Shown: in pieces, positions 1 through 64,000 of the stretch
Layout: every line of letters begins with the position of its first letter
Numbering within the stretch: the stretch's first letter is position 1
Virus record (IMG/VR): IMGVR_UViG_3300047445_000314
Coordinates: 1-64,000 of that record
Direction: 5' to 3' (one strand)
DNA from: a virus
DNA: 64,000 nt
Notes under the pieces: model-generated
What the model was told of the DNA's origin: nothing
What the model saw: the letters and a program-made list of their open reading frames with translations, nothing else
Databases searched by the model: none
Position numbers and translations under genes: made by a program

Positions 1-561
1 ATGGTCCGCTTTGAAGGCATGCGCATTGTCCAGCGCGGCAACGGCATGACGGAACTGATGCCGGTCGCGGTGGTCGAGATGGCCTGTTCGATTGCACCCG
101 ACGCGAATAATGAGATAGACGTCGCGGAAATCAGAGCATTCGTCAAGCACCTGAAAACCAAGTATGGCTACCCGATTAAATCGGTATCGTACGACGGCGT
201 AGACAGCCGCGAATCGATCCAGGCATGGCGCAAGGATGGCATGCGCGCCGTCATGGTCTCGGTTGACCGTACCGCGATCCCGTATAAGCAATTCCGCGAC
301 GCCCTATACGACACGCGAGTCCTGCTACCCGAGAACGATATATTAACCACCGAGATACTGGAATTGGAGTACGACGAGAAGGCCGATAAGATCGACCACA
401 CCGTCATCGGCACCAAGGACGTCTCGGACTCGGTGTGCGGGGCCTATACTAACATGCTGGAACGGCGCAGTACCTGGTCGGCGGCGGCTGGCGATGACGC
501 TGTGCACGCAGAACAACAACGAGCCACCTTCGATGATAGATTTGACGCCCCGCGACAGTGA
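1..561 (+). CDS. terL: Terminase large subunit, C-terminal part (cut by window edge)
   Basis: The frame is open from the first base, so this is the 3' part of a longer gene and the ATG at 1 need not be the start. The visible 186 codons resemble the RNase H-fold nuclease half of TerL, which cuts concatemeric DNA during packaging. VSYDGVDSRESIQAWRKDG (near residue 62) is the conserved strand and turn after the first catalytic Asp, and KDVSDSVCGAYTNML carries the Asp that closes the nuclease site. The ATPase half lies upstream of the window. The gene sits about 48 kb from the portal gene, which is unusual. The last ~35 residues are low-complexity. Confidence 0.75.
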   Translation: MVRFEGMRIVQRGNGMTELMPVAVVEMACSIAPDANNEIDVAEIRAFVKHLKTKYGYPIKSVSYDGVDSRESIQAWRKDGMRAVMVSVDRTAIPYKQFRDALYDTRVLLPENDILTTEILELEYDEKADKIDHTVIGTKDVSDSVCGAYTNMLERRSTWSAAAGDDAVHAEQQRATFDDRFDAPRQ

Positions 562-572
562 CATTAGAGTAC

Positions 573-604
573 AATGATGCTTGTCCCCAATGATGCTTGC
601 CCTC
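573..604. repeat. Two tandem 16-bp repeats before thyA
   Basis: AATGATGCTTGTCCCC (573-588) is followed directly by AATGATGCTTGCCCTC (589-604), and a third copy begins as AATG. They lie in the 118-bp gap between the terminase and thymidylate synthase genes, so a regulatory role is possible. No function is shown. Confidence 0.7.
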
Positions 605-679
605 AATGTGGATTGAGCCACAGGAACCAAAGAGTTGTAGAATATAAATACTAAATCATCAACGGAGAGGTAAAAAATA

Positions 680-1597
680 ATGGATAGCTACACTTCCTTG
701 GTACAACAGGTTTTGAACGAGGGCGAGCTGCGCCCGAACCGCACCGGCATCAATACGCTGGGTATTTTCGGCGCGTACTTCACGCACAATATGGCGGACG
801 GCTTCCCGCTACTCACCACCAAACAGATGAGTATCAAGCCGATCATCGCCGAGCTGGTCGGATTCATCCACGGTGCCACCTCGGCCGCGACATTCCGCGA
901 ATTTGGCACGAAAATCTGGGACGCCAACGCCAATCAGGAGAAGGGTTGGCTGGCCAACCCGCACCGCAAAGGCGAGGACGACCTGGGACCGATTTACGGC
1001 GCGATGTGGCGGCGCTGGGATGATACCAAAATTGCCTACAGCCCGGCCGACGAGGAGCGCCTGGAAGCCGCAGGCTATGAGTATGAAACCAGCATCCAAG
1101 GTGGCGTGGTTTACATCAAGGTCATCGACCAACTCCAGGACCTGATCGACGGTATCAAGAAAGACCCGTTCGGCCGCCGCCATATCGTCACCGCCTGGAA
1201 CCCCGGCGAGCTGGACAAGGTCGCCCTGCCCGCCTGCCACTTCGCCTTCCAGTGTTATGTGCGCGGCGACAAGCTGGACTTGCAATTCCACATGCGTTCC
1301 ACCGATCTCTTCCTCGGTGCGCCGTTCAATATCGCTTCCTATGCCGCCCTGCTCACGCTGCTCGCCGCCATGACCGGCAAGGTACCGGGCCGCCTGTCCG
1401 CTACCTTCGGCGACCTGCACATCTACGAGAACCACCTGGAACAAATCAAGGAGCAGATCACGCGCACGCCGCTGCGCTTGCCATCATTCTCAGTCGATGC
1501 TACCGTCAACACCACGTTGGGCGAGGTAGCTACTTGCCTCTTCCAACTAAGTGACTATGAAAGCCACACCGCGCTGAAAGGTGCGATGGCCGTATAG
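680..1597 (+). CDS. thyA: Thymidylate synthase (ThyA type)
   Basis: Converts dUMP to dTMP with methylene-tetrahydrofolate. The 305-residue length is normal for the family. Visible landmarks are the phosphate-binding RTG near residue 21, the catalytic Cys186 in ALPACHFAFQCYV, the RSTD phosphate/catalytic segment at 206-209, Asn217 in GAPFNIASYA, and DLHIYENH with His247 and Tyr249. Asn217 (not Asp) indicates a dUMP rather than dCMP substrate. A dUMP hydroxymethylase has the same fold and cannot be excluded from sequence alone. The usual Pro-Cys at the active site is Ala-Cys here. The start is set by GGAGAGG at 664-670. Confidence 0.93.
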   Translation: MDSYTSLVQQVLNEGELRPNRTGINTLGIFGAYFTHNMADGFPLLTTKQMSIKPIIAELVGFIHGATSAATFREFGTKIWDANANQEKGWLANPHRKGEDDLGPIYGAMWRRWDDTKIAYSPADEERLEAAGYEYETSIQGGVVYIKVIDQLQDLIDGIKKDPFGRRHIVTAWNPGELDKVALPACHFAFQCYVRGDKLDLQFHMRSTDLFLGAPFNIASYAALLTLLAAMTGKVPGRLSATFGDLHIYENHLEQIKEQITRTPLRLPSFSVDATVNTTLGEVATCLFQLSDYESHTALKGAMAV

Positions 1598-1644
1598 TTC
1601 CACTCGACAACCTATAGGCGGTGGTCCTCCGTTCCACCGCCCGT

Positions 1645-1662
1645 TTTGACATCGATTGCAAA
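1645..1662 (-). repeat. 18-bp dyad copy 1
   Basis: TTTGACATCGATTGCAAA. In this and the later copies the strand shown is that on which the better conserved half-site reads TTTGCAATCA. This copy covers the region just upstream of the ATG at 1664. Confidence 0.7.
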
Positions 1663-1663
1663 T

Positions 1664-2011
1664 ATGCCGCCAAAAGTCTGGAGCACCAATGAGGTCGAGG
1701 AAAACTTCCGTACCTGGGTTGCGGAGATCATGGCGACCGACGCCATCGCCTACGAGTCGCGCCGGAGGATAGCGCACCATGTTGTCAGTACCCGCCACCT
1801 GATGATCACCGACGCGCGCCAGTTCTATACCGACGCGCTTAAATCCGGGGTGTTGGATGGCGACTACCCGATCACCATCTCCTGCAAGGGGCAGCCGCTG
1901 GCCTTGATCGAGTCGTTTGAGGAGGTACAGGAGGCGGTCGACAAGTGTAAGTCGATCGGTTGCTCCTACGACTTCCACATCTATGAGTCGGTCAGTCAAA
2001 GGATACATTGA
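1664..2011 (+). CDS. Hypothetical protein, 115 aa
   Basis: No family recognised. A mixed alpha/beta composition is visible, with a central hydrophobic strand (YPITISCKGQPLALI). The ATG at 1664 lacks a good ribosome site. A TTG at 1646 in frame would add six residues encoded by the dyad repeat, so the start is uncertain. The gene lies between thyA and the structured RNA region. Confidence 0.65.
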   Translation: MPPKVWSTNEVEENFRTWVAEIMATDAIAYESRRRIAHHVVSTRHLMITDARQFYTDALKSGVLDGDYPITISCKGQPLALIESFEEVQEAVDKCKSIGCSYDFHIYESVSQRIH

Positions 2012-2047
2012 GGGTGCATTAGGTTTACCATCCCCGGCGCGGGTGGC

Positions 2048-2077
2048 TTGACAAAGTTGCCCGATCAATGCTATTAT
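2048..2077 (+). promoter_or_regulatory. Sigma70-type promoter for the RNA region
   Basis: TTGACA at 2048-2053, an 18-bp spacer and TATTAT at 2072-2077. The first tRNA-like RNA starts about 40 bp downstream. This is one of the best -35/-10 pairs in the window, whereas most other promoters here have no -35. Confidence 0.75.
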
Positions 2078-2117
2078 GTAGTCATGGAAACAAAGAAGTA
2101 AATGGAGTTGTTTCAAT

Positions 2118-2214
2118 CCCAGAGGTAGCTCAGTGGATAGAGCGCTTTGGTGGCGGAGTTAAACGACAACGATGCCGCTAATGAGGTGGGAGGTTCGAGT
2201 CCTCCGCTCTGGGG
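2118..2214 (+). tRNA. tRNA-like RNA A, extended anticodon arm, no clear anticodon
   Basis: Acceptor strands CCCAGAG (2118-2124) and CTCTGGG (2207-2213) pair fully. D arm AGCTC-AGTGGATA-GAGC and T arm GGAGG-TTCGAGT-CCTCC are canonical. About 44 nt lie between base 26 and the T stem, where a normal tRNA has about 22. This segment folds as a long stem (CTTTG/TGAGG, then TGGCGG/CCGCTA) with an 18-nt loop, so no 7-nt anticodon loop can be assigned. CCA is not encoded. It could be a tRNA with a small insertion, a decayed tRNA or a tRNA mimic. Confidence 0.5.
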
Positions 2215-2545
2215 CCTTACTATGTGGCGCTTGTGTCGTAAGACTCTAAGGGCGTCGAACTGCAAGTCTTTGCCTCTCGCAGGCCTGCACACTCCTAGCC
2301 CACAAGGCATATAGGGGCGCGGGTCTGGACAGCCGATACGGAGAGGTTACGATGGGGTAGGTTTTCATGCCTATTCGTAGTGCGTAAAGGTGGGATTGGC
2401 CGCAGTACAGGCGTCACATAGTAAGGAGTAATAAAGAGCTACGGAGAGGATGACGGTAATCGAGTGAGTAGCTACATGGAAGGGGCCGCAGCCTCGCCTC
2501 CATGGAGTACGCCCTTGTTCTCTCCACCTGTTTTACGCAGTCCAA
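2215..2545 (+). other. Gene-free structured stretch between tRNA-like RNAs
   Basis: No credible reading frame. Hairpins are visible: CTATGTG (2220-2226) can pair with CATATAG (2309-2315), and TACGA/TCGTA (2348-2352, 2375-2379) encloses GTAGG/CCTAT (2357-2361, 2370-2374). It is probably part of the same transcript as the flanking RNAs. Function unknown. Confidence 0.4.
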
Positions 2546-2632
2546 TCCGGGGTACACTAGCCAAAGCCACGAAACAGGCGCGGCCGGTTGATATTGGTCC
2601 TAATGCTGGTTTGATTCCAGCCCCCGGAGCCA
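2546..2632 (+). tRNA. tRNA-like RNA B with encoded CCA
   Basis: Acceptor TCCGGGG/CCCCGGA (2546-2552, 2622-2628) is a perfect 7 bp, followed by discriminator G and an encoded CCA (2630-2632). The T arm is GCTGG-TTTGATT-CCAGC. The D arm is odd: GCC and GGC enclose a 14-nt loop without GG. The anticodon stem GGCCG/TGGTC closes an 8-nt loop, GTTGATAT, in which GAT preceded by T and followed by A would suggest Ile. That reading is weak because the loop has 8 nt rather than 7. Confidence 0.55.
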
Positions 2633-2702
2633 GATTATGTAGCACCGAAAGATACCCGGTATGTTCCCGTCTGTCAGCGGCTGGGTAGTAGCAGTAAGTA
2701 GT

Positions 2703-2735
2703 ACCCCTCGCGCCTCTCTGCAAGGAGGACGAGGG
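2703..2735 (+). ncRNA. Strong hairpin between RNA B and RNA C
   Basis: CCCTCG and CGAGGG enclose CCTC...GAGG around a TCTGCAAG loop. There is no T run after it, so it looks more like a processing or spacer element than a terminator. Confidence 0.45.
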
Positions 2736-2736
2736 C

Positions 2737-2843
2737 CAACATCAAAGAGCGTGGGCAAGCAAAACGGACGGCTCGATCAACGTTAGTACCGAATCCCTGT
2801 CGGGTTGATATTTAACAGGCGTAGTCTGCTCTTTTTGATGTTG
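2737..2843 (+). ncRNA. Structured RNA closed by a 15-bp stem
   Basis: CCAACATCAA-AGAGC (about 2738-2752) pairs with GCTCT-TT-TTGATGTTGG ending at 2843. Inside, GATCAAC and GTTGATA can pair around a small CCGA/TCGG hairpin with a 7-nt loop. No known family recognised. The 3' strand overlaps the 5' strand of the long stem that closes RNA C. Confidence 0.45.
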
Positions 2844-2869
2844 GTAACTGGTTGACGGAACATGCGCCT

Positions 2870-2973
2870 AACCGGAAGACGTTGAAAGTCGCGCGAGCGG
2901 CAAAGCTAGAGGCCAGGGCGCTATTGGTCGAGGACTAGCGTATTGCAGAGTTCAAACCCTGCACCGGTTACCA
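2870..2973 (+). tRNA. tRNA-like RNA C with encoded CCA
   Basis: The 3' end reads T-arm strand CCTGC, acceptor ACCGGTT, discriminator A, then CCA (2971-2973). AACCGGA at 2870-2876 can form the acceptor with six of seven pairs. A short GAC/GTC arm follows, then a long region with GCTAG/CTAGC and GGCCA/TGGTC stems. At about 101 nt it is too long for an ordinary tRNA. A rival fold pairs GTTGGTAACTGG (2840-2851) with CCGGTTACCAAC (2964-2975) over 12 bp. Anticodon not assignable. Confidence 0.45.
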
Positions 2974-2980
2974 ACTTCAT

Positions 2981-2998
2981 TTTGCAATCAATTTCAAG
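2981..2998 (+). repeat. 18-bp dyad copy 2
   Basis: TTTGCAATCAATTTCAAG. It lies 6 bp after RNA C and 8 bp before the ATG at 3007, so its right arm overlaps the ribosome-site region. Confidence 0.8.
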
Positions 2999-3006
2999 AG
3001 GCAGTC

Positions 3007-3288
3007 ATGGGCCATTACTATAGCGAGATGTGTTGTTCAAGCTGCGGAGGTATCCCGTGCCGCTGCCCTCGCGCGAAAGCGGTAGACCCCCGGACGCTCT
3101 GGTACATCAAGAGCGATTTCACAGTCGCCAAGGGTAGCGCGTTCATAGTGGCACCGTCCGTTATTGGCGGCTATGTCACGGAGAAAAAAGCCAAGGAAGA
3201 CATCCCCCGAATACTGAAGATCAAGATCAGTAACGCCAAAGAAGACGTGAGAAGACTCGAATCGCTGCTTAAAAAACATAAGGAGTAG
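3007..3288 (+). CDS. Small Cys-rich protein, 93 aa
   Basis: The N-terminus has CCSSCGGIPCRCP (residues 9-21), a compact CxxC...CxC cluster that could bind zinc. The C-terminal third is a charged helix (AKEDVRRLESLLKKHKE). No family recognised. It ends 3 bp before the next gene, so the two are likely co-translated. Confidence 0.8.
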   Translation: MGHYYSEMCCSSCGGIPCRCPRAKAVDPRTLWYIKSDFTVAKGSAFIVAPSVIGGYVTEKKAKEDIPRILKIKISNAKEDVRRLESLLKKHKE

Positions 3289-3291
3289 AAC

Positions 3292-3519
3292 ATGGCCTGC
3301 CCTCGTTGCGGTAGCACCGATATCTGGAATGACAATTTATGGTGGGGTTGCAATCCCTGCGGCTACGCGGCCGGTCCCGACGGTCCGACCATGATTTTTG
3401 CCAAAGACAAGCCCGGCCTGGCGCGCTCGGTACAGGAGATGCGCGGCGGCAATGTCCGTAGCACACCACCCCGCCCCGATCCCTACCTGAGCAGCGACGA
3501 GGATTTCGAGAACTGGTAA
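3292..3519 (+). CDS. Zinc-ribbon protein, 75 aa
   Basis: CPRCGSTDIW and CNPCGYAAGP (residues 3-12 and 22-31) form a two-knuckle zinc ribbon like those in small phage nucleic-acid-binding proteins. The tail is acidic (DEDFENW). Ribosome site AAGGAG ends 8 bp before the ATG. Confidence 0.82.
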   Translation: MACPRCGSTDIWNDNLWWGCNPCGYAAGPDGPTMIFAKDKPGLARSVQEMRGGNVRSTPPRPDPYLSSDEDFENW

Positions 3520-3528
3520 TCCCAGGTC

Positions 3529-3557
3529 CGTAGGTGGGCACAGGTTTTTACTAACTG
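3529..3557 (+). repeat. GGTGGGCAC leader repeat, copy 1
   Basis: AGGTGGGCACAGGTTTTTAC followed by TAACTG. The same block recurs at 4597-4622 before another small gene, so it is a duplicated leader rather than chance. Confidence 0.65.
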
Positions 3558-3569
3558 AAGGAGGTCGTG

Positions 3570-3890
3570 ATGGCTACCTATTCGTTACGATGCCGCAATT
3601 ATCTATGCCGTCACCGCTACGTCTCGCACACCTTCCCTTACAAGCAGCCCCCCGCATGCCCGGTATGCCTGAAGAAGGCGGGCTGGCGCGTCGAGGGTCG
3701 CGCGTACAACAAGCGCAACCTGTGCCGCTGCGGCGGGCCGATAGGGCGCGACGGCCCCATCCCACACAATACTGGCCATCCATACTGTGACCACCATCCG
3801 CTCGGGCCGTATAATCAGGCCAAGCGCGCCGGGGTGGAGGATCACGACATCCCCGCAGAGTTCAGACCAAAGGAGACAGCAGATGTATAA
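3570..3890 (+). CDS. Cys/His-rich protein, 106 aa
   Basis: Contains CRNYLCRHRY, CPVCLKKAGW, CRCGGPIG and YCDHHP, so two zinc sites are likely. AAGGAGG at 3558-3564 sets the ATG at 3570; a GTG three bases upstream is the alternative. Its 3' end overlaps the next start by 8 nt. Function unknown. Confidence 0.8.
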   Translation: MATYSLRCRNYLCRHRYVSHTFPYKQPPACPVCLKKAGWRVEGRAYNKRNLCRCGGPIGRDGPIPHNTGHPYCDHHPLGPYNQAKRAGVEDHDIPAEFRPKETADV

Positions 3891-4194
3891 AATTGGCACA
3901 GTGTATATTTGGCAGAACCAGGTCGGTGAGGGTGAGCACTTGAATGGTACGGAGACTACCGTTATCGGTGAGTACGGGCCGCACTATGGCCTTGGTACGG
4001 GCGTGTTTCTTGGGTACGGCCAACGTACTGATACGCCTACCGGCGATAACATCGAGGACAGCTACTGGTTCGCCGAGCGCGGAGATTTGCGCCCTAGAAA
4101 CGAACCACCCAAAGCAGAGCAGGATATCCTGAATTTGTTCTTGATTGCAGAAACCGACCGCGCGTTTGATTACGCCGAGGAGCAGGAAGCGTGA
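3883..4194 (+). CDS. Hypothetical protein, 103 aa
   Basis: The beta-rich, Gly/Tyr-rich N-terminal two thirds ([20 protein letters not shown]) and acidic helical tail suggest a small beta-barrel-like domain. The start is fixed by AAAGGAG at 3869-3875. It overlaps the genes on both sides by 8 and 4 nt, which indicates translational coupling. Confidence 0.8.
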
Positions 4195-4574
4195 GAGACG
4201 GCAGCCTTCCCCTCCCCTTGAACGGCGGACACCATGTCGGCCCGCTATTCATTCCGCAGATCAAGAAACCACTGGTCCGCCCGCCCGGCAAGGAAGGCAC
4301 GGTATGGCGGCAGCAGACGCGCAGGCGCACCCCCAGGTGGGCACGGCAAGGCGAGTACTGGTCGCAAATTGCTGCTATTTACGCGGAAGCGCAGCGCATG
4401 ACGGCCCTTACCGGCATCCTTCACGTCGTTGACCATATTGTGCCTAAATGCGGCAAAACCGTCAGCGGCCTACACCTACCCTGGAACCTGCGCGTGATCC
4501 CCTGGAAAGAGAACGCGATCAAGGGCGCGTGGGTGTGGCCGGACATGTGGTTCGAGCAGATGGATTTGTTTTGA
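4191..4574 (+). CDS. HNH-family endonuclease, 127 aa
   Basis: The C-terminal half carries an HNH core: HVVDHIVP (His82), then [11 protein letters not shown] (His95, Asn99) and KENAIKG. This is the arrangement of small phage HNH enzymes used in homing or packaging. It starts with GTG overlapping the previous stop (GTGA). It could be a free-standing homing nuclease or a host-DNA nicking enzyme. Its stop codon lies inside dyad copy 3. Confidence 0.8.
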
Positions 4575-4587
4575 AGTCAATCTCAAA
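4570..4587 (+). repeat. 18-bp dyad copy 3 (degenerate)
   Basis: TTTGAAGTCAATCTCAAA. It overlaps the stop codon of the HNH gene. Confidence 0.6.
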
Positions 4588-4596
4588 CCGCCCGCC

Positions 4597-4622
4597 AGGT
4601 GGGCACAGATTTTTAGTAACTG
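4597..4622 (+). repeat. GGTGGGCAC leader repeat, copy 2
   Basis: AGGTGGGCACAGATTTTTAG followed by TAACTG. GCCC upstream can pair with GGGC as a short hairpin. Confidence 0.65.
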
Positions 4623-4631
4623 GAGAACGTT

Positions 4632-4868
4632 GTGACCTTTATTGACCTTTGCGCGGCCGGGCTAGAGAGTCCGGAAAATATTGATGATTGGATTGATCGG
4701 TGGCACGTCGATCCGAACACGGCAGACGGCGCTGTGTTACACGACCATCTGGGTATGACCCGCGCTGAGTATGCGCTATGGGTGTTCAGCCATGACGCGG
4801 GAGAGGCGATCTGGTGGATCGTGCAGCGGCGTATCGCTGGTGTTGTGCTGTCGCGCGACGAGCTGTAG
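4632..4868 (+). CDS. Hypothetical protein, 78 aa
   Basis: Starts with GTG after GGAGAACG. The helical segment LGMTRAEYALWVFSHDAG resembles a motif seen in many short phage proteins of unknown role. No catalytic motif seen. Confidence 0.78.
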   Translation: MTFIDLCAAGLESPENIDDWIDRWHVDPNTADGAVLHDHLGMTRAEYALWVFSHDAGEAIWWIVQRRIAGVVLSRDEL

Positions 4869-4917
4869 ACTGGCCACGCTGGTAACTACCGCTGCTATTC
4901 CTTGCCTGGAGAAAACC

Positions 4918-5256
4918 ATGTACGCATCTGCTGAGATGGCTGCCCCGACCTACGCGATGGACGATGCCTACCGCATCACCCTGAAATACCTGACCTACGA
5001 GGCGGCGCTGGCTGCTGCGCTACTGGCCAGTCCTTATCTACGTAGCAATGGATACACCGTCACCACAGTGACCCCCTCGTCGGCCAAGCAGGATATCGAC
5101 CAGATCAAGAAACATGCTGAATTCATTACCCCGCCCGACGCCGTATGGCAAGACACCACCGAGCTGCAATGTGGCTGGCTAGGCAGCGCCTTGATCCACC
5201 GCTGGCACCGCGCCGACAAGGACGAGACGTTCTACACCCTGGTGAGCCGCGAGTAG
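4918..5256 (+). CDS. Hypothetical protein, 112 aa
   Basis: The ATG at 4918 follows TGGAGAAAACC. A longer reading from 4771 overlaps the previous gene in another frame and is less likely. No family recognised. Confidence 0.78.
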   Translation: MYASAEMAAPTYAMDDAYRITLKYLTYEAALAAALLASPYLRSNGYTVTTVTPSSAKQDIDQIKKHAEFITPPDAVWQDTTELQCGWLGSALIHRWHRADKDETFYTLVSRE

Positions 5257-5304
5257 TCCCCGAAAGAATGTAAGATATACGTACGCCAACAAAACGGCGC
5301 AAAT

Positions 5305-5322
5305 TTTGCAACCAACATCAAA
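5305..5322 (+). repeat. 18-bp dyad copy 4
   Basis: TTTGCAACCAACATCAAA. Directly followed by AAGGAG of the next gene. Confidence 0.75.
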
Positions 5323-5333
5323 AAGGAGTCACC

Positions 5334-5753
5334 ATGCAACACAACAACCTGGGTAACAGCCTTATCTCCAAAGCCGACGCCTTCCTGGCCGCCGCGCTAT
5401 CCAACGCAGGACTCGGCGCGCGGGTGGTCGCCAATCCCCCTGACCGATACACCCGCGCCAATCTCTTTAACACCAACATCGCCACCCCGCGCTACCCTCA
5501 CAGCAGCACCAAGCAGCACACCAAGACCGCTGAACGCCAGTACACGGTCACGATCAACGGCCACAGTTACATGCAGACGCGTGACAGCAAGAGTATCCGC
5601 GCCCTGCGCGAGCATGAAGCCTACATGGCCAACCTGAAGGAATTCGCCGATGTCGAGCTGGCGGCCATCGCGCTGGTCGCGCCGGAAGACAAACCCAAGC
5701 GTACCCGCGCCAAGAAAGTAGCAGCACCTGCCGAATCGCAAGAAACCATCTAA
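5334..5753 (+). CDS. Hypothetical protein, 139 aa
   Basis: Middle segment RQYTVTINGHSYMQTRDSKS is beta-rich. The C-terminal tail is Lys/Arg/Ala-rich (KPKRTRAKKVAAPAE), suggesting nucleic-acid contact. AAAAGGAG is well placed. A strong terminator follows 10 bp after the stop, so this gene ends a unit that starts near 5270. Confidence 0.82.
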   Translation: MQHNNLGNSLISKADAFLAAALSNAGLGARVVANPPDRYTRANLFNTNIATPRYPHSSTKQHTKTAERQYTVTINGHSYMQTRDSKSIRALREHEAYMANLKEFADVELAAIALVAPEDKPKRTRAKKVAAPAESQETI

Positions 5754-5763
5754 GCCTCTCTCC

Positions 5764-5800
5764 GGCCTGTCGCGAGTACACATTCGCGCAGGCCTTTTTT
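5764..5800 (+). terminator. Rho-independent terminator
   Basis: GGCCTG-T-CGCGA pairs with TCGCG-CAGGCC, then six T. Clear stem and U tract. Confidence 0.9.
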
Positions 5801-5819
5801 GTATCCGTGAAGGACTGTC

Positions 5820-6104
5820 ATGACCCGTGCTATCACCCGCGTTGTCGTTTGTGCCGCGTTGGCTTATAAAGATATCCTGATCCTCGGACCACGGCATTTC
5901 GATGCCACCATGCATGCGCAGATGGCGAACTCCCGCTGTGCCATGATGGTCAAAGGCGGTGCCTGGGAGCAGGGCTTCATCGACCAGCATGGTGTGTTCA
6001 TGGATCGCAAGGAAGCGCTGCTGGTGGCACAGGCGGCGGGCCAGATCGGCCTGTACCGCCCGAAGAACCCCGGCGAATGGCTGTGCAGCGAAGACTTGTA
6101 CTAG
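5820..6104 (+). CDS. Conserved phage protein of unknown function, 94 aa
   Basis: ILILGPRHFDATMHAQM, EQGFIDQHGVFMDRKEA and AAGQIGLY match a pattern I recognise from many unrelated phage genomes, but the family has no established function. GTGAAGGACTGTC precedes the ATG. Confidence 0.85.
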   Translation: MTRAITRVVVCAALAYKDILILGPRHFDATMHAQMANSRCAMMVKGGAWEQGFIDQHGVFMDRKEALLVAQAAGQIGLYRPKNPGEWLCSEDLY

Positions 6105-6247
6105 GTAAACACTTGTACTAGACAAACAGGTACTAGCAGGAAACATGACAGTATGCAAGGAAATATCATATTGTAGCGCTAACTGGAGCGTATATAGCCT
6201 ATCCTTCCCGCCAATCTCGCCTATACTAATATGTAGGAGTAGCTACC

Positions 6248-6346
6248 ATGCGCGTAGCCTCTAGCAAGCGCAAAGTTACTCATCCATCCATACAGTGTAG
6301 CGGCAAGATACCGGGAGAATATCGTGGCAACCAAGCGTCAAATTGA
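6248..6346 (+). CDS. Very small basic protein, 32 aa (tentative)
   Basis: ATG after TAGGAGTAGCTACC, 25 bp downstream of a TATACT box at 6222-6227. Sequence begins MRVASSKRKVTHPSIQCSG. Its end overlaps the next gene, so it may act as a leader peptide coupling translation. Confidence 0.45.
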   Translation: MRVASSKRKVTHPSIQCSGKIPGEYRGNQASN

Positions 6347-6560
6347 AAAGGAATTCAGGGAAGCAGGTTATACGGTGGCGTTCAAGACCAACCGCGTCAA
6401 CCAGAGGCTATGCAGTATGTACATCGACACGGCGGATGGTGCGCCGGTCGTGCATGGCACGGCGTTTAGCGCCGCTACCATCGAGCGCCACCGCGCCGCC
6501 TTCACGCTGTTTTATAAATACCGTGGCGTCACCCTGCGCGATGGGCAAAAGATTGTCTAA
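6324..6560 (+). CDS. Hypothetical protein, 78 aa
   Basis: GTG start after CGGGAGAATATC. The N-terminal helix KRQIEKEFREAGY resembles short phage proteins with an alpha/beta fold. Function unknown. Confidence 0.78.
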   Translation: MATKRQIEKEFREAGYTVAFKTNRVNQRLCSMYIDTADGAPVVHGTAFSAATIERHRAAFTLFYKYRGVTLRDGQKIV

Positions 6561-6596
6561 GGTATGCTAGAAGAACAGCAACCACTAAGGAATACC

Positions 6597-6890
6597 ATGA
6601 ACCGTAAACCACCGCACCCGCACCGGCTGTGGGCGTTGATCAAGCTGATCCTGTTGATCATCCTGACCTACGCCGTCACCCGGCTGGATTATCATTTAGG
6701 AGAGAAGTATGCAGCAACTGACCCCGCGCCCAACCACAACATTCGACACGCCGCAATGCACCCTGCTGCCGGACACGCATGCGCGCCACTACGCCAACGT
6801 AGTCAATTTGTTGCAGTGGGTGGACTACCAAGGAAATGGCAAGGAATATACTGTGGTCGTCCCCACCTGGCTGTTCCCATTCATGCGTGA
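6597..6890 (+). CDS. Small membrane protein, overlapping the next gene
   Basis: One membrane helix, ALIKLILLIILTYAVTRL (residues 10-27). The frame then runs 182 nt into the next gene, which is exceptional here. Composition after about residue 40 looks like an out-of-frame reading, so the original stop may have been lost. ATG after CTAAGGAATACC. Confidence 0.5.
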   Translation: MNRKPPHPHRLWALIKLILLIILTYAVTRLDYHLGEKYAATDPAPNHNIRHAAMHPAAGHACAPLRQRSQFVAVGGLPRKWQGIYCGRPHLAVPIHA

Positions 6891-7044
6891 TGTACTAAAA
6901 CTTGACCCAAGCGAGCAGGTGTTCATGTACATCGCGCAGCAGGGCAAGTATTTCGTGTTCGGCCTCGCCTATGGGGAGCAGGAATACATTGATCTGTGGG
7001 CCTATACTGTGCAAACCCTCCCCGGATGTTTTACGGTATCATGA
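6709..7044 (+). CDS. Hypothetical protein, 111 aa
   Basis: TTAGGAGAGAAGT gives a strong start at 6709. An alpha/beta pattern with aromatic strands (YTVVVPTWLFPFMRDVL) is visible. No family recognised. Confidence 0.8.
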   Translation: MQQLTPRPTTTFDTPQCTLLPDTHARHYANVVNLLQWVDYQGNGKEYTVVVPTWLFPFMRDVLKLDPSEQVFMYIAQQGKYFVFGLAYGEQEYIDLWAYTVQTLPGCFTVS

Positions 7045-7091
7045 CGATAGTTAGGTAGCAGCCGCGACCTTCCATCCTGAGAGAGGAAATC

Positions 7092-7430
7092 ATGATTACC
7101 CGTAAACAGTACACCGCGCGCGGTGTTGATGTGACGCGCATCCCCACTGAGCAATTGATCGCCGATGGCTACATCGCCCCGCTGAACGAACTGCCGACGA
7201 TTATCGACGGTCCCGGTGACTACATCACCCGCGATGGCCGCCGCGTGACCATCCACACCATCGAGCCAACCAAGACACTGGCGACCACGGGATTCCACGC
7301 GAAAGGCCATATCTGGCGCAGGGTGGATAGCATAGGACGCCACCCGCAATACGATACCTGGCACATCAGCGGGCATTATTGGACCTACGGTGATCTGGCG
7401 TTGGATATCGTCGGCGAGTGGCGCACCTAG
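7092..7430 (+). CDS. Hypothetical protein, 112 aa
   Basis: Two halves: helical N-terminus and a beta-rich C-terminus ending HISGHYWTYGDLALDIVG. GAGAGGAAATC precedes the ATG. Function unknown. Confidence 0.8.
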   Translation: MITRKQYTARGVDVTRIPTEQLIADGYIAPLNELPTIIDGPGDYITRDGRRVTIHTIEPTKTLATTGFHAKGHIWRRVDSIGRHPQYDTWHISGHYWTYGDLALDIVGEWRT

Positions 7431-7445
7431 CGCGCGCTGATCATG

Positions 7446-7451
7446 TAAAAT
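7446..7451 (+). promoter_or_regulatory. -10 box TAAAAT
   Basis: Preceded by GCTGATCATG, as in related promoters. Its last bases overlap dyad copy 5. Confidence 0.5.
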
Positions 7452-7466
7452 GAAATTGATTGCAAA
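7449..7466 (-). repeat. 18-bp dyad copy 5
   Basis: AATGAAATTGATTGCAAA. Placed at the expected transcription start of the promoter above. Confidence 0.75.
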
Positions 7467-7504
7467 ACGAAGTTAAACCACCCGCACCTTGAAAGGGGCA
7501 TGCA

Positions 7505-7681
7505 ATGAACGACGACCAGATCAGCGAAGTGATGCGGCTTGCCAGCCTATATGCCACCGCCCGCGTGATTAAGCACCGCACCCGTATCGGTGACATCACG
7601 ACGGTCACGCCTGAGCAGGCGGCGGACCGTGCCGCCAAAGCAGAGCAGGAACTGAGCGACTACCTGAAAACCATACCGTAA
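7505..7681 (+). CDS. Small helical protein, 58 aa
   Basis: Helical throughout (MNDDQISEVMRLASLYATAR). The leader has CCTTGAAAGGGGC. An earlier ATG at 7500 stops at once. Function unknown. Confidence 0.7.
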   Translation: MNDDQISEVMRLASLYATARVIKHRTRIGDITTVTPEQAADRAAKAEQELSDYLKTIP

Positions 7682-7691
7682 TTGATCACGG

Positions 7692-7697
7692 TATAGT
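7692..7697 (+). promoter_or_regulatory. -10 box TATAGT
   Basis: GGTATAGTAACTAC is repeated almost exactly at 19601. A CCACCTTGAAAGGGG leader follows. Confidence 0.55.
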
Positions 7698-7732
7698 AAC
7701 TACATGACCAACCACCTTGAAAGGGGAATAGT

Positions 7733-8227
7733 ATGACCACTGAGATAAAACCAATACCGGCTGCGGTAGCCGCTGCGTTCAAGCATGTCAGAGATAAACA
7801 CCCTGAAGTCTGTCAAGTCTTCTTCGGCTTCGACGGGCGCTGGCAGTACATGGACGCTGACTTCAACACCCCGTCATTCGGTGAGGACATCGACACGGGT
7901 ATCCTGGAAGATGCCGCCGTGGCGGCAGAACACGCCAATGGAGTACCTTGTGCGTACCTGGACCCTGAATTCACAGGAGAGGAACCGCCCGAAAAGTACG
8001 GCGACACCGCCTTGCGCTGCCCGGCCTGCGGCAACACCACCGATGACTTCCGCGTCACCGCCTGGGTACAGATCAACGTGAGCGCGACGGACTACACCAC
8101 CATCACCGAGCAAGACAACTCTGACACCGAGTACGGCTCGGACGACCGCTGCGAATGTACAAGATGCCATCACGCCGGACTGTTGCACGAGTTCCGCCGC
8201 GCCGACCAAGACGATAAGGAGGACTGA
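7733..8227 (+). CDS. Zinc-binding hypothetical protein, 164 aa
   Basis: The C-terminal half has CPACGNTTDDF (near 103) and CECTRCHHAGLL (near 144), a split zinc ribbon with an acidic linker. Role unknown, possibly binding nucleic acid. Two bases separate it from the next gene. Confidence 0.82.
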   Translation: MTTEIKPIPAAVAAAFKHVRDKHPEVCQVFFGFDGRWQYMDADFNTPSFGEDIDTGILEDAAVAAEHANGVPCAYLDPEFTGEEPPEKYGDTALRCPACGNTTDDFRVTAWVQINVSATDYTTITEQDNSDTEYGSDDRCECTRCHHAGLLHEFRRADQDDKED

Positions 8228-8229
8228 TC

Positions 8230-8448
8230 ATGGCAATCTCTGAAGGCTATAAAGCCAATTTCGACACCCTCCTGCGCGCCGCCAAGGCGGGCGACCTGGC
8301 CCTGATGGAATGCACCGACAAGGCCACCGGCAAAACCGTCATCGCGGTGTGCGCGGTCGGTCGTGATAAAGGAGAATATGTATTCTCGCCGGTCGCCAAG
8401 CTGTTTGACGGTGATCCTTATTCTGAACTTAACCCACCCGCAGTGTGA
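8230..8448 (+). CDS. DUF6117-like protein, 72 aa
   Basis: NFDTLLRAAKAGDLALMEC, FSPVAKLFDGDPYSELNPP and the short length fit the small family I know as DUF6117, which has no assigned function. The family name is from memory and should be checked. Confidence 0.8.
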   Translation: MAISEGYKANFDTLLRAAKAGDLALMECTDKATGKTVIAVCAVGRDKGEYVFSPVAKLFDGDPYSELNPPAV

Positions 8449-8460
8449 AGGGAGAATAGT

Positions 8461-8907
8461 ATGATTCAAAATGCCATGCAGGAAGCCCTGAAGATGCACA
8501 ATTTGATTGAAGCCACCCTGCGCCGTGTCGCGCCGGAGCCTCAATGGCCTACCATGGCCGAGCTGCGTGCCATGCCAGAGATCAAGGCGCTGGAAAAGAA
8601 CCAGTACCAAGTGCGCGATATCGTGGACCGCCTGTACAAGCAAGGCTACGTGTCCTCCGTAGGCGAACGCCTGGCCCGACGCTTCGCGTGGAACCTGGAG
8701 GCACAACCTTATGTGTTCACCCCGGCCCAGCGCACGGCGCTGAAGACCCAGCCATCCCCGACGACCGACCCGCGCAAGGACAAGGTACTGGTACAGAAGG
8801 AAGCCCCGGATGTGCAGCAGGAAGTAGAGCTGGTCGTAGCGGGCGTCACCATCGTTGTCTCCAAGAACCCTGTCACGGGCCGCCCCCGCATCACCATCGA
8901 AGGATAG
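8461..8907 (+). CDS. Probable winged-helix-like protein, 148 aa
   Basis: The middle part NQYQVRDIVDRLYKQGYVSS reads like helix-turn-helix plus wing. The C-terminus ends in a separate beta strand pair (VVAGVTIVVSKNPVTGRPRI). DNA binding is inferred. AAGGGAGAATAGT sets the start. Confidence 0.72.
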   Translation: MIQNAMQEALKMHNLIEATLRRVAPEPQWPTMAELRAMPEIKALEKNQYQVRDIVDRLYKQGYVSSVGERLARRFAWNLEAQPYVFTPAQRTALKTQPSPTTDPRKDKVLVQKEAPDVQQEVELVVAGVTIVVSKNPVTGRPRITIEG

Positions 8908-8953
8908 GGCGCGGTGGGTCGTAAGCTGAACTACCTAAACCTCTCTGATCTAC

Positions 8954-8959
8954 TATAAT
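8954..8959 (+). promoter_or_regulatory. -10 box TATAAT
   Basis: TCTGATCTACTATAATGAAT; the leader CACCTAGAAAGGG follows. Confidence 0.6.
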
Positions 8960-8993
8960 GAATACAGTACCACTCACCTAGAAAGGGATCACC

Positions 8994-9308
8994 ATGAATA
9001 CCATGAATGACCAGCAGATAGCTGAAGCCTTGTCCACCTGGACGGCGGCCTGTGTTGATGCGGCACAGTTGGAGGGATGGGACTTGTTCGACTCCTGCGG
9101 CGACACCCGTCAGATTCGCGTGGAGCGCATCGACGACACGGACGAGCTGCCACTGGGAGGTAAGCACCTGTCAGGCGACCTGGAGGCATGGCTGATCGTG
9201 CGCGAGGGCACGCAGCCGCACCATGTCGTCGCCCGCGCCATTCTGTGCAAATACGCGCCGGTCGAATGGGCGCTCATCTGCGCGGCAAACGCAACATCAC
9301 TCACCTAG
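8994..9308 (+). CDS. Hypothetical protein, 104 aa
   Basis: Acidic. ATG at 8994 after AAAGGGATCACC; a second ATG three codons later is possible. No family recognised. Confidence 0.78.
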   Translation: MNTMNDQQIAEALSTWTAACVDAAQLEGWDLFDSCGDTRQIRVERIDDTDELPLGGKHLSGDLEAWLIVREGTQPHHVVARAILCKYAPVEWALICAANATSLT

Positions 9309-9321
9309 AAAGGGAAACATC

Positions 9322-9675
9322 ATGAAAGTCCTGATCATCGACCCGCACCTGCGCACCGTCACGGAAGCGGAACATGACGGCGGCCTGGAGGTCATCTACA
9401 AGTTGCTGCATTGCGAACGCATTGAAGCCACCGCGCCCAACAAGCTGCACCTGCATGGCGATTTCCTGTATGTGGACGAGGAGGGCTTGCTTGGCGACCT
9501 GAGCAAGCAAGCGTTCTTCTACATCGAAGGGCAGTACCAGCCGCTCGCTGGCTACGGCATGGTGCTCGGCACCACCAAGTACGGTGACAATGCCCCCGCC
9601 CTGAGCACGGTGGAGGACGTCCTGAAAGTCATCACCTGGATGAACATCGACGACGTACGAAGGAGCCTGGAATGA
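9322..9675 (+). CDS. DUF3846-like protein, 117 aa
   Basis: KVLIIDPHLRTVTEAEHDGG, then FLYVDEEGLLG and PLAGYGMVLGTT, follow the pattern of DUF3846, a domain common in phages and mobile elements and often linked to anti-restriction proteins, with no proven activity. The start is set by CTAGAAAGGGAAACATC. Confidence 0.82.
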   Translation: MKVLIIDPHLRTVTEAEHDGGLEVIYKLLHCERIEATAPNKLHLHGDFLYVDEEGLLGDLSKQAFFYIEGQYQPLAGYGMVLGTTKYGDNAPALSTVEDVLKVITWMNIDDVRRSLE

Positions 9676-10019
9676 AACGCTATGAAAGCATGATCCGCCT
9701 CCTGACAAAGGCGCGCAGGCGCATTGAGCGCAACCAAAGCTACGCGATCTGTGCAGCGCTTGAACATCAGGAATCCATGGGCTTAAACGCCAACGAGGTG
9801 AACGACCATATCGACTATCTGAGGACCTATATCATGCAGCAGATAGGTAGGTATGGTTACCTGCATCACTGGAGTACGTACGCCGCTGGGCGTGGTCGGG
9901 AAATGATGCCGATGGATGACCGGCGCGACCTGCGCCTGCGCTACATCGACTGGATGATTCAGTGCTACCGCGAACTCATCGTGGAGAGGGACGCGAAGGG
10001 AAGGAGCGCCAAAAAATGA
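9672..10019 (+). CDS. Hypothetical basic helical protein, 115 aa
   Basis: Overlaps the previous stop by 4 nt (ATGA). Strongly helical and Arg-rich; the C-terminus is basic (ERDAKGRSAKK). First of three genes joined by ATGA overlaps that end with two winged-helix-like proteins. Confidence 0.78.
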   Translation: MKRYESMIRLLTKARRRIERNQSYAICAALEHQESMGLNANEVNDHIDYLRTYIMQQIGRYGYLHHWSTYAAGRGREMMPMDDRRDLRLRYIDWMIQCYRELIVERDAKGRSAKK

Positions 10020-10237
10020 CCCATGCCAAGATCACCCGCCTGCGCTTCATCGATTTTTTACTGGACCAGTACGGCACCATCAACCGTAGTGCCATCATGG
10101 ATTACTTTGACCTGTCCATGGTGCAGGCCAGCCTGGACCTGAATGAATACATTACCCACGCGCCGATGAACACCGTGTACGACAAGTCGGCCCGGTGCTA
10201 CCGACGTGCCGAAACCTTTGTACGGGTGTGGCCATGA
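10016..10237 (+). CDS. Stand-alone winged-helix protein like BrxR/CapW N-terminus, 73 aa
   Basis: RLRFIDFLLDQYGTINRSAI, then DYFDLSMVQASLDLNEYI and YDKSARCYRR, follow the N-terminal DNA-binding domain of WYL-type repressors that control BREX and CBASS islands (R..FIDF...G.INR...F.IS..QAS.DL..Y...YD...K.Y). The WYL ligand domain is absent. It could bind operators of host defence regulators or be a phage repressor. ATGA overlap on both sides. Confidence 0.72.
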   Translation: MTHAKITRLRFIDFLLDQYGTINRSAIMDYFDLSMVQASLDLNEYITHAPMNTVYDKSARCYRRAETFVRVWP

Positions 10238-10449
10238 CCCGTACACCTACTGAGGCCGAAATACTAACCATCGCCACCCATCGTGATTTTACTGTCCACA
10301 AATACAACTACCGCCATGAGAAGCTGCGCAAGCTGACGCGCCGCATGGCACAGGACGGCAAGCTGACGATGGTTATGTATGACGGCAAGCAGTTTTACTA
10401 CCGCACGCCGAGCGCGGTGGACACCAAAGAGCAGGGCGCGGCGGTATAA
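10234..10449 (+). CDS. Small helix-turn-helix-like protein, 71 aa
   Basis: Helix, basic helix (YNYRHEKLRKLTRRMAQDGK) and beta hairpin (LTMVMYDGKQFYYR) suggest a winged helix. Coupled by ATGA to the preceding gene. DNA binding is inferred. Confidence 0.75.
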   Translation: MTRTPTEAEILTIATHRDFTVHKYNYRHEKLRKLTRRMAQDGKLTMVMYDGKQFYYRTPSAVDTKEQGAAV

Positions 10450-10450
10450 T
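10445..10450 (+). promoter_or_regulatory. -10 box TATAAT
   Basis: Overlaps the stop codon of the preceding gene. Dyad copy 6 lies 15 bp downstream. Confidence 0.6.
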
Positions 10451-10464
10451 GAACTTGTCATGGA

Positions 10465-10482
10465 TTTGACATTGATTGCAAA
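10465..10482 (-). repeat. 18-bp dyad copy 6
   Basis: TTTGACATTGATTGCAAA. Between the -10 box and the TTGAAAGG leader of the next gene. Confidence 0.8.
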
Positions 10483-10509
10483 ACGTTTCACTACTTTGAA
10501 AGGTATATC

Positions 10510-11058
10510 ATGAGTGACGCAGGATACAACTCGCAATACATCAGCTCATCCGCCTCTGGCGCGGCGGCCTCCGCCGTGGCTATCTTCGCAGGCTTCATGG
10601 ACGCTGGCATCGCACATATGCGTGGCATCCCCGCCGAGCGCACCGACGCCATCACCTGGCACCCGGCCGACCTGTACAAAGAAGAGATCGGCAAGGGCGC
10701 GTACGGCTGTGACAGCATCTACGGCATGCTGGCAAGCTGGGGTAGCATGGTGCAGGTGCTATGGGATGGCGTGCAGGCGACCGGCGCGGAGGCACCCGGC
10801 GTGTTCGACTACGAGGTGTCCGAGGAGTTCGGCGGCTGGTTCTGGCGGCGCAGTTTTGAGCGGAAGGCGGAACCCACGCACGAAGAATGTAAGCTGAAGC
10901 TGGGCGAACTTTGCTGGGACTTCTTCTATTGCGAGCGGGATGGCGTCGGCATGAACGATGTCCCTGCGGCCGATTTTGCTGGCTCCACCCCCACCGCCGA
11001 TGTGATCGAACAGATCACCGGCTACCGCGCCGCCGCCAAGCCGACCCCACCGAGGTGA
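10510..11058 (+). CDS. Hypothetical protein, 182 aa
   Basis: The small-residue N-terminus (SSSASGAAASAVAIFAGFM) could be a weak membrane segment. The rest is acidic and aromatic. No family recognised. ATG after GAAAGGTATATC. Confidence 0.75.
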   Translation: MSDAGYNSQYISSSASGAAASAVAIFAGFMDAGIAHMRGIPAERTDAITWHPADLYKEEIGKGAYGCDSIYGMLASWGSMVQVLWDGVQATGAEAPGVFDYEVSEEFGGWFWRRSFERKAEPTHEECKLKLGELCWDFFYCERDGVGMNDVPAADFAGSTPTADVIEQITGYRAAAKPTPPR

Positions 11059-11062
11059 CGCC

Positions 11063-11236
11063 ATGACCGAAGACCAAGTGAAAGAGTTGCGGACGTTCGC
11101 TATGAACGTCATTGATCTGGAAGCCAAGGGCTACAGCATATTTGACGCTGAGATGGTCGGGGATGTGCAGCTTTTGACCGACCGCGCCGCCGACATCGTG
11201 GCGCTGTGCGACATGGTACTGGGCCTTCACGCGTAG
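11063..11236 (+). CDS. Small helical protein, 57 aa
   Basis: Starts 2 bp after the previous stop, with GAGGTGACGCC as ribosome site. MTEDQVKELRTFAMNVIDLE is helical. Function unknown. Confidence 0.7.
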   Translation: MTEDQVKELRTFAMNVIDLEAKGYSIFDAEMVGDVQLLTDRAADIVALCDMVLGLHA

Positions 11237-11248
11237 CCGTGCCCGATG

Positions 11249-11254
11249 TAGAAT
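11249..11254 (+). promoter_or_regulatory. -10 box TAGAAT
   Basis: Followed by ATTCATACCAACTCATCTTG, closely matching the leader at 28343. Confidence 0.5.
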
Positions 11255-11288
11255 AGATTCATACCAACTCATCTTGAAGGAGAGAAGC

Positions 11289-11756
11289 ATGCTGCCCCGC
11301 ACACCGATTAAACAGAGCGTCCTGGAGAGCAGGCTGAAGGAAGCTATCGAGGCCGCCCGCGCCCAAAACGGTATCGCCCGCATTGCCGTGGAGGTGATGC
11401 GCCGATTCGACGGCAAAACGACCAACGCCCGCATCGCCACTGCACTGAAGGAGGCGCTGCCGGTATGGACTGTCTTCTATGAAGCACGCACTGTGCAGAT
11501 ATGGGGGAATGGCCTGAGCTACGACAACCGTCTGAGCTTCAACCTGATCGTGCGGCAATCCTATGGTTCGCCGTTTGATTATAACGGCACGGAGATCGAG
11601 CTGAGGCACTACCTTCGTGGCGACGAGCACGCCGACAAGCTGCAAGCGATCCTGAACGCCGCGCCGGGACTGGTTAACCGCTATAACGCGGTGCTTACCG
11701 AGCTGGGTAATGCGCGCGATGCCTTTGGTGAAGCACGCTATCTGGTCCAAGGATAA
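11289..11756 (+). CDS. Hypothetical protein, 155 aa
   Basis: ATG at 11289 after TTGAAGGAGAGAAGC; an upstream TTG at 11274 is less likely. Helical ends and a beta-rich middle (RLSFNLIVRQSYGSPFDYNG). No family recognised. Confidence 0.78.
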   Translation: MLPRTPIKQSVLESRLKEAIEAARAQNGIARIAVEVMRRFDGKTTNARIATALKEALPVWTVFYEARTVQIWGNGLSYDNRLSFNLIVRQSYGSPFDYNGTEIELRHYLRGDEHADKLQAILNAAPGLVNRYNAVLTELGNARDAFGEARYLVQG

Positions 11757-11791
11757 ATCCTCCTGGTATGGCGCGTAGGGTTTTATAAGAC

Positions 11792-11797
11792 TATACT
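11792..11797 (+). promoter_or_regulatory. -10 box TATACT
   Basis: Followed by TAATACATCACCACACCACT and TAGAAAAGGG. Confidence 0.55.
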
Positions 11798-11834
11798 TAA
11801 TACATCACCACACCACTTAGAAAAGGGTACAGCA

Positions 11835-12041
11835 ATGAAACTGATCAAACTCCCCGATACCAATATCCACATCAACCCTGACCATATCAGCGGTGTCGAG
11901 GGCCACAACGAATCCGGCAACCCCGACACCCGCAGCATCCTGCGGTGCCGTATCGGAGGCATAGACCGCAGGTTCTTCTACCGGATGGAGCCGGAGGACC
12001 TGGCCGCGCTGCTCAACGATGTGATCGCGGAGGCCGTATGA
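11835..12041 (+). CDS. Hypothetical protein, 68 aa
   Basis: Beta-rich start (MKLIKLPDTNIHINPDHISG) and a C-terminal helix, the layout of small sheet-plus-helix phage proteins. Overlaps the next gene by 4 nt. Confidence 0.78.
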   Translation: MKLIKLPDTNIHINPDHISGVEGHNESGNPDTRSILRCRIGGIDRRFFYRMEPEDLAALLNDVIAEAV

Positions 12042-12787
12042 AAACCACCTACTCAGACGGCGAGATCGTGGAGCGCGGCGGGTATCGCTTCCGTGTCAAC
12101 TACCCCAACGACGAGGACCACGAGGCACCCTGGAACGACGGCGACGGACAGGGTATCGTGATCGAGCCGAATCGCTACACGCAGGCCAAGAAACCCGGCT
12201 GGCGAGTACTCCATAGCGGCGACCGCTGGGACAAATGGTACTTCGACTGGCAGGGCACCATCGCTAAGGCCAAGCTGGAAGGCTGGGGGCTGGGGCCGGA
12301 GGGGATCGCCGCGCTGGCCTGGAAGCTCAAACGCGACCCGACCCCCGGTGAAATCAACGAGGAGGCGGTAGAACAGAACTTCCAGTGGATGCGTGGTTTC
12401 CTGCGAGACGATTGGTGGTACTGTGCAATTATCATCACCCACCTGCCCGACCCGGACGACGATACCGTGCCGAGGGATTACCACCCCGACCACGCTTGCT
12501 GGGGGTTCGACACCTCCTCCCCTGAGTACATCGCCGAGGAGACTGACAGCATGATCGACAACTACATCGGCGAGCTGGATACGATGGCCGCGCAGGAAAG
12601 GCGGGAAGAAGAAGCCGCCGCGCTGGAACGAGAACGCCTGGACGACGAGGCGCGAGAGGCGGTGGTCCTGCTCTGGAAAGAGATCACGAACTGGCGTTTC
12701 GGGCAAAACGCACCCACCACCGCCAACATGCTCGCCGCGCTGGAGTACCTGGCAGGGCGCGTTGGTACACCCTACCCACCACAATAA
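12038..12787 (+). CDS. Hypothetical phage protein, 249 aa
   Basis: WYFDWQGTIAKAKLEGWGLG is a pattern I have seen in unassigned phage proteins. A Glu/Arg-rich coiled coil lies near residues 185-210 (QERREEEAAALERERLDDEA). Function unknown. ATGA coupling to the previous gene. Confidence 0.8.
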   Translation: MKTTYSDGEIVERGGYRFRVNYPNDEDHEAPWNDGDGQGIVIEPNRYTQAKKPGWRVLHSGDRWDKWYFDWQGTIAKAKLEGWGLGPEGIAALAWKLKRDPTPGEINEEAVEQNFQWMRGFLRDDWWYCAIIITHLPDPDDDTVPRDYHPDHACWGFDTSSPEYIAEETDSMIDNYIGELDTMAAQERREEEAAALERERLDDEAREAVVLLWKEITNWRFGQNAPTTANMLAALEYLAGRVGTPYPPQ

Positions 12788-12796
12788 GGAGGCATC

Positions 12797-13063
12797 ATGC
12801 TCAGTGATGTAAAGCTACGCTGGCGCGAGGACGAGGATCATAGCAAGGAAGTTGCACTGGAGATCGACGGCGAATTCAAGATCGCGTGGCACGACAACGA
12901 TGCGGTGGTCATGCGTAAACCGAGCATGTTTAATGGCAACCCAGACCAACGCTATCTGGCCGAAGGCGTCGTGTTGCAGATGCTGCACGAGGCCTATCGC
13001 GCCGGTCGTGAAAAAGGCGAGCAGCAGCTTACCGCTGTTCGTCAATTACTCAATGCACCATAG
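12797..13063 (+). CDS. Hypothetical protein, 88 aa
   Basis: Starts after AAGGAGGCATC. Beta strands then a C-terminal helix (EGVVLQMLHEAYRAGREKGE). No family recognised. Confidence 0.78.
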   Translation: MLSDVKLRWREDEDHSKEVALEIDGEFKIAWHDNDAVVMRKPSMFNGNPDQRYLAEGVVLQMLHEAYRAGREKGEQQLTAVRQLLNAP

Positions 13064-13071
13064 GAGGCATC

Positions 13072-13431
13072 ATGCCTGAAATCAAACCGGTGAAGGTTTT
13101 CACAAAAGATCAGCCATGCACCAAGCTGGAAATCCATAATTGTTTCGCTGGCCCGCACGGGTATATTGCGCGGCCGGTCGTGGAAGCGCAGGGAGAGATC
13201 GGAAAAAACGCACCCAAGCACATGCTGTCCAAGCTGTACCTGGTCTACCGCACGGTCGGTAATATCGACTATTACGAGCTGACGCGGACCGGCACAATTT
13301 GGCTGCATGACGGCCTGGCAGCGTACTTGAAACACCATCCAGACCGTCAAAAAGACGTCAAAGTGGTCAGTTCCAGCGTACCCAAACCCGCCACCGCCGT
13401 GCGGGTAGCGCGCAGTCCTCGCAAGGCGTAG
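13072..13431 (+). CDS. Hypothetical protein, 119 aa
   Basis: AGGAGGCATC again precedes the ATG. The tail is basic and Pro-rich (KPATAVRVARSPRKA), suggesting nucleic-acid binding. No family recognised. Confidence 0.76.
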   Translation: MPEIKPVKVFTKDQPCTKLEIHNCFAGPHGYIARPVVEAQGEIGKNAPKHMLSKLYLVYRTVGNIDYYELTRTGTIWLHDGLAAYLKHHPDRQKDVKVVSSSVPKPATAVRVARSPRKA

Positions 13432-13461
13432 AATCACATTAAAGCGCGAGAACGCACACAT

Positions 13462-13479
13462 TTTGCAATTGCTTGCAAT
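13462..13479 (-). repeat. 18-bp dyad copy 7
   Basis: TTTGCAATTGCTTGCAAT. Both arms are well conserved. It lies in the 84-bp gap before 13516. Confidence 0.8.
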
Positions 13480-13515
13480 TTAACGAAAATATTCTAACCA
13501 CCTGAGAGGTCTATC

Positions 13516-13902
13516 ATGAGCACTGTATCCACCACCAAAGTCTACAAACGCAGCACCAATGGCAGCGCGCTGTCCCCTCCCGACCCGGTAGTCGCCGCCG
13601 ATCTGGTCGCGCTGGCGGCCGGGGTGAATTTCACCTCGGTAGTCAAGGTCATGCTGGCGATCAATGCCGTGGCCGATCACTACGGGGTGACGCCGGAGCT
13701 GGTCATGTCTCCTTCCTTCATCCCGGCGCAGGGTGCCAACGATGAGCGTTTCGACGCCACCGAACAGGCCGCGCTGGGGCTGGAGGACAACCCGCTGATC
13801 TGGCAATACGAAAAGGAACTGCATTTCATTTCCCGCCGCCGCCACAACCGGGAGCGCGCGTGGGCACGTACGCCACATAACGGAGAACGTGATGTCGGAT
13901 AA
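13516..13902 (+). CDS. Hypothetical protein, 128 aa
   Basis: The middle segment has a hydrophobic helix (VVKVMLAINAVADHYGV). The C-terminus is basic (ISRRRHNRERAWART). Overlaps the next start by 11 nt. Function unknown. Confidence 0.76.
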   Translation: MSTVSTTKVYKRSTNGSALSPPDPVVAADLVALAAGVNFTSVVKVMLAINAVADHYGVTPELVMSPSFIPAQGANDERFDATEQAALGLEDNPLIWQYEKELHFISRRRHNRERAWARTPHNGERDVG

Positions 13903-14071
13903 AGACCCACGCGACTACCAGCAACTGTGGCGCGAGACCCTGGAGACGGAGCGCAAACTGCGTGAGGCGGAAGCCCAAGCGGAGAACGCCACCACCATCT
14001 ACCACCTGGCCATCGCCCTGTTCTCCGTCGTCGGCGTCGCCGCCATCGCTGCCCTGATATTCGCCTTGTAA
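13892..14071 (+). CDS. Small membrane protein with coiled coil, 59 aa
   Basis: A charged helix (residues 8-35, LWRETLETERKLREAEAQAE) leads into one membrane helix (IALFSVVGVAAIAALIFAL). Likely inner-membrane with the helix on the cytoplasmic side. ATG at 13892 after CGGAGAACGTG. Confidence 0.75.
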   Translation: MSDKDPRDYQQLWRETLETERKLREAEAQAENATTIYHLAIALFSVVGVAAIAALIFAL

Positions 14072-14089
14072 CCACCCTGCGAGGACATC

Positions 14090-14572
14090 ATGCAAGCTCC
14101 CGCTATTGTTTATGACACCAGCCTGTGCAGCGACCCGGCGTTGTTGCTCGACCGCGCCACGCTGCTCCCCGGCGATGACGAGCCAACCCTGGCCCCGGAC
14201 GGCGAATTATTCGTCCTGTCGCCCGCCGGGCAGGCCCTATACTGGACCATGATCGAGACCGGTGTGGCGGAGATCACGCTGCTCGATATCGACGCCATCA
14301 TGGTGCGCTTCCTGATCCACAACAAGGTGTGGGGTCACATGCGCTACGCGGCCGGTGGCAAGGGCATCACCTTTACCCGCGATGAGCTGGTCGCGTTGGT
14401 CGGTTTCAAGGTCGCCATCCCCGCCATGACTGAACACCATTTCAATCACCTGACCATGGCGCGCTTGCGCCGCTATGCCAAGACCGCCATGTTCAATGGT
14501 GTCCTGGGAGTGGCGCATACCAAGAAAGCGAAGGGCGCGGTGAAGCCCACGCAGCATTCTGCTACGGCATAA
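14090..14572 (+). CDS. Hypothetical protein, 160 aa
   Basis: Alpha/beta with a basic, Thr/Lys-rich tail. No recognised motif. GCGAGGACATC precedes the ATG. Confidence 0.75.
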   Translation: MQAPAIVYDTSLCSDPALLLDRATLLPGDDEPTLAPDGELFVLSPAGQALYWTMIETGVAEITLLDIDAIMVRFLIHNKVWGHMRYAAGGKGITFTRDELVALVGFKVAIPAMTEHHFNHLTMARLRRYAKTAMFNGVLGVAHTKKAKGAVKPTQHSATA

Positions 14573-14602
14573 TAAAGTCTCTACCTTGAAACGGAGAACA
14601 AA

Positions 14603-14797
14603 ATGACTACCCGATCCATTAGCGACGACGATTTGTGCGCAGATTGCACGCATTGCGGCTATCAGCCTGGCGACAGCAGTACCTGCGCCAAGGACTGGCC
14701 TGGCATTTTCGACCAGAACGGTTATTGCGTAAGCTGCGTCAGCTTCATTCCCATCCTGAAATGGGGCGATAACATACCAGAGAGCGGTACGAACTGA
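14603..14797 (+). CDS. Small Cys-rich protein, 64 aa
   Basis: Five Cys in CADCTHCGYQPGDSSTCAKD and YCVSCVSF form a compact zinc-type knuckle pair. Start after TTGAAACGGAGAACAAA. Confidence 0.78.
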   Translation: MTTRSISDDDLCADCTHCGYQPGDSSTCAKDWPGIFDQNGYCVSCVSFIPILKWGDNIPESGTN

Positions 14798-14849
14798 CCG
14801 CACATGCGGCGACTGCCAAGATCAACCCGCTACCTTGAAAGGAGCAACC

Positions 14850-15170
14850 ATGCCACGCGAAACGCTCAACAACGATGACGTGCCGGAACAGCCACAAGGC
14901 GTCCTGATGCACGGCTACCTGAACATCTACCGTTCCGGGTTCTTCCACCGCGAAAACAAACCTGGCAACATGGACCGCCACGCGGGCGACCTGTACGCCA
15001 GCATGGCGCAGGCGCTGGCCGATATCGATCCGCCCTCGCACTACGTCGCCACCGTCCCGGTCTCCTGGTACGACACCGAGCAGGTGAAAGTCAACCCGCC
15101 CGACGCCGTGCCGGTCCCGCTCTCCGTATCGCGCAAGGCCTTCGCAGCCAAGCAGGCGGTGGCGGCATGA
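14850..15170 (+). CDS. Hypothetical protein, 106 aa
   Basis: ATG at 14850 after CCTTGAAAGGAGCAACC. Beta-rich centre (LMHGYLNIYRSGFFHREN). Overlaps the next gene by 4 nt. Confidence 0.76.
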   Translation: MPRETLNNDDVPEQPQGVLMHGYLNIYRSGFFHRENKPGNMDRHAGDLYASMAQALADIDPPSHYVATVPVSWYDTEQVKVNPPDAVPVPLSVSRKAFAAKQAVAA

Positions 15171-15307
15171 ACCCGCTCTGTTACGCTTGCGGCGAGCGCG
15201 AGTTCGCCACGCTGGAGGCGGCGGTGGCTTATGCCAGCACCGTCTTCGATGAACAAGGTATCGTGCTCGGCATTACCATCGCGCCACCCAAGGAGCTAAC
15301 ATGCTGA
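15167..15307 (+). CDS. Small protein with CxxC, 46 aa
   Basis: NPLCYACGEREFATLEAAVA, then a strand ending GIVLGITIAPP. ATGA overlap upstream and a 7-nt overlap with the DoxX-like gene downstream, so translation is coupled. Confidence 0.72.
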   Translation: MNPLCYACGEREFATLEAAVAYASTVFDEQGIVLGITIAPPKELTC

Positions 15308-15747
15308 CGCAGCTACTCACCCACGGCCTGTCCATGCCCGACTTGGGGCTGGCCGTCCCGCGCGTGGCGGTCGGCGTCTTCTTTGCTATTTCCGGCTACC
15401 ACAAGCTGTTCAACGCCCAACGCCATGCGCGCCTAAAGCACACGCTGGTCGAGGACATGGTGCCTTGCCCGCGCTTCATGGAATGGTGGGTCCCGTTCTG
15501 GGAACTGGCCTCCGGCGCGGCCCTGGCGATGGGTTTTTTATCCGCCTTCAACGCGGCGGTCCTGCTCATCGTATGCCTGGTCGCATGCGTGTGCGAGTCG
15601 CGCGGTAAGATCGCCAAATACGGCCCGATCGACAGGGCCGACTGGCTGGATGATCTATTGTACCTACCCGAAGTTTTATACAGCCTGATCCTGGTCGGCA
15701 TCCTCGCGGCCGGTCCTGGCGGCTACAGCATTGATGCATTGATGTAA
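15301..15747 (+). CDS. DoxX-like integral membrane protein, 148 aa
   Basis: Four hydrophobic segments (near residues 18-35, 66-95, 84-95 and 121-143) and the DoxX-type opening VPRVAVGVFFAISGYHKLF, with FWELASGAALAMGFLSAFNA in the second helix. The DoxX/SURF4-like family is bacterial, linked to membrane redox or thiosulfate metabolism. A phage copy is unexpected and may modify the host membrane. Start overlaps the previous gene. Confidence 0.72.
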   Translation: MLTQLLTHGLSMPDLGLAVPRVAVGVFFAISGYHKLFNAQRHARLKHTLVEDMVPCPRFMEWWVPFWELASGAALAMGFLSAFNAAVLLIVCLVACVCESRGKIAKYGPIDRADWLDDLLYLPEVLYSLILVGILAAGPGGYSIDALM

Positions 15748-15796
15748 GATAGTAGCTATACAATCATTCACCTAGACAGGGAAGGAGTAAAACCCC

Positions 15797-16459
15797 ATGG
15801 CAATCAAGCGACAATTTGTGTGGGCCGAGGATCAAGACTACGGCGGCACCGGCTGGAAGCCGAAAGGCATCCCGGACTTCAACGTGGTTAGCGGCCCGTT
15901 CATCGTGCATGATGTCCTGGAGCACTTCAGCCCGACCGACGCGAGTCTGGAAGCGGAGTTCCTGGCCTTCGGCTCGATCCTGTACCTGCGCGCGGAGACC
16001 GAATGGTGGGCGCATACGAATGCATACCACACCGACCCCGCCGAACATATGGCCTCCGACGTGTACAACTTCCTGGCCGACGAATACGGCAAGGATAGCA
16101 GGCTACGTAGTCCGGGGCGTACCACGCGCCTGGAGGAGGACCTGGAGGACATCCTGACGCGTGTCGGCGAAAAGGCCATGCGCCTGTTCCACAGCGAAGG
16201 GCGCGACATCACCTATGGTGCCATGACCAGTGGCATCAACAACGCCATCGCCTGGATGCGCAAGGGCTACCGCAAGGCAGCAAAGCGCTGGAACCTTGAC
16301 TTGAACGAGCGGATCGAGTTGCTCAGCAATGTGACGGAAGCGGCTGAGCGCGCCGGTAAGTATGGCGACTATGGCGACATCCTGACGGTCAGCGTGGACA
16401 AGCATACGCTGAAGGCGCGCGCGTGGGTCACGCATCCTTACGACAACGACGATTACTGA
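15797..16459 (+). CDS. Hypothetical protein, 220 aa, paralogue of 17685-18416
   Basis: Shares with the gene at 17685 the block GW(K/R)P...P.F....GP...(A/V)HDVLEH, then S.E.E..A.G...LR and a similar helical second half. VHDVLEH resembles a metal-binding His/Asp/Glu cluster but no known enzyme is recognised. Start after AGGGAAGGAGTAAAACCCC. Confidence 0.8.
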   Translation: MAIKRQFVWAEDQDYGGTGWKPKGIPDFNVVSGPFIVHDVLEHFSPTDASLEAEFLAFGSILYLRAETEWWAHTNAYHTDPAEHMASDVYNFLADEYGKDSRLRSPGRTTRLEEDLEDILTRVGEKAMRLFHSEGRDITYGAMTSGINNAIAWMRKGYRKAAKRWNLDLNERIELLSNVTEAAERAGKYGDYGDILTVSVDKHTLKARAWVTHPYDNDDY

Positions 16460-16505
16460 AGCACCAAGGGCGACTTGCTGGCGGCCTAACCATGAACTGG
16501 CCAGC

Positions 16506-16511
16506 TATAAT
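16506..16511 (+). promoter_or_regulatory. -10 box TATAAT
   Basis: GCTATAATGGAATTGTT, close to the ones at 28838 and 32618. It precedes the gene at 16583. Confidence 0.6.
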
Positions 16512-16582
16512 GGAATTGTTCGCAGGCCACCCGCGCCGGGCGATCCGAAATATCAAAACATCTTACCCTGAGAGGAAACGTT

Positions 16583-17269
16583 ATGAAGACCATTGAAGCC
16601 CTGATCCCCGCGCCGACCGCGCAGGCCACCCCTGTCGTCGGCAAGCCCAAATCGCTGCGCAAAGGCAAAGCAGCACAGATTACCGCCGCCGCGCCTGCGG
16701 AAGATAGCGCGTGGCCCTTCCCGACCACGGCCAAGGAACTCCTGAAGACCGAGACCAAGCCCGAAGTCAAGACCCTGTCGCCGTCCAGCATCAAGGCCAA
16801 GAACACGGCCAAGCCCAAGGTGCAGGAGAAAGTCAAGGACACCGCGCCGGTCGCTGTCGAGACCTTCACGCCGCGTCTGATGACCAAGGGCCAGCCCATC
16901 TTTGCACTCGACGAGCTGCGCCGTCCGGGTTCCGGCGCGATGCTGTTCGCCCACACCCACGCCGTCCTGACGATCCTCGGCATGCTGGATGCGGCGCGAC
17001 CGGCTGTCAGCAAGTCGGCCCTGCTCACCATGATCGGCAAAAGCGCCGTGAACCACCACACCAAGAAGGATAATCTGGAGAGCGCGCCGGACAACAAGAT
17101 TCGCCTTTCTGTTACGGGCTACAACTTCTTCAAGGCGCGTGTCAGCGAGAACAAGTTCAGTTCGAACGTTGCCAGCGCCTACCAGTCGGCGATCCTGGAC
17201 GGCACCCCTAGTGATCTGACCAGCCCCAAGGTCACGAAGGCCAGCCTGTACCAAGTATCGTTCGGCTAA
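16583..17269 (+). CDS. Lys/Ala-rich protein, 228 aa, paralogue of 34425-35012
   Basis: A 95-residue low-complexity, basic N-terminus (Lys/Pro/Ala) leads into a domain, GSGAMLFAHTHAVLTILGML near residue 113, that also occurs in the 34425 gene (GSGAAKLFAHTAAWLDLTGL), followed in both by a Ser...NHHT/NHT stretch and (F)FKAR/HFRAR. A possible DNA-binding architectural protein. Ends at a terminator-like hairpin. Confidence 0.8.
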   Translation: MKTIEALIPAPTAQATPVVGKPKSLRKGKAAQITAAAPAEDSAWPFPTTAKELLKTETKPEVKTLSPSSIKAKNTAKPKVQEKVKDTAPVAVETFTPRLMTKGQPIFALDELRRPGSGAMLFAHTHAVLTILGMLDAARPAVSKSALLTMIGKSAVNHHTKKDNLESAPDNKIRLSVTGYNFFKARVSENKFSSNVASAYQSAILDGTPSDLTSPKVTKASLYQVSFG

Positions 17270-17281
17270 CAGGCAGCACCG

Positions 17282-17305
17282 CCCTGCGCCCGGAGCGCAG
17301 GGTTT
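17282..17305 (+). terminator. Terminator-like hairpin merging with a dyad
   Basis: CCCTGCGC-CCGGA-GCGCAGGG, then TTT. The T run is also the start of dyad copy 8. Confidence 0.6.
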
Positions 17306-17320
17306 GCAGTCAACAACAAA
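17303..17320 (+). repeat. 18-bp dyad copy 8
   Basis: TTTGCAGTCAACAACAAA. Begins at the T tract of the hairpin above and runs into AAGGAG of the next gene. Confidence 0.65.
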
Positions 17321-17334
17321 AGGAGCGGCACACC

Positions 17335-17634
17335 ATGGTTAAAGAGATCATCGAGATACAACTGAGTAACGCACCCTACCACGCCGAAGTGGCATACGCC
17401 AACGCGATGAGGCGCGCGGTGGAGGTAGCACCGGGGTACGTGACATTGCGCTTCACCGATATGGAGTCGCTGGATTTATTCACGCAACATCTGGAATACA
17501 GCGCAGGCTACACCTACCATATGGAGCGTGACGATTGTAGCAACATCGGGTTCACCTACAACAAGGACGGTGTCGCAGTCTTCTCCTTCGCGCCGGGCTA
17601 CCACCTGGATTCGGAAATCACCCTGCTCAAGTAG
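17335..17634 (+). CDS. Hypothetical protein, 99 aa
   Basis: Alternating strands and one helix (YANAMRRAVEVA). No family recognised. AAAGGAGCGGCACACC gives the start. Confidence 0.78.
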   Translation: MVKEIIEIQLSNAPYHAEVAYANAMRRAVEVAPGYVTLRFTDMESLDLFTQHLEYSAGYTYHMERDDCSNIGFTYNKDGVAVFSFAPGYHLDSEITLLK

Positions 17635-17646
17635 GGCGCGCAGGGT

Positions 17647-17664
17647 TTTGCAATCAATCTCAAA
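17647..17664 (+). repeat. 18-bp dyad copy 9
   Basis: TTTGCAATCAATCTCAAA. Followed by CTACCTTGAAGGGAG of the next leader. Confidence 0.8.
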
Positions 17665-17684
17665 CTACCTTGAAGGGAGAAACC

Positions 17685-18416
17685 ATGCAACTGATCCGAG
17701 AATTCATCTGGGAAAAGAACCAGACTACCCATGGCTACGGCTGGCGGCCGGTCAGCATGCCACAGTTCGATGCAGGTGGCCCGCTACATGTCGCGCACGA
17801 CGTTCTGGAACATGAGAGCTATAGCGACGGTTCGCTGGAGGAGGAAATGCGCGCGCTGGGTGCGACCATCTTCCTGCGCGGCGAGGGCGGCTGGTATAGG
17901 CACATCAGCGACAACAGTGAGCAAGTCAACTTCGCCAAGTCCAGCGCGCTGGATACCGCGTCGTTCATCTTTAGCGACAAGCGCCCGTTGCCTGCCCCGG
18001 AGAGTGTACCGGAGGTGCCGACGCGGGCGACGATGTTCCTGCGCACCACCAAGCGCTGGGCGGAGAATAACTGGGACTCCGTCAAGAACATGGTACGGCA
18101 GGACGCAGGCTGGTCCGCCGCCGAGCTGGCGCAGCGCCTGGAGGCCGCGTTGGCGTGGGCCAAGATTGGCTACACACATGCCGCCACCCGCTACGCTGGC
18201 TTGACCAAGCACGACCGCCTGAATATGTTCAAGGCGGTGGAGGACGCGGTCTCCCGGACGCAGTATCTCGCTGGCCCCGGCGACACCATGACCTTGATCG
18301 TGGACACCGAAACGAAAAGCGTGGACCGCAAGATCGTCCACGCCGCAGGCAACGAACTCAGTGATTCGGAGCGCATGCGGCGCGCGCTGTATGCCATGCT
18401 GGGCGTCGGACGCTGA
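17685..18416 (+). CDS. Hypothetical protein, 243 aa, paralogue of 15797-16459
   Basis: Shares the N-terminal block GYGWRPVSMPQFDAGGPLHV, AHDVLEH and SLEEEMRALGATIFLRGEG with the paralogue 1.2 kb upstream. The intervening genes suggest duplication followed by insertion. The C-terminal half is helical and ends in a basic tail. Enzyme role unproven. Confidence 0.8.
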   Translation: MQLIREFIWEKNQTTHGYGWRPVSMPQFDAGGPLHVAHDVLEHESYSDGSLEEEMRALGATIFLRGEGGWYRHISDNSEQVNFAKSSALDTASFIFSDKRPLPAPESVPEVPTRATMFLRTTKRWAENNWDSVKNMVRQDAGWSAAELAQRLEAALAWAKIGYTHAATRYAGLTKHDRLNMFKAVEDAVSRTQYLAGPGDTMTLIVDTETKSVDRKIVHAAGNELSDSERMRRALYAMLGVGR

Positions 18417-18509
18417 GTACCGCGCGACCAAGCCATGTGGTACAATGTTACCATCGACCAACCCGCGACGCCTGCCCCGGCGTCGTTTCATAGTATGACC
18501 ACTGAGAAG

Positions 18510-18683
18510 ATGAACACCACCAATATTACGCTGGACAGCGAGCAGATAGGTATCATCCTGCAATGGGCCTATCAGGCCGCACAGTCACAAAAACAGCCCG
18601 AACAGGAAACAGCCCTTAGACGCCATCTATTCATCGCGCAGGCGCAAACCATCATCAACCCGCAGGGAGACAACCATGAATGA
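18510..18683 (+). CDS. Small helical protein, 57 aa
   Basis: ATGs at 18435, 18495 and 18510 are in frame. A TACAAT box at 18440 makes the first unlikely, and 18510 has the best, still weak, GAGAAG site. EQIGIILQWAYQAAQSQKQP is helical. Overlaps the next gene by 8 nt. Confidence 0.6.
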   Translation: MNTTNITLDSEQIGIILQWAYQAAQSQKQPEQETALRRHLFIAQAQTIINPQGDNHE

Positions 18684-18981
18684 CGAAACACCACAGACAG
18701 CCCCACAGACGGCGACACAAGCGCGCATCGAACAGGAACATCGCCAGCGCCATGCCAGCAAGCAGGTCGCGGTGGCCTACCATCTATCCAAGGGACTCAG
18801 TGAGCTGATGAGTGCCATCGTCATGGATGCGAAGCATCTACCGGATCATGAACACCACGCGCTGGCTACGGCGTCACATCACGCGCATGCGGTGTTCGTC
18901 CGGCTGAACAGCATCATTCTGGATTATGGCAACCAGCCACCCGGCGCGAGGAAGGGTCGCGACCCTGTCAGAGCGGAGTAG
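18676..18981 (+). CDS. Hypothetical His-rich protein, 101 aa
   Basis: Gln/Thr-rich N-terminus and a His-rich centre (PDHEHHALATASHHAHAVF). No family recognised. Ends 2 bp before the next ATG. Confidence 0.74.
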   Translation: MNDETPQTAPQTATQARIEQEHRQRHASKQVAVAYHLSKGLSELMSAIVMDAKHLPDHEHHALATASHHAHAVFVRLNSIILDYGNQPPGARKGRDPVRAE

Positions 18982-18983
18982 CC

Positions 18984-19328
18984 ATGAACTACGACGAATA
19001 TGCTATTCTGCAACAGAGAACAGGCCGTACCACGCGCATGCTGTACAAGGCGTTGGAGTACTGGCGCGCACGCCGCGCCGTCTACGTCATCGCCATGAAC
19101 CTGCGAGAGAAGAAGCGGCTTGAGCAGATGCTGATCGAGATATGCGGCGGAGAGTACCCACGCGGCCTGTCGCTGGAGATGCCCAACCTGATGGAAAGCC
19201 TCGACCGGCAGACACTGCGGCTGCGCCACGCCCACCCGAATTGCATCGTGCTCATTGACCACGCTGCCATCGAAGCCGAGTTTGCCGGACTGATCGCCGA
19301 ACTGCACCGCTATGACCAAGAATCCTAA
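18984..19328 (+). CDS. Small P-loop-like protein, 114 aa
   Basis: QQRTGRTTRMLYKALEYWRA (residues 10-29) reads as a short Walker A-like G-R-T-T-R-M motif seen in small phage ATPase-like proteins. NCIVLIDHAAIE (near 86) reads as a Walker B strand. It is too short for a full ATPase core. Overlaps the next gene by 17 nt. Confidence 0.72.
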   Translation: MNYDEYAILQQRTGRTTRMLYKALEYWRARRAVYVIAMNLREKKRLEQMLIEICGGEYPRGLSLEMPNLMESLDRQTLRLRHAHPNCIVLIDHAAIEAEFAGLIAELHRYDQES

Positions 19329-19596
19329 ATTACCCACTAAACCCACCCGCGCGGTGGGCACGCCTCGCGTAATACTAACGAAAGGTGCTGACGCCATCGC
19401 CGCGCTGGCCGCGTTGGCATCCTTTGAAACCCTGAAACCTATCTCCCTGACCGATGACGATTTGCGGCTGGTAAAATGGCTGATTGCTGGCCACCCGAAC
19501 GAGAAGGATGAGGATGTGCAGGCCCTGCGCGCCAAGGCCGAGCACATCCTGGAGGACAGAAAAATAAAGCGACTGAAGGCGCGCAGGCCCTTCTGA
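19312..19596 (+). CDS. Hypothetical protein, 94 aa
   Basis: Starts inside the previous gene. The basic N-terminus includes a hairpin-forming DNA stretch at 19343-19362 (CCCACC/GGTGGG). Helical C-terminus, Lys/Arg-rich end. Function unknown. Confidence 0.68.
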   Translation: MTKNPKLPTKPTRAVGTPRVILTKGADAIAALAALASFETLKPISLTDDDLRLVKWLIAGHPNEKDEDVQALRAKAEHILEDRKIKRLKARRPF

Positions 19597-19601
19597 TAAG
19601 G

Positions 19602-19607
19602 TATAGT
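19602..19607 (+). promoter_or_regulatory. -10 box TATAGT
   Basis: CTGATAAGGTATAGTTACTA; nearly the same as at 7692. CCCACCTTGAAAGGGG follows. Confidence 0.6.
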
Positions 19608-19652
19608 TACTACATACCGCAGCAAAACAACCCACCTTGAAAGGGGATAGCC

Positions 19653-20234
19653 ATGATGAATTACAATCCGTCATCCGAACCTGGCACCGAGCGCATCATG
19701 CTCCTCGCGCTGGACCCGCAGCCATCCTACGGCAGCGACTTCGGAAGCCTGCGCGCCTACGTCGTACGCAAGGCGCAATCCCACGCCATCAACCCTGACA
19801 CCGGGCGCAAGACCTACTGGGACGGAGAGAGCGTAGCCGGTGTGCGCAATACCTCCTGGATGAGCAACAAGCCCAACGCGCTGTATGTCGAGGACTTCTG
19901 TGTTGTTTGCCAGTTCGACCGTACCGGCGACAGCGCAGGCAAGCTGTATGGCAGCGACATCGTGTTCAAGGATGCCCACCGCATCGAAGCGCGTGAGGCT
20001 GAGCAGATGCATCGCACCTTCAGCACCGTGAACCGCAAGCTCGACAAGCTGGGCGAAAAGTTCGGCAACCTGCACAGCAACAAGTACGCCGAATTGATCC
20101 TGCGCGTCGCCAGCATACTGGGTATCGAGGCCTTCGCGCTGATGACGGAGTATACGCTGATCACGCGCACCAGTGGCGCGTCGAACGTCCAGTACATGGT
20201 GGACAAGTTGGTCAACACGGCGCTGGGCCGGTAA
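19653..20234 (+). CDS. Hypothetical protein, 193 aa
   Basis: An internal helix pair (MHRTFSTVNRKLDKLGEKFG) and hydrophobic segments near the C-terminus. No known family. A fairly long protein for this region. Confidence 0.78.
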   Translation: MMNYNPSSEPGTERIMLLALDPQPSYGSDFGSLRAYVVRKAQSHAINPDTGRKTYWDGESVAGVRNTSWMSNKPNALYVEDFCVVCQFDRTGDSAGKLYGSDIVFKDAHRIEAREAEQMHRTFSTVNRKLDKLGEKFGNLHSNKYAELILRVASILGIEAFALMTEYTLITRTSGASNVQYMVDKLVNTALGR

Positions 20235-20235
20235 A

Positions 20236-20253
20236 AATGAAATTGATTGCAAA
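20236..20253 (-). repeat. 18-bp dyad copy 10
   Basis: AATGAAATTGATTGCAAA. Starts 2 bp after the stop codon at 20234, followed by CCAAAGGAG of the next gene. Confidence 0.75.
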
Positions 20254-20269
20254 CCAAAGGAGAAATGAC

Positions 20270-20512
20270 GTGAGATTCGCTACCTTCATCAAGAGATATG
20301 TACCCAACATGATCGAGACACTGCCCGATCAGATACAGCGCTACAGCGCTGCGTCAGAGGCCATACGCCGCAGCGACATCAGCCACATCTGGACCTGCAT
20401 TGAGGCGGACAACGTAGGATGTATCGTGCCCGGCTTCCACCGCGTCAACGCCGAGTACTATGTCGTGACGGCCCATCCGTGGGAACGTGACACGCTGGTC
20501 GTTAACCTGTAA
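20270..20512 (+). CDS. Hypothetical protein, 80 aa
   Basis: GTG at 20270 is favoured over the ATG at 20237, which lies in the dyad upstream of AAAGGAG. Helix then beta strands with ADNVGCIVPGFHRV. No family recognised. Confidence 0.74.
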   Translation: MRFATFIKRYVPNMIETLPDQIQRYSAASEAIRRSDISHIWTCIEADNVGCIVPGFHRVNAEYYVVTAHPWERDTLVVNL

Positions 20513-20522
20513 GGGCAGAGCC

Positions 20523-20810
20523 ATGGGACCTCTGCTCATCAAAACAACGTACTTCAGCCACCGCGAGACACTGAAGACCAACCGCAGCACCGATTCCAAC
20601 CGCGCGGTGGCGCAGGCGGTGCTGCACATGCAGGTCAATCATTACGGTGCCGACGTCGCGCAGGTGTACGACGACAACTCCGGCGAACTGCATGCCGAGG
20701 TCAAGCGCTATAAGGACGGTTCGATCCGCATCACCTACCGCCGTGATCCGGCCAAGTACGAACGCAAACTCGCGCTGGCCGCCTTCCTGCCGCACCTTGC
20801 CGCAGACTGA
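20523..20810 (+). CDS. Hypothetical protein, 95 aa
   Basis: ATG after AAGGGCAGAGCC. Alpha/beta; middle strand ELHAEVKRYKDGSIRITYRR. No family recognised. Confidence 0.75.
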   Translation: MGPLLIKTTYFSHRETLKTNRSTDSNRAVAQAVLHMQVNHYGADVAQVYDDNSGELHAEVKRYKDGSIRITYRRDPAKYERKLALAAFLPHLAAD

Positions 20811-20898
20811 CGCGGTATGATGTAGTTATCGGCAGGGAGCAAGGTAGTAAAACCCCTCGCCGAATTAATCTTTTTTCACTTAGACAAGGAGAACTGAC

Positions 20899-21183
20899 AT
20901 GCATGCGAAAATCATCAAATACCCTGGCTACCCGCTCGGCGCGCTGGAATTCCCCAATTCGGTGCGCTACGTCGATGGTAAAACCTTCGTGCGCGCGGAT
21001 GGCGTCATCTACCACACCACTGCCCGCATCAATGGCATGTACCCGATCCGCCATGTCGTGGAACCGAGCCATCCTGAATACCGCGCTGCGCTCAACGCCT
21101 TCGCCATCCCGGCCAGCCTGCCGCCGCAACTCGGCATCAAGCGCGAGCGCGCACCGTTCTGGCGCGAGGTCGCGGAGGCCTGA
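20899..21183 (+). CDS. Hypothetical protein, 94 aa
   Basis: ATG after ACAAGGAGAACTGAC. A beta-rich first half and a Pro-rich C-terminus. Function unknown. Confidence 0.77.
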   Translation: MHAKIIKYPGYPLGALEFPNSVRYVDGKTFVRADGVIYHTTARINGMYPIRHVVEPSHPEYRAALNAFAIPASLPPQLGIKRERAPFWREVAEA

Positions 21184-21242
21184 ACACGGATACCGTTGAC
21201 AACCACGGGCAAGCCCTGTAACAAGGTTGCAGTCAATCCGGG

Positions 21243-21260
21243 TTTGCAATCAACTTCAAA
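21243..21260 (+). repeat. 18-bp dyad copy 11
   Basis: TTTGCAATCAACTTCAAA, then GGAACC. Its right arm merges with the ribosome site of the GTG-start gene. A second half-site (GCAGTCAA) lies 13 bp upstream. Confidence 0.8.
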
Positions 21261-21269
21261 GGAACCATC

Positions 21270-21509
21270 GTGGACCTATGCAACGCGGCACTACAGTGTG
21301 AGTTGGAATTCCCGATGGTTGCCTATGGCGTGGCGACAACACCGCAACTGGAGGAGTTGCTACGCAGTATGAGGTCAGACACCGTGGTCACCCGCGACCC
21401 GCTGGTCATCACGGTGGACCTGGATAACGGCTTCCGGCTGTGGTCGGCGTTGGCCGTGTTGCCGGGAGTGTGGTTCATCCATGCCCGCGCCGGTTTGATT
21501 ATTGAATGA
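21270..21509 (+). CDS. Hypothetical protein, 79 aa
   Basis: GTG start. The C-terminal strand VWFIHARAGLIIE resembles NWHVRARAGLITA at the end of the gene at 32944, so the two may be diverged relatives. Function unknown. Confidence 0.74.
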   Translation: MDLCNAALQCELEFPMVAYGVATTPQLEELLRSMRSDTVVTRDPLVITVDLDNGFRLWSALAVLPGVWFIHARAGLIIE

Positions 21510-21531
21510 ATACTGAATAAGGAGAAACACC

Positions 21532-21711
21532 ATGCTGCATTATGCAACTACCTTCATCGGCCACCCGCTGGTCTTGCCGACCATCGCCATGATGGTGATC
21601 GGGCTGGTTCTGTTCGTGGCCGCGCGGGTGGTCTCCCGCTCATTGCTGGCACCCATGCCGGTGAGCTACACGCCGCCCCGCGAAACCAAGTGGCTCGGTA
21701 AGGTGGAGTAG
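21532..21711 (+). CDS. Small membrane protein, 59 aa
   Basis: One membrane helix (LPTIAMMVIGLVLFVAARVV, residues 14-33) and a basic C-terminal tail. ATG after AAGGAGAAACACC. Confidence 0.76.
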   Translation: MLHYATTFIGHPLVLPTIAMMVIGLVLFVAARVVSRSLLAPMPVSYTPPRETKWLGKVE

Positions 21712-21714
21712 ATC

Positions 21715-21939
21715 ATGAAGAAGAGACCATATATCGTCACCATCGCCCTGGACGTATGGGACAAGAAGCTCCTGTACAAGGCGGCGAAAGCACGCGCCAT
21801 CGCGGAGGGCGGTGGGCAGGAATTGCTGAAATACGCAGGAGGTGGTATCAATATCGAAGCCTGCCTCATCATGCTGCTCGACCCCGGTAGCCTCGATGGC
21901 TGCTCGATCGACAACACCATCGTGGAGAACGTAGCCTAG
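21715..21939 (+). CDS. Hypothetical protein, 74 aa
   Basis: Starts 3 bp after the membrane protein. The N-terminal strand (PYIVTIALDVWDKKLL) is followed by Gly-rich turns. No family recognised. Confidence 0.75.
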   Translation: MKKRPYIVTIALDVWDKKLLYKAAKARAIAEGGGQELLKYAGGGINIEACLIMLLDPGSLDGCSIDNTIVENVA

Positions 21940-21949
21940 CGTGATGCGC

Positions 21950-21955
21950 TATGAT
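21950..21955 (+). promoter_or_regulatory. -10 box TATGAT
   Basis: GTGATGCGCTATGATGAATC; the leader ACCACCTAGAAAGGGG follows 40 bp on. Confidence 0.5.
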
Positions 21956-22016
21956 GAATCTATGGGCAAGCGATAACCGCCGCGCCCATAGCCAACCACC
22001 TAGAAAGGGGAATATC

Positions 22017-22211
22017 GTGAACACCAACACTTCCAGCCTGATCTCACTTCCTTACCCGCCCATCGCGCCGCTGACGGATGGCAAGGCCTACCTGGTCATC
22101 GGACCGGACGGCCCTGATCGTCCGTACTATCAGGGTTATGACCGTGACGTCGCGCGGCTGGTTCGCAACAGCCTGTCGACCGACCTGGTCACGTTCTCCA
22201 ACTTCGACTAA
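22017..22211 (+). CDS. Hypothetical protein, 64 aa
   Basis: GTG start after TAGAAAGGGGAATATC. Contains KAYLVIGPDGPDRPYYQGYD. No family recognised. Confidence 0.75.
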   Translation: MNTNTSSLISLPYPPIAPLTDGKAYLVIGPDGPDRPYYQGYDRDVARLVRNSLSTDLVTFSNFD

Positions 22212-22230
22212 GCGCGAAGGGAATCCCATC

Positions 22231-22371
22231 ATGCTGATCGTTAAACTTGCCATCACCGTCAGCGCGCTGGGTCTACTCGACTACGCACTCGGCCAGAGCC
22301 GCTGCGCCGTATGGACCATCGGCGTGATGTCGGTCGCGGCCGGTGTATGGGTCGCCGCACTCACTTTATAA
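22231..22371 (+). CDS. Small two-helix membrane protein, 46 aa
   Basis: Two hydrophobic segments (VKLAITVSALGLLDYAL and VWTIGVMSVAAGVWVAALTL). Ribosome site CGAAGGGAATCCC. Followed by a GTG-start gene 11 bp later. Confidence 0.72.
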   Translation: MLIVKLAITVSALGLLDYALGQSRCAVWTIGVMSVAAGVWVAALTL

Positions 22372-22382
22372 GGAGAAATACC

Positions 22383-22568
22383 GTGTACAACAGCATGTTC
22401 AAGCCGCTGAATAACGAGGAGCTGGTTGCCTACGCCGACTGGGCGCGAGGCAATTACATTCCTGGCACCAGCATCAATACCACCTGGCATCCGGCGGTAC
22501 GGCTGGAATGCGAGAAGATGAACCTGGAGGAAGTACAGAGACAGCCACGCGGCGGCGCACCGTTCTGA
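22383..22568 (+). CDS. Hypothetical protein, 61 aa
   Basis: GTG after AAGGAGAAATACC; ATG at 22395 is an alternative. LNNEELVAYADWARGNYIPG is helical. Last gene before a strong terminator. Confidence 0.74.
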   Translation: MYNSMFKPLNNEELVAYADWARGNYIPGTSINTTWHPAVRLECEKMNLEEVQRQPRGGAPF

Positions 22569-22580
22569 TTCATCCCTTTC

Positions 22581-22616
22581 CCCGGCCCTGGCGATCCATC
22601 GCTGGCCGGGTTTTTT
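22581..22616 (+). terminator. Rho-independent terminator
   Basis: CCCGGCC...GGCCGGG with inner GCGAT/ATCGC, then six T. Confidence 0.92.
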
Positions 22617-22706
22617 GGCGGGCGCGGCCGGTGCTGGTGCTGCTGGTGAGGAGTGGGGAGGTAAACTGATGCGGCGCGCTGGCCGTACATAGCCATGCTG
22701 ATGCGT

Positions 22707-22712
22707 TATAGT
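22707..22712 (+). promoter_or_regulatory. -10 box TATAGT
   Basis: GCTGATGCGTTATAGTAGAT. Starts the unit after the terminator; the leader GTCACCTAGAAAGGGG follows. Confidence 0.6.
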
Positions 22713-22770
22713 AGATGCATGGCACTACCGCAGTTCCACCCGCAACCAGTCACCTAGAAAGGGGCTTATC

Positions 22771-23070
22771 ATGGCAACCCATATCATCGGCCAGCGCGCA
22801 CCGAAACCACTCGCGCAAGGCAGCACGCACATTGCAGCGCGCAGCATGGCACCTACCGCACCGCAGACGGTCGCACAGTCGCGTATGCACGCCGCGATAA
22901 CCGGCGCTTGCATGGTCGTTAGCAAAGCCCTTGCTGCCCGCATGCAAGGCAGTATCATCGTCAAAACCAAGGGCGGGTCGGTGTACGGCTATTTCGCCAA
23001 TGAAGACCGGGCAGGCGCTTTTATCACCCGCAACAAGATGCAATTGTACGCCGTCATTGTCCCGGCATAA
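22771..23070 (+). CDS. Hypothetical protein, 99 aa
   Basis: Basic, Ala-rich N-terminal half, then beta strands (GSIIVKTKGGSVYGYFANED). No family recognised. Confidence 0.76.
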   Translation: MATHIIGQRAPKPLAQGSTHIAARSMAPTAPQTVAQSRMHAAITGACMVVSKALAARMQGSIIVKTKGGSVYGYFANEDRAGAFITRNKMQLYAVIVPA

Positions 23071-23079
23071 GGAGCTGTC

Positions 23080-23268
23080 ATGCGTTTCTCCGAAATCACC
23101 GAAGGTACTGTGTTCCTGGACCAGTACTGTGACACCTACACCAAGCGCTCGCCTGATTACGCGGAGCGCCTGCGCGATGGCCAAGAGACCGGCCGCCGCG
23201 TGGAATTCCAGCCGGACGATGGGGTTATTGTGTTGTCCAGCGAGCAGCGCTGGTCGTATATGATGTAG
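23080..23268 (+). CDS. Hypothetical protein, 62 aa
   Basis: ATG after TAAGGAGCTGTC. Charged, mixed secondary structure. No family recognised. Confidence 0.74.
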   Translation: MRFSEITEGTVFLDQYCDTYTKRSPDYAERLRDGQETGRRVEFQPDDGVIVLSSEQRWSYMM

Positions 23269-23302
23269 GTTCTTTCCACCACACCACCTTGAAAGGGATG
23301 CC

Positions 23303-23683
23303 ATGAAACCACCGCAGCACCACAAGCATGTGTACCACCAGCGCCGCGTGACGGACGAAACGGACGCGCAGGATGCCGACAACGAGCAGATCATGCTGGT
23401 CGAAGTTGACAACGCCACCGGAGTACACCGCTTCTGGGTCCGCATCAACGTGGCGCGGCCGATCTGCAATGCCTTGCTGGGGGAGGAACACTCCCCGCGC
23501 CAGCGCATGCTGACCGGCGTCGGCGTCATGGCGCTCGGCGTGCTCATCGCCAAGTGCTTCGGGCACAGCCCGATGATGCTGATCTCCAGCATCGGCGACT
23601 GCGTCGGCTATGGCTTGCACGGCCTGGGGCTGACGCCGTTCATCGAGCACCTGGCGGAACGGGTGCGCAGGAAACGTACGTAG
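23303..23683 (+). CDS. Hypothetical membrane-associated protein, 126 aa
   Basis: Hydrophilic N-terminal half, then hydrophobic segments (LTGVGVMALGVLIAKCFG and MMLISSIGDCVGYGLHGLGL) and a basic end. Probably inserts in the inner membrane. CCTTGAAAGGGATGCC leader. Confidence 0.74.
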   Translation: MKPPQHHKHVYHQRRVTDETDAQDADNEQIMLVEVDNATGVHRFWVRINVARPICNALLGEEHSPRQRMLTGVGVMALGVLIAKCFGHSPMMLISSIGDCVGYGLHGLGLTPFIEHLAERVRRKRT

Positions 23684-23691
23684 TACCGGGC

Positions 23692-23718
23692 GCGGAGGTT
23701 CTGTAAAGCCTCCGCTTT
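23692..23718 (+). terminator. Terminator-like hairpin
   Basis: GCGGAGG-TTCTGTAAAG-CCTCCGC, then TTT. The stem is good but the T run is short. Confidence 0.6.
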
Positions 23719-23836
23719 CGCGTTAAACCGGCCCGTACAGGGCGCGCAGGACAAGCGGGCAGGGTAGGCTAGGGCGGCGCGGAAAACGCCCCAAATAGCC
23801 CTTAAAACCTCACCCGCCGTCACTGAGGGGAGCAGC

Positions 23837-23956
23837 ATGAAAAGCATCAACAAGGGTATCAGCAACACGCTGGATGCCATGTTGTTCGGCGTCCTGGCAA
23901 TACTGGTCAGCGTTGCCTGCCAGCGCGCCCGCATCCGCGAGTGGCTGTGGAGCTAA
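23837..23956 (+). CDS. Very small membrane protein, 39 aa
   Basis: One helix (AMLFGVLAILVSVACQ) with a basic C-terminus. ATG after GAGGGGAGCAGC. Confidence 0.65.
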   Translation: MKSINKGISNTLDAMLFGVLAILVSVACQRARIREWLWS

Positions 23957-23965
23957 CGTCGTGAT

Positions 23966-23983
23966 TTTGCAATCAACTTCAAA
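23966..23983 (+). repeat. 18-bp dyad copy 12
   Basis: TTTGCAATCAACTTCAAA, then GGAG. Same 18 bases as copies 11 and 22. Confidence 0.85.
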
Positions 23984-23994
23984 GGAGCATTACC

Positions 23995-24234
23995 ATGTAC
24001 ATTCCACAAAAAGGTGACATCGTGAAGGTCGTTGACCTGCATCAGCAGGACGCTTTCTACGAGGATGGTGAGGCGTATAGCTTCATCGGCACCCTGCGCA
24101 CCGTCACGATTGGTGCGGACAAGCCTGGCGTCCACGCGGATGCTGAAAACGGCTATTTCGCGCTGGGTCTGGATGGAGAACCTGACAGTCCGTTCTTCTT
24201 CGGTGTCAAGGTCGAACCGGCGTTCGGCTTCTGA
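23995..24234 (+). CDS. Small beta-barrel-like protein, 79 aa
   Basis: MYIPQKGDIVKVVDLHQQDA and later FFGVKVEPAFGF suggest a small SH3- or KOW-like barrel. Function unknown. Confidence 0.76.
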   Translation: MYIPQKGDIVKVVDLHQQDAFYEDGEAYSFIGTLRTVTIGADKPGVHADAENGYFALGLDGEPDSPFFFGVKVEPAFGF

Positions 24235-24271
24235 CCCTCCGCGCTGGCACTACCGGACTACGCTGATACGC

Positions 24272-24277
24272 TATAAT
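24272..24277 (+). promoter_or_regulatory. -10 box TATAAT
   Basis: GCTGATACGCTATAATTACT; best-fitting member of the promoter family. ACCACCTTGAAAGGGG leader 50 bp on. Confidence 0.65.
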
Positions 24278-24334
24278 TACTACATCGCCCCACCAACGGG
24301 GCGACAATCTAAACCACCTTGAAAGGGGAATATC

Positions 24335-24574
24335 ATGAGTATGCATATCCATTACACTGCCGCCGACAAATCGGTCAACGAAGCCAAGGCCCTGCGCGAT
24401 TGCAAGGACTACCTGGGCGGCAAGTTTTACACGGCCAAGGCGCTGTTGAAAAAACAGGCTGACATGAACGAGCGCACCACCAACAAGTACCGCAGCATCG
24501 CCATGGCGCTGGACTTCGCCGGGATACGCGGCTACTGGCCGGTACGCGCCATGGTGCGCGAAGTCCTGAAGTAA
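24335..24574 (+). CDS. Hypothetical protein, 79 aa, paralogue of 32676-32915
   Basis: Aligns end to end with the gene at 32676: an early A...E.K...G.K block, a Thr...R.I middle, AG..G and a shared RE.(L/V)K C-terminus. Helical and basic. The pair have the same promoter-leader type. Function unknown. Confidence 0.78.
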   Translation: MSMHIHYTAADKSVNEAKALRDCKDYLGGKFYTAKALLKKQADMNERTTNKYRSIAMALDFAGIRGYWPVRAMVREVLK

Positions 24575-24591
24575 GCTACACCGATCAACCA

Positions 24592-24612
24592 CCCCGCTGC
24601 GGCGGGGTTTTT
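24592..24612 (+). terminator. Rho-independent terminator
   Basis: CCCCGC-TGCG-GCGGGG, then TTTTT. Its T tract runs directly into dyad copy 13. Confidence 0.85.
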
Positions 24613-24627
24613 GCAATCAATAACAAA
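24610..24627 (+). repeat. 18-bp dyad copy 13
   Basis: TTTGCAATCAATAACAAA. Overlaps the terminator T run and abuts the next ribosome site. Confidence 0.8.
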
Positions 24628-24637
24628 GGGGATCGAT

Positions 24638-24841
24638 ATGTTAGAACTGACCCAAGGCATGGTCACGGTGGACGGCAAGGATCACTACGAGGTGATCACC
24701 GGCCACGCGCGCCTGCACGCGGCGATGATGCTGCAAGGCTATGCACGCATGTACGATGTCGGTGAAAACGAGGTCGTCGAGGTTGTGACGGATAACGCGG
24801 GCCACCTGATCCGCAGGAGCTATGATGATGTACCAGACTGA
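24638..24841 (+). CDS. Small protein with ParB-like GHARL box, 67 aa
   Basis: YEVITGHARLHAAMMLQGYA resembles the GHRRL..A box of ParB/sulfiredoxin-like domains, but the rest of that domain is missing. It may only be a structural likeness. ATG after CAAAGGGGATCGAT. Overlaps the next gene by 20 nt. Confidence 0.68.
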   Translation: MLELTQGMVTVDGKDHYEVITGHARLHAAMMLQGYARMYDVGENEVVEVVTDNAGHLIRRSYDDVPD

Positions 24842-25082
24842 ATATCTCACCAAGACCGACACGGAGGGCGTGCCGTTGTTGGTCCAGAGAGTTGAATACA
24901 CACATAGCAACATGTGCTTTACGGCGCACATGTTCAATGGGGATAGCGTGACGCTGGCCTCTGAACTCGTGTCGCCGACCATGGGGCTTATGCAGTTATA
25001 CCCCACCCACGAGCAGCAAGTGGACGCGTTCGCGAGAGCTGCACACTATATTGGTCTGCACTACGCAGCACAAAGGAGATAG
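24822..25082 (+). CDS. Hypothetical protein, 86 aa
   Basis: Three consecutive ATGs (24822, 24825, 24828). CAGGAGC at 24814-24820 fits the third best, so the true start may be 24828. Ends 2 bp before the next gene. Confidence 0.75.
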   Translation: MMMYQTEYLTKTDTEGVPLLVQRVEYTHSNMCFTAHMFNGDSVTLASELVSPTMGLMQLYPTHEQQVDAFARAAHYIGLHYAAQRR

Positions 25083-25084
25083 CC

Positions 25085-25306
25085 ATGCATTACCTATCAT
25101 TCGCTGACGGCCGAATCAAAACGCTAAGCGCGGCGAGCGACGACCCCCTCTTTGCCCTGGCCGTGGCCAAGGGCTACGCGAGCATGTTTGGCACGCCTTG
25201 TATTCTGGTACGCCAGTCCGATCATGTGATCGTCGCCTCCGTCATCCGTGACGGCGCGGGTGGTTTTAAAACCATCCCCGCCACCATCGTGAAACAGTTT
25301 AAATAG
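25085..25306 (+). CDS. Hypothetical protein, 73 aa
   Basis: Strand-helix-strand pattern with ILVRQSDHVIVASVIRDGAG. ATG after AAGGAGATAGCC. No family recognised. Confidence 0.76.
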   Translation: MHYLSFADGRIKTLSAASDDPLFALAVAKGYASMFGTPCILVRQSDHVIVASVIRDGAGGFKTIPATIVKQFK

Positions 25307-25317
25307 GAGAAAACCCC

Positions 25318-25482
25318 ATGTTCACCCATCGCTACAATGGCCTGTACATCCACGGCTATTTTGACAAGCCTGAATGCCACGTTACCGGCAGCAGGACGCT
25401 GGACCGCATGTTCAAGAGCTACCGCGCCGCACAGATCGCCATCACCAAGGCGCGCAGGGCTGGCGTCCCGCCGATGTACTGA
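25318..25482 (+). CDS. Small basic protein, 54 aa
   Basis: MFTHRYNGLYIHGYFDKPEC and a basic helix (YRAAQIAITKARRAG). Start after TAGGAGAAAACCCC. Nucleic-acid binding is possible. Confidence 0.7.
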   Translation: MFTHRYNGLYIHGYFDKPECHVTGSRTLDRMFKSYRAAQIAITKARRAGVPPMY

Positions 25483-25487
25483 TACGC

Positions 25488-25493
25488 TATAAT
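25488..25493 (+). promoter_or_regulatory. -10 box TATAAT
   Basis: CTGATACGCTATAATGGAGT. Dyad copy 14 lies 7 bp downstream, over the expected start site. Confidence 0.65.
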
Positions 25494-25499
25494 GGAGTT

Positions 25500-25517
25500 A
25501 TTGAAGTTGATTGCAAA
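25500..25517 (-). repeat. 18-bp dyad copy 14
   Basis: ATTGAAGTTGATTGCAAA. Well placed to block the promoter above. Confidence 0.75.
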
Positions 25518-25558
25518 ACGCAGTCAGCCAATACTCGCCACCTTGAAAGGGGAATGAA

Positions 25559-25930
25559 ATGGAAAAGTCATATGTCAGCATGGAGCAACGCCAGTGCATC
25601 GTCTGCGGCGTAGTGTACGATACGGGCAGCATTCTGATGGACAAACGCCTGCGCGCCAGCATGGAAAAGAATACTGTGACCGGCACGGGCTTCTGCCCCG
25701 AACACCAAAAGCTGAAAGACGAGGGCTACATCGCGCTGATCGAGGCCGATCCGGCGACGGACAAACGCACCGGTAACATCGCGCATATTCGTGCCTCGGT
25801 ATGGCCCGATCTGTTCAGAGGGGAGCATAGCCAGCCTCCGGGTGGCATGGTCGCGTATGTCACACCCGACACCATGGACGCCCTGAAGAAGATCGCTGGC
25901 GCGGCCACTGATGACCAAGACCAGACCTGA
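25559..25930 (+). CDS. Zinc-knuckle protein, 123 aa
   Basis: QRQCIVCGVVYDTGSILMDK then GFCPEHQKLKDEGYIALIEA is a CxxC...CxxH site found in a widespread unassigned phage family. The C-terminus is alpha/beta. The ATG follows CCTTGAAAGGGGAATGAA. Confidence 0.82.
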   Translation: MEKSYVSMEQRQCIVCGVVYDTGSILMDKRLRASMEKNTVTGTGFCPEHQKLKDEGYIALIEADPATDKRTGNIAHIRASVWPDLFRGEHSQPPGGMVAYVTPDTMDALKKIAGAATDDQDQT

Positions 25931-25935
25931 CGCAC

Positions 25936-25941
25936 TATACT
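25936..25941 (+). promoter_or_regulatory. -10 box TATACT
   Basis: CTGACGCACTATACTAGACC, just after the previous stop. Confidence 0.6.
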
Positions 25942-25976
25942 AGACCTATCGAATCCACCACCGGAAGGACAACATC

Positions 25977-26177
25977 ATGGAAAAGAACAAAACCCTGGGT
26001 TACCACCGCGACATGGCGGCGACGGTGTTCGGCGAGGAATCGGCTGCGGTCTACTTCCTGGATGAGCAGATCGCCAGCCACCCGCGCGGCCGTGACGAGG
26101 AAGTCATCATCGACGAGTCGCAACTGATCGGGCTGTTGATCGACATCGACCAGCGTGAACACGCCACCATCCATTAA
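25977..26177 (+). CDS. Hypothetical acidic protein, 66 aa
   Basis: YHRDMAATVFGEESAAVYFL and a strongly acidic C-terminal half. A negatively charged mimic is possible but unproven. ATG after CCGGAAGGACAACATC. Confidence 0.74.
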   Translation: MEKNKTLGYHRDMAATVFGEESAAVYFLDEQIASHPRGRDEEVIIDESQLIGLLIDIDQREHATIH

Positions 26178-26198
26178 TTGCACACTAAGGAGAACACC

Positions 26199-26396
26199 AT
26201 GCGACTGGAAATCAACATCGACCTGACCGCCGCCGCGCTGTGCGGCGCGGACATCCTGTCGGACGAGGCGGGGACGGCGCTGGGCAAGATCGCCAAAGCC
26301 ATCAACGATTCACTGATCCCCATGGTGGACTTTGACAAGTACCAGAACGTGAAAGACACCAACGGCAACATCATCGGCGTATGGCGGTTGAAATGA
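26199..26396 (+). CDS. Hypothetical protein, 65 aa
   Basis: MRLEINIDLTAAALCGADIL then a C-terminal strand GNIIGVWRLK. ATG after AAGGAGAACACC. ATGA overlap with the next gene. Confidence 0.76.
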   Translation: MRLEINIDLTAAALCGADILSDEAGTALGKIAKAINDSLIPMVDFDKYQNVKDTNGNIIGVWRLK

Positions 26397-26599
26397 AAGA
26401 ATTGAGCTATAAAGCCATTGCCATGATGTGCGGCTACCGCTTCCAGAAGTACGGCGATAGTTACACCTATTTTCTGTATGGCGGCACGCCGACGCGCCTG
26501 AGCGACTGGTACGATACGGAAGAGATTGCGGCGGAACAATGCTGCATCGAGAACAAACTGATAGACCCGTTCGATCTGCCACCGGTAAAGGAGGCCTAA
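26393..26599 (+). CDS. Hypothetical protein, 68 aa
   Basis: MKELSYKAIAMMCGYRFQKY, later acidic. Coupled to the preceding gene. No family recognised. Confidence 0.74.
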   Translation: MKELSYKAIAMMCGYRFQKYGDSYTYFLYGGTPTRLSDWYDTEEIAAEQCCIENKLIDPFDLPPVKEA

Positions 26600-26600
26600 G

Positions 26601-26750
26601 ATGCCTATCTGGGGCGAAGGGCTATGGACCCGCCACTACCTGCGCGGTAGCATCGGACTGCGCCGCAACCTGTACGTCTACGAGGTCACGCTGATAATCG
26701 CACGCATACACCTGACTTTCCGGTACTACCGGAAAACGAAAAGGAACTGA
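26601..26750 (+). CDS. Very small basic protein, 49 aa
   Basis: Arg- and Tyr-rich (GLRRNLYVYEVTLIIARIHL, ending FRYYRKTKRN), with a hydrophobic middle. AAGGAGGCCTAAG is the ribosome site. Confidence 0.66.
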   Translation: MPIWGEGLWTRHYLRGSIGLRRNLYVYEVTLIIARIHLTFRYYRKTKRN

Positions 26751-26751
26751 A

Positions 26752-26976
26752 ATGAAGCTATACGTATGGTACGAGACGGATTACGGCAGTGGCACGTATA
26801 ACAGTGTCGCCGTGGTTGCCAATAACGTGGAAGAGGCGCGGACTGCTGCCATCGCCGCCTACCGCGCACAGAATACGCGCTCTGTCTACATACACAGCTA
26901 CCCTGAACATTACGATTACGATCCTGACGTGGAGGAAGTGGTCGAGGGCAGGCCGGTCGCCGTGTACATCGGCTAG
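26752..26976 (+). CDS. Hypothetical protein, 74 aa
   Basis: Starts 1 bp after the previous stop. A ferredoxin-like order of strands and helix (VVANNVEEARTAAIAAYRAQ) is plausible. No family recognised. A 13-codon ATG frame (26986-27027) with its own AGGAGA follows and may be a leader peptide. Confidence 0.75.
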   Translation: MKLYVWYETDYGSGTYNSVAVVANNVEEARTAAIAAYRAQNTRSVYIHSYPEHYDYDPDVEEVVEGRPVAVYIG

Positions 26977-27020
26977 GAGAACTGAAATGACCACTACCTA
27001 TCAACGAAAGGAGAACCACC

Positions 27021-27266
27021 ATGCGTGACTTCACCGACGCCGAGCGCGCCATCCTGCAAGGCCGCAAGCCGGAGTTCTGTTCCGGCAGGTACGTCATCGT
27101 GCCATCGGACTACGAGGAACAGCGCCACACGCATTTCCGCGTGGTCAACCTGGAGACCGGCGCGGAATCCGCGCTGTACTCCTACCTGGTATGCGGGGCC
27201 ATCATAGTCCATGCGCAAGCGGAGGAGCTGAAAGGCTCGTTCGATATCACGGGGATACATGTATGA
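27021..27266 (+). CDS. Hypothetical protein, 81 aa
   Basis: MRDFTDAERAILQGRKPEFC and beta strands after it. AAAGGAGAACCACC before the ATG. ATGA overlap with the next gene. Confidence 0.76.
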   Translation: MRDFTDAERAILQGRKPEFCSGRYVIVPSDYEEQRHTHFRVVNLETGAESALYSYLVCGAIIVHAQAEELKGSFDITGIHV

Positions 27267-27607
27267 CCACCGTCACCGGCAAGGCACTGCTCTTTATCTA
27301 CAGGCTAGATGACGGGCCTGTTCCGTTCAACGTGTACGCCTATGTCCTGACAGGCGATCAGCGCGTCGCTGACGACTTCTATCTATTAGATAGCGACAGC
27401 TTACCGCTCCCGAACGCGGCCTACCGGCTGAAACCGGGCGACCGGATCACCGTGGCGGTCAGCTATGAATTCACCTACACTCGCGGTGACGGCTGGACTA
27501 CTGACAACGATATCGACCTGCATTACAACCGACAAAAGGTCCTGCGCCGCCGCATCCACAAGGACAACTGGCGCGGTGGGGTTTTGAAATCAATGAAGAA
27601 GAGGTGA
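27263..27607 (+). CDS. Hypothetical protein, 114 aa
   Basis: Beta-rich body. The last residues, GGVLKSMKKR, are encoded by dyad copy 15, so the repeat forms this protein's C-terminus. No family recognised. Confidence 0.74.
   Translation: MTTVTGKALLFIYRLDDGPVPFNVYAYVLTGDQRVADDFYLLDSDSLPLPNAAYRLKPGDRITVAVSYEFTYTRGDGWTTDNDIDLHYNRQKVLRRRIHKDNWRGGVLKSMKKR
27583..27600 (+). repeat. 18-bp dyad copy 15 (degenerate right arm)
   Basis: TTTGAAATCAATGAAGAA. Inside the 3' end of the preceding gene and 41 bp before copy 16. Confidence 0.55.
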
Positions 27608-27623
27608 CAAGGCGCGTAGGGTT

Positions 27624-27641
27624 TTTGAAATCAACTGCAAA
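27624..27641 (+). repeat. 18-bp dyad copy 16
   Basis: TTTGAAATCAACTGCAAA. With copy 15 it makes the only closely spaced pair (41 bp, about four helical turns). Confidence 0.75.
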
Positions 27642-27663
27642 ATACAAACATACGCTGATGAGA

Positions 27664-27669
27664 GATAAT
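27664..27669 (+). promoter_or_regulatory. -10 box GATAAT
   Basis: GCTGATGAGAGATAATGGAA, then TCTCTCA as at 28838 and 32618. Confidence 0.55.
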
Positions 27670-27714
27670 GGAATCTCTCAACCAGTCATACAACGCACCT
27701 TGAAAGGGGCTATC

Positions 27715-28050
27715 GTGAAAGACATTTCCATCTACGGGCAGCAGGGCGAACGTGTTCTCATCAAAGACGACGACACGGCCATCGTGATGCACAACACGCC
27801 TGATAGCTACATCATCAATCGGGTCCTGGAGATGCGCGACGAAATGAACCGCATGCCGCTGACCGTCCGCGCCCCGCGTGACATCGGTACGGCTATCTTC
27901 CAAGCCTACATCGCCAAGGGCTTTGACAACCCCGTGGTTGTCACCAAATTCGACGACGACGGCACCATGTACAGCGTGGTCGACGGCACGCATTGCCTGA
28001 TTGGCGTCGATGACAGCAGCGCGTATTTCGTGTACATGGAACTCGCATAA
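27715..28050 (+). CDS. Hypothetical protein, 111 aa
   Basis: GTG start after CCTTGAAAGGGGCTATC. Alpha/beta with an acidic face (VVTKFDDDGTMYSVVDGTH). No family recognised. Confidence 0.76.
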   Translation: MKDISIYGQQGERVLIKDDDTAIVMHNTPDSYIINRVLEMRDEMNRMPLTVRAPRDIGTAIFQAYIAKGFDNPVVVTKFDDDGTMYSVVDGTHCLIGVDDSSAYFVYMELA

Positions 28051-28112
28051 ACCACACCCACCGGGTTTGCCTACCCCGTGGGCACACCTTACCCTATACA
28101 GGAGAACCTGAC

Positions 28113-28328
28113 GTGAACATGACACCCGAACAAACCGCCGCGCTGGACGCCGCCATTCCCTCCGCCGAACGCGAGCGCGTGGTCACGCTGATGGGCAAGG
28201 GTTACAAAAACCTGACGCGCGAGGAGAAACTGGAAATCCACGCCATCGCCGTCAAGGCAGCCGCCATTATCCCACCACCACCCCGCGTGGCCGCCGCGAT
28301 AGCGCGCGTGGCAGCAACCCGCCGCTAG
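28113..28328 (+). CDS. Hypothetical helical protein, 71 aa
   Basis: GTG after GGAGAACCTGAC; ATG at 28119 is an alternative. Helical, with a Pro run (IIPPPPRVAAAIARVAATRR) at the end. No family recognised. Confidence 0.74.
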   Translation: MNMTPEQTAALDAAIPSAERERVVTLMGKGYKNLTREEKLEIHAIAVKAAAIIPPPPRVAAAIARVAATRR

Positions 28329-28336
28329 TGATCAGT

Positions 28337-28342
28337 TATACT
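28337..28342 (+). promoter_or_regulatory. -10 box TATACT
   Basis: GTGATCAGTTATACTTCATA, then a CCACCTTGAAAGGGG leader 20 bp on. Confidence 0.6.
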
Positions 28343-28378
28343 TCATACATACCAACTCCACCTTGAAAGGGGCATATC

Positions 28379-28543
28379 ATGATGACCGCTCGCACCTTCC
28401 TGTCTATCTTGTACATGGACTGGCGCAACAACTGGCTCAGCATCGATAAGTTCGCTGAATATCACGGCCTGGAACCGGCCCGCGCCGCCGAACTGGTTGC
28501 GTTGGCGCGCCTGGTCTTCGACTCCAAACACCCTGACGCATAA
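28379..28543 (+). CDS. Small helix-turn-helix-like protein, 54 aa
   Basis: SIDKFAEYHGLEPARAAELV reads like a helix-turn-helix. Two ATGs (28379, 28382). DNA binding is inferred only from helix pattern. Confidence 0.68.
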   Translation: MMTARTFLSILYMDWRNNWLSIDKFAEYHGLEPARAAELVALARLVFDSKHPDA

Positions 28544-28555
28544 GGAGAGCAGACC

Positions 28556-28816
28556 ATGGCCAACTCATACTCTGTAGTCGAAGTACCTGTCACATTGCGT
28601 ACCGGCGAGATAGCGTATTTGCCTGTTGCGGAAGATGAAACAGAAACCTATCTGATCGTAGTCAAACCAGACAAGGCATATCTGCTCACTACGTCAGACC
28701 CAAACGAAGACCGAATCGCTGTCGGCGCATTAACTCTCGCTGAAGCTTTGGGGAAAGTCCTGCGGGATAACCCAAAGCTGTGTTATGACGATATCCTGGA
28801 TCACATGGTCTGTTGA
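28556..28816 (+). CDS. Hypothetical protein, 86 aa
   Basis: A beta-rich N-terminal half and a helical end. More AT-rich codons than the neighbours (GTAGTCAAACCAGACAAGGC), possibly a recent arrival. ATG after AAGGAGAGCAGACC. Confidence 0.76.
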   Translation: MANSYSVVEVPVTLRTGEIAYLPVAEDETETYLIVVKPDKAYLLTTSDPNEDRIAVGALTLAEALGKVLRDNPKLCYDDILDHMVC

Positions 28817-28837
28817 TTCAAGGCCGCGCTGATCAGC

Positions 28838-28843
28838 TATAAT
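28838..28843 (+). promoter_or_regulatory. -10 box TATAAT
   Basis: GCTGATCAGCTATAATGGAA, then TCTCTACCCACTT. Confidence 0.65.
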
Positions 28844-28877
28844 GGAATCTCTACCCACTTACACATAGGGGAATAGC

Positions 28878-29216
28878 ATGGAAACCATCAATCGCGACAT
28901 CTACGGCACCAAGGAGATCAACGGCCTCGTGGACGGCCCCGGCTACCACGCCGCCCGTGTCGAAGCAGACACCGTCGACTGGACCACGCCGGGCTTGAAG
29001 ATCACCCGCTTGCGCCTGGTCTCCGACCCCGGCTTTCCTGCATGGGACGTCTCGTACTGCCATGGCATGCTGGATGGCGAGCCGGTCGATGTGTTGTTGC
29101 CGTTCTCGCAGCTACCCAAGCGTAATACGCGGGCAGCCATCATCGACTGCGCCAAGAAAGCCAAGCTGTACGCGAAGGGCTTGGGGATTCTGGATAACAT
29201 CTCAACACTGAACTAA
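28878..29216 (+). CDS. Hypothetical protein, 112 aa
   Basis: Beta-rich first two thirds and a C-terminal helix (TRAAIIDCAKKAKLYAKGLG). No family recognised. Leader ACATAGGGGAATAGC. Confidence 0.78.
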   Translation: METINRDIYGTKEINGLVDGPGYHAARVEADTVDWTTPGLKITRLRLVSDPGFPAWDVSYCHGMLDGEPVDVLLPFSQLPKRNTRAAIIDCAKKAKLYAKGLGILDNISTLN

Positions 29217-29228
29217 GGAGAACCGGCC

Positions 29229-29423
29229 ATGGATACCCCTGAAGGCACCACGCATACAATGCCATTCTACGGCAGTACGCATTTTTTCAAGCGCACTGAG
29301 TACGACCACCTGAACCAAGTATCGGAGCAATGGGAAACGCTCGTGTCTTGGTCTTTCTGGAACGGCCGGAAATGGGTTGACAGTGGTCCGGAGTTCAGTG
29401 ACCGCCGTCTCACGCCGCTGTAG
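29229..29423 (+). CDS. Hypothetical protein, 64 aa
   Basis: ATG after AAGGAGAACCGGCC. Aromatic-rich (LVSWSFWNGRKWVDSGPEFS). No family recognised. Confidence 0.72.
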   Translation: MDTPEGTTHTMPFYGSTHFFKRTEYDHLNQVSEQWETLVSWSFWNGRKWVDSGPEFSDRRLTPL

Positions 29424-29450
29424 CCGGGCGCGGATGGTCTTGAACCTCAT

Positions 29451-29468
29451 TTTGCAATCAACATCAAA
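29451..29468 (+). repeat. 18-bp dyad copy 17
   Basis: TTTGCAATCAACATCAAA, 22 bp before the ATG at 29490. Confidence 0.8.
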
Positions 29469-29489
29469 AAATCTACTGAAAGGAATATC

Positions 29490-29654
29490 ATGAGAACGCC
29501 TATAACCCTGGTTGTGTATTTTGATAGTCTGCAAGACGCGGCATATCCGAATGGCACATGGGCGTGTGGTATCCCCGGCCAAGATACCTACTACGGCGAC
29601 ACTCCTGAAGCCGCGTTGGCGGCATGGCGTGCAGCTAACCCTAAATGTCAGTGA
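29490..29654 (+). CDS. Hypothetical protein, 54 aa
   Basis: MRTPITLVVYFDSLQDAAYP, later TPEAALAAWRAANPK, a short alpha/beta domain of a type common in phages. CTGAAAGGAATATC precedes the ATG. Confidence 0.72.
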   Translation: MRTPITLVVYFDSLQDAAYPNGTWACGIPGQDTYYGDTPEAALAAWRAANPKCQ

Positions 29655-29665
29655 AAGGAAATACC

Positions 29666-29902
29666 ATGAAACGCAGTGACAAGAAACCGGATGGCAACTG
29701 GCACAACATCAGCGAGGTGGAGCCGATGGAGGAAGGCCTGTACTTTGTTAAAGTAGATGCCAAATATACTTTTACACACTACGCATACTGGGACGGCCTG
29801 GAATGGAAGTCAGCCAATAGTACAATCTCCTACGCAATGCAAGCCGTGAACAAGAGCCATGTGCTGTATATGCATGGCGCGCAATGGTGCGGGGCGGCAT
29901 GA
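29666..29902 (+). CDS. Hypothetical protein, 78 aa
   Basis: WHNISEVEPMEEGLYFVKVD and WDGLEWKSANS follow the pattern of a small phage domain (DUF551-like in style). ATGA overlap with the next gene. Confidence 0.75.
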   Translation: MKRSDKKPDGNWHNISEVEPMEEGLYFVKVDAKYTFTHYAYWDGLEWKSANSTISYAMQAVNKSHVLYMHGAQWCGAA

Positions 29903-30180
29903 AAATCCACTACAACGACGCCAACGCCACGGTGCGCAACTTCGCCTGGGCGGCGGCTTGCTGCCAAGGCTACAACCCATGCGACCAGGTGTTCTGGAGT
30001 ATGTTCAACACCAAGCCCATCCCCGACAACCTCTGGCTGGGCGGGTTGCGGTCGATGTACGAAGACGTCATCCGTGGCCAGTTCCCCGACCTGATGATCG
30101 AGATACCGGACGACTTCCTGCACTGGCTCTGGAGTCCGCTCGGCTTCTGGCACCGGGTCGATGGCCCGCAGCGATTGTGA
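29899..30180 (+). CDS. Hypothetical protein, 93 aa
   Basis: Trp/Phe-rich (DDFLHWLWSPLGFWHRVDGP). No family recognised. Confidence 0.75.
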   Translation: MKIHYNDANATVRNFAWAAACCQGYNPCDQVFWSMFNTKPIPDNLWLGGLRSMYEDVIRGQFPDLMIEIPDDFLHWLWSPLGFWHRVDGPQRL

Positions 30181-30197
30181 AAAGGCGCGGAGGGGCT

Positions 30198-30485
30198 ATG
30201 AGAATACCGACCAACACCGGCCGCCTGAACGTATCGCAGCCCAACGTCCAGTACCTGCCTGGCACGCCACAGGCGCAGGCTGAATTACGGCACATACGGG
30301 CCGCGCTGAGCTACTACACCCTGCCGCTCTACTCGCATCATGGGCGTATCCTGCATCGGTATCATGGGGAAAGTTTTGAAGACCGTTTCATCATGGATGA
30401 CTTTGGCAACGCCTACAAGCTCACTGACTACCAGTACCACTACTACGTACAGGAATTCATCCTCAGCGGTTATACGCCGATCTAG
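30198..30485 (+). CDS. Hypothetical protein, 95 aa
   Basis: His/Tyr-rich (SYYTLPLYSHHGRILHRYHG). ATG after CGGAGGGGCT. The longer open frame upstream from 29859 is a shadow of the previous gene. Confidence 0.74.
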   Translation: MRIPTNTGRLNVSQPNVQYLPGTPQAQAELRHIRAALSYYTLPLYSHHGRILHRYHGESFEDRFIMDDFGNAYKLTDYQYHYYVQEFILSGYTPI

Positions 30486-30489
30486 GGGC

Positions 30490-30507
30490 TTTGCAATCGA
30501 CTGCAAT
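30490..30507 (+). repeat. 18-bp dyad copy 18
   Basis: TTTGCAATCGACTGCAAT. Shares its last bases with the first copy of the TTTCGCGGAGG leader. Confidence 0.75.
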
Positions 30508-30520
30508 ATTTCGCGGAGGA
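30505..30520 (+). repeat. TTTCGCGGAGG leader, copy 1
   Basis: AATATTTCGCGGAGGA, 3 bp before the ATG at 30524. First of five leaders of this type in 1 kb. Confidence 0.75.
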
Positions 30521-30523
30521 AGT

Positions 30524-30862
30524 ATGGAAACCAATATAAGTGATGCCTTTGCCCAGCACGAAGCGCAATACAAGACCCGCGTCATGCACGCTACGTGGGG
30601 GCACCTCGCGCCGGAGCCACTGAAGGAATACCCAGGCCACATGCTGTTTGCATGGGGCCAATACGGAGACATTGTGATAGTCGACTCAGACTTCGGCGAC
30701 CTGCCCGGCTCTCCATGGCGATACAGTGCGGAGCACGACTTTGCTGGCAAGACAACCAAGATTAAAGAGCGCGGAGGATTATACAAATTTACAGGCAAGC
30801 TACGCATGTGCAGGAACGGCGTCATCAAATTCATTGGCAAGACGGTGCGCGTGCGGCCGTAG
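30524..30862 (+). CDS. Hypothetical protein, 112 aa
   Basis: Beta-rich with a basic end (FTGKLRMCRNGVIKFIGKTV). An upstream TTG at 30491 lies in the dyad and is less likely than the ATG with GCGGAGGAAGT. No family recognised. Confidence 0.76.
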   Translation: METNISDAFAQHEAQYKTRVMHATWGHLAPEPLKEYPGHMLFAWGQYGDIVIVDSDFGDLPGSPWRYSAEHDFAGKTTKIKERGGLYKFTGKLRMCRNGVIKFIGKTVRVRP

Positions 30863-30865
30863 CCT

Positions 30866-30882
30866 AACATTTCGCGGAGGGT
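30866..30882 (+). repeat. TTTCGCGGAGG leader, copy 2
   Basis: AACATTTCGCGGAGGGT, before the ATG at 30890. Confidence 0.75.
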
Positions 30883-30889
30883 CTGACCT

Positions 30890-31090
30890 ATGTATGGCTA
30901 TAAAGCATATAACCATGAAGTGACGTTTTGGGTACGGCGCGGCGGAGGCCTTGACTGGTCCGGCTATACCATCCATGTGAGGACCAAGCATCCTGGAAGA
31001 ATAGCCGACCTGGTTCTGGCGTTCGCCATGCGCCGTGAGCCTAAGCTGACCAAGTTCGACGTACTCATCACCAGTGTAGGAATCGTGTGA
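30890..31090 (+). CDS. Hypothetical protein, 66 aa, duplicate of 31325-31522
   Basis: MYGYKAYNHEVTFWVRR and GRIADLVLAFAMRR match the gene 435 bp downstream along the full length. Beta-rich. Function unknown. Confidence 0.8.
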   Translation: MYGYKAYNHEVTFWVRRGGGLDWSGYTIHVRTKHPGRIADLVLAFAMRREPKLTKFDVLITSVGIV

Positions 31091-31106
31091 ATATTTCGCG
31101 GAGGGT
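31090..31106 (+). repeat. TTTCGCGGAGG leader, copy 3
   Basis: AATATTTCGCGGAGGGT, overlapping the previous stop and ending 2 bp before the ATG at 31109. Confidence 0.75.
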
Positions 31107-31108
31107 TT

Positions 31109-31297
31109 ATGAACATTACTGATATCCATCCCGGACAAGTAATCACTGTCCACAACCAAGGCACCAACATCACCCCGGTGGACATCGAAGTCACGGTTCT
31201 CTGGGTTGGCCCGAACGCGGTCCATTACTACTTCAAAGGTGATCGGACCCCGCGTGAGACCTCGCGCGAGCGGTTCCTGGAGATCGTTAATCAATAA
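31109..31297 (+). CDS. Hypothetical protein, 62 aa
   Basis: A small beta-barrel-like pattern (MNITDIHPGQVITVHNQGTN, then VTVLWVGPNAVHYYF). Lies between the two duplicated genes and has the same leader. Confidence 0.75.
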   Translation: MNITDIHPGQVITVHNQGTNITPVDIEVTVLWVGPNAVHYYFKGDRTPRETSRERFLEIVNQ

Positions 31298-31300
31298 GCT

Positions 31301-31317
31301 GAACATTTCGCGGAGGG
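31301..31317 (+). repeat. TTTCGCGGAGG leader, copy 4
   Basis: AACATTTCGCGGAGGGC, before the ATG at 31325. Confidence 0.75.
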
Positions 31318-31324
31318 CTTTGAT

Positions 31325-31522
31325 ATGTATGGCTATAAGGTGTACGACCACGAAGTAAGATTCATCGTGCGCCGCAACGGCGGGTGGTCTGATGTATTCA
31401 CGATTCGTGTCAGGACCAAGCAGCGCGGCAGGATAGCCGACCTGGTCCTGGGCTACGCCACGCGGCGCATTCCTGAACTCACCCGGTTCGACGTGTATAT
31501 TACGGGCGTGTATATCGTGTAA
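31325..31522 (+). CDS. Hypothetical protein, 65 aa, duplicate of 30890-31090
   Basis: MYGYKVYDHEVRFIVRR, GRIADLVLGYATRR and FDVYITGVYIV mirror the first copy. The copies differ at many positions, so the duplication is not recent or both are under selection. Confidence 0.8.
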   Translation: MYGYKVYDHEVRFIVRRNGGWSDVFTIRVRTKQRGRIADLVLGYATRRIPELTRFDVYITGVYIV

Positions 31523-31537
31523 CATTTCGCGGAGGGT
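31521..31537 (+). repeat. TTTCGCGGAGG leader, copy 5 (no gene behind it)
   Basis: AACATTTCGCGGAGGGT overlaps the stop codon but is followed by non-coding DNA, as if the gene behind it was lost. Confidence 0.7.
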
Positions 31538-31945
31538 CTTTCTACTTCCCTATATACCTCATAGACGTGGCTCATCCCTCCTTTAAACTCTGAAGGGCGC
31601 GGGTGGGCGCGCAGGCTTCTATGCAATTGTCCTCAATCCTACAGGCTGTCTACGAGGCTTTGTGTTTAGACCGTGGAGTATCAACTGCACATTTTTACTA
31701 GAAACAATACTTTTGAATTCATTATCGGTCATGACTGCCGTCGTGTCTGATCCTACCTACTTCGCATACGCCCCGTACCTACAGGCTCCCTGGCTTATCG
31801 CACCCTGGCCGTGGCCCCTCTCAGGTGGGCACTGCAATCCCTATACTACACCCCTGGTGGTGGGCATGTGTACTGTACTACTGCTACTGGTGAGGTGGTG
31901 AATTAGCTGTTATGATCAGTACTCTATTCAAACAAGGAGGCTGTT
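31538..31945 (+). other. Gene-poor stretch with GGTGGGCAC/TATACTAC repeat
   Basis: No credible gene; the one open frame (31662-31901) lacks a ribosome site and looks non-coding. Bases 31826-31905 hold AGGTGGGCAC, CTATACTACACC and CTGCTACTGGTGAGG, which recur at 33231-33320 and 33821-33905. Probably a decayed or regulatory segment. Confidence 0.5.
31911..31916 (+). promoter_or_regulatory. -10 box TATGAT
   Basis: TAGCTGTTATGATCAGTACT, 30 bp before the ATG at 31946. Confidence 0.5.
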
Positions 31946-32305
31946 ATGGGTATCGGAAAAGGAAGTGGGCGTGGTGGTGCGCGTGCTGGTGCTGGTAAGA
32001 AGAGTGTAGATAGCGCGGAGATCGTCTACTCGGCTACGGTGACTGTTGACGAGACCACCCGCGCCCTATTGTATGAACTAGGTAACGGCAACTACTCACT
32101 AGGCGCGCGAAGGGCTGCTGCTGAACTGCTGGAGTACCGTAAGGGTAACGTAGGTGGGCATGTGAAACGTAATACTACACACGCTGCTGCGGTGAAGAAA
32201 GTTCAACCACCCGCGCCTGCTCAACCTGTACGTTCCATCCTACGGCGTCCTGGCACGGAACCGGTACTGCCGCGCGACCGGTATGCTGTCTACAGCGATG
32301 ATTGA
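31946..32305 (+). CDS. Gly/Arg-rich N-terminus protein, possible ribbon-helix-helix, 119 aa
   Basis: GKGSGRGGARAGAGKK (residues 4-19) is the basic Gly-rich start seen in many phage DNA-binding proteins. VTVDETTRALLYELGNGNYS, then SLGARRAAAELL, reads like the strand-helix-helix of RHH proteins. The tail is Pro/Arg-rich. AACAAGGAGGCTGTT sets the start. Confidence 0.75.
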   Translation: MGIGKGSGRGGARAGAGKKSVDSAEIVYSATVTVDETTRALLYELGNGNYSLGARRAAAELLEYRKGNVGGHVKRNTTHAAAVKKVQPPAPAQPVRSILRRPGTEPVLPRDRYAVYSDD

Positions 32306-32322
32306 TCCTGGTCTACAATGAA

Positions 32323-32340
32323 TTTGCAATTGATTGCATA
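32323..32340 (-). repeat. 18-bp dyad copy 19
   Basis: TTTGCAATTGATTGCATA, directly after a TACAAT box (32314-32319). Confidence 0.85.
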
Positions 32341-32375
32341 ATGGAGTCTCTTACCCCACCCTACGGGAGAACGCC

Positions 32376-32588
32376 ATGAACACCGTCTCATCTACCGCGC
32401 AAGTTGCCACCACGCCTTATGGCGATGCGATCTACCAAACGTATCATGGCGCGTTCGGCCTCATTGAAACGACCATTCCTTTCCTCGGTCACTTCGACAT
32501 CGGCATCCATGACGATATGGGCAATGTGGTTCCGGCCAATTTCGGGCAGATGTTCGCTGGCTTACACGACGCCGACCAGAATCACTAA
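32376..32588 (+). CDS. Hypothetical protein, 70 aa
   Basis: ATG after CTACGGGAGAACGCC. Thr/Gly-rich, beta pattern. No family recognised. Confidence 0.73.
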   Translation: MNTVSSTAQVATTPYGDAIYQTYHGAFGLIETTIPFLGHFDIGIHDDMGNVVPANFGQMFAGLHDADQNH

Positions 32589-32617
32589 ACTGGATTTCGC
32601 GAGGGGTTCTGTTACGG

Positions 32618-32623
32618 CATAAT
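32618..32623 (+). promoter_or_regulatory. -10 box CATAAT
   Basis: GTTACGGCATAATGGAATCT; a degenerate TTTCGCGAGGGG lies 15 bp upstream. Confidence 0.5.
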
Positions 32624-32675
32624 GGAATCTCTCACCCCACCCCGCGTTACCTTGATTACCTTGAAAGGAATCATC

Positions 32676-32915
32676 ATGAGTCACTACACCGTCAATTTCA
32701 CCGGCAACGCCGCCGCTGTCCACAAACAAGCCATCGCGGAATGCAAGCGTTGGATGGGTGCCAAGCGCTTCAAGGAATTCATGGAGAACCTGCGCGCCTT
32801 GACGGCCAAGGACAGCAGCACCACACGCCTGCGCCGGATATACTTCTACGCAGGATTGACTGGCATGCAGGGCCGCTCTGTTGTCCACGCGCTCTACCGT
32901 GAATCGGTCAAGTAG
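32676..32915 (+). CDS. Hypothetical protein, 79 aa, paralogue of 24335-24574
   Basis: ATG after CCTTGAAAGGAATCATC. KQAIAECKRWMGAKRFKEFM, then LRRIYFYAGLTGMQGRSVVH matches the layout of the paralogue. Helical and basic. Confidence 0.78.
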   Translation: MSHYTVNFTGNAAAVHKQAIAECKRWMGAKRFKEFMENLRALTAKDSSTTRLRRIYFYAGLTGMQGRSVVHALYRESVK

Positions 32916-32943
32916 TCCACCTCATCCACCATAAGGAGCTATC

Positions 32944-33195
32944 ATGAAAACCGTGCCAGCACTCAACCCTAGCCGTCCCCTCAGCAACCTTGGCTACCTG
33001 TCGGATATGGCCATCCGCGCCCTGTTGCGCTCCTTCCCACCCGACGCCGACATCACCGTGGGCGACATCTTCATCAAGGTGGCATCCCCGCAAGGAGAGC
33101 CGGTTCTGAGCGCGGCGCGGCTGACCCGGAATAACTGGCATGTCCGGGCGCGCGCCGGTCTGATTACCGCAACGTATCCACAGCATCTGAGCTGA
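32944..33195 (+). CDS. Hypothetical protein, 83 aa
   Basis: ITVGDIFIKVASPQGEPVLS and a final NWHVRARAGLITA, similar to the end of the 21270 gene. ATG after TAAGGAGCTATC. Confidence 0.76.
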   Translation: MKTVPALNPSRPLSNLGYLSDMAIRALLRSFPPDADITVGDIFIKVASPQGEPVLSAARLTRNNWHVRARAGLITATYPQHLS

Positions 33196-33217
33196 ACGAA
33201 GGTAAGCTGAACCCCAA

Positions 33218-33245
33218 GCCCACCCGCGCAGGTGGGCACAGTTTT
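33218..33245 (+). terminator. Terminator-like hairpin with GGTGGGCAC
   Basis: GCCCACC-CGCGCA-GGTGGGC, ACAG, then TTTT. Ends the unit before a gene-poor stretch. Confidence 0.6.
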
Positions 33246-33489
33246 CCTTATACTACATCGCTGCTGCTGCACCCCTGGTGGGCACGGCCCACGCTATACT
33301 GCTGCGCTGCTGGTGAGGGCGTTCGTGATAGAGTATGTGCTGCGCTGGTGCTGTACTGCTGACGTGGTGGTCCTGGTGATGTGGTGCGCGGGTGGTGTAG
33401 TAGGACACACTGCTGCCCACCCTACCTCCTCCTGCCATGGCATAATGAACTCCTCACCTCCCCACCCACGCACCTAGAAAGGGCATATC
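33246..33489 (+). other. Gene-poor stretch with repeated TATACT and CTGCTGGTG
   Basis: No credible frame. Contains TATACTAC (33250), GGTGGGCACGG, TATACTGCTGCG (33295) and several CTGGTG units. A CATAAT box at 33441-33446 and a CACCTAGAAAGGG leader (33470-33482) drive the next gene. Confidence 0.5.
33441..33446 (+). promoter_or_regulatory. -10 box CATAAT
   Basis: GCCATGGCATAATGAACTCC. Confidence 0.5.
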
Positions 33490-33750
33490 ATGAAAAACGC
33501 GCACAGCATCGTCAACGAACGCGGTTGGAACGTCCATGAATGGCAGCTTAAGGAAATGCTCGGCCTCTCGCGGAAAGCCAAACTTCCCGCCGCAGGCTTG
33601 CCAGAACAAGTCGTACAGGGCGTCACGGTATGGGCTAAGCCGCTCGATCCTAATCGCCGCCAGCGCGCGCCACATCGCATGATGGCGCGTTGCCCGCAAT
33701 GCGGTAAAGAAATGAGCGCGGGTCGTCTGTTCCAGCACGTTTGCAAGTAA
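33490..33750 (+). CDS. Zinc-finger protein, 86 aa
   Basis: The C-terminus MARCPQCGKEMSAGRLFQHV with a final Cys is a C2HC-type finger. The N-terminal part is helical and basic. Followed by a terminator. Confidence 0.78.
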   Translation: MKNAHSIVNERGWNVHEWQLKEMLGLSRKAKLPAAGLPEQVVQGVTVWAKPLDPNRRQRAPHRMMARCPQCGKEMSAGRLFQHVCK

Positions 33751-33756
33751 TTGCAC

Positions 33757-33780
33757 GCGCCCTCCGGGGCGCTTTTCTTT
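33757..33780 (+). terminator. Rho-independent terminator
   Basis: GCGCCC-TCCG-GGGCGC, then TTTTCTTT. Confidence 0.85.
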
Positions 33781-34310
33781 GCGCGCAGGCTCCATGTGCT
33801 GTACTGCTGTTTACCCTGTAGGTGGGCACGGTGATCCTTATACTACCCCGCTGCTGGTGCACACGTTCGTGATTATTTTCCCTGCTGCGCTGGTGGTGTG
33901 CTGAAGGCGTGCTGCTGCTGGCGTGGTGAGGCCCTGAGAACGCCAGGTGGGCATGTGCCAAAAACAACCTATTTTGTGCTGGTGAGACCGACCGCGCCCC
34001 ATGCACCGACCAGGACCAGGACGGCGAGCGCAAAACCCAAAACCCGATGCACCGCATACGAGGGAATCGATCAGGAAGGGATCGGCCTCGCGTTGACGTA
34101 CGCCAAGAATGCGCGAAGGCAATCTCATGTATAAGACCCGGCGCAGGTCATGTATAAGACCGTACCGCAGTCTTATAGCTTTTCCGGTATATGTACGTTT
34201 ATACAGTAAAACGCGCAGGTTCGACGATCGGACAGTCGCCAATGCCTTCCTATGCACGGCGCGCAGGTCGCCTAAAAAGCGCCTTAAAACGCGTTTAAAC
34301 GGCATCCGAT
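33781..34310 (+). other. Gene-free regulatory stretch
   Basis: Third copy of the GGTGGGCAC/TATACTAC/CTGCTGGTG block (33821-33905), AGGTGGGCATG (33952), TATAAGAC dyads (34127-34177) and AT-rich CTTAAAACGCGTTTAAACGG near 34283. No credible gene. Confidence 0.55.
34127..34177. promoter_or_regulatory. TATAAGAC operator-like array
   Basis: ATGTATAAGACC at 34127 and 34150 (direct repeats, 23 bp apart), plus GTCTTATA at 34170. The second and third form an 8-bp dyad with a 9-bp loop. Confidence 0.55.
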
Positions 34311-34313
34311 TAT

Positions 34314-34331
34314 TTTGCAATCAATGTCAAA
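34314..34331 (+). repeat. 18-bp dyad copy 20
   Basis: TTTGCAATCAATGTCAAA. Lies just upstream of the -35 element of the next promoter, unlike the copies that overlap a start site. Confidence 0.85.
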
Positions 34332-34338
34332 ATTCGCC

Positions 34339-34366
34339 TTGAATTGCTTGTTTTATTCCCTATAAT
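34339..34366 (+). promoter_or_regulatory. Sigma70-type promoter
   Basis: TTGAAT (34339-34344), a 16-bp spacer and TATAAT (34361-34366). One of two full -35/-10 promoters in the window. Confidence 0.78.
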
Positions 34367-34424
34367 GAATTTAGCGCGGCAACAAAGCGCGCCCCTCCCC
34401 AGCTATCCACAATTGGAGCTAGTC

Positions 34425-35012
34425 ATGAATACCGATAACAAACCAGTCGCAAACCCAGTCGCAAACGCTTTCGGCGCTTTCGTCGCCAGCGCGGAAATCG
34501 CCAAACAAGCTACCGCGCCAGTCGTCGCGCCGGTTAAGGCAAAGACCGTCAAAACGACGACAGCCACCAAAGCGAAAAGCACGCCCGCGATTGCCATGTT
34601 CTCCCTCGTCAATCACCCTTTACAGTTCATTGTCCGCGATGGCTCAGGCGCAGCTAAGTTGTTCGCACATACGGCCGCATGGCTTGACCTCACCGGCTTG
34701 ATCCGGGGCGAATCATACCCGGCCGACATTATTCGCGAATTGGGGGGTTCGGCTTATTCCAACCATACGCGACTTGGCAATTTTACCGAATCGCAAGGTA
34801 TGGCGTCCCTCACGCCGCAGGGTTTGACGCATTTTCGCGCAAGGGACACGAACAGCGCCAAAGATATTCCCTCCGGCAAACAAAAGTATTTGATTGAGGA
34901 CAAAGAACATTACATGCTAATGATGATGGAAGGCGTCAACGATGCGCGCTTAGTACGGTCCGAATTGACCGTTAAGAAAATCAGCGCGAAATTCCCGCAG
35001 TATTTCAAGTAA
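34425..35012 (+). CDS. Lys/Ala-rich protein, 195 aa, paralogue of 16583-17269
   Basis: The N-terminal 60 residues are Ala/Val/Lys/Thr-rich with a VAPVKAKTVKTTTATKAKS stretch. The domain from residue 75 (GSGAAKLFAHTAAWLDLTGL, later SNHTRLGNF) matches the paralogue. It has its own strong promoter and terminator, so it is probably well expressed early. Codon use is less GC-rich than in the neighbours. Confidence 0.8.
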   Translation: MNTDNKPVANPVANAFGAFVASAEIAKQATAPVVAPVKAKTVKTTTATKAKSTPAIAMFSLVNHPLQFIVRDGSGAAKLFAHTAAWLDLTGLIRGESYPADIIRELGGSAYSNHTRLGNFTESQGMASLTPQGLTHFRARDTNSAKDIPSGKQKYLIEDKEHYMLMMMEGVNDARLVRSELTVKKISAKFPQYFK

Positions 35013-35021
35013 GCAATACCG

Positions 35022-35047
35022 GGGGGAGTCAGACACTCCCCCTCTTT
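35022..35047 (+). terminator. Rho-independent terminator
   Basis: GGGGGAGT-CAGAC-ACTCCCCC, then TCTTT. Confidence 0.8.
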
Positions 35048-35075
35048 CCCTCATCTACCCTCATTGGAGATTGCC

Positions 35076-35405
35076 ATGAAACAACATTCCCTCCGCGCCT
35101 ATCGCGCCGCCGCACAAGCGTCATCCCCTTGCTATTGCGCATCATTCGACGCGCAAGGCAATATCGTCGAAACGGAAATCGCCCAGCGCGCACCGATACG
35201 CGCATGGTCCGACTTTGAACCCGACGAAGTACACTACACACACCGTATCATGGCCTTGCAAGAAACAGGCGAGGAAGTATTCTACTCGTATGCGACCGAA
35301 CGCACCGCAGCGCGCAAGATCACCGAAGCGCACAGGCAGCATGTCGAATGGCGTCGCGTATGGTCCGAAGCACTCCCCCGCCATGGCGCACCACGTAGCA
35401 TCTAA
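35076..35405 (+). CDS. Hypothetical protein, 109 aa
   Basis: Beta-rich first half (PCYCASFDAQGNIVETEI) and a charged helix at the end. ATG after TTGGAGATTGCC. No family recognised. Confidence 0.76.
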   Translation: MKQHSLRAYRAAAQASSPCYCASFDAQGNIVETEIAQRAPIRAWSDFEPDEVHYTHRIMALQETGEEVFYSYATERTAARKITEAHRQHVEWRRVWSEALPRHGAPRSI

Positions 35406-35461
35406 GCGGCGCGCAGGGTCTACTAAGCGCGCTCCCTTCCTTCCATACATTGGAGAACATC

Positions 35462-35584
35462 ATGAAAAACATAGTCGCCCTTGTCATCGCTACCGCATCC
35501 GGCGCAATGATCTACCTTACTGCCTCCGGTATCCATGACAGTATCATCCGGGTTGCGCAGGCAGTCGTTATTGCAGCACACTAA
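35462..35584 (+). CDS. Very small membrane protein, 40 aa
   Basis: IVALVIATASGAMIYLTASG is one membrane helix after a short basic start. TTGGAGAACATC precedes the ATG. Confidence 0.68.
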   Translation: MKNIVALVIATASGAMIYLTASGIHDSIIRVAQAVVIAAH

Positions 35585-35606
35585 CAATTACAAAAGAGAG
35601 AATATC

Positions 35607-35765
35607 ATGTTGCTTACCGCTTGCATTATCTTCGCCCTTATCATGTCCTTACCCGCTATCAATGCGGCGCACGCTCAGCTTGCCATTGTCAAACAGCAGC
35701 GCAATTACGACAGCGAATTGCAGCGCGACAAATTTGCACGCGGCAAGTTGCACGAGGAAAAGTAG
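35607..35765 (+). CDS. Small exported or membrane-anchored protein, 52 aa
   Basis: MLLTACIIFALIMSLPAINA looks like a signal peptide or anchor (possible cleavage at AHA-Q), followed by a charged helix. AGAGAGAATATC before the ATG. Confidence 0.68.
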   Translation: MLLTACIIFALIMSLPAINAAHAQLAIVKQQRNYDSELQRDKFARGKLHEEK

Positions 35766-35782
35766 TTCCAAACGACAATTAT

Positions 35783-35822
35783 CCTATGCTCGGTATTCCC
35801 ACACGGAAAAATTGAGCATAGG
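35783..35822. repeat. 9-bp inverted repeat
   Basis: CCTATGCTC (35783-35791) and GAGCATAGG (35814-35822), perfect, with a 22-bp loop and an A-rich tract after it. Not followed by T, so not a typical + strand terminator. Confidence 0.65.
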
Positions 35823-35960
35823 AAATAAAAAATTTCTCATATCGACGGGCGGTGAGCGTTTTTTGTACCTACAGAGTTTTCAACTACCCTTATCAGTTTC
35901 TTCTCCCAGTATTCCCTCTTCCCCCAGCCAGCGTCATGGTCTTCTCTTGCACAGTTCATG

Positions 35961-36077
35961 ACCGGGATCACGACCGGGTACGGGTATGCGTTTATGGCCG
36001 GGTACATTGACCGGGATCGCGTCCGGGTATATAGAAAAATTTTGAAAAGGGCTGTGTCTCGGTACTTGGCCGGGTTG
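35961..36077. repeat. CCGGG iteron cluster (six copies)
   Basis: ACCGGGATC (35961), ACCGGGTAC (35973), GCCGGGTAC (35997), ACCGGGATC (36010), TCCGGGTAT (36022), GCCGGGTTG (36069). All have the same orientation, with spacings of 12 to 47 bp. The AT-rich run at 36028-36050 sits among them. Confidence 0.65.
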
Positions 36078-36088
36078 CGCGGAGGTAC

Positions 36089-36271
36089 ATGAAAATTTGC
36101 GCGTGGACGTCAGGGCCTGGATGCCGTTGCCTACCGTATCGCTACCTGCTGCGTGTCGTGCTCCCGCCGCTATCAGATTCTTTACTCCGTTACTTCACCG
36201 ATAATTTCTACGTTGTTCCTACCTTGCTTTACTACGCTGGCGCGGAGGGCGTAGGATGGGCTATGCGATAA
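36089..36271 (+). CDS. Doubtful small protein, 60 aa
   Basis: GCGGAGGTAC before the ATG is good, but the sequence (CRCLPYRYLLRVVLPP) has no recognisable fold. Could be spurious. Confidence 0.3.
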   Translation: MKICAWTSGPGCRCLPYRYLLRVVLPPLSDSLLRYFTDNFYVVPTLLYYAGAEGVGWAMR

Positions 36272-36318
36272 TGGGATGTACCAAAAATTCGACGGTTGTC
36301 TATTTAAAGGAGGAGCAC

Positions 36319-36660
36319 ATGATCTACAACAAAGAAAAGATAGAGGCCATCTTGGCGGATGCAGAGACCGGCACCGATGGCGAGGGCCGGTTATTCCTGA
36401 TACAGCAAGAGAAGATAGCGGCGCGGCTGGCAGGGATCGGCTTCATGGATACGCTCGACTGGAAAAAATGCGACGTTGAAATGCCGACCGAACTAGGCCA
36501 GGCCTACTTCGTCGTACGCCAATACCCGAACGGCGTCCTACGTTTGCGCACCTTGCCGTGGCTTGCATCCCTTGATGGTGATGAGCATTTCTACAGCCCT
36601 ACAGGCTTAGGCAAGGATATCCTGTGGGCCGAGATACCGGAGATTGAACTACCCTTCTAA
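36319..36660 (+). CDS. Hypothetical protein, 113 aa
   Basis: ATG after AAAGGAGGAGCAC. An N-terminal helix, then a beta-rich part (AYFVVRQYPNGVLRLRTLPW). No family recognised. Confidence 0.77.
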   Translation: MIYNKEKIEAILADAETGTDGEGRLFLIQQEKIAARLAGIGFMDTLDWKKCDVEMPTELGQAYFVVRQYPNGVLRLRTLPWLASLDGDEHFYSPTGLGKDILWAEIPEIELPF

Positions 36661-36670
36661 GGAGCACAGC

Positions 36671-37051
36671 ATGATCAAGGTCAATTACCTACGTCGGCGC
36701 AGGGTGGCCGAGAAGTATCTGGAACAGGAACAGCAGACCGCCGCCGTTACGGCTACCACCTCAGAAGCCCAGGTAGCAGGCTGCACCGGCAAGCAGGGTT
36801 ACGAGACCCGCAGTGACGCCGCGCGCTCACTGGAGCATGTCCGGCATGCCAAGCGGCTGGGCAGTACCACCAAGGTCCGCATCTACCAATGCGCGACGTG
36901 TAACAAGCACCATATCGGTGGCTACATGCCAGCCGTCATGCACAAGACACCGAGGAGGACGCGCCAGGAGTTGCTGGAGGCAGCCATGGCCGAGGTCGAG
37001 GAGATACGCCAGGATAGCCTGGTCACTAGCGATACGGTAGAAACTACGTAG
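36671..37051 (+). CDS. Zinc-binding protein, 126 aa
   Basis: GYETRSDAARSLEHVRHAKR then VRIYQCATCNKHHIGG fits a common phage family with a helix and a CxxC...HH site. The C-terminus is a helix. Function unknown. Confidence 0.8.
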   Translation: MIKVNYLRRRRVAEKYLEQEQQTAAVTATTSEAQVAGCTGKQGYETRSDAARSLEHVRHAKRLGSTTKVRIYQCATCNKHHIGGYMPAVMHKTPRRTRQELLEAAMAEVEEIRQDSLVTSDTVETT

Positions 37052-37080
37052 CAGCCCAGCAACAGATATATCCACAATAT

Positions 37081-37122
37081 GTACAAAATAGTTGTACCGA
37101 GGACATAATGTCATGGTACAAT
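37081..37122 (+). promoter_or_regulatory. Nested operator and promoter
   Basis: GTACAA (37081), TTGTACC (37092) and GGTACAA (37115) surround a perfect dyad GACAT-A-ATGTC (37102-37112). The last arm overlaps a -10 box TACAAT (37117-37122). GGGA-CTAT-TCCC follows at 37124-37135. Confidence 0.65.
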
Positions 37123-37215
37123 AGGGACTATTCCCTAGCGTAATCACCAGACATATACCAGCCCATGCAGTTTAACCTCACGTCGGTGGTTTACGGCGTA
37201 TTTACGGAGATTATC

Positions 37216-37875
37216 ATGATTGGTTTCAGCTTATCCTTCTGGTTGCCGGGTAACTTCAACACCGGCCGCGCGCTACTCAACTTCCTGCTGTGGCTTTTTG
37301 CAATTGATATCAAATACGACCCCGACCAGCGCAGCTTGATGCTGGTAGCCCGCTTGACCGGGGTCGAGCTGACCGTACGCATCGCCGGGGTAGACCGGGA
37401 GCTGGCACCCACTATACACGACGAAAACAGGGTCGATGGGCACCAAAAAGCAGCCGAAGAGTTCATCGAAAACATCAAAAAAGGCGCAGAAAGTAGTCAA
37501 AAATACGCGGAAAGCAGCCAAAACACCGATAAAAGCACCAAAATACGCGTCAGAGCGGTCGATAACGATGGAAATGTGCGCGCCAGCACAGAAACACACG
37601 AAAACGGAGGCAAAGGAGGGCCAGTCACCGATGCACCGAAATGGGCGCGCGAGCTGATGCGCAAGGGTGCGTCGCTGATCCTGATGAACCGCAACATCGT
37701 TGACGAGCAGGAGTACAGCTTCCGACTACCCATCCCCGCCAGCGCGCTGGCCCTGGAGATCGGCTCGGTGGCGGTATTCGGCACCGAAGACAACCATATC
37801 CTGTGCAAGGTCACCGGCTACCGCGAGGAAGAGGATGACGGCAGGCTATATTACTACACGAAAACTAAGCTGTAA
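37216..37875 (+). CDS. Membrane-anchored hypothetical protein, 219 aa
   Basis: The hydrophobic N-terminus (MIGFSLSFWLPGNFNTGR, then LLNFLLWLFAI) suggests membrane association. A Lys/Ser-rich linker follows and then a beta-rich C-terminal domain. The ATG at 37216 after ACGGAGATTATC is preferred to 37165. Dyad copy 21 is inside the gene. Confidence 0.75.
   Translation: MIGFSLSFWLPGNFNTGRALLNFLLWLFAIDIKYDPDQRSLMLVARLTGVELTVRIAGVDRELAPTIHDENRVDGHQKAAEEFIENIKKGAESSQKYAESSQNTDKSTKIRVRAVDNDGNVRASTETHENGGKGGPVTDAPKWARELMRKGASLILMNRNIVDEQEYSFRLPIPASALALEIGSVAVFGTEDNHILCKVTGYREEEDDGRLYYYTKTKL
37297..37314 (-). repeat. 18-bp dyad copy 21, inside a gene
   Basis: TTTGCAATTGATATCAAA, read in frame as FAIDIK. 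Confidence 0.75.
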
Positions 37876-37884
37876 GGAGGTAGC

Positions 37885-38238
37885 ATGCCTATCACTCACG
37901 AAAAACCGTTGACGCTAGAACAGATCGAAACGCAGATCGCCTGTCACAGCAAGGTGGTTCAGAAATGGCGCGACCATCTGGATGAGTACCACCGCAACTC
38001 CACGATAGCCTGCCCGACCTGCAAGCAGGAGCACAAGTTGCGCGACCTCATCTATCTCCAAACCCACTACTACCATGACCCGGTAGGCTGTATCGGTGGG
38101 GATTACTGGAGCAACGACGAGGGGCAGGCGGACTGTATCACGCCGGGCTGCAAGGCGCGCTGGCGCTTCTACAACAATCCCGATGTCGTTGCTAAGAAGA
38201 AGTATTTCGGAAAAGTAGTGGACGTCTACGACAAGTAG
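37885..38238 (+). CDS. Zinc-binding protein, 117 aa
   Basis: IACPTCKQEHKLRDLIYLQT and CITPGCKARW give two Cys pairs; HYYHDPVGCIGGDYW lies between. A common layout of phage zinc proteins with unknown role. ATG after TAAGGAGGTAGC. Confidence 0.8.
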   Translation: MPITHEKPLTLEQIETQIACHSKVVQKWRDHLDEYHRNSTIACPTCKQEHKLRDLIYLQTHYYHDPVGCIGGDYWSNDEGQADCITPGCKARWRFYNNPDVVAKKKYFGKVVDVYDK

Positions 38239-38256
38239 TTTGCAATCAACTTCAAA
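38239..38256 (+). repeat. 18-bp dyad copy 22
   Basis: TTTGCAATCAACTTCAAA, starting at the base after the preceding stop codon. Confidence 0.85.
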
Positions 38257-38264
38257 GGAAAACC

Positions 38265-38480
38265 ATGCTGCGACTTACCTACCATAAAAACCGCAAATTC
38301 GTGAAGGTCGGCGACGCCGTGTATGACACCGAAGACCAGCCCGTCACCGTACGCGAGATTGTCCGGCCCGACGCCGTGCAATGGCCCGAAGGGCGGGTAG
38401 CCCTGGAGTGCGTCAAGACCGGCGTGATCGCCTTGTACGATGTCAGCATTATCCGTGCCCACTGGAAAGAAGAAGCATGA
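38265..38480 (+). CDS. Small beta-barrel-like protein, 71 aa
   Basis: FVKVGDAVYDTEDQPVTVRE and VALECVKTGVIALYDVSII read as a small barrel. ATGA overlap with the cupin-like gene. Confidence 0.76.
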   Translation: MLRLTYHKNRKFVKVGDAVYDTEDQPVTVREIVRPDAVQWPEGRVALECVKTGVIALYDVSIIRAHWKEEA

Positions 38481-39016
38481 AACTCTTTGACTACATCGTC
38501 GACCGCCTGATCGCGCGGGCGCAAAAGACACCCTACTTTACTCTACCCGGCTACATGGAACGTTTCTGGCTAGTACCCTATACCCGCGTCGGCTCGCACA
38601 GCGCGATGGATGGCGTCGGTCCGGTCTCACCATGGAAGCGCCCGCTCTCGCGCGCCGTCCAGCTCCTCAATATCGCCGCGCGCATCCACCACATCCTGCG
38701 CTCCGACCTGGACCGCCACATGCACAACCACCCATGGTGGTATGTCACCGTTATCTTGCGCGGCGGCTACTACGAGGTCACCCCGCTATACGATATGTGG
38801 GGCGATTACGTCTGCGATATCCGCGAATGGCACGGACCCGGCAGCGTCCTGTTCCGGCGCGCAAATTCTCTGCACCGGATAGAGATACCGGCAGGACAGA
38901 CGGCATGGACTTTGTTCATCACCGGCAAGTACAGCAATAGCTGGGGCTTCGCGGAGGACATGGACCGGCCCGACGAGATCACGCCGTACAGAGAGTATCT
39001 AGACGCCAAGAAATAA
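38477..39016 (+). CDS. Cupin-like protein, 179 aa
   Basis: RHMHNHPWWYVTVILRGGYY (near residue 77), then HGPGSVLFRRANSLHRIEIP and AWTLFITGK give the two cupin motifs with His ligands (HxHxH type). Probably a met-al-binding barrel. No substrate can be deduced. Similar proteins occur in many phages. Confidence 0.78.
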   Translation: MKLFDYIVDRLIARAQKTPYFTLPGYMERFWLVPYTRVGSHSAMDGVGPVSPWKRPLSRAVQLLNIAARIHHILRSDLDRHMHNHPWWYVTVILRGGYYEVTPLYDMWGDYVCDIREWHGPGSVLFRRANSLHRIEIPAGQTAWTLFITGKYSNSWGFAEDMDRPDEITPYREYLDAKK

Positions 39017-39035
39017 AAGCCGCAAGTAGTCCGAT

Positions 39036-39053
39036 TTTGCAGTTAATTGCAAA
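39036..39053 (-). repeat. 18-bp dyad copy 23
   Basis: TTTGCAGTTAATTGCAAA, 11 bp before the ATG at 39064; followed by GAGG. Confidence 0.8.
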
Positions 39054-39063
39054 GAGGCACGCG

Positions 39064-39399
39064 ATGGACAGTATGCTACACCTCCTTAGAGGGCTGGTTA
39101 TCCCAGTATTCAAGCATGTCCACCGCGCGCTCGACCAGCGCCGCAAGCCTGCCGGACACGCGCTGGATGCACGCCTGGTCGCGGCGATCCGCTGGGATTA
39201 TGAACACGGTGCGATGAGCAAATGCGCGGTGGCGCGCAAGTACCGGCTGGTGGTCGGCCGCAACAACGTCCTTGGCATAGTCAATGGGCGGGTCCGGCCG
39301 GAAGTAGTTGCCAAACAGGACGATCTGGCATGGAGCAAACGAACATGGAACAGCGACCCGAGCAGTGGACGGAACATAGTACGAGGAGGGAAGCAATGA
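39064..39399 (+). CDS. Helix-turn-helix protein, 111 aa
   Basis: LDARLVAAIRWDYEHGAMSK followed by CAVARKYRLVVGRNNVLGIV is the helix-turn-helix found with phage HNH enzymes. Basic N-terminus. Probably binds DNA. Confidence 0.75.
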   Translation: MDSMLHLLRGLVIPVFKHVHRALDQRRKPAGHALDARLVAAIRWDYEHGAMSKCAVARKYRLVVGRNNVLGIVNGRVRPEVVAKQDDLAWSKRTWNSDPSSGRNIVRGGKQ

Positions 39400-39581
39400 A
39401 CATCTCGATGTACAACCCTGATTTCAACCTGCGCGTCAACTGGACATATCTATGGCGCAAGTTGCATTGCCTGAACGCGATGGATCAATGGACCAACTGG
39501 GAACGGCACTACGAGCGCGACGTCGACGCCGGGTACTGTCTTGATCGCTACAACCTGGAGGATGCATTATGGAAGAATTGA
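39396..39581 (+). CDS. Hypothetical protein, 61 aa
   Basis: Trp-rich (WTYLWRKLHCLNAMDQWTNW). ATGA overlap upstream and a 13-nt overlap downstream. Confidence 0.7.
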   Translation: MNISMYNPDFNLRVNWTYLWRKLHCLNAMDQWTNWERHYERDVDAGYCLDRYNLEDALWKN

Positions 39582-39922
39582 AATCAATTGCAAACGACGA
39601 GGAATTCACACGGCTTTTTCAAGATCTACTCCTGTATGAATCCCCATTCCAGCTCTCGGTGCGTACAGCACTCCTTACTAACTACATCGACCAGCGCACC
39701 GCCAAGCGCATCGAAGAAGAAGTCGAGCGGTATAGCCACACCCGTCGCTGCGTCGACTTGTCCAAGTTGGAAATCCCGCTGACCTTTTGCGGGGAGGACA
39801 TGGTGCGCCTCAAGGACGTCGCGACCTTGTGCCAGGATAGTCCGGATATGTTCGTCCTGGATGATAGCCAGCCGCTCTACAAATACGAGCCGCCCAGGCT
39901 GGACCCGGATTGGGGGGATTGA
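39569..39922 (+). CDS. Hypothetical protein, 117 aa
   Basis: Residues 4-9 (LKSIAN) are encoded by dyad copy 24. The rest is helical and acidic. Starts inside the previous gene. No family recognised. Confidence 0.74.
   Translation: MEELKSIANDEEFTRLFQDLLLYESPFQLSVRTALLTNYIDQRTAKRIEEEVERYSHTRRCVDLSKLEIPLTFCGEDMVRLKDVATLCQDSPDMFVLDDSQPLYKYEPPRLDPDWGD
39577..39594 (+). repeat. 18-bp dyad copy 24, inside a gene
   Basis: ATTGAAATCAATTGCAAA. Lies in the overlap of two genes and just after the start codon at 39569. Confidence 0.75.
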
Positions 39923-39932
39923 GCATGGAAAA

Positions 39933-39950
39933 TTTGAAACCAATTGCATA
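39933..39950 (+). repeat. 18-bp dyad copy 25
   Basis: TTTGAAACCAATTGCATA. Just after an ATG at 39925 that would encode it, and before the better start at 39976. Confidence 0.65.
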
Positions 39951-39975
39951 TATCACCCAGCGTGAAGGAGTAAGC

Positions 39976-40170
39976 ATGGATATCGACGAGTACATCCGGG
40001 GGCTGTCCGACGAGGAACTGCGCGAGGCGGTTGTCACGGTCAGGGAGGATTTGGCGGAAGCCGCCGCCGACCATAACGGCTCGGAATGGCACGAGGCCTG
40101 CTTCGCGGCGGCCATGATTGTCGCGCTGGAAGTCGAGCGGCGCGGGATGGTTTTGAACGTAATACACTAG
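39976..40170 (+). CDS. Hypothetical acidic protein, 64 aa
   Basis: ATG after GAAGGAGTAAGC. An upstream ATG at 39925 would add 17 residues encoded partly by the dyad. Helical and acidic (DEYIRGLSDEELREAVVTVR). Confidence 0.74.
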   Translation: MDIDEYIRGLSDEELREAVVTVREDLAEAAADHNGSEWHEACFAAAMIVALEVERRGMVLNVIH

Positions 40171-40179
40171 GAGAGTAAA

Positions 40180-41184
40180 TTGAACGCAGAACAGATCAAG
40201 GACGCGCGTGAGGCATTGGACAGCATGGATGACTACGCGCGCATGGAAACCGGTATTAATGCCATCGGCCCGCGCAATGTATTAGAGGCGTTTATCGCTT
40301 CGGCGGAGGCCACCATTGACGCGTCGGACGATCTGTCTGCGCAAATGGACGCGGCGGAGGAGCGAGCATCCTTGTACGATGACGATCTGCGCGACGCGAT
40401 CAAGACCGATGTGATGAACAGCTTCTACGCGGGGGTGGCCTGGGCGCGCGCAAACCCCCTCCCCGCACCTGTATCTCTAGCCGAGCGGTTAGGCAAACAA
40501 TGGGAGGAAAATCGGCAATTCGACCGCGATGCTATCAAGGCAACGCTTACCAAATTGGAGTCCACCTTTCAGGCGCAGCAGGGCTGTCACTTCCCCCTGT
40601 GCGAATCCCCGGAAGAACAGCAGACTATCGCAGCCCAAGTGCATGCCGAGCTATATACCGGGGCGCAGGATGGTCCGGGTACACCATCCGCGCGCTTAGG
40701 CGGCATCCTCTCAAGACTGTCGGAGATTTTTCCTGATCTGCACAATCAGTTTGCAGCAGCGCCGCCAGAGATTGCCTATCTTGAGCGAATAGCAGCCCTC
40801 CAGTCGCAGCAGGATATTGCCCATTGCCGTGATATTACAGTGGCATACGCAATCCGGGACTGGTACGCAACGCAATGGCCGGAACGTGATTTTTGTGTCG
40901 AACACACCGATCTGGTAAAGGCAATTGCAGCCCTCAAAGCGCAGCAGGGATCATGCGACGAATGCGGGAAGAAGCAGGCTGATGGCTGGGCGCTTTACTG
41001 CGTTGAATGTGGCGCGCTGGCGCAGCAGGGTTGTAGCTTTCCCCTCTGTGAATCAGCGGAGGAACAGCAGCGCATTGCGGCACAAGTACAACATCTACTC
41101 TACAACGCCAAGATCGAAAACGTGCATTTGCGCGTGCGCGCTGAGAAAGCAGAGGCGGCGCTGGCGGCACGGGAGGGTAAATGA
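40180..41184 (+). CDS. Protein with internal LCES repeats, 334 aa
   Basis: TTG start after TAGGAGAGTAAA. CHFPLCESPEEQQTIAAQV and CSFPLCESAEEQQRIAAQV are two copies about 145 residues apart. A zinc-like CDECGKK...CVECGAL lies between. Helical ends. The repeat module is known in several phages but has no assigned role. ATGA overlap with the next gene. Confidence 0.78.
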   Translation: MNAEQIKDAREALDSMDDYARMETGINAIGPRNVLEAFIASAEATIDASDDLSAQMDAAEERASLYDDDLRDAIKTDVMNSFYAGVAWARANPLPAPVSLAERLGKQWEENRQFDRDAIKATLTKLESTFQAQQGCHFPLCESPEEQQTIAAQVHAELYTGAQDGPGTPSARLGGILSRLSEIFPDLHNQFAAAPPEIAYLERIAALQSQQDIAHCRDITVAYAIRDWYATQWPERDFCVEHTDLVKAIAALKAQQGSCDECGKKQADGWALYCVECGALAQQGCSFPLCESAEEQQRIAAQVQHLLYNAKIENVHLRVRAEKAEAALAAREGK

Positions 41185-41393
41185 ACAACCTTCGATACTA
41201 CATCGATCCCGACCTGCTGGAGAAAGAGAAAGCCATGTACACCGAGGTAGTAATAGGTGGCAACGGCTTCTTTGCAGGCTGCAAGATATATATTGACCCT
41301 ACGTTGCCGATCGACACCATTGAATGGCGCGGGGCTAACCGCGTACGCCTGAACATCCGTACAGGCGAAATCACTGTAACGGAAAGGGAATAA
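41181..41393 (+). CDS. Hypothetical protein, 70 aa
   Basis: Beta-rich (GFFAGCKIYIDPTLPIDTIE). Coupled to the preceding gene. No family recognised. Confidence 0.74.
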   Translation: MNNLRYYIDPDLLEKEKAMYTEVVIGGNGFFAGCKIYIDPTLPIDTIEWRGANRVRLNIRTGEITVTERE

Positions 41394-41396
41394 ATC

Positions 41397-41642
41397 ATGA
41401 CACTCGACGACCTGCGCAACAGCTACCCTTACACCGCCTCCCGGCGCAAAACCACGCGCCATCAGTTTGTACTGACCACCGAGCAGCTTTGCCAATTGCG
41501 CAAAGTACACGAGGACCTGGGCGAAAAGGAGATCAACCTGCACCTGTGGTGGGCGCAGCTAGGGGAGCAACTCGGTTTCAAATGGTGGACCATGAAAGTG
41601 GTCACCGCGCAGCCGCTGACCTTTACGGCGGAACTTAGTTAA
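41397..41642 (+). CDS. Hypothetical protein, 81 aa
   Basis: Basic and helical first half, Trp-rich end. No family recognised. Followed by a dyad and a promoter-like sequence. Confidence 0.74.
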   Translation: MTLDDLRNSYPYTASRRKTTRHQFVLTTEQLCQLRKVHEDLGEKEINLHLWWAQLGEQLGFKWWTMKVVTAQPLTFTAELS

Positions 41643-41656
41643 TTCTCTTTCGGAAA

Positions 41657-41684
41657 GAACCTGCTTGCCATAAAATACAGGTTC
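41657..41684. promoter_or_regulatory. 7-bp dyad around a -10 box
   Basis: GAACCTG (41657) and CAGGTTC (41678), perfect, with TAAAAT (41671-41676) between them. Possible operator of the following gene. Confidence 0.5.
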
Positions 41685-41712
41685 CGACCGAAGTGCATCC
41701 CAAGAGGTTGCC

Positions 41713-41889
41713 ATGAAGAAGTTACTGAATGTCCTGTACCGCGCGAGTCTCCGGGTAGATATGCTGGCGGCTACCGCCACCGATAGCCTCATTGACTGGC
41801 TTAACAATCCCAGCTCCGACCGCTGGGTCGATCGCTTTATCCTCGGCACCCTGGTGGCTATTGTCACCGTCGTCGCGGTTCTCTGGTGA
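41713..41889 (+). CDS. Small membrane protein, 58 aa
   Basis: C-terminal membrane helix FILGTLVAIVTVVAVLW after a basic amphipathic N-terminus. Tail-anchored layout. AGAGGTTGCC before the ATG. Confidence 0.7.
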   Translation: MKKLLNVLYRASLRVDMLAATATDSLIDWLNNPSSDRWVDRFILGTLVAIVTVVAVLW

Positions 41890-41896
41890 GACGACC

Positions 41897-42064
41897 ATGA
41901 AACCACCGCAAAACGGCACCCAGGACGAGTTCAGTGAGGCCTCGCTACGTACCCTGACCACCGCCAAGCCCATGTCCAGGGAAGAACATAAAGCCATCCA
42001 GCAACAACGTATCAAAGCCCGCCGCGACAACGAGGACCGGGCCATGGAAAGGGAAATAAAATGA
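41897..42064 (+). CDS. Small charged protein, 55 aa
   Basis: Helical and highly charged (EEHKAIQQQRIKARRDNEDR). ATGA overlap with the next gene. Confidence 0.68.
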   Translation: MKPPQNGTQDEFSEASLRTLTTAKPMSREEHKAIQQQRIKARRDNEDRAMEREIK

Positions 42065-42267
42065 TGCCGATGCCTGCCCCGATCACCACCGCCACCTATT
42101 GCCGGGAATGCGCGAAGCGGCTCACATCGCTTTCCGCAGAGACACACTACGTACGTTGCCGTGGCCGCAACCCATACAACCGGGCATGGGAGACCAAAAA
42201 TATCCCCATGCCTTTTTGCGATGCAGCATGTTTTAAGAAGTACCAGCGCAGCGCCGACGAAGATTGA
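42061..42267 (+). CDS. Cys-rich protein, 68 aa
   Basis: YCRECAKRL and FCDAACFKKY give a zinc-binding pair around a basic middle. No family recognised. Confidence 0.76.
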   Translation: MMPMPAPITTATYCRECAKRLTSLSAETHYVRCRGRNPYNRAWETKNIPMPFCDAACFKKYQRSADED

Positions 42268-42280
42268 AATTGATTGCAAC
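42263..42280 (-). repeat. 18-bp dyad copy 26
   Basis: ATTGAAATTGATTGCAAC. Overlaps the stop codon at 42265 and is followed by CCAAGGAG. Confidence 0.7.
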
Positions 42281-42295
42281 TCCAAGGAGAGCAGC

Positions 42296-42595
42296 ATGGA
42301 CAGCGAAGAGGGGCGGGGCGGCATACGGATCATCCGTACGCTGGTATGTAGCGGATGTACGATGTGTTGCGTCGCCGACCCAGTTACCGGCAAGCCCAAG
42401 CAGAACCTGCACTACCTATCCTGCGAGGATATCACCGAGGGTAGCGGTCAGCGCCTGGCCATGACCAATGAGGGGCAGCATAGCCACGCCGAGTTCCTGT
42501 TCAACGCGTATTGGGGTACGCTGGATTGGCATCAGCACGTCAGCCGTATCGTTGCCTCTGAGATATGGCACGCCTCCGCTGATCATCTCAAATAG
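42296..42595 (+). CDS. Hypothetical protein with Cys cluster, 99 aa
   Basis: LVCSGCTMCCVADPVTGK has CxxCxxCC. His-rich second half. Metal binding is likely. ATG after AAGGAGAGCAGC. Confidence 0.76.
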   Translation: MDSEEGRGGIRIIRTLVCSGCTMCCVADPVTGKPKQNLHYLSCEDITEGSGQRLAMTNEGQHSHAEFLFNAYWGTLDWHQHVSRIVASEIWHASADHLK

Positions 42596-42655
42596 CCACC
42601 GACGATATATAATTGTTCTATGGGAATCATTGAACATAGACAACCAGGAGATAAC

Positions 42656-42910
42656 ATGCCGACACCCTATTTTTGCAGTAACCGCTCGCGCCCCGACCCG
42701 GCGCGCAAGCTCCTGGTACAAGATGGGTACATCACCGTCCGCGTGGCGGGATTGCACGGAGTCGTTACCTTGCGTCAGCCCAATATGGTTGAGGTAGCGT
42801 GCCCAAATACTACCGATTGCCAGTATGACCGGAGCGCACTGGATGCGCGCTGCGCAGGCTGTAACAATGCTCCCCATTTGCGCATCCCGCAGCATGAGGT
42901 GACAGCATGA
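42656..42910 (+). CDS. Hypothetical protein, 84 aa
   Basis: ATG after CCAGGAGATAAC. VACPNTTDCQYDRSALDARC and AGCNN are Cys-rich. A TATAAT-like box lies near 42607. Overlaps the next gene by 4 nt. Confidence 0.74.
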   Translation: MPTPYFCSNRSRPDPARKLLVQDGYITVRVAGLHGVVTLRQPNMVEVACPNTTDCQYDRSALDARCAGCNNAPHLRIPQHEVTA

Positions 42911-43662
42911 GCGAAGACCACGACAAGGCTACCCAGTTCGCCCTGACTTTAGGCGACACGCTCTCGGACAGCACGGTCGCCACGGTGATCGGCGCGGAGT
43001 TTCCGTCGCTCTCCAACGTAGCCAGGACCGACGAGCTGTTCCGTGCCGGGTATGTCTCCGGCAGTCATGATACCTACCTGCAAATCCAGCCGCGCTGCGC
43101 CGAGATGGGGCGGGTACTGAAAAACATGTATCTGATGCTTCAGAAGATGATCCCGGCGCAGGACAACCTGGAACATCTGAACGACCTGATCGCCTTGCGC
43201 TGCGAGATCGCAGGCTACCTGGTCAGCGAGAGCGAGAGCATCCTGCTTGCGGCGCGCTTGAAACTGGCGCGCATGTCCGGCGTACCGCAGGAATACGTGG
43301 ATGGTACGGTACTTATCTCCGATATCCCGCCCGACGCCCTGCAAGAGATCGGCCGCATCATGGCCAAAGCCAACCCGCGTAGCTGGTCGATCTTTGCACT
43401 GAGTAACGGCGAGCAAGGCAAGAATGGCAACCTGACCTACGAGGAGATGCAGCACAATTGCCACAACGGTCGGCAGTACACCATGCCGGACAAGAGCGCC
43501 TTTCCCGAGCAACTAAAACGCTTCGGGGCCGGGCAGGTGCGTCATGTGCGCAAGATGTACCGCGACGTGCAAGCCAGCATGCAGCGCTACCAGGACATCC
43601 ATGAAAGCGATGCCAAAGTCGTCACCGACAGCGTTCTACAGCGCGCGGGCCAGAAAGGATAG
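42907..43662 (+). CDS. Hypothetical protein, 251 aa
   Basis: Mostly helical, with a conserved-looking central segment (HLNDLIALRCEIAGYLVSES). One of the larger accessory proteins. No family recognised. ATGA overlap with the preceding gene. Confidence 0.78.
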   Translation: MSEDHDKATQFALTLGDTLSDSTVATVIGAEFPSLSNVARTDELFRAGYVSGSHDTYLQIQPRCAEMGRVLKNMYLMLQKMIPAQDNLEHLNDLIALRCEIAGYLVSESESILLAARLKLARMSGVPQEYVDGTVLISDIPPDALQEIGRIMAKANPRSWSIFALSNGEQGKNGNLTYEEMQHNCHNGRQYTMPDKSAFPEQLKRFGAGQVRHVRKMYRDVQASMQRYQDIHESDAKVVTDSVLQRAGQKG

Positions 43663-43665
43663 GCC

Positions 43666-44121
43666 ATGCTGCAAGTCGACACAATCGAGAGGATGAAGGG
43701 CGGGCATTTAGTCAGCCATTATCTCTTATCCTCCTACGCCTACTACCTGATGTCGGCCTCGCCCTTGAGCGACGCCGCCTTCGACCGGCTCTGCGCGCGC
43801 CTACTGCGCGAGTACGACACTATCGAGCATCCACACAAGCACATCATCGACAAGGAACACCTGCAAGCCGGGACCGGCTACTACCTGCGCGACGAGGACT
43901 ACCCGCGCATGGTCACCTCCGGCATGGATGCCTATCTCGCCAAGTGTGCCTCCGGCCAGATGGCCAAGGATTTGGAACCGTATCTTCTGCCGACCGGCAC
44001 CGCCCGGCCCTCGCCGCGCGTGGCGCGCACCCCCCGGCCGTCCGTAGCACCTGCCCCCGTCGTAGTAATACCCGCACCTGCACCAACTCGTATCCGTCGC
44101 ACACCGAGAGGAACATCATGA
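43666..44121 (+). CDS. LigA-related N-terminal-domain protein, 151 aa
   Basis: YYLMSASPLSDAAFDRLCAR resembles the Ia domain of NAD-dependent DNA ligase (YY..d.P..sD..yD.L..eL). The adenylation domain is missing, so it is not a ligase. Similar ligase-related small proteins occur in phages. The C-terminus is Pro/Arg-rich and disordered. Confidence 0.7.
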   Translation: MLQVDTIERMKGGHLVSHYLLSSYAYYLMSASPLSDAAFDRLCARLLREYDTIEHPHKHIIDKEHLQAGTGYYLRDEDYPRMVTSGMDAYLAKCASGQMAKDLEPYLLPTGTARPSPRVARTPRPSVAPAPVVVIPAPAPTRIRRTPRGTS

Positions 44122-44573
44122 ACCGCACCGTCCACAGCATCATGCACCGTCCTATTTCCACCTTCGCACAACAACTGATCGACAAAACGGAGAAACCCAT
44201 GGCACGCATCACCTATGACGGCCTGTTGTTGCAGGCGCACATCGCCCCCGGCACCACCATGACGCTAGTACAGATCGCCACGGACTTATTCATGGTGGAG
44301 GAGGACCGCGAACCGAGCAAGGTCGCCATGTGCCGGGCGCGCAGGGCCGCGTTGAACCTGGTCACCATGGGGCAGGCCACCGCCCACCCCAGCAGACACG
44401 ACATGACCCGCATACGCTCCGTCGCGCCGCAGGGCACGCAGTTATCCGCCCTGATGAACCTCGGCGTGCGGCAGGCGATCACCCACCGCCTGGAAGACGA
44501 GGATGCCGCAGCGGACCTGTCCTATCCGGACGTTGCCATAGAGACCCAAGTGGTCGCGCCAGCCACCCCATAA
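44118..44573 (+). CDS. Hypothetical protein, 151 aa
   Basis: ATGA overlap. The middle has a winged-helix-like stretch (ATDLFMVEEDREPSKVAMCR, then RRAALNLVTMGQATAH). DNA binding is possible. No family recognised. Confidence 0.72.
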   Translation: MNRTVHSIMHRPISTFAQQLIDKTEKPMARITYDGLLLQAHIAPGTTMTLVQIATDLFMVEEDREPSKVAMCRARRAALNLVTMGQATAHPSRHDMTRIRSVAPQGTQLSALMNLGVRQAITHRLEDEDAAADLSYPDVAIETQVVAPATP

Positions 44574-44589
44574 AACAGCCGGGCTATGC

Positions 44590-44595
44590 TATAAT
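44590..44595 (+). promoter_or_regulatory. -10 box TATAAT
   Basis: CTATGCTATAATGTACCCAA, 45 bp before the ATG at 44640. Confidence 0.6.
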
Positions 44596-44639
44596 GTACC
44601 CAATGAAGCAGTAATCCACCCCCACCACGAGGAGCGCAT

Positions 44640-45035
44640 ATGCAAGTCGCAAAAACAAACAAGCAGCAAGCAGAGATCGACGAAATTTTCGCGATGATGG
44701 AGCAGGCCATCCGCCTGAATGACTACGGCTCGGACGACTTGCTGTATATGGTCGCCGACCTGATCCCGGTCAACCCGACGCTGGCCTCGGCGATTGCGCA
44801 ACATGCGGGAGACTTCATGAAAAACGACGCAGTCGCCGGAGAGACCACCTGGACCGATATCGTGGTCGAGGCCTACCGCCGCGCTTTGTTCGACCTGGAA
44901 AAGTCGCCGCTGTACGGCACCGGCTACATGGTCAATAAGATTGACGCCATGCGCGCCTTCGTCACCCATTACATCAGCAACCACTCCCTGGAAGCGTCCG
45001 GGGGCGGTCATGCCGTCGCCGAGCACGTACAGTAA
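44640..45035 (+). CDS. Hypothetical protein, 131 aa
   Basis: Helical, acidic first half; an aromatic middle (YGTGYMVNKIDAMRAFV). No family recognised. Confidence 0.77.
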   Translation: MQVAKTNKQQAEIDEIFAMMEQAIRLNDYGSDDLLYMVADLIPVNPTLASAIAQHAGDFMKNDAVAGETTWTDIVVEAYRRALFDLEKSPLYGTGYMVNKIDAMRAFVTHYISNHSLEASGGGHAVAEHVQ

Positions 45036-45044
45036 GGAAGCAGC

Positions 45045-45176
45045 ATGAAAAAGCACGTACTCCCCATCGCCGTCATCGCCGCACTGGCTATCTCAGCCTA
45101 CATCGAGGTCGGCCTGTGGCGCGAATGCCGTCAGACAGGCAGCATCCTGTATTGCATGCGCGTATTGGGTAATTAA
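45045..45176 (+). CDS. Small membrane protein, 43 aa (possible lysis accessory)
   Basis: KKHVLPIAVIAALAISAYIE is an N-terminal membrane helix, followed by LWRECRQTGSILYCMRV, a layout seen in short phage membrane proteins. It directly precedes the peptidase-like gene, so a holin-like or spanin-like role is possible but unproven. Confidence 0.65.
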   Translation: MKKHVLPIAVIAALAISAYIEVGLWRECRQTGSILYCMRVLGN

Positions 45177-45199
45177 AGGTAAAATAGCAGGAGGGTTCC

Positions 45200-46267
45200 A
45201 TGCAATTCGATCCAACAAAAATCAGAGTATCGAAACACTTCATTCTTTCAGATTTTCTGGGCAACCATAGCGTGTACACGCGCGGCATACCGAACATGCT
45301 GGACCCGCACGACCCGGAACTCCCCCTGAAGATGGCCAACCTGCACGCACTGTGCGACGAGTTCCTGGAACCGTTTTTGGAGCAGGCCGGGCCGTTGTCG
45401 ATCTCGTACTCCTACATCACACCGGAGCTGTCCGATGAAATTGTCCACTATCAGGATTCCCGTAAGCCGTCTCATCACCAATTCAACCTTGGCGCGGCGG
45501 CAGATATTATCTCCCACGAATGGGTCAACGCCGACCCCGAAGACGACAGCGCCACCAGCGCGCCAGTTATGCTGGCTCATGAAATTGCCAGCAGTGGGTA
45601 CCCTCTCTCCCGACTCATTACCTATTCGGAGTCGCCGTATCTTTGCGTTGCTGTATCGGCATCCGAAGTTGCGGAAGGCAAGCCGCGTGGCGCGTTCTAT
45701 GAAAATCGCTACACCGGCCACAAAGGCGAGAAGCCTGACTACCGCAAGTACCCGTCACCGGCTGCAAAGCATGGCGCGCTGGCGGCTCTTGTAAAGGAAG
45801 GCCTCTCCCACGGCTGGCGCGGGCAGGGCTACCCCAGTTACCATGGACACGGCCGCCGCCAGTACCATCATATCCGGGTATCCGACTACAGCATGCTCTC
45901 CGACTGGCTATTCGATTTGCAATCAGTTGCAAACGGCGCGAAAAACATCCCGAACGTACAGAATCCCAACTTGATGGAATCCTTCTACCTCGCGGGCGAT
46001 CTATACGACAGCCTGATCAAGGAAGGCGGTCACAACCGCTACTCGATCATCAGCGGGTATGTCGATCACGCCAACCCGTCCTTCGTGAAGGAAAACGACT
46101 GGGCGCGGGGCCAGGGCTGGTTCACCGTAGTCATGCCGGAAGGGGTGGAGGTCGCGCAGGTGATGACGAACATGACCCCTGCCACCGCCACCCAGCCGAT
46201 CTGGGAGCACGCCTATATACAGGACATGGGCGAGGGCAAGATGCGGGTCCATTTCCAACAACAATGA
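45200..46267 (+). CDS. M15-like peptidase family protein, 355 aa (possible lysin)
   Basis: FILSDFLGNHSVYTRG, then LSISYSYITPELSDE and SHHQFNLGAAADIIS (near residue 91), resemble zinc D-Ala-D-Ala peptidases (H...GxAxD). Three His later in GHGRRQYHHIRVS may also bind metal. The C-terminal third is separate. It could be an endolysin or a virion protein. A dyad copy is inside the gene. Confidence 0.58.
   Translation: MQFDPTKIRVSKHFILSDFLGNHSVYTRGIPNMLDPHDPELPLKMANLHALCDEFLEPFLEQAGPLSISYSYITPELSDEIVHYQDSRKPSHHQFNLGAAADIISHEWVNADPEDDSATSAPVMLAHEIASSGYPLSRLITYSESPYLCVAVSASEVAEGKPRGAFYENRYTGHKGEKPDYRKYPSPAAKHGALAALVKEGLSHGWRGQGYPSYHGHGRRQYHHIRVSDYSMLSDWLFDLQSVANGAKNIPNVQNPNLMESFYLAGDLYDSLIKEGGHNRYSIISGYVDHANPSFVKENDWARGQGWFTVVMPEGVEVAQVMTNMTPATATQPIWEHAYIQDMGEGKMRVHFQQQ
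45916..45933 (+). repeat. 18-bp dyad copy 27, inside a gene
   Basis: TTTGCAATCAGTTGCAAA, read as LQSVA(N). The same 18 bases occur in frame in the gene at 51258. Confidence 0.85.
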
Positions 46268-46280
46268 AAGAGGGACGGAT

Positions 46281-46661
46281 ATGGTGGTAAGGGAGCGGGT
46301 AAAGAAGTCGAAGACCACGGCGCGCGCACCACGACGCTGGCCGGACATGGATAGATTCGACATAGCGCGGCGGCGCAAGCCCGCGATACAGGGCGGACTA
46401 TCCTCCACCGTCCTATACGAGGACAAGGGTTACGTGGATATCCGCTTCAACACGTACCTGATCCATACGGTCGGTATTCGGATGCCGCGCGGGGTCTCCG
46501 CGCAGGACCCAGCCTTCATGCTGGTCCGCTACAACAAGATCAGGGAAGAGTTTCAATTGCTCGCGCAGTATCTCAACGAAATAGGCCAGAATAACGAGCA
46601 ATACTATATACTCAGCATGCAGGAGTTGCCCAAGTGGCTGCTCAGGGTAAAACCGCTTTAA
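46281..46661 (+). CDS. Hypothetical protein, 126 aa
   Basis: A basic N-terminus (VRERVKKSKTTARAPRRW) and an alpha/beta C-terminal half. ATG after AGAGGGACGGAT. No family recognised. Confidence 0.76.
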   Translation: MVVRERVKKSKTTARAPRRWPDMDRFDIARRRKPAIQGGLSSTVLYEDKGYVDIRFNTYLIHTVGIRMPRGVSAQDPAFMLVRYNKIREEFQLLAQYLNEIGQNNEQYYILSMQELPKWLLRVKPL

Positions 46662-46695
46662 TTACGAACAACCCCGGTAAAAGGAACAATACACA

Positions 46696-47064
46696 ATGGC
46701 AACCATTCGCAGGGCACCGCGCCCCTCCGCGCCGGTAGCAGAACCATCACCAGAAGCCCTCAAGCCTCCCGCCCCGCCATCGCGCGCGGAACTGCTCGGC
46801 GCTACCAAGGAAGATGGTGAGATCGGCTCCAGCCGGGTTGACTACGTTGCCGTCATCCAACGCTACCAGGACAAGGTGTCCAATCGCGGTACGGCCATTC
46901 GCGCAAAATGCGTCGAGTGCTCGGGCGGGGCTTTGTCCGAGGTGCGCGATTGCCCGATCACCAAATGTGCGCTGTGGCCATATAGGATGGGCACCGACCC
47001 GAATAACAAAAAGACCGCAGCCAAGCTGGCCAAGGGTATCGACAACGAGGAGGATGAGGAATGA
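46696..47064 (+). CDS. Conserved phage zinc protein, 122 aa
   Basis: AIRAKCVECSGGALSEVRDC, then PITKCALWPYRMGTDP is a pattern I recognise in many phages: four Cys that bind metal. Function unproven. Pro-rich N-terminus. ATGA overlap with the kinase gene. Confidence 0.85.
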   Translation: MATIRRAPRPSAPVAEPSPEALKPPAPPSRAELLGATKEDGEIGSSRVDYVAVIQRYQDKVSNRGTAIRAKCVECSGGALSEVRDCPITKCALWPYRMGTDPNNKKTAAKLAKGIDNEEDEE

Positions 47065-47762
47065 GCTATAACAAGGATCGCGGCCAGAAGGTGCCGATGA
47101 TAATCGGGATGTACGGCCTACCGCGCAGTGGCAAGGACACCGCCGCCGACTTGATGGTCAACGAGTTCGGTTTCGCGAAGGAGAGCTTCGCCAAGCCGTT
47201 GTACGAGGAAGTGGCCGCCGCCTTCAACGTCACGATTGAGAACCTGCAATCGAGCGCGTGGAAGACTTACGAGGCACCCGAGCTGTCATTGTATAACTGC
47301 AATGATCATGACTTTGTCGATGCCATCCGCGCCATCGAGCTGTTCTACGGCATGAATTCGTCGGAGCATGAGCAGGCGTTCGACAAATTCGAGTACAGCC
47401 CGCGCACCTCGCGCTTCATCCTGCAACGCTGGGCCACCGAGTACCGGCGCGCAGACGACCCGCTGTATTGGGTATGGAAGATGCGGGAACGGCTGGTCCC
47501 GTTGCTGGAGGCGGGCCGCGACGTGGTCATCGCCGACCTGCGCGAGGAGCCGGAAGTTCAGCTCCTGCTCGGCCACGCCACCGCGCTGGGTCTACCGATC
47601 CGCATCCTGGAAGTCACGCGCGAGGGCACGGTATCCAATGGGCATAGTTCGGACAACGCCCTGCCGCGCCACTACATCCACACTACCATCCGCAATGACC
47701 ATCTCGACGAGTATCTGTCGACCATCCGCCGCACCATCAACAACGTCAGGAGAACCAAATGA
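47061..47762 (+). CDS. Deoxynucleoside monophosphate kinase-like protein, 233 aa
   Basis: IIGMYGLPRSGKDTAADLMV holds the P-loop (residues 19-27). RTSRFILQRWATEYRRADDP and VVIADLREEPEVQ follow the T4 gp1-type pattern. It would phosphorylate dNMPs after thymidylate synthase. Coupled by ATGA on both sides. Confidence 0.82.
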   Translation: MSYNKDRGQKVPMIIGMYGLPRSGKDTAADLMVNEFGFAKESFAKPLYEEVAAAFNVTIENLQSSAWKTYEAPELSLYNCNDHDFVDAIRAIELFYGMNSSEHEQAFDKFEYSPRTSRFILQRWATEYRRADDPLYWVWKMRERLVPLLEAGRDVVIADLREEPEVQLLLGHATALGLPIRILEVTREGTVSNGHSSDNALPRHYIHTTIRNDHLDEYLSTIRRTINNVRRTK

Positions 47763-48541
47763 GCACGAAAGAACCTAATATCATCACCCCCTTTCAGCGC
47801 GTCGCTGCAATGAATGTCGCGTTCGGCAATCCAGCAGGAGAGCCGGGCGACATCGACTGGGAGCGTATCCGCAAGCAATGTCTGAATATTCCGGACGAGG
47901 TCGGCGAGCTGTTCATTGCGCTTGGCTGCGACCCTACCCGCGTCAAGGCCATCCTGTATTCACTCAAGCGTTGCATGGACGAACGGCTCTGTACTACCGA
48001 CCCGCTCGGCGTGCGCGATGCCTTGTGTGACATCAATGTCTTCTCCAACGGTGCGCACCATCTGATGGGGATCGACGCCGACCGCGACATGCACAGCGTC
48101 ATCGACGGCGTGATGACCCGGTTTATCAAAGATGATGACGACCAAGCAGCTACCATCGAGAAACACAGGGCGCTCGGAGTCACGCACGTCTATTTCGAGG
48201 GCGACTATCCGACCATGATCATGAAATCGGCGCTCGACCAGCCCGACGCGCCGAAAGGCAAGTTCCTGAAATCCGCCAGCTATGCCGAACCGGTGTTCTA
48301 CGATCCGCTCGCGGAACAGAACCTGCGCGGCTTCATGTCGGTAGTAGACACCGATGATTATTTTGCTTTCCCCTGCGCCGACCTGGTCACCCAGCCGGAA
48401 GCCGCGCAGGCCGACATCGGCAACGTAGTTAACGGCCACCTGGTACTCGGCAAGCCGATATTTGCCGACGCTCTGGACCTTCACCGCACGCGCTTCGGCA
48501 GCGGCTTTGAAGTTGATATTCCGAAATGTAGCCTGGACTAA
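47759..48541 (+). CDS. MazG-like NTP pyrophosphohydrolase, 260 aa
   Basis: The N-terminal part fits all-alpha pyrophosphohydrolases: EVGE (47-50), then VRDALCDINVFSNGAHHLMG (D87, D91). Metal-binding E-x-x-E and D-x-x-x-D are present. The C-terminal 120 residues are extra. It may control dNTP or (p)ppGpp levels. It ends before a terminator. Confidence 0.72.
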   Translation: MSTKEPNIITPFQRVAAMNVAFGNPAGEPGDIDWERIRKQCLNIPDEVGELFIALGCDPTRVKAILYSLKRCMDERLCTTDPLGVRDALCDINVFSNGAHHLMGIDADRDMHSVIDGVMTRFIKDDDDQAATIEKHRALGVTHVYFEGDYPTMIMKSALDQPDAPKGKFLKSASYAEPVFYDPLAEQNLRGFMSVVDTDDYFAFPCADLVTQPEAAQADIGNVVNGHLVLGKPIFADALDLHRTRFGSGFEVDIPKCSLD

Positions 48542-48553
48542 ATTACAGTCCTA

Positions 48554-48571
48554 TTTGCAATTGATTGCAAA
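48554..48571 (-). repeat. 18-bp dyad copy 28 (perfect)
   Basis: TTTGCAATTGATTGCAAA: both 8-bp arms match exactly around TG. Directly before a terminator at the end of the metabolism genes. Confidence 0.95.
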
Positions 48572-48582
48572 GCATGTTACGA

Positions 48583-48607
48583 AAGCCGCCTTCGGGGCGG
48601 CTTTTTT
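48583..48607 (+). terminator. Rho-independent terminator
   Basis: AAGCCGCC-TTCGG-GGCGGCTT, then TTTT. Confidence 0.92.
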
Positions 48608-48679
48608 ATTGCCCGCAGTATAGACTCTGCGGTATGATCGCCTCCATTGATTTTAGTCATCTTGGCGAGGGGATCGGAA

Positions 48680-49033
48680 ATGCCAACAGATAGTGTATAT
48701 AGCGCGGAAGTAATGGACGTCTTCTCCGGCGACGACCTGGTCCTCATGGTCGACCTCGGCGTGGAAGGCTTGCACAAGCGCCAGCGCGTCCGCCTGTACG
48801 GCGTCGACACCCCCAACGCGGTCAATGCGGGCCAGGACACCGACGCGGGCAAGGTCCGCGCGCTGATCCGCAGCATGACTCGCGACCGCAAGGTCACCCT
48901 CACCGTCCACTCGCGCGTCGGCACAAGCTGGGTAGGCACCGTCCTGGTCCACACCCGCGACGGGGACATCCAGTTGAACCAGTTCCTGATCGAGCGCGGC
49001 TTCTCCTATCAACGTGAAAAGAGCGCACCATGA
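48680..49033 (+). CDS. SNase-like (thermonuclease fold) protein, 117 aa
   Basis: SAEVMDVFSGDDLVLMVDLG then VRLYGVDTPNAVNAGQ fits the staphylococcal-nuclease barrel. Asp residues and Arg38 are in place, but the catalytic Glu after DTP is Asn here, so activity is doubtful. The first gene of the virion operon; overlaps the portal gene by 4 nt. Confidence 0.75.
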   Translation: MPTDSVYSAEVMDVFSGDDLVLMVDLGVEGLHKRQRVRLYGVDTPNAVNAGQDTDAGKVRALIRSMTRDRKVTLTVHSRVGTSWVGTVLVHTRDGDIQLNQFLIERGFSYQREKSAP

Positions 49034-50649
49034 GCAATAACCGTATCACCCGCACCGCGCGCCCGAGTAAGGAACGCAGCATCACTGCCACCGCGCGCAC
49101 CATCACCATCAACCGCGCCGACCATTCGACCAGCAACCAGTCGGTATATGTCGACCAGATGGAAGCCATCCTGAATGGCTCCGGCATGGCGGGCACCGTC
49201 CTGCCAACGCCATTCGACATCCCGCAGCTCTACCAGATGATCAGCCGCTCCTCCATGCTGCCACAGTGTATCGACGCAATGGTGGTCAACACGGTCGAGT
49301 CCGGCTGGGAGGTCAAGCCGCTGTCGAAAAAGATCACCGTCGATCCGGACGAGGAGGACGAGCTGGAATCGTTCGTCACCCGCGCCAATACCGAGGAATC
49401 GCTGGCAGGCGTGATGAGCAAGGTCGTGCGCGACCGCGAATCGGTCGGCTTCGGCTTCATGGAGGTGATCCGCGACCGGGGAGGCAATATCTCGTTACTG
49501 CGTCACGCCCCCTCGCTGACCACGCGCCTGACTGCGCGCCACCAGAAGGAGGTGCCGGTCAAGTACGACGTGCCGCGCGGCAAGCGTACCGCCGTGGTTA
49601 CCGAATACAAGCTGTTCCGCAAATATGTGCAACTTGTCGGCGGTAAGCTGATCTTCTTCCGCGAATTCGGCGACCCACGCAAGATGGATTCGGTCACGGG
49701 GGCCTTCGAGGGCGAGCCTGGCTTCCCTCTTGGTGACGTCAAACTAGCCACCGAGATTTACCACACACGACTACCTTCCAACGACGCCTACGGCCTACCG
49801 CGCTGGCTGAGCCAGATACCGTCGATGATCGGTTCGCGCGAGGCCGAGGAAGTGAATATGAGATTTTTCGAGGACAACACCATCCCGCCCGCGATGATCA
49901 CCGTCTCCGGTGGACGGCTGACCGCCGCCTCGTATCAGGAAATTCAGCGCGTGATCAACACCGGCACTGGTAAGGAGCGTCAGAACAAGATGATCCTGAT
50001 CGAGGCGGTGGGTGATGGCGACACCATAGACAAAGGTGCCTCGCCGATCACGATCCACATTGAAAAGCTCACCAGCGAGCGCCCCTCCGACGGCCTGTTC
50101 AAGACTTACAAGGAAGGCAACCAGGCCGACCTACGCAGCTCGTTCCGCCTGCCGCCGATCTCGGTCGGCATGTCGCAGGACGCCAATTTCGCCACGGCGA
50201 ATGTCAGCCAGTTTGTAGCCGAGGCACAAGTATTTGCACCGGCCCGCCAGCGCGAGGACGAGGCGCTGAACAACCTGATCGTGCATGGACGTAATGGTCT
50301 GCGCCTGAAAACCGTGAAACTGGTGGCCCGGCCGCCGTCGATCTCCTCGCCGGAGATGACGATGAAAGCATTGACCGCGCTGAACGTCATGGGCGCGGTC
50401 ACGCCGCGCTCGGCGCAGATCGTCGCCAACGCGCTGTTGCAGATCGAGCTGCCGCCGTATCCGGAAAAAGGCGAGGATGGCTACGAGGACTGGATGGACA
50501 TGCCGATGCCGCTTTCCATGAAAGCGTCGGGCGCGGCGGAGGTCCCGGCCAACACGCATGATGAGCAGGCAGGCAAGGACGCGGCGGGTAAAGCCCTAGA
50601 GGCTAACGGCAATGTCGCCCCGGCCTCGCCGGAACACGGCCAGGAGTAA
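49030..50649 (+). CDS. Portal protein, 539 aa
   Basis: Dodecameric DNA channel at the capsid vertex. YGLPRWLSQIPSMIGSREAE, MRFFEDNTIPPAMITVSGGR and LRSSFRLPPISVGMSQDANF follow HK97/PBSX-type portals. The length is normal. ATGA with the SNase-like gene. The acidic, Ala-rich tail is disordered. Confidence 0.9.
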   Translation: MSNNRITRTARPSKERSITATARTITINRADHSTSNQSVYVDQMEAILNGSGMAGTVLPTPFDIPQLYQMISRSSMLPQCIDAMVVNTVESGWEVKPLSKKITVDPDEEDELESFVTRANTEESLAGVMSKVVRDRESVGFGFMEVIRDRGGNISLLRHAPSLTTRLTARHQKEVPVKYDVPRGKRTAVVTEYKLFRKYVQLVGGKLIFFREFGDPRKMDSVTGAFEGEPGFPLGDVKLATEIYHTRLPSNDAYGLPRWLSQIPSMIGSREAEEVNMRFFEDNTIPPAMITVSGGRLTAASYQEIQRVINTGTGKERQNKMILIEAVGDGDTIDKGASPITIHIEKLTSERPSDGLFKTYKEGNQADLRSSFRLPPISVGMSQDANFATANVSQFVAEAQVFAPARQREDEALNNLIVHGRNGLRLKTVKLVARPPSISSPEMTMKALTALNVMGAVTPRSAQIVANALLQIELPPYPEKGEDGYEDWMDMPMPLSMKASGAAEVPANTHDEQAGKDAAGKALEANGNVAPASPEHGQE

Positions 50650-50652
50650 GCC

Positions 50653-51228
50653 ATGGCCCATAAATTCATCCGGCGCGACGGCGAGGGCTGGGAGCAGGTG
50701 GTCATGGCGGAAATCCTGATCCCCGACACACCCAACACCTATGGCGACATCTACACCCACGCCGCCATCAAGGAATTCGCCTACCAGTTCGCCATGCAAG
50801 GTTACGGTATCGACGTCAACCACAATCAGGATGACGTCACCGGCAAGGTGTACGTGGTCGAGAGCTTCATCGTGCGGCCGGGCGACCCGGACTTCATCGA
50901 AGGCTCGTGGGTGGTGGCCATGAAAATTCTCGATCCGGATATCTGGCAAAAAGTGCTCGATGGCGAAATCAATGGCTATTCCTTTGAAGCACTGGTTACA
51001 ATGCTGCCTATTCAGATCGACAACTTGCGTAATCGCATCATCACCGGCATCACGCATCCCGACCTGTTCGACGGACACACGCATACCTACTCGGTGGTGG
51101 TGGATACGCTGAACAAGCCGGTGTCGGGCGGGACTGGCGTCACGGATGGGCATTCGCATAATATCAGCACCCATACGTTTACGGATATTGCCGATGCTCA
51201 CTCGCACCGGTTCGATGTAATTGAATAA
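50653..51228 (+). CDS. XkdF-like prohead protease, 191 aa
   Basis: MAEILIPDTPNTYGDIYTHA, GIDVNHNQDD, and VVESFIVRPGDPDFIEGSWV fit the XkdF-type putative serine protease of prohead maturation. A His-rich tail (GHSHNISTHTFTDIADAHSH) follows. It lies between portal and capsid, as expected. Confidence 0.85.
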   Translation: MAHKFIRRDGEGWEQVVMAEILIPDTPNTYGDIYTHAAIKEFAYQFAMQGYGIDVNHNQDDVTGKVYVVESFIVRPGDPDFIEGSWVVAMKILDPDIWQKVLDGEINGYSFEALVTMLPIQIDNLRNRIITGITHPDLFDGHTHTYSVVVDTLNKPVSGGTGVTDGHSHNISTHTFTDIADAHSHRFDVIE

Positions 51229-51257
51229 CGCATTTACGTAATTTAAGGAGAAGTGAT

Positions 51258-52757
51258 ATGACCAGCAAACGCATTGCCCGCAGCGCAGCCGGTAACCTCG
51301 TCAAGGTGGACACGCCGGAATTCCTGAGCCTGGTCGGCAAGCCCGCCAACCAGCGCCCGTTCCAGATCATCCGTTCGGCCCGCCCAGCCAAGGCCAAGCG
51401 CGGCGAGGACGCGGTCCTGATGATCACCTTCCCAGATGACTACACCGAGGAAGACGCCGCCGCCGCGCTGGAGAGCTTCGGCATGGAAGGCTACACCCTG
51501 GTGGTCGAGGAGACGCTGTGCTACGCCTACCGCAGCGATTTGCAATCAGTTGCAAAAGTCCAGGAACTGAAGCCCACCACGGTACGCCTGACCTCGGACG
51601 GCGTCACGGCACACATCGATCCGGCGCAATACCAGCCGAAATCGGGCAGCGAAGGCACCGGCATTGGCGTGTGCCGTTACGAATTCACCAAAACCACGTT
51701 CGATAATGACAAAATTATTGCGTGGGGTAATCAAAATGGTGTTGACATTTCCGTCGACGCCATCGAGAATTCGTCCAGCGATGTGATTTCGGTTTCCCGC
51801 GCGCAACTTACCGAGGGTACCGAGGTCCGCAGGATGGAGCTGGAGGCAGGTGTCACCGCCGTCATCGTCCGCACCGATGGCATGCAGATCATCGACGGCG
51901 CGATCAAGATTCCGGACGGCTTTGTCGCCGTGGTCAATGAAGCAGCCTACGGCAACTGGGGCTGGGGTCAGATGGACTTCTACGCAGCCAGCGCCGACCG
52001 CGCCTTCTGCGAAGAGATGGAAGACGCGGCGTGGCGTCTGCGGGATGTGATGAGCAACATCATGTTCTACAACCAGCTTCCGCTGGATACCCGCAAGCAA
52101 CTGGTGACGCGGTGCTTGCAGCAATATGGACAGTTCATCTCGGATGCAATGGATGCGCTGCCCCGTCAAGTTTTGCTGCTCGCCAGTCGCGCAGATTCCA
52201 TTAAACGAAAGGATGTTGACATGACTATCGATGCCGTGAAAGCCCAGCAAGAACTGGACAAGATCGTCGCCAAACGCGCCGCCGATGAAAAAATCGCCCA
52301 GGATGCCGCCGATAAGGCTGCCGCCGAGAAAGCAGAAATCCAGCGCGCCGCTGACGAGAAAATCGCCACCGACAAGGCTGCTGCTGACAAGGCCACCGCC
52401 GACGCGGTCTCGCTGACCATGACCCGCGCCGACCTGGACAAGATGATCGCCGACGCCGTGGCCAAGGCTACCACCGCCGCGCCTGCTGTCACGACCGAAA
52501 CCGCCGTACGCAGCGAAGCCACCACCACGACTACCACGACTCCTGCTACCGCAGAAGCTCCGGTCGCCATCACCCGTGCCGATCTGGAAGCCCTGCTGGC
52601 TGCCGCCGTCGCCCCGCTGGCGGAAAAGGTCGGCCGCCTGGAAGGCACCACCATCGTCCGCAGCGCGGATGGCAACGAAACTGCCGCTGTGACCGCTACC
52701 GAGAAGAGAAGTGTCTTCCGTGGCATCTTCAACAATCTGACCGGCACCCCCGAGTAA
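51258..52757 (+). CDS. XkdF-type scaffold/protease-associated protein, 499 aa
   Basis: FLSLVGKPANQRPFQIIRSA (residues 23-42) is the XkdF signature (SLV.KPAN..PF.I). The middle is unassigned. A long Ala/Asp/Lys coiled coil (residues ~320-380) is typical of scaffolds, with a Thr-rich linker after it. The C-terminus (KRSVFRGIFNNLTG) could be the capsid-binding part. A dyad copy is inside the gene. Confidence 0.78.
   Translation: MTSKRIARSAAGNLVKVDTPEFLSLVGKPANQRPFQIIRSARPAKAKRGEDAVLMITFPDDYTEEDAAAALESFGMEGYTLVVEETLCYAYRSDLQSVAKVQELKPTTVRLTSDGVTAHIDPAQYQPKSGSEGTGIGVCRYEFTKTTFDNDKIIAWGNQNGVDISVDAIENSSSDVISVSRAQLTEGTEVRRMELEAGVTAVIVRTDGMQIIDGAIKIPDGFVAVVNEAAYGNWGWGQMDFYAASADRAFCEEMEDAAWRLRDVMSNIMFYNQLPLDTRKQLVTRCLQQYGQFISDAMDALPRQVLLLASRADSIKRKDVDMTIDAVKAQQELDKIVAKRAADEKIAQDAADKAAAEKAEIQRAADEKIATDKAAADKATADAVSLTMTRADLDKMIADAVAKATTAAPAVTTETAVRSEATTTTTTTPATAEAPVAITRADLEALLAAAVAPLAEKVGRLEGTTIVRSADGNETAAVTATEKRSVFRGIFNNLTGTPE
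51539..51556 (+). repeat. 18-bp dyad copy 29, inside a gene
   Basis: TTTGCAATCAGTTGCAAA, read as LQSVA(K). Same 18 bases as copy 27 in an unrelated gene. Confidence 0.88.
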
Positions 52758-52799
52758 CCTGGCGCGTAGCATCTTTTCACCTTACTAACGGAGTAACAA

Positions 52800-53744
52800 A
52801 TGACCACTAGCACCGAACGCCTGCTGCGCGCCGATATTGCGCTGTCCAACCTGGCCTCCAACGGCGGCCTGCTTCTGCCTGAACAGGCCAACCAGTTCAT
52901 CGACTTTGTCGTTGAGCAACCAACCATGCTGGCCCAAGTGCGTCAACAGCGCATGAACGGCCCGCAAATGAAAATCAACCGTTTGGGCTTCGACTCGCGC
53001 ATCATGCACGCCGCGACCCAGACCGGTGGCCAGAACGACTCCGGCTCGAACGATCGCTGGCTGGCCGCTGCCAAACGCAGCAAGCCGCTGTCCTCGCAAA
53101 TCCAGCTCGACACCAAGGAATACATCGCTGAAGTACGTATCCCGTACGAAGTGATGGAAGACAACATCGAGCAGGGCAATTTCGAGGAACACGTCCTGCG
53201 CCAGATGGCCGCCCGCGCCGCGCTGGACTTCGAGGAGTTCGCTATCTTCTCCGACACCGGCTCCGGCGACGCCGACCTGCTGGTACAGGATGGCTGGCTG
53301 AAACGCATCACCTCGAACGTGCTGGACAACGCCTCGGCCGGTCCGAAGGACTCGATGGTGACCGCCGCCCTGCTGGCTATCCCGCAGCGCTACCTGCGCA
53401 ACCTGCCAGCGATGCGCATGTTCTTGTCGATCGCCAACAAGATCAAGTTCCAGGCCGACCGCATCAACCGCATCGGCGCGCTGGGTGACCAGTCGGCGGT
53501 AGCCAACGTGGACCTGTACTCGCAGGGCGTGAAGATCGAGCCGACCGCCACCATGGCCTCGGATGGCGTCGGTGCGAAGGGCATCTTCACCTACCCGCAA
53601 AACCTGGTGTTCGGCATCCAGCGCCAGATCACCGTGGAAACCGACAAAGATATCCGCTCGCGCGAATACATCATTGTGGTTACCGCACGTATCGCGCTGC
53701 AAGTCGATGACCAGGTCGGCGCGCTGAAGCTGATCAACGTCTGA
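52800..53744 (+). CDS. Major capsid protein, 314 aa
   Basis: The order portal-protease-scaffold-capsid and the length fit an HK97-fold capsid protein. LLLPEQANQFIDFVVEQPTM, KEYIAEVRIPYEVMEDNIEQ and FEEFAIFSDTGSGDADLLVQ are typical segments of the P22/HK97-like group. ACGGAGTAACAA sets the start. A terminator follows. Confidence 0.88.
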   Translation: MTTSTERLLRADIALSNLASNGGLLLPEQANQFIDFVVEQPTMLAQVRQQRMNGPQMKINRLGFDSRIMHAATQTGGQNDSGSNDRWLAAAKRSKPLSSQIQLDTKEYIAEVRIPYEVMEDNIEQGNFEEHVLRQMAARAALDFEEFAIFSDTGSGDADLLVQDGWLKRITSNVLDNASAGPKDSMVTAALLAIPQRYLRNLPAMRMFLSIANKIKFQADRINRIGALGDQSAVANVDLYSQGVKIEPTATMASDGVGAKGIFTYPQNLVFGIQRQITVETDKDIRSREYIIVVTARIALQVDDQVGALKLINV

Positions 53745-53766
53745 TCAACGGCAGCCGGTAATAGAA

Positions 53767-53801
53767 GGCGGGTACGGGCTTGGTCCATGCCCGCCTTTTT
53801 T
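53767..53801 (+). terminator. Rho-independent terminator after capsid gene
   Basis: GGCGGG...CCCGCC with inner GGGC/GTCC pairing, then TTTTTT. Confidence 0.88.
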
Positions 53802-53803
53802 GT

Positions 53804-53821
53804 TTTGAAATTGATTGCATA
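53804..53821 (-). repeat. 18-bp dyad copy 30
   Basis: TTTGAAATTGATTGCATA. Three bases after the terminator and upstream of a TATAAT at 53841, whose last bases form the next ATG. Confidence 0.8.
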
Positions 53822-53844
53822 ATTTACGACAAAGGATAGGTATA

Positions 53845-54219
53845 ATGAAAACCCTGAAAATGAGCGGCCTGGACAACTACATCTCCCCTGTGACCAAATT
53901 CACCACCATCACCCGCGACAAGGTGTTGCGTGTGGACGACAGCGATGCCGAGCGCATGCTGCAAGGTGAGGAGTGGAACACGACCAAAGGTATCTACCCG
54001 CACTTTGAAGTCGTCGGCGACGATGTGCGGCCGGACTACGATTTCACCACCGCGACCGTCACGGAAGTAACCACAGCACCGGTCGCGCCGCTGGTCCTGG
54101 ATACCGCAGCCTTCCTGGAGGAGTCGACCGCAGAGACTGACGACCCGGCACCGGCCCCCGCCGTGGTAAAGGGCAAGAGCCAGCGCGTGGCCCGCAAGTC
54201 CGCCTCCGCTACCGCCTAA
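53845..54219 (+). CDS. Hypothetical virion-operon protein, 124 aa
   Basis: MKTLKMSGLDNYISPVTKFT, then an acidic Ala/Thr/Pro-rich tail. Its place after the capsid gene suggests a head decoration or connector accessory. ATG after AAAGGATAGGTATA. Confidence 0.72.
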   Translation: MKTLKMSGLDNYISPVTKFTTITRDKVLRVDDSDAERMLQGEEWNTTKGIYPHFEVVGDDVRPDYDFTTATVTEVTTAPVAPLVLDTAAFLEESTAETDDPAPAPAVVKGKSQRVARKSASATA

Positions 54220-54234
54220 GCAAAGAGACCCGCC

Positions 54235-54897
54235 ATGCCCTATCTGATCGATCCTACCGCTGCGGCAGCCTCCATCGGTGCCAAGTGCACCGGCTCGGTC
54301 GGGCCGGATGACAGCGCGCTGCTGAATATCCTCAACTACCTGCTACCACGGGTAGAAGATGCGATGGGTGTGGCATCCCTGACCTTCGGTGAAACGGTCG
54401 ATACCTTCGACCTTCCCGTGCTGGCCAGCGGCGTGCAACCGCGCGATGCCAGGTTGCGCCTATCCAACGGCTATGTGGAAAATTCCGAGGATTTCCCGGT
54501 CACGATCACAGGTCCGGACGGTTTGCCGGTCAGCACCTGGTCGATCGACCTCCGTCTGGGCGTGGTGATCCTGGCAGCAGGCTGGAAAGCCGGTAGCTAC
54601 ACCGTCACTTACAGTGCCGGTTTCAGCACGCCCGAGGTGGACCCGGACATCGACCCGCCACTCACTCCGCTGTTTGAGGATGTGCCGCTGTGGATCGAGG
54701 GCGTGGTCGTCACCTTGCTGGTGCAATGGTACCGCGTCAATCAGAAGGTATTAAAACTGCCGGACAACGTGCGCTACGGCGAGCTGATGGTGCCGTTGCA
54801 GAAAGATATCACCACCCGCGTCTACATGCGCTACCAGCGCCCGCGCGATTGCGTGTGGCCGGTGAACTCCACCCGCGCGGACGGTATGCGCGTATGA
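54235..54897 (+). CDS. Head-tail connector (gp6-like), 220 aa
   Basis: A helical start, a beta insert, and a C-terminal helix set (VPLWIEGVVVTLLVQWYRVN) resemble connector adaptors of the HK97 gp6 group. Position after the capsid fits. Overlaps the next gene by 4 nt. Confidence 0.7.
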   Translation: MPYLIDPTAAAASIGAKCTGSVGPDDSALLNILNYLLPRVEDAMGVASLTFGETVDTFDLPVLASGVQPRDARLRLSNGYVENSEDFPVTITGPDGLPVSTWSIDLRLGVVILAAGWKAGSYTVTYSAGFSTPEVDPDIDPPLTPLFEDVPLWIEGVVVTLLVQWYRVNQKVLKLPDNVRYGELMVPLQKDITTRVYMRYQRPRDCVWPVNSTRADGMRV

Positions 54898-55403
54898 GCG
54901 AAGACACCAAATTTGTACAGGGTGCGGCCAAGCTATCGCAGCGCATCGCCACCATCCGTGACCGGCTGGCGTTGCCGGTCATGGTTGAGCAGATCGGTAA
55001 GCGCCTACTGGAGCGTACCTGGGACCGCTTCGACAAGCAGGTGGACCCGGACGGCGTCAAATGGAAGAAGCTGGAGGACAGCACGCTGGAGCGGCGTGCG
55101 CGGGCAGGCATCACCTCGAATGAGATTCTAAAACGTTCGCGCCGCCTGCGCGAATCAATCAAGATCATCAAGGGTGGTGCAGGCTCCACCTTCTTCAATA
55201 CCGGCGCGGGTCTGCGCATCGGTATCGACCCATCGGCCACCGGCACGCGCGGTGAGTCCATGGCTGCCTATGCCGCTGTCATGCAGCGCGGTGACAACAA
55301 ACATGGCACAAAGCCACGGCGTTTCCTGGGTATCGGCGCGCTGGACGTCAAATCGGTCGATAGCCTGCTGCGCCGCGCGGGCGACAATGCAGTGGAGGAA
55401 TAG
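54894..55403 (+). CDS. Tail completion (virion morphogenesis, gpG-like) protein, 169 aa
   Basis: RTWDRFDKQVDPDGVKWKKL, then RSRRLRESI and PRRFLGIGALD, is the pattern of phage virion-morphogenesis proteins (Mu gpG-like). It completes the neck or tail. ATGA coupling. Confidence 0.82.
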   Translation: MSEDTKFVQGAAKLSQRIATIRDRLALPVMVEQIGKRLLERTWDRFDKQVDPDGVKWKKLEDSTLERRARAGITSNEILKRSRRLRESIKIIKGGAGSTFFNTGAGLRIGIDPSATGTRGESMAAYAAVMQRGDNKHGTKPRRFLGIGALDVKSVDSLLRRAGDNAVEE

Positions 55404-55405
55404 AG

Positions 55406-55909
55406 ATGAACTTGCTGAACCGCGACATGGACATGATCGAGCGCATGGAGAGCGATCTGGTCCAGAAGGTACAAAGTGCCTACCAGTCGGTGCCTGACCT
55501 GCACCCAAACGTGCATGGTGTTTTCTCGCTCGACAATCTGGAAGCCATGCTGGCGACCGACCTGTGCCAGCACATCGGCGTCGGTATCGGCTACCTGGAA
55601 ACCAAGCCGCACCGTCCCCCGGAACAGAATACCAACGCTGCGCGCGGCAGCAGCGGTCTGATGGCGTTGTTCTCGTATCTGATCATCCTGGCGGTACCCA
55701 CCGAGGAAGCGTGCGGTACCAGGCATAACGCGACCAAGCTGCTGACCTTGCTGCGCGCGGGTATCCAAGGCTCGTTCGTCACCGACGACGCCGCCAACCG
55801 CGCATGGACCTTTGTCGGCGAAAAACCTGAAATTAGTGCTTCCACGAAAGACATGCTGTACTATTCGCAGGTATGGCAAATTGCCTTACCTATTGCAGGT
55901 AACCCGTAA
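55406..55909 (+). CDS. Tail terminator-like (gp37-like) protein, 167 aa
   Basis: SLDNLEAMLATDLCQHIGVG and ACGTRHNATKLLTLLRAGIQ are like Mu-type gp37/DUF1834 proteins, which cap the tail tube. Two bases after the preceding gene. Confidence 0.72.
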   Translation: MNLLNRDMDMIERMESDLVQKVQSAYQSVPDLHPNVHGVFSLDNLEAMLATDLCQHIGVGIGYLETKPHRPPEQNTNAARGSSGLMALFSYLIILAVPTEEACGTRHNATKLLTLLRAGIQGSFVTDDAANRAWTFVGEKPEISASTKDMLYYSQVWQIALPIAGNP

Positions 55910-55927
55910 CTCAACTGGAGAATCATC

Positions 55928-56695
55928 ATGACTCGTCCTATCCCAACCAGCTACTACTACTCCGGTCAAGGTCGTCTGCTGATCGGTAAACGCAACGCCA
56001 CGACCGGCGCAGGCGAAAACTTCATCGCGGTCGGCAACGTCACCTCGCTGACGGTGGATATCGCCACCACCAAGTTCGAGCACAAGGAATCGATGTCGGG
56101 CAACCGCTCGATCGACGCCACCGTGATCACCGAGCAGAAGGGTACCTTCAAGTTCTCGACCGAATCGCTGTCGCTGGACAACCTGGCGCTGGGCCTGTAC
56201 GGCACCAAGCTCACCACCACCTCGGGCGCGGTCACCGCCGAGACGCACACCTACGAAGCAGGCCACATCATCGCGCTGAAGAAGCCGAAGGTCTCGGCCG
56301 TGATCGTCAAGGTTGGCGCGACCACCTGCGTACTGGGCACCGACTATGACATCGACACCGACTTCGGCACGATCTACCCGATCGCTACCTCGACTCTGAT
56401 CGTCGATGCTGCCGTGGTCAGCGTGGACTACACGGCTGGTGCCGTGGACCGCATGGACGCCTTCACCACCGGCACCGCGCCGGAGCGCTTCCTGCGCTTC
56501 GAGGGCCTGAACACCTACGACGGCAAGCTGGTCCTGCTGGAAGTGTTCCGCGCGGCAGTCGATCCAATGACCGGCCTGGAATACATCAACCAGGACTTCG
56601 GCAAGGCTGACTTCTCCGGCAACATCCTGCTGGACTCGCTGGTCACCGGCTCCGGCTCGAAGTACTTCCGCGAATACCAGTTCGCTGGTACCTAA
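55928..56695 (+). CDS. Major tail tube protein, 255 aa
   Basis: YYSGQGRLLIGKRNATTGAG, VGNVTSLTVDIATTKFEHKE and the beta-rich body fit a siphovirus tail tube subunit. A strong terminator follows, so it can be made in excess. Confidence 0.82.
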   Translation: MTRPIPTSYYYSGQGRLLIGKRNATTGAGENFIAVGNVTSLTVDIATTKFEHKESMSGNRSIDATVITEQKGTFKFSTESLSLDNLALGLYGTKLTTTSGAVTAETHTYEAGHIIALKKPKVSAVIVKVGATTCVLGTDYDIDTDFGTIYPIATSTLIVDAAVVSVDYTAGAVDRMDAFTTGTAPERFLRFEGLNTYDGKLVLLEVFRAAVDPMTGLEYINQDFGKADFSGNILLDSLVTGSGSKYFREYQFAGT

Positions 56696-56721
56696 GCCCC
56701 TGCGGGCGGATAGCAGCATCC

Positions 56722-56755
56722 AAGGGGAGAGGGCTTCGGCTCTTTCCCCTTTTTT
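56722..56755 (+). terminator. Rho-independent terminator
   Basis: AAGGGGAGAGGGC-TTCG-GCTCTTTCCCCTT, then TTTT; tail tube transcripts end here. Confidence 0.9.
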
Positions 56756-56772
56756 CATTTCAGGAGAACGCC

Positions 56773-57036
56773 ATGACCAGCATCAAAAATGCAATTGATT
56801 GCAAAGAGACCGAATACGTACTGACGGCGGTTGCCCCTTGTCAAGTATCTGGTGTAGACTTCGCCCCAGGTGCCACGATCCGTACACGCAACCAAGGTAG
56901 CCGGGATTACTTGGTCGACACGGGCGCGGCAGTGGAGGAGAAAGTAGAAAACGTAGACGTACCGGAGACACGACAGGTGTCCGAGGTTGCCGCAACATCA
57001 CCCACCGCGCGCGGTCGCATTGGCCGTAGCCGGTAA
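56773..57036 (+). CDS. Hypothetical tail-operon protein, 87 aa
   Basis: Residues 5-11 (KNAIDCK) come from dyad copy 31. The rest is a small beta domain and a basic Arg-rich tail. ATG after CAGGAGAACGCC. Confidence 0.75.
   Translation: MTSIKNAIDCKETEYVLTAVAPCQVSGVDFAPGATIRTRNQGSRDYLVDTGAAVEEKVENVDVPETRQVSEVAATSPTARGRIGRSR
56788..56805 (-). repeat. 18-bp dyad copy 31, inside a gene
   Basis: AATGCAATTGATTGCAAA, 15 bp after the start codon, just beyond the terminator. Confidence 0.85.
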
Positions 57037-57063
57037 TTTGTACCAACTGGATATAACAGGAGC

Positions 57064-57714
57064 ATGATCATGGTAGAAACGAACGCAGAAACCAACGCAG
57101 GCGGTCAGTACGTCCAGTCCACCCCGACGCCCTCCACCGGGCCTGCCGTGGCCGAGATCGCGGTGTCGCTGGAGACCATCGTCGACGAGATGTTCGCCGG
57201 TAGCCGCATGTCCTACACGCTCAAGAACGGCCGCACCGTTAATTTCCATACGGCAGTGTTCAAGCAGATTGCCACCGTTACGCGGCTGTTCCAGAACCTG
57301 TGCAACAACATCCCGCGCGAGCAGTTCATCGACCTGATCGCCACCATGGCGCATGAACAAATCAAGGCGATGGCGGCGGGTAAAGGCATCAACGACATCA
57401 ACCTGAACACCACCGAGTTAGTGGAAAAGGCCTTCGGCCAGCAATCGATCGTGCTGACCCTGTTTGCGTCCTGCATGGACTTCCTACCCGAGGCCATGCC
57501 CAACTTCTGCGATATCACCGAGGACGAGTTCAATCACCTGGAGATCGAGGACGCCATCATGGTGTGCCTGGGTGTGATCGGGATGAACTACGGTTTTTTT
57601 ACCCAGAGCTTGCCCCGGCTGTTCAAGACCGTCATCGGCGGATGGTCGAAAAAGAACGCCGCCGCCAGCACGGTCGCAAGCCTGTACGCACCCGCGACAA
57701 GCACGGCAAAGTAA
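57064..57714 (+). CDS. Tail assembly chaperone, first frame, 216 aa
   Basis: Position between the tail tube and tape measure genes and the overlapping -1 frame identify the gpG-type chaperone. It has a beta N-terminal part (RMSYTLKNGRTVNFHTAVFK) and a helical rest. GGT TTT TTT at 57592-57600 is the shift site. Confidence 0.8.
   Translation: MIMVETNAETNAGGQYVQSTPTPSTGPAVAEIAVSLETIVDEMFAGSRMSYTLKNGRTVNFHTAVFKQIATVTRLFQNLCNNIPREQFIDLIATMAHEQIKAMAAGKGINDINLNTTELVEKAFGQQSIVLTLFASCMDFLPEAMPNFCDITEDEFNHLEIEDAIMVCLGVIGMNYGFFTQSLPRLFKTVIGGWSKKNAAASTVASLYAPATSTAK
57594..57600 (+). promoter_or_regulatory. -1 frameshift slippery site T TTT TTT
   Basis: Seven T in the 0 frame as GG(T TTT TTT). After a -1 slip the next codon is TAC. 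Both tRNAs can re-pair fully. Confidence 0.78.
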
Positions 57715-57980
57715 TTTCCCCCGAAAAGGGGATGGACTTCGGTCTGTGGGTCCGCGATACGGTACAGAAGCTGGTGAGCCATCATCATCGTCTACAGGAC
57801 ATCGCGGAGTACCCACTGGACCGTGTAGTCACCCTCCTGGATGCGATCGACAGGGTCGATGCTAGGGCAAGGCTGGCGTTCGTCACCGACATGAGTGCAG
57901 TAGTGGGCGGTATGTTCGGTAGCGGAGACCATCTCAGCGAGCATATCGAGGACCTGACCGACGTATCTAAAGGAGAGTAA
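57600..57980 (+). CDS. Tail assembly chaperone, -1 frame extension (gpGT-like)
   Basis: This frame is open from 57564 and has no good start of its own; it should be made by -1 frameshift from 57064, giving about 305 residues. YPELAPAVQDRHRRMVEKER is basic and helical. The ratio of the two forms normally matters for tail assembly. Confidence 0.78.
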   Translation, partial: YPELAPAVQDRHRRMVEKERRRQHGRKPVRTRDKHGKVISPEKGMDFGLWVRDTVQKLVSHHHRLQDIAEYPLDRVVTLLDAIDRVDARARLAFVTDMSAVVGGMFGSGDHLSEHIEDLTDVSKGE

Positions 57981-57981
57981 C

Positions 57982-60900
57982 ATGGCTGACAGCCAACTCA
58001 ACGTAACCATCCAGGCACGCGATGAGCTAAGCCCCGACTTGAACCGGCTGGAATCGAAGCTGATCCGGTTTGTCGGGGCGGTTACCTCTGCGCTGGCTGC
58101 CATCAAGATTTCCGGACTCCCTATCTCCACCGCAGGCGATCTGGAGCGCGAGCTGGCGAACGTCAAAAAGACGACTGGATTCACTACCACCCAGATTCTC
58201 GACCTGAATGACGGCTTGCTCAAGCTGTCCCTGCATAGCGACCAGTCCGCCTTAAACCTCGCAAAAATCTCCTCCGCCGCAGGCCAGCAAGGTCTCGGCG
58301 GGGCTGGTGTAGCAGGTGTGCTGAAGTTCACTGATTCGATCGCGCGCATGGCTTCGGTGCTGGATATCGAGGTGGGCAAGGCCGGGTCCGACATGGGCAA
58401 GTTGCTCAACATTTTCAAGATCGATATCAACGACGTTGAAAAGGCGGCGTCCGGTTTCAACGAAGTCACCAACCACGGTGCTATCAACGCAGGCAACCTG
58501 CTGGATGCCGTCAAGCGCATCGGTGCCGCAGCAGGCTCGATCAATGCCACGCCGCTGGAAAACCTGCGTGACGCTATCACGCTCGGCGCTACCGGCATCG
58601 AGCTTGGTCTGTCGCCCGAGGTAGTCGGCACCTCGTTCACCAAAATTCTCGTGCAGCTCAAGACCAAGCGTGCGGATATTATCAAGGCGCTGTCCAGGGC
58701 GGAAGGCAAGCCCGTCACCGAGGATGAATGGCTGGCGGATGTAGAGAAAAGCGGAATAAACGCCTACCTGCGCCTCACCAAGGCACTGCGCACCTTCACC
58801 GGGGCGGGCCAGGCGGAGCTGATCAGCAGGACGCAAGGTCAGGGCCGTATCTTCGGTCTAGGTGACAAGGCACTGCAAGACGTCAACGACGATCTGATAC
58901 GAAAGAATCGTGCCAACGCAGCCAAGGGGATCGACACCGGTACCTCCGCGCTGCGCGAGCAACAGACCGTCTTGAATACGTTCAATGCACAGGTCGAGAC
59001 GCTTAAAAATAGCCTATTTAAGCTCGCGGCGGACGGTGGCCAGCCACTGCTCGCCGTCCTGACCAAGTATGTCGGACAACTCGCGTTAGCACTACAGGCT
59101 CCCGGTATGCGCGCCTTTATCGGTGCTGTCGTCAAATCCTTCGGCGACATGATCGATCTGGCCGTCTCCCTTACTAAGGCCGTCTCGGCGCTTGGTATCA
59201 ACTGGGAGAACTTCATCAAGGTGGTGAAGGTACTACTGACGGTCAAGGCCGTATCGTATTTCCTGAATCTGGCGACTAGCCTGCCAATCATATCCGGCCT
59301 GCTCAAAAAGGTCACGGCAGACACAGCAGCGGTCGGCGCGGCAGCGACAGGTGCAGGAGCGGCCGTTGGCGCGTCCAACGCCAAACAGATGAACTCCTGG
59401 GAGGCGCTGCGTGCGTCAGTCAAAAAGACTGCTGACGCCTACCGCACTGCTTCCGCCGAGCGTATCGCCGCCGCTGAGAAGGAGGCTGCGGCAACAGCCG
59501 CATTAGCCGCGAAGGCGGCTGCCTCCTTTGCCGAAAAAGATGCTGCTATCGTCGCCGCATATCAGACCAAGGTGGCGAAGTCCGCCGCTGCGGCGTCACA
59601 GAAGCAGTCGCAGCCCGCACTGAATCAAGCCCGCGTTAGCTTGAATACCGCGCAAGGTGCGGTAGCCGCTGCGATCACGTCAGGCAATGCAGCCATACAA
59701 AATGGCGACGCCGCCCTGGCCAATGCCACCAATACCGGTCAAGTAGGAGTGGACAAGGCGGTCGCTATCGGCCAGGCAAAGCGCGCGGCGGCACTGAAGG
59801 AGCATGAAGCGCAGATGGCCGCTATTGAGGCGGAGGCGCGCGGCAAGCGTACTGCGGTCGATAAGGAAGCCAAAGCCTTTGCGCTGGCACAAGAGGAGGC
59901 CTTCTATACTAAGCAGCTTGCCTCATTAAAGGTGGCGGACGCCAAACGCATCCAGCAGGCCAAAGTCGCGGCGGATGCGTTGCTGCTCACCACCACGCAG
60001 CGGGTGGAGCAAGAGATACTGGCAGAAAATGCCAAATTACTGGCGATGCAGAAGGGCGCGGCGCAGGCGAACATCGCCAATGTTATTGCAATAAAAAATG
60101 CCGAGCAACTTGCTAAGCTGCGCGCCAACGCAGCAGCAGGTATCCTGCCGATCGTACCCACCACGGGTCCTGGATTGGGCGGAGGTCCGGCACCTGCCTC
60201 GCCTACCCCTCTACCACGCGCGCCTGCTGGCGGACTTTTCGCGGGGTTGAGCAAGCTCGAAGTATTGGCTGTTGGACTGACGGCGGTAGGTAATGCCCTG
60301 AAGTTTGTCCTAAGATGGCTGGGTCCGGTCTACCTGGGCTTTATCATCCTGGGTAGCATCGCCGACGCGCTAGGCTGGGTAGACATACTGCCCAAAGCCC
60401 TGCGCAATCTTGGCGACTGGCTAGGCTTCAGCAGCGAGGCTGCGCGTAAAGAGGCGCAGGCGATGGAGGAATCAACCGCTGCAATGAAGCGCAAGAATGA
60501 CCGCATCAAGGAGCAGGTAGACCAGTACAAGGAGCTGTTGCTGATCAACGGCAAGCTCGACAAGAACAAGTCCGACGACGTCACCAACAAGATCAAGCTG
60601 AATACCGACGCCAAGACCAAGGCGCAAGGGGTGGATCAGCTTGGTGCGTTGTTGAGTGCAGCGCGGCTGGTGAATACCGACGCACTGACAGAGGCCAGCG
60701 CACAGCCTGCTGTGGATGCCGCGAAGAAGAATGAACTAGACGCGTTTCCTGCCAAGATTGCTAAGGCCAAGGCGGAGTTGGCTCAACTGCAAAAATCGCT
60801 GCAAGACTCCAACACGGAGACTGCTGGGTTTTTTGCTACTGCTGTCGAGAAACGTACTGTCGAGCTGAAGACGATAGAGGACGCCTACGCAATCGCCTCT

Positions 60901-63441
60901 GGTCATGCCAAACAACTGGGCCTGGATTCGACCAATGCAGTCAAGGCCGGGGTGGAGGACTCCAGCGAGGCGCTGGCGGTGTTCGTCAATAAAACCACCA
61001 GCATCTTCACAGACGCCAGCGCCATTATCTTCACACAGATGGTGGTCCCTCTTATCGAAGCACGCGATGCTCGCGATAAGCTGCTAGTCGATATTGCAGA
61101 GCAGCAGAAGATACTCGACAACCCCGGCGCAAGCAAACAGGACAAGAAAGAGGCCACTGAACGGCTGGCAGAGTACAACGAGCAGCTTAAGGCCGCTAAG
61201 GAGACCTTCCGCCTGTTCGGCGTGGCGATTAGCGATGTCAGCAAAAAGATAGCCGAGATGAAGGGCGTTCCGCAGAATGTCCTGGACTCGGTCGCCCTCG
61301 TACTGGGGATTGCAAATACCAAAGAAGTGACGCTCGCCTCCGCGAAGGCTATCAAGACGGAGCTTGCCACCGCCAAGCAGCAGGGCACCCCATTGACCGG
61401 TGCCGATGCAGGTAAGACGCTGGATAAGCCGAAGGCGACCGGCAGCAACACGGTTGATCCAAAGGGTGGAGAGAGTGAAGCGCGTAAGCTGGCGAAAGCG
61501 AAGGCCGACCTTATCCGCGCCCAACTAGAGGCAGAAGCTGCGATAAAAAAGCAAGCCAACGACAATGCCTTGCAAGAGGACCAGCGCCGGTTCGATCGTG
61601 GTCTGATCGATCTGAGGGAGTTCTACCGGGAAAAGGCGCGAATCGACACCAACAACCTGAATATCGAGATCAACCTGAAGCAGGATGAGATCGACAATAA
61701 GCTGAAGGAACGCGGCGATAAGTCATTCAAGGAATCCGACCGTGTCAAGATCGACAAAGAACTGGCTATCTTGCGAGGACAGAAGGCGGTTCTGATATCC
61801 AGGGTCAACGAGATACCAGCACAGACTGCGGAAACGATCCGCAGGGCGGTAAAAACCTTCAATGAAGGGGTATTGGCCGACAAGCTCAACCTGGTCAAGG
61901 CCTTCGGCCTGGATGACGCCGAACAGGCAATGAAGGACCAATTTACCCTGATCGAGAGCCAGATCGAGGAGCGTATCCAGACATTGGAGACCGCGTTGTC
62001 GAAGAAGCGGCCAGGTATTACACGCGGCCTCATCGACGGTCTCAAGCTGGATGCGCTGGTTAAAGCTATCGACCCGCTTTTGCAATCAATTGCAGATCGG
62101 GCGCGCTTGACCGCCGACGCGGTGCAGAATGCCTTTAACCGTATCGCCTTCCTGCGCAATCAGGGAAAGGTCACCGATAAGCAAGTCGAGCAGTTCACCA
62201 ATCTGGCCAACGCGGAACAGGCGGTGGCGATCCAGCGACAGATCGACGATACCGAACGCCTGATCGCAATCAATAATCGCGAGATCGAGACCAAGATGCT
62301 TGCGGCAGGTGCTACCCGCGAGAATATCCGTGCGGCCATCGAGCAGGATGTCGCTTACCAGCAGAATATCAATGCACTGGACGGCCTGAAGCTGAAGTAC
62401 CAGGAGTTGACGGCGGTAGTCGACGAGACGGCGACATCAATCAACCATGCGCTGGAAGCGGGTATCAGCAATTCGCTAACCAATGCGATGAGCCGCAGCT
62501 TTGGTGGCATCCGCCGCATGCTGGGCAACCTGCTGACCGACCTCGGTCATGCGATCCGCGAATCCGTCGCCAAGGAATTCTCCCAGACCATCATCAAGGA
62601 TGTGCTCGGTGGCGGCGGCACGGGTGGTATCGGCGGCTTCTTCTCCGGTCTATTGCGGGGGGCTGGCGACGGCCCGAAGGCGCTGATCGATAAGGACAAG
62701 CTGGGTCGCACCAAGGATAGCGCGATGTACGTCCGGCTGGCCGACGCGCAGGATGCGCTGGTCAACCCACAAGGGCAAGGCCAGGACAGCGCGTTCGGCC
62801 CTACCCCCAACGGCGAGACGCTGAGCCTCAAGGATTTCAGTAAGGAGACCCAGGACGCGGTCGGTGCGGCGGAGGACGGCGCTACCAAGATACTCGCCAG
62901 CGCCGGTAATGTGTTCGCCGAGCGCGGCCTGCAAGGCGTGGTAGAGCAGGGTATCGGCAGCGTCAAGAAATCGCTGGTGAGCGGCGTATTGAACCTGTCC
63001 AACGATACCAAGGGCGGCGGTATATTCGGGGATTTCTTCAAGGCGGTCGGTAGTACCTTTAAAGAAGCACTAAAGGGTATCGGTGATCTGCTCGGTTCTG
63101 CTTTATCGGGGGTGGGAGGCATTCTCAGCGGTGTATTCCACACGGGCGGCGTGGTCGGTGAAGGCTCCGCCATGGCAACCGTGTCGCCTATGGTGTTTGC
63201 CAATGCGATACGCTACCATACTGGTGGCCTGGCAGGGTTGAAGCCGAATGAGGTACCTGCCATCCTGCAAAAAGGGGAAGAGGTATTGACCGCGAACAGC
63301 CCACGCCACCGCGACAACATTGCCGTGGCACCGAAGGCACCACCGGTCAACTTGCAATTGTCGGTACATCCGGACGCGCTGAACATGACCTTGCGCGACT
63401 GGTTCGAGTCAGAGCTGGCGCGCATTCACGCCAACCGGTAA
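57982..63441 (+). CDS. Tape measure protein, 1819 aa
   Basis: Sets the tail length and carries DNA-ejection functions. NLAKISSAAGQQGLGGAGVA, then long Ala-rich coiled coil (about residues 470-735), a hydrophobic region (about 746-795), more coiled coils and a Gly-rich C-terminus (GGVVGEGSAMATVSPMVFAN) are typical. At roughly 0.15 nm per residue the tail would be near 270 nm. A dyad copy is in frame at 62079. AAAGGAGAGTAAC sets the start. Confidence 0.93.
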   Translation: MADSQLNVTIQARDELSPDLNRLESKLIRFVGAVTSALAAIKISGLPISTAGDLERELANVKKTTGFTTTQILDLNDGLLKLSLHSDQSALNLAKISSAAGQQGLGGAGVAGVLKFTDSIARMASVLDIEVGKAGSDMGKLLNIFKIDINDVEKAASGFNEVTNHGAINAGNLLDAVKRIGAAAGSINATPLENLRDAITLGATGIELGLSPEVVGTSFTKILVQLKTKRADIIKALSRAEGKPVTEDEWLADVEKSGINAYLRLTKALRTFTGAGQAELISRTQGQGRIFGLGDKALQDVNDDLIRKNRANAAKGIDTGTSALREQQTVLNTFNAQVETLKNSLFKLAADGGQPLLAVLTKYVGQLALALQAPGMRAFIGAVVKSFGDMIDLAVSLTKAVSALGINWENFIKVVKVLLTVKAVSYFLNLATSLPIISGLLKKVTADTAAVGAAATGAGAAVGASNAKQMNSWEALRASVKKTADAYRTASAERIAAAEKEAAATAALAAKAAASFAEKDAAIVAAYQTKVAKSAAAASQKQSQPALNQARVSLNTAQGAVAAAITSGNAAIQNGDAALANATNTGQVGVDKAVAIGQAKRAAALKEHEAQMAAIEAEARGKRTAVDKEAKAFALAQEEAFYTKQLASLKVADAKRIQQAKVAADALLLTTTQRVEQEILAENAKLLAMQKGAAQANIANVIAIKNAEQLAKLRANAAAGILPIVPTTGPGLGGGPAPASPTPLPRAPAGGLFAGLSKLEVLAVGLTAVGNALKFVLRWLGPVYLGFIILGSIADALGWVDILPKALRNLGDWLGFSSEAARKEAQAMEESTAAMKRKNDRIKEQVDQYKELLLINGKLDKNKSDDVTNKIKLNTDAKTKAQGVDQLGALLSAARLVNTDALTEASAQPAVDAAKKNELDAFPAKIAKAKAELAQLQKSLQDSNTETAGFFATAVEKRTVELKTIEDAYAIASGHAKQLGLDSTNAVKAGVEDSSEALAVFVNKTTSIFTDASAIIFTQMVVPLIEARDARDKLLVDIAEQQKILDNPGASKQDKKEATERLAEYNEQLKAAKETFRLFGVAISDVSKKIAEMKGVPQNVLDSVALVLGIANTKEVTLASAKAIKTELATAKQQGTPLTGADAGKTLDKPKATGSNTVDPKGGESEARKLAKAKADLIRAQLEAEAAIKKQANDNALQEDQRRFDRGLIDLREFYREKARIDTNNLNIEINLKQDEIDNKLKERGDKSFKESDRVKIDKELAILRGQKAVLISRVNEIPAQTAETIRRAVKTFNEGVLADKLNLVKAFGLDDAEQAMKDQFTLIESQIEERIQTLETALSKKRPGITRGLIDGLKLDALVKAIDPLLQSIADRARLTADAVQNAFNRIAFLRNQGKVTDKQVEQFTNLANAEQAVAIQRQIDDTERLIAINNREIETKMLAAGATRENIRAAIEQDVAYQQNINALDGLKLKYQELTAVVDETATSINHALEAGISNSLTNAMSRSFGGIRRMLGNLLTDLGHAIRESVAKEFSQTIIKDVLGGGGTGGIGGFFSGLLRGAGDGPKALIDKDKLGRTKDSAMYVRLADAQDALVNPQGQGQDSAFGPTPNGETLSLKDFSKETQDAVGAAEDGATKILASAGNVFAERGLQGVVEQGIGSVKKSLVSGVLNLSNDTKGGGIFGDFFKAVGSTFKEALKGIGDLLGSALSGVGGILSGVFHTGGVVGEGSAMATVSPMVFANAIRYHTGGLAGLKPNEVPAILQKGEEVLTANSPRHRDNIAVAPKAPPVNLQLSVHPDALNMTLRDWFESELARIHANR
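62079..62096 (+). repeat. 18-bp dyad copy 32, inside the tape measure gene
   Basis: TTTGCAATCAATTGCAGA, read as LQSIAD. Confidence 0.8.
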
Positions 63442-63464
63442 CACTAGGTAAAACAGGAGGTACT

Positions 63465-63683
63465 ATGTCCATTACAATCCATCCACAAGCCATCCGCCCC
63501 GACGCCACCGCTGTGGCGGTGCTGCGCGGTCCGGCCAACGTCAGCGTGATCTGGTCGTTGACCGGAGCAGGCACACTCACACACGCGTCGGAGCGGACGG
63601 ACGGGCAAGGTATCGCTACTGCCTTATTTACGCCCAGTGCCGCTGACCAGACGGCGATCATCTCCGCGCAGTACGCTGAATAA
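63465..63683 (+). CDS. Small Ig-like domain protein, 72 aa
   Basis: SITIHPQAIRPDATAVAVLR, then TGAGTLTHASERTDGQGIAT, has the G-x-L....TD..G.A rhythm of bacterial Ig-like (Big_1-type) domains found on phage tails. ATG after CAGGAGGTACT. Confidence 0.75.
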   Translation: MSITIHPQAIRPDATAVAVLRGPANVSVIWSLTGAGTLTHASERTDGQGIATALFTPSAADQTAIISAQYAE

Positions 63684-63692
63684 GGAGAGGCA

Positions 63693-64000
63693 ATGTCAAT
63701 TGATCTCTACTATCACCGTCCCACGGATAGTGGCGCGTGGCTGACCGGTATGCTATGGCTGGATACGGTCGGCGTATGTACCCTGATCGCGTCGGCGGAA
63801 GGGCAGCCCAACCTATATGGCATCCTGCAACTTGATGGTAGCTGGGATACGCGTAGCGTCAGCATCTATACCCCGCCCGACACGGCGCAGGCCTGGTTCG
63901 GCCCCGACCTGTCCCTCAAAGAATCCATGGTGATGGTCACACAAAAGGTGATCATCACCGGCACCAGTGATCTGTTCAAATGGGACTACGAGGCGTTCTA
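63693..64000 (+). CDS. Tail protein, N-terminal part (cut by window edge)
   Basis: Open to the end of the window (102 codons). Begins MSIDLYYHRPTDSGAWLTGM after AAGGAGAGGCA. Probably a distal tail protein from its position. Family not recognised. Confidence 0.7.
   Translation, partial: MSIDLYYHRPTDSGAWLTGMLWLDTVGVCTLIASAEGQPNLYGILQLDGSWDTRSVSIYTPPDTAQAWFGPDLSLKESMVMVTQKVIITGTSDLFKWDYEAF

Follow-up and report, generated by a model that had tools for sequence, protein, structure and literature searches.

The 64,000-nucleotide stretch of phage DNA analysed here (the window) carries a genome-wide array of a short dyad, repeated near-regularly at intervals of about 2 kb over the entire genome. 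The array is confirmed as real, and it points to an undescribed system for the genome-wide control or packing of phage DNA. A strict search, allowing up to three mismatches, found 29 matches in the window where 0.17 are expected from shuffling, and neither 20 shuffled windows nor the reversed window gave any match of 15 bits or more to a position weight matrix (PWM), bearing out the view of the first-pass annotation that such a dyad should be virtually absent by chance. It had listed 32 copies; 31 of these score 19.7–32.7 bits, while the copy at 27583 (TTTGAAATCAATGAAGAA) reaches 6.9 bits and is dropped from the list. Positions 4134 (12.6 bits) and 33740 (14.8 bits) are borderline. In the full record of 99,206 bp, 45 PWM matches reach at least 19 bits, one of them overlapping another, giving about 45 copies in total. 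The array thus survives comparison with composition-matched controls, carries on through the remainder of the record, and is present, in drifted form, in related phages.

The sites are given here with coordinates, strand and PWM score, calculated with the same matrix for all of them. No strand is assigned to TTTGACATCGATTGCAAA (1645–1662, 26.9 bits) and TTTGCAATCGACTGCAAT (30490–30507, 26.4 bits), both with a CG centre, or to TTTGCAGTTAATTGCAAA (39036–39053, 30.3 bits), which has a TA centre. On the plus strand are TTTGCAATCAATTTCAAG (2981–2998, 26.8 bits), TTTGAAGTCAATCTCAAA (4570–4587, 24.6 bits), TTTGCAACCAACATCAAA (5305–5322, 21.0 bits), immediately upstream of a ribosome-binding site and ATG, TTTGCAGTCAACAACAAA (17303–17320, 19.7 bits), upstream of a ribosome-binding site, and TTTGCAATCAATCTCAAA (17647–17664, 27.7 bits). 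The sequence TTTGCAATCAACTTCAAA (29.5 bits) occurs three times on this strand: at 21243–21260, at 23966–23983, upstream of a ribosome-binding site and ATG, and at 38239–38256, with a stop codon directly 5' and a ribosome-binding site 3'. Further plus-strand sites are TTTGCAATCAATAACAAA (24610–24627, 25.2 bits), TTTGAAATCAACTGCAAA (27624–27641, 29.5 bits), TTTGCAATCAACATCAAA (29451–29468, 25.7 bits), TTTGCAATCAATGTCAAA (34314–34331, 27.3 bits), ATTGAAATCAATTGCAAA (39577–39594, 29.3 bits) and TTTGAAACCAATTGCATA (39933–39950, 24.2 bits). TTTGCAATCAGTTGCAAA (27.9 bits) lies on the plus strand within the endolysin gene (45200–46267) at 45916–45933, where the relative G003 has a site at the same codons, and again within a head gene (51258–52757) at 51539–51556, where both SM1 and G003 have sites at the same place; TTTGCAATCAATTGCAGA (62079–62096, plus, 26.3 bits) is within the tape measure gene (57982–63441). 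The minus strand carries AATGAAATTGATTGCAAA twice (7449–7466 and 20236–20253, 25.9 bits each), TTTGACATTGATTGCAAA (10465–10482, 27.3 bits), TTTGCAATTGCTTGCAAT (13462–13479, 23.2 bits), ATTGAAGTTGATTGCAAA (25500–25517, 26.5 bits), TTTGCAATTGATTGCATA (32323–32340, 29.2 bits), TTTGCAATTGATATCAAA (37297–37314, 28.5 bits), ATTGAAATTGATTGCAAC (42263–42280, 23.8 bits), TTTGAAATTGATTGCATA (53804–53821, 28.9 bits) and AATGCAATTGATTGCAAA (56788–56805, 26.2 bits). The minus-strand copy at 48554–48571 (TTTGCAATTGATTGCAAA, 32.7 bits), between MazG-like and HNH genes, is indeed perfect.

The dyad had been described as symmetric, with 8-bp arms around a pyrimidine-purine centre. The centre is as described (CA in 23 sites of the record, TG in 18, TA in three and CG in two), but the symmetry is incomplete: centres are mostly CA or TG, and the half-site left of CA has a base other than C at its fifth position in 15% of sites, against 66% for the other half. 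One half-site is therefore better conserved, and the preferred site is polar, approximately TTTGCAATCA-AYTTCAAA. No bases flanking the sites are conserved.

The record covers part of a phage genome, as a linear fragment, and this phage shares about 50% identity with Pseudomonas phage SM1, whose head, tail and replication proteins match its own in a gene-by-gene comparison (the portal is about 52% identical). At its start the record is within a gene that matches SM1 gp55, and it stops a little past the homologue of SM1 37 kb. In the same comparison, the SM1 segment from about 37 to 51 kb, with RecA, nuclease and ParB-like genes, has no counterpart in the record, implying that about 14 kb are missing from the fragment. 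A thymidylate synthase gene (680–1597 of the window) has no SM1 counterpart in the protein comparison, and a DNA polymerase A with an N-terminal uracil-DNA glycosylase-like domain (G000:C1:93260–96058) is common to both phages.

Relatives of 80–110 kb contain 26–55 copies of a drifted dyad, about one per 1.7–3.6 kb. They include phages whose hosts belong to Pseudomonas, Stenotrophomonas, Rhizobium, Rhodobacter, Aeromonas and Vibrio, as well as numerous phages known from metagenomes. SM1 has 33 copies of a differing but related dyad (RTGCAARCGYTTGCAY), closer IMG/VR relatives have 30–53, each with its own consensus, and Stenotrophomonas phage DLP5 has 36, Rhizobium phage L338C 51, Vibrio phage SIO-2 27, Rhodobacter phage RcTiptonus 55 and Aeromonas phage HJ05 27. 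All share the architecture TG-C/A-AA-N-NN-N-TT-G/T-CA, with a centre that depends on the phage: CG in several, CA/TG in others, and no preference in L338C. Applied to 20-kb pieces, de novo motif discovery at times returned codon-bias patterns, in which cases it was repeated with a constrained seed. As comparator, SPbeta gave weak AT-rich repeats only. RcTiptonus, HJ05, L338C and SIO-2 were first chosen as negative controls and all turned out to carry the array together with the protein gp44, so that the comparison contains no relative free of both. We found no description of the array in the literature, of which subscription papers were thinly covered, leaving its novelty unproven; papers on DLP3 and on Rhodobacter phages do not mention palindromes. 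One type of array extends across phages whose hosts span at least six genera, drifting between phages and shaping protein sequence inside genes.

The candidate reader is gp44, a protein of 130–190 amino acids with a MerR-like winged helix, whose gene lies between those of an SF2 helicase and gp45/RecA in all lineages. All 12 genomes in which gp44 is recognisable (SM1, G007, G010, G002, G003, G013, G005, DLP5, SIO-2, L338C, RcTiptonus and HJ05) also carry the array. Searching IMG/VR with the gp44 protein itself yielded 16 further contigs, all with sites (2–74, against 0–3 for a control pattern); in the weakest two, G041 and G042, the variant is GGCAAT. In a scan of bacterial genome contigs with a single query protein, gp44 was not found. 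Among the cultured phages it corresponds to SM1 gp44, DLP5 gp059, RcTiptonus gp76 and L338C gp067. As annotated, SM1 gp44 (40174–40362, 62 amino acids) is too short, its late start cutting the helix-turn-helix; a frame of 169 amino acids (L125:39853–40362) retains the MerR-like domain, and its overlap with the annotated end of the helicase gene, which is read in a different frame, is about 280 bp.

The MerR_1 family is found above the Pfam cut-off in gp44 of SM1, G003 and DLP5, and below it in several diverged members. The AlphaFold model (mean pLDDT 87) predicts a C-terminal helix at residues 154–171, and its best PDB matches by Foldseek are all of the MerR type (HiNmlR, CueR, RacA with DNA, and MtaN); the best E-value, 0.038, is weak, making this evidence at the level of the fold only. 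Protein and site also vary together. A glutamate following Ser/Thr in the recognition helix is associated with A in the third position of the half-site core TG[C/A]AA (38–100% A), and proteins lacking it mostly with C (p = 0.0003, not corrected for relatedness; exceptions are G003 and L179). These observations suggest that gp44 binds the dyad sites, probably as a dimer. The earlier proposal of a dimeric protein reading a genome-wide array is well upheld as regards the array, and agrees with the co-occurrence of gp44 and its predicted fold. In the record itself gp44 is not visible, and the missing segment presumably encodes it. With one reader and 26–55 sites per phage, these phages offer a system for studying protein-DNA co-evolution, and a named candidate reader in cultured phages makes the question of the array's function directly testable.

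Spacing is more even than under random placement in 15 of 15 genomes, with coefficients of variation of 0.42–0.70 against about 0.95–0.96 (0.88–0.90 in the two genomes where sites are sparse); P does not exceed 0.001 for 12 of the 15, and is about 0.04 for G007, G011 and G004. Pooling 522 intervals from 13 genomes, 0.8% of spacings are shorter than one tenth of the mean, where 9.5% are expected. Choosing intergenic gaps at random did not reproduce this: for SM1, RcTiptonus, HJ05 and this record, none of 5000 trials was as even. This regularity, like the retention of sites inside genes described below, goes beyond the features in the first-pass annotation.

We moderately favour the interpretation that the array is a genome-wide binding array for the MerR-fold protein gp44, organising and quieting phage DNA, rather than a set of operators acting promoter by promoter. 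A gp44 dimer would occupy one dyad of 14–18 bp about every 2–3 kb; on evenly tiled sites it could act as a chromatin-like organiser of the whole phage genome, and, bound to a site, as a roadblock to transcription that may quiet the phage DNA, for example in a plasmid-prophage state as in DLP5. Silencing is proposed as one outcome on the basis of this known state, in which DLP5 persists as a phagemid (PMC5834331, PMC7326821).

The strongest alternative, to which we give appreciably less weight, is that the sites are repressor operators or stoperators, blocking transcription only at gene boundaries and keeping a prophage silent, on the model of L5 and phiC31. In SM1, RcTiptonus and HJ05, about 50% of site cores fall between genes, compared with an expected 6–8%, often right after a stop codon or ahead of a ribosome-binding site, and many between the two; in this record 35 of 46 are intergenic, a count resting on our own, less reliable gene calls. 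DLP3 and DLP5 are temperate (PMC7326821), and the same scan finds 16 dispersed dyads in phiC31. However, this excess between genes might simply mean that coding constraint is absent there, and the remaining half or so of the sites is inside genes, including that for the tape measure protein. Many of the gaps are too short for a promoter, and the SM1-like phage UF_RH6 is reportedly lytic (PMC10281142). The even tiling, the sites in long genes and the conserved place of gp44 in the recombination-replication cluster of every lineage argue against plain operators.

Some sites inside genes are retained. When in-gene sites of this phage were compared with five relatives, in four of 20 comparisons the relative had a site no more than 10 bp from the corresponding position, for which the chance is about 0.6–1.2% per comparison, and some are kept at the same codon while protein and site both change. 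In the endolysin gene, this phage reads GAT TTG CAA TCA GTT GCA (D L Q S V A) and G003 reads GAT TTG AAA TCA ATT TCA (D L K S I S); the amino-acid differences fit each phage's own site consensus.

More tentatively, the array and its reader may form an address system, in which a MerR-fold protein tied to a helicase-RecA module reads evenly tiled self-marks, within and between genes, so that the phage's own DNA is organised, replicated or protected; the array and its reader would have co-evolved across many siphophages of 80–110 kb. A rival reading, in which the sites would be marks of self-DNA (similar to Chi or to uptake sequences) for recombination and replication, and gp44 an adaptor to helicase, RecA and exonuclease, seems rather unlikely. 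The location of the gp44 gene, between those for helicase and RecA in every lineage, fits it, as does the even spacing expected of such marks, but strand bias of the sites is weak and inconsistent, unlike that of Chi.

Our confidence in the gp44 explanation is moderate mainly on account of two relatives, G004 and G011 (contractile tail genes are seen in G004), which have 11 and 14 near-perfect sites, respectively, and no detectable gp44; nor does Pfam find a helix-turn-helix gene among 99 proteins of G004. Either their reader has diverged too far to be detected, or a different protein reads the array. A conserved helical protein, gp50, occurs in every genome examined, G004 and G011 included, bar this fragment, and might read the array instead of gp44. 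We consider this improbable, gp50 having no Pfam or PDB relation to DNA-binding proteins and a model (pLDDT 73) whose fold matches are not meaningful. G004, which is AT-rich (39% GC), also contains eleven copies of GGGCCCTTTCGGGCCC within 6.3 kb (G004:C1:2552–8800, L152), with a strong stem and a TTTC loop; they are lacking in G011 and are perhaps terminators. Near a contig end of G004 (L156:15945–17861), five 297-bp open frames repeat every 405 bp as a tandem array.

Other proteins fared less well. The candidate binders named at first (10016, 10234, 31946 and 39064) are assigned no DNA-binding family by Pfam; with full symmetry, they are the part of the first interpretation to be given up, while the genome-wide array with its stoperator-like number and spread is retained. 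SM1 gp54 has a helix-turn-helix, but it adjoins gp55 (assigned no family by Pfam, and in our reading the large terminase subunit) and is missing from several site-bearing genomes. The Arc-like gp115 of SM1 is present only in SM1 and G005, and the gp45 family, small and conserved, has no DNA-binding signature and is absent in RcTiptonus. That the dyads are parS-like partition sites for a phage ParB-like protein is very improbable: ParB-domain genes occur in most array-bearing phages and DLP5 is a plasmid prophage (PMC7326821), but in SIO-2, which has the array, no homologue of the SM1 ParB-like protein was detected, in SM1 gp51 Pfam finds an N-terminal ParB domain only and no helix-turn-helix, and regular tiling of the whole genome is unlike clustered parS sites. 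For large phages without integrases, the array is a lead on how the genome is managed in the cell.

Dispersed site arrays are known from a few temperate phages. The conserved inverted repeats (CIRs) of Streptomyces phage phiC31, bound by the c repressor, are likewise dispersed symmetric dyads, mostly intergenic, over a whole phage genome, and our scan recovered 16 copies of CWRCCTACTCACGTGAGTAGGYWG there as a positive control. They differ in being longer, nearly invariant in sequence (CCTACTCACGTGAGTAGG, a consensus other than that of the present array), partly clustered (39–350 bp apart) and bound by a large repressor. L5 stoperators, which we know from general description, are tens of short sites spread genome-wide, often between genes; the resemblance noted in the first-pass annotation is fair for number and spread, with about 45 copies over the record. 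Stoperators are, however, asymmetric 13-mers oriented with transcription, whereas here the site is a dyad, with 23 CA and 18 TG centres in this record and a symmetric, CG-centred form in several relatives; the centre depends on lineage, half of the sites are inside genes, spacing is even and the candidate protein is another. For a MerR-family reader, sites in the spacer between promoter elements would be expected; many of the dyads are in genes or in gaps too short for a promoter. RacA of Bacillus subtilis is a MerR-fold, chromosome-anchoring architectural protein acting on dispersed inverted repeats, which are GC-rich and near the bacterial origin; RacA-DNA structures rank with the best matches to the gp44 model, a likeness at the level of the fold. 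The DNA uptake sequences of Neisseria and Haemophilus are also short marks, fairly evenly spread over the genome, but they are far denser, bacterial and read by uptake machinery, and have no link to this array. The phiC31 CIRs are the nearest known kind and the L5 stoperators the other; from both, the present array differs in sequence, even spacing, sites inside genes and candidate reader.
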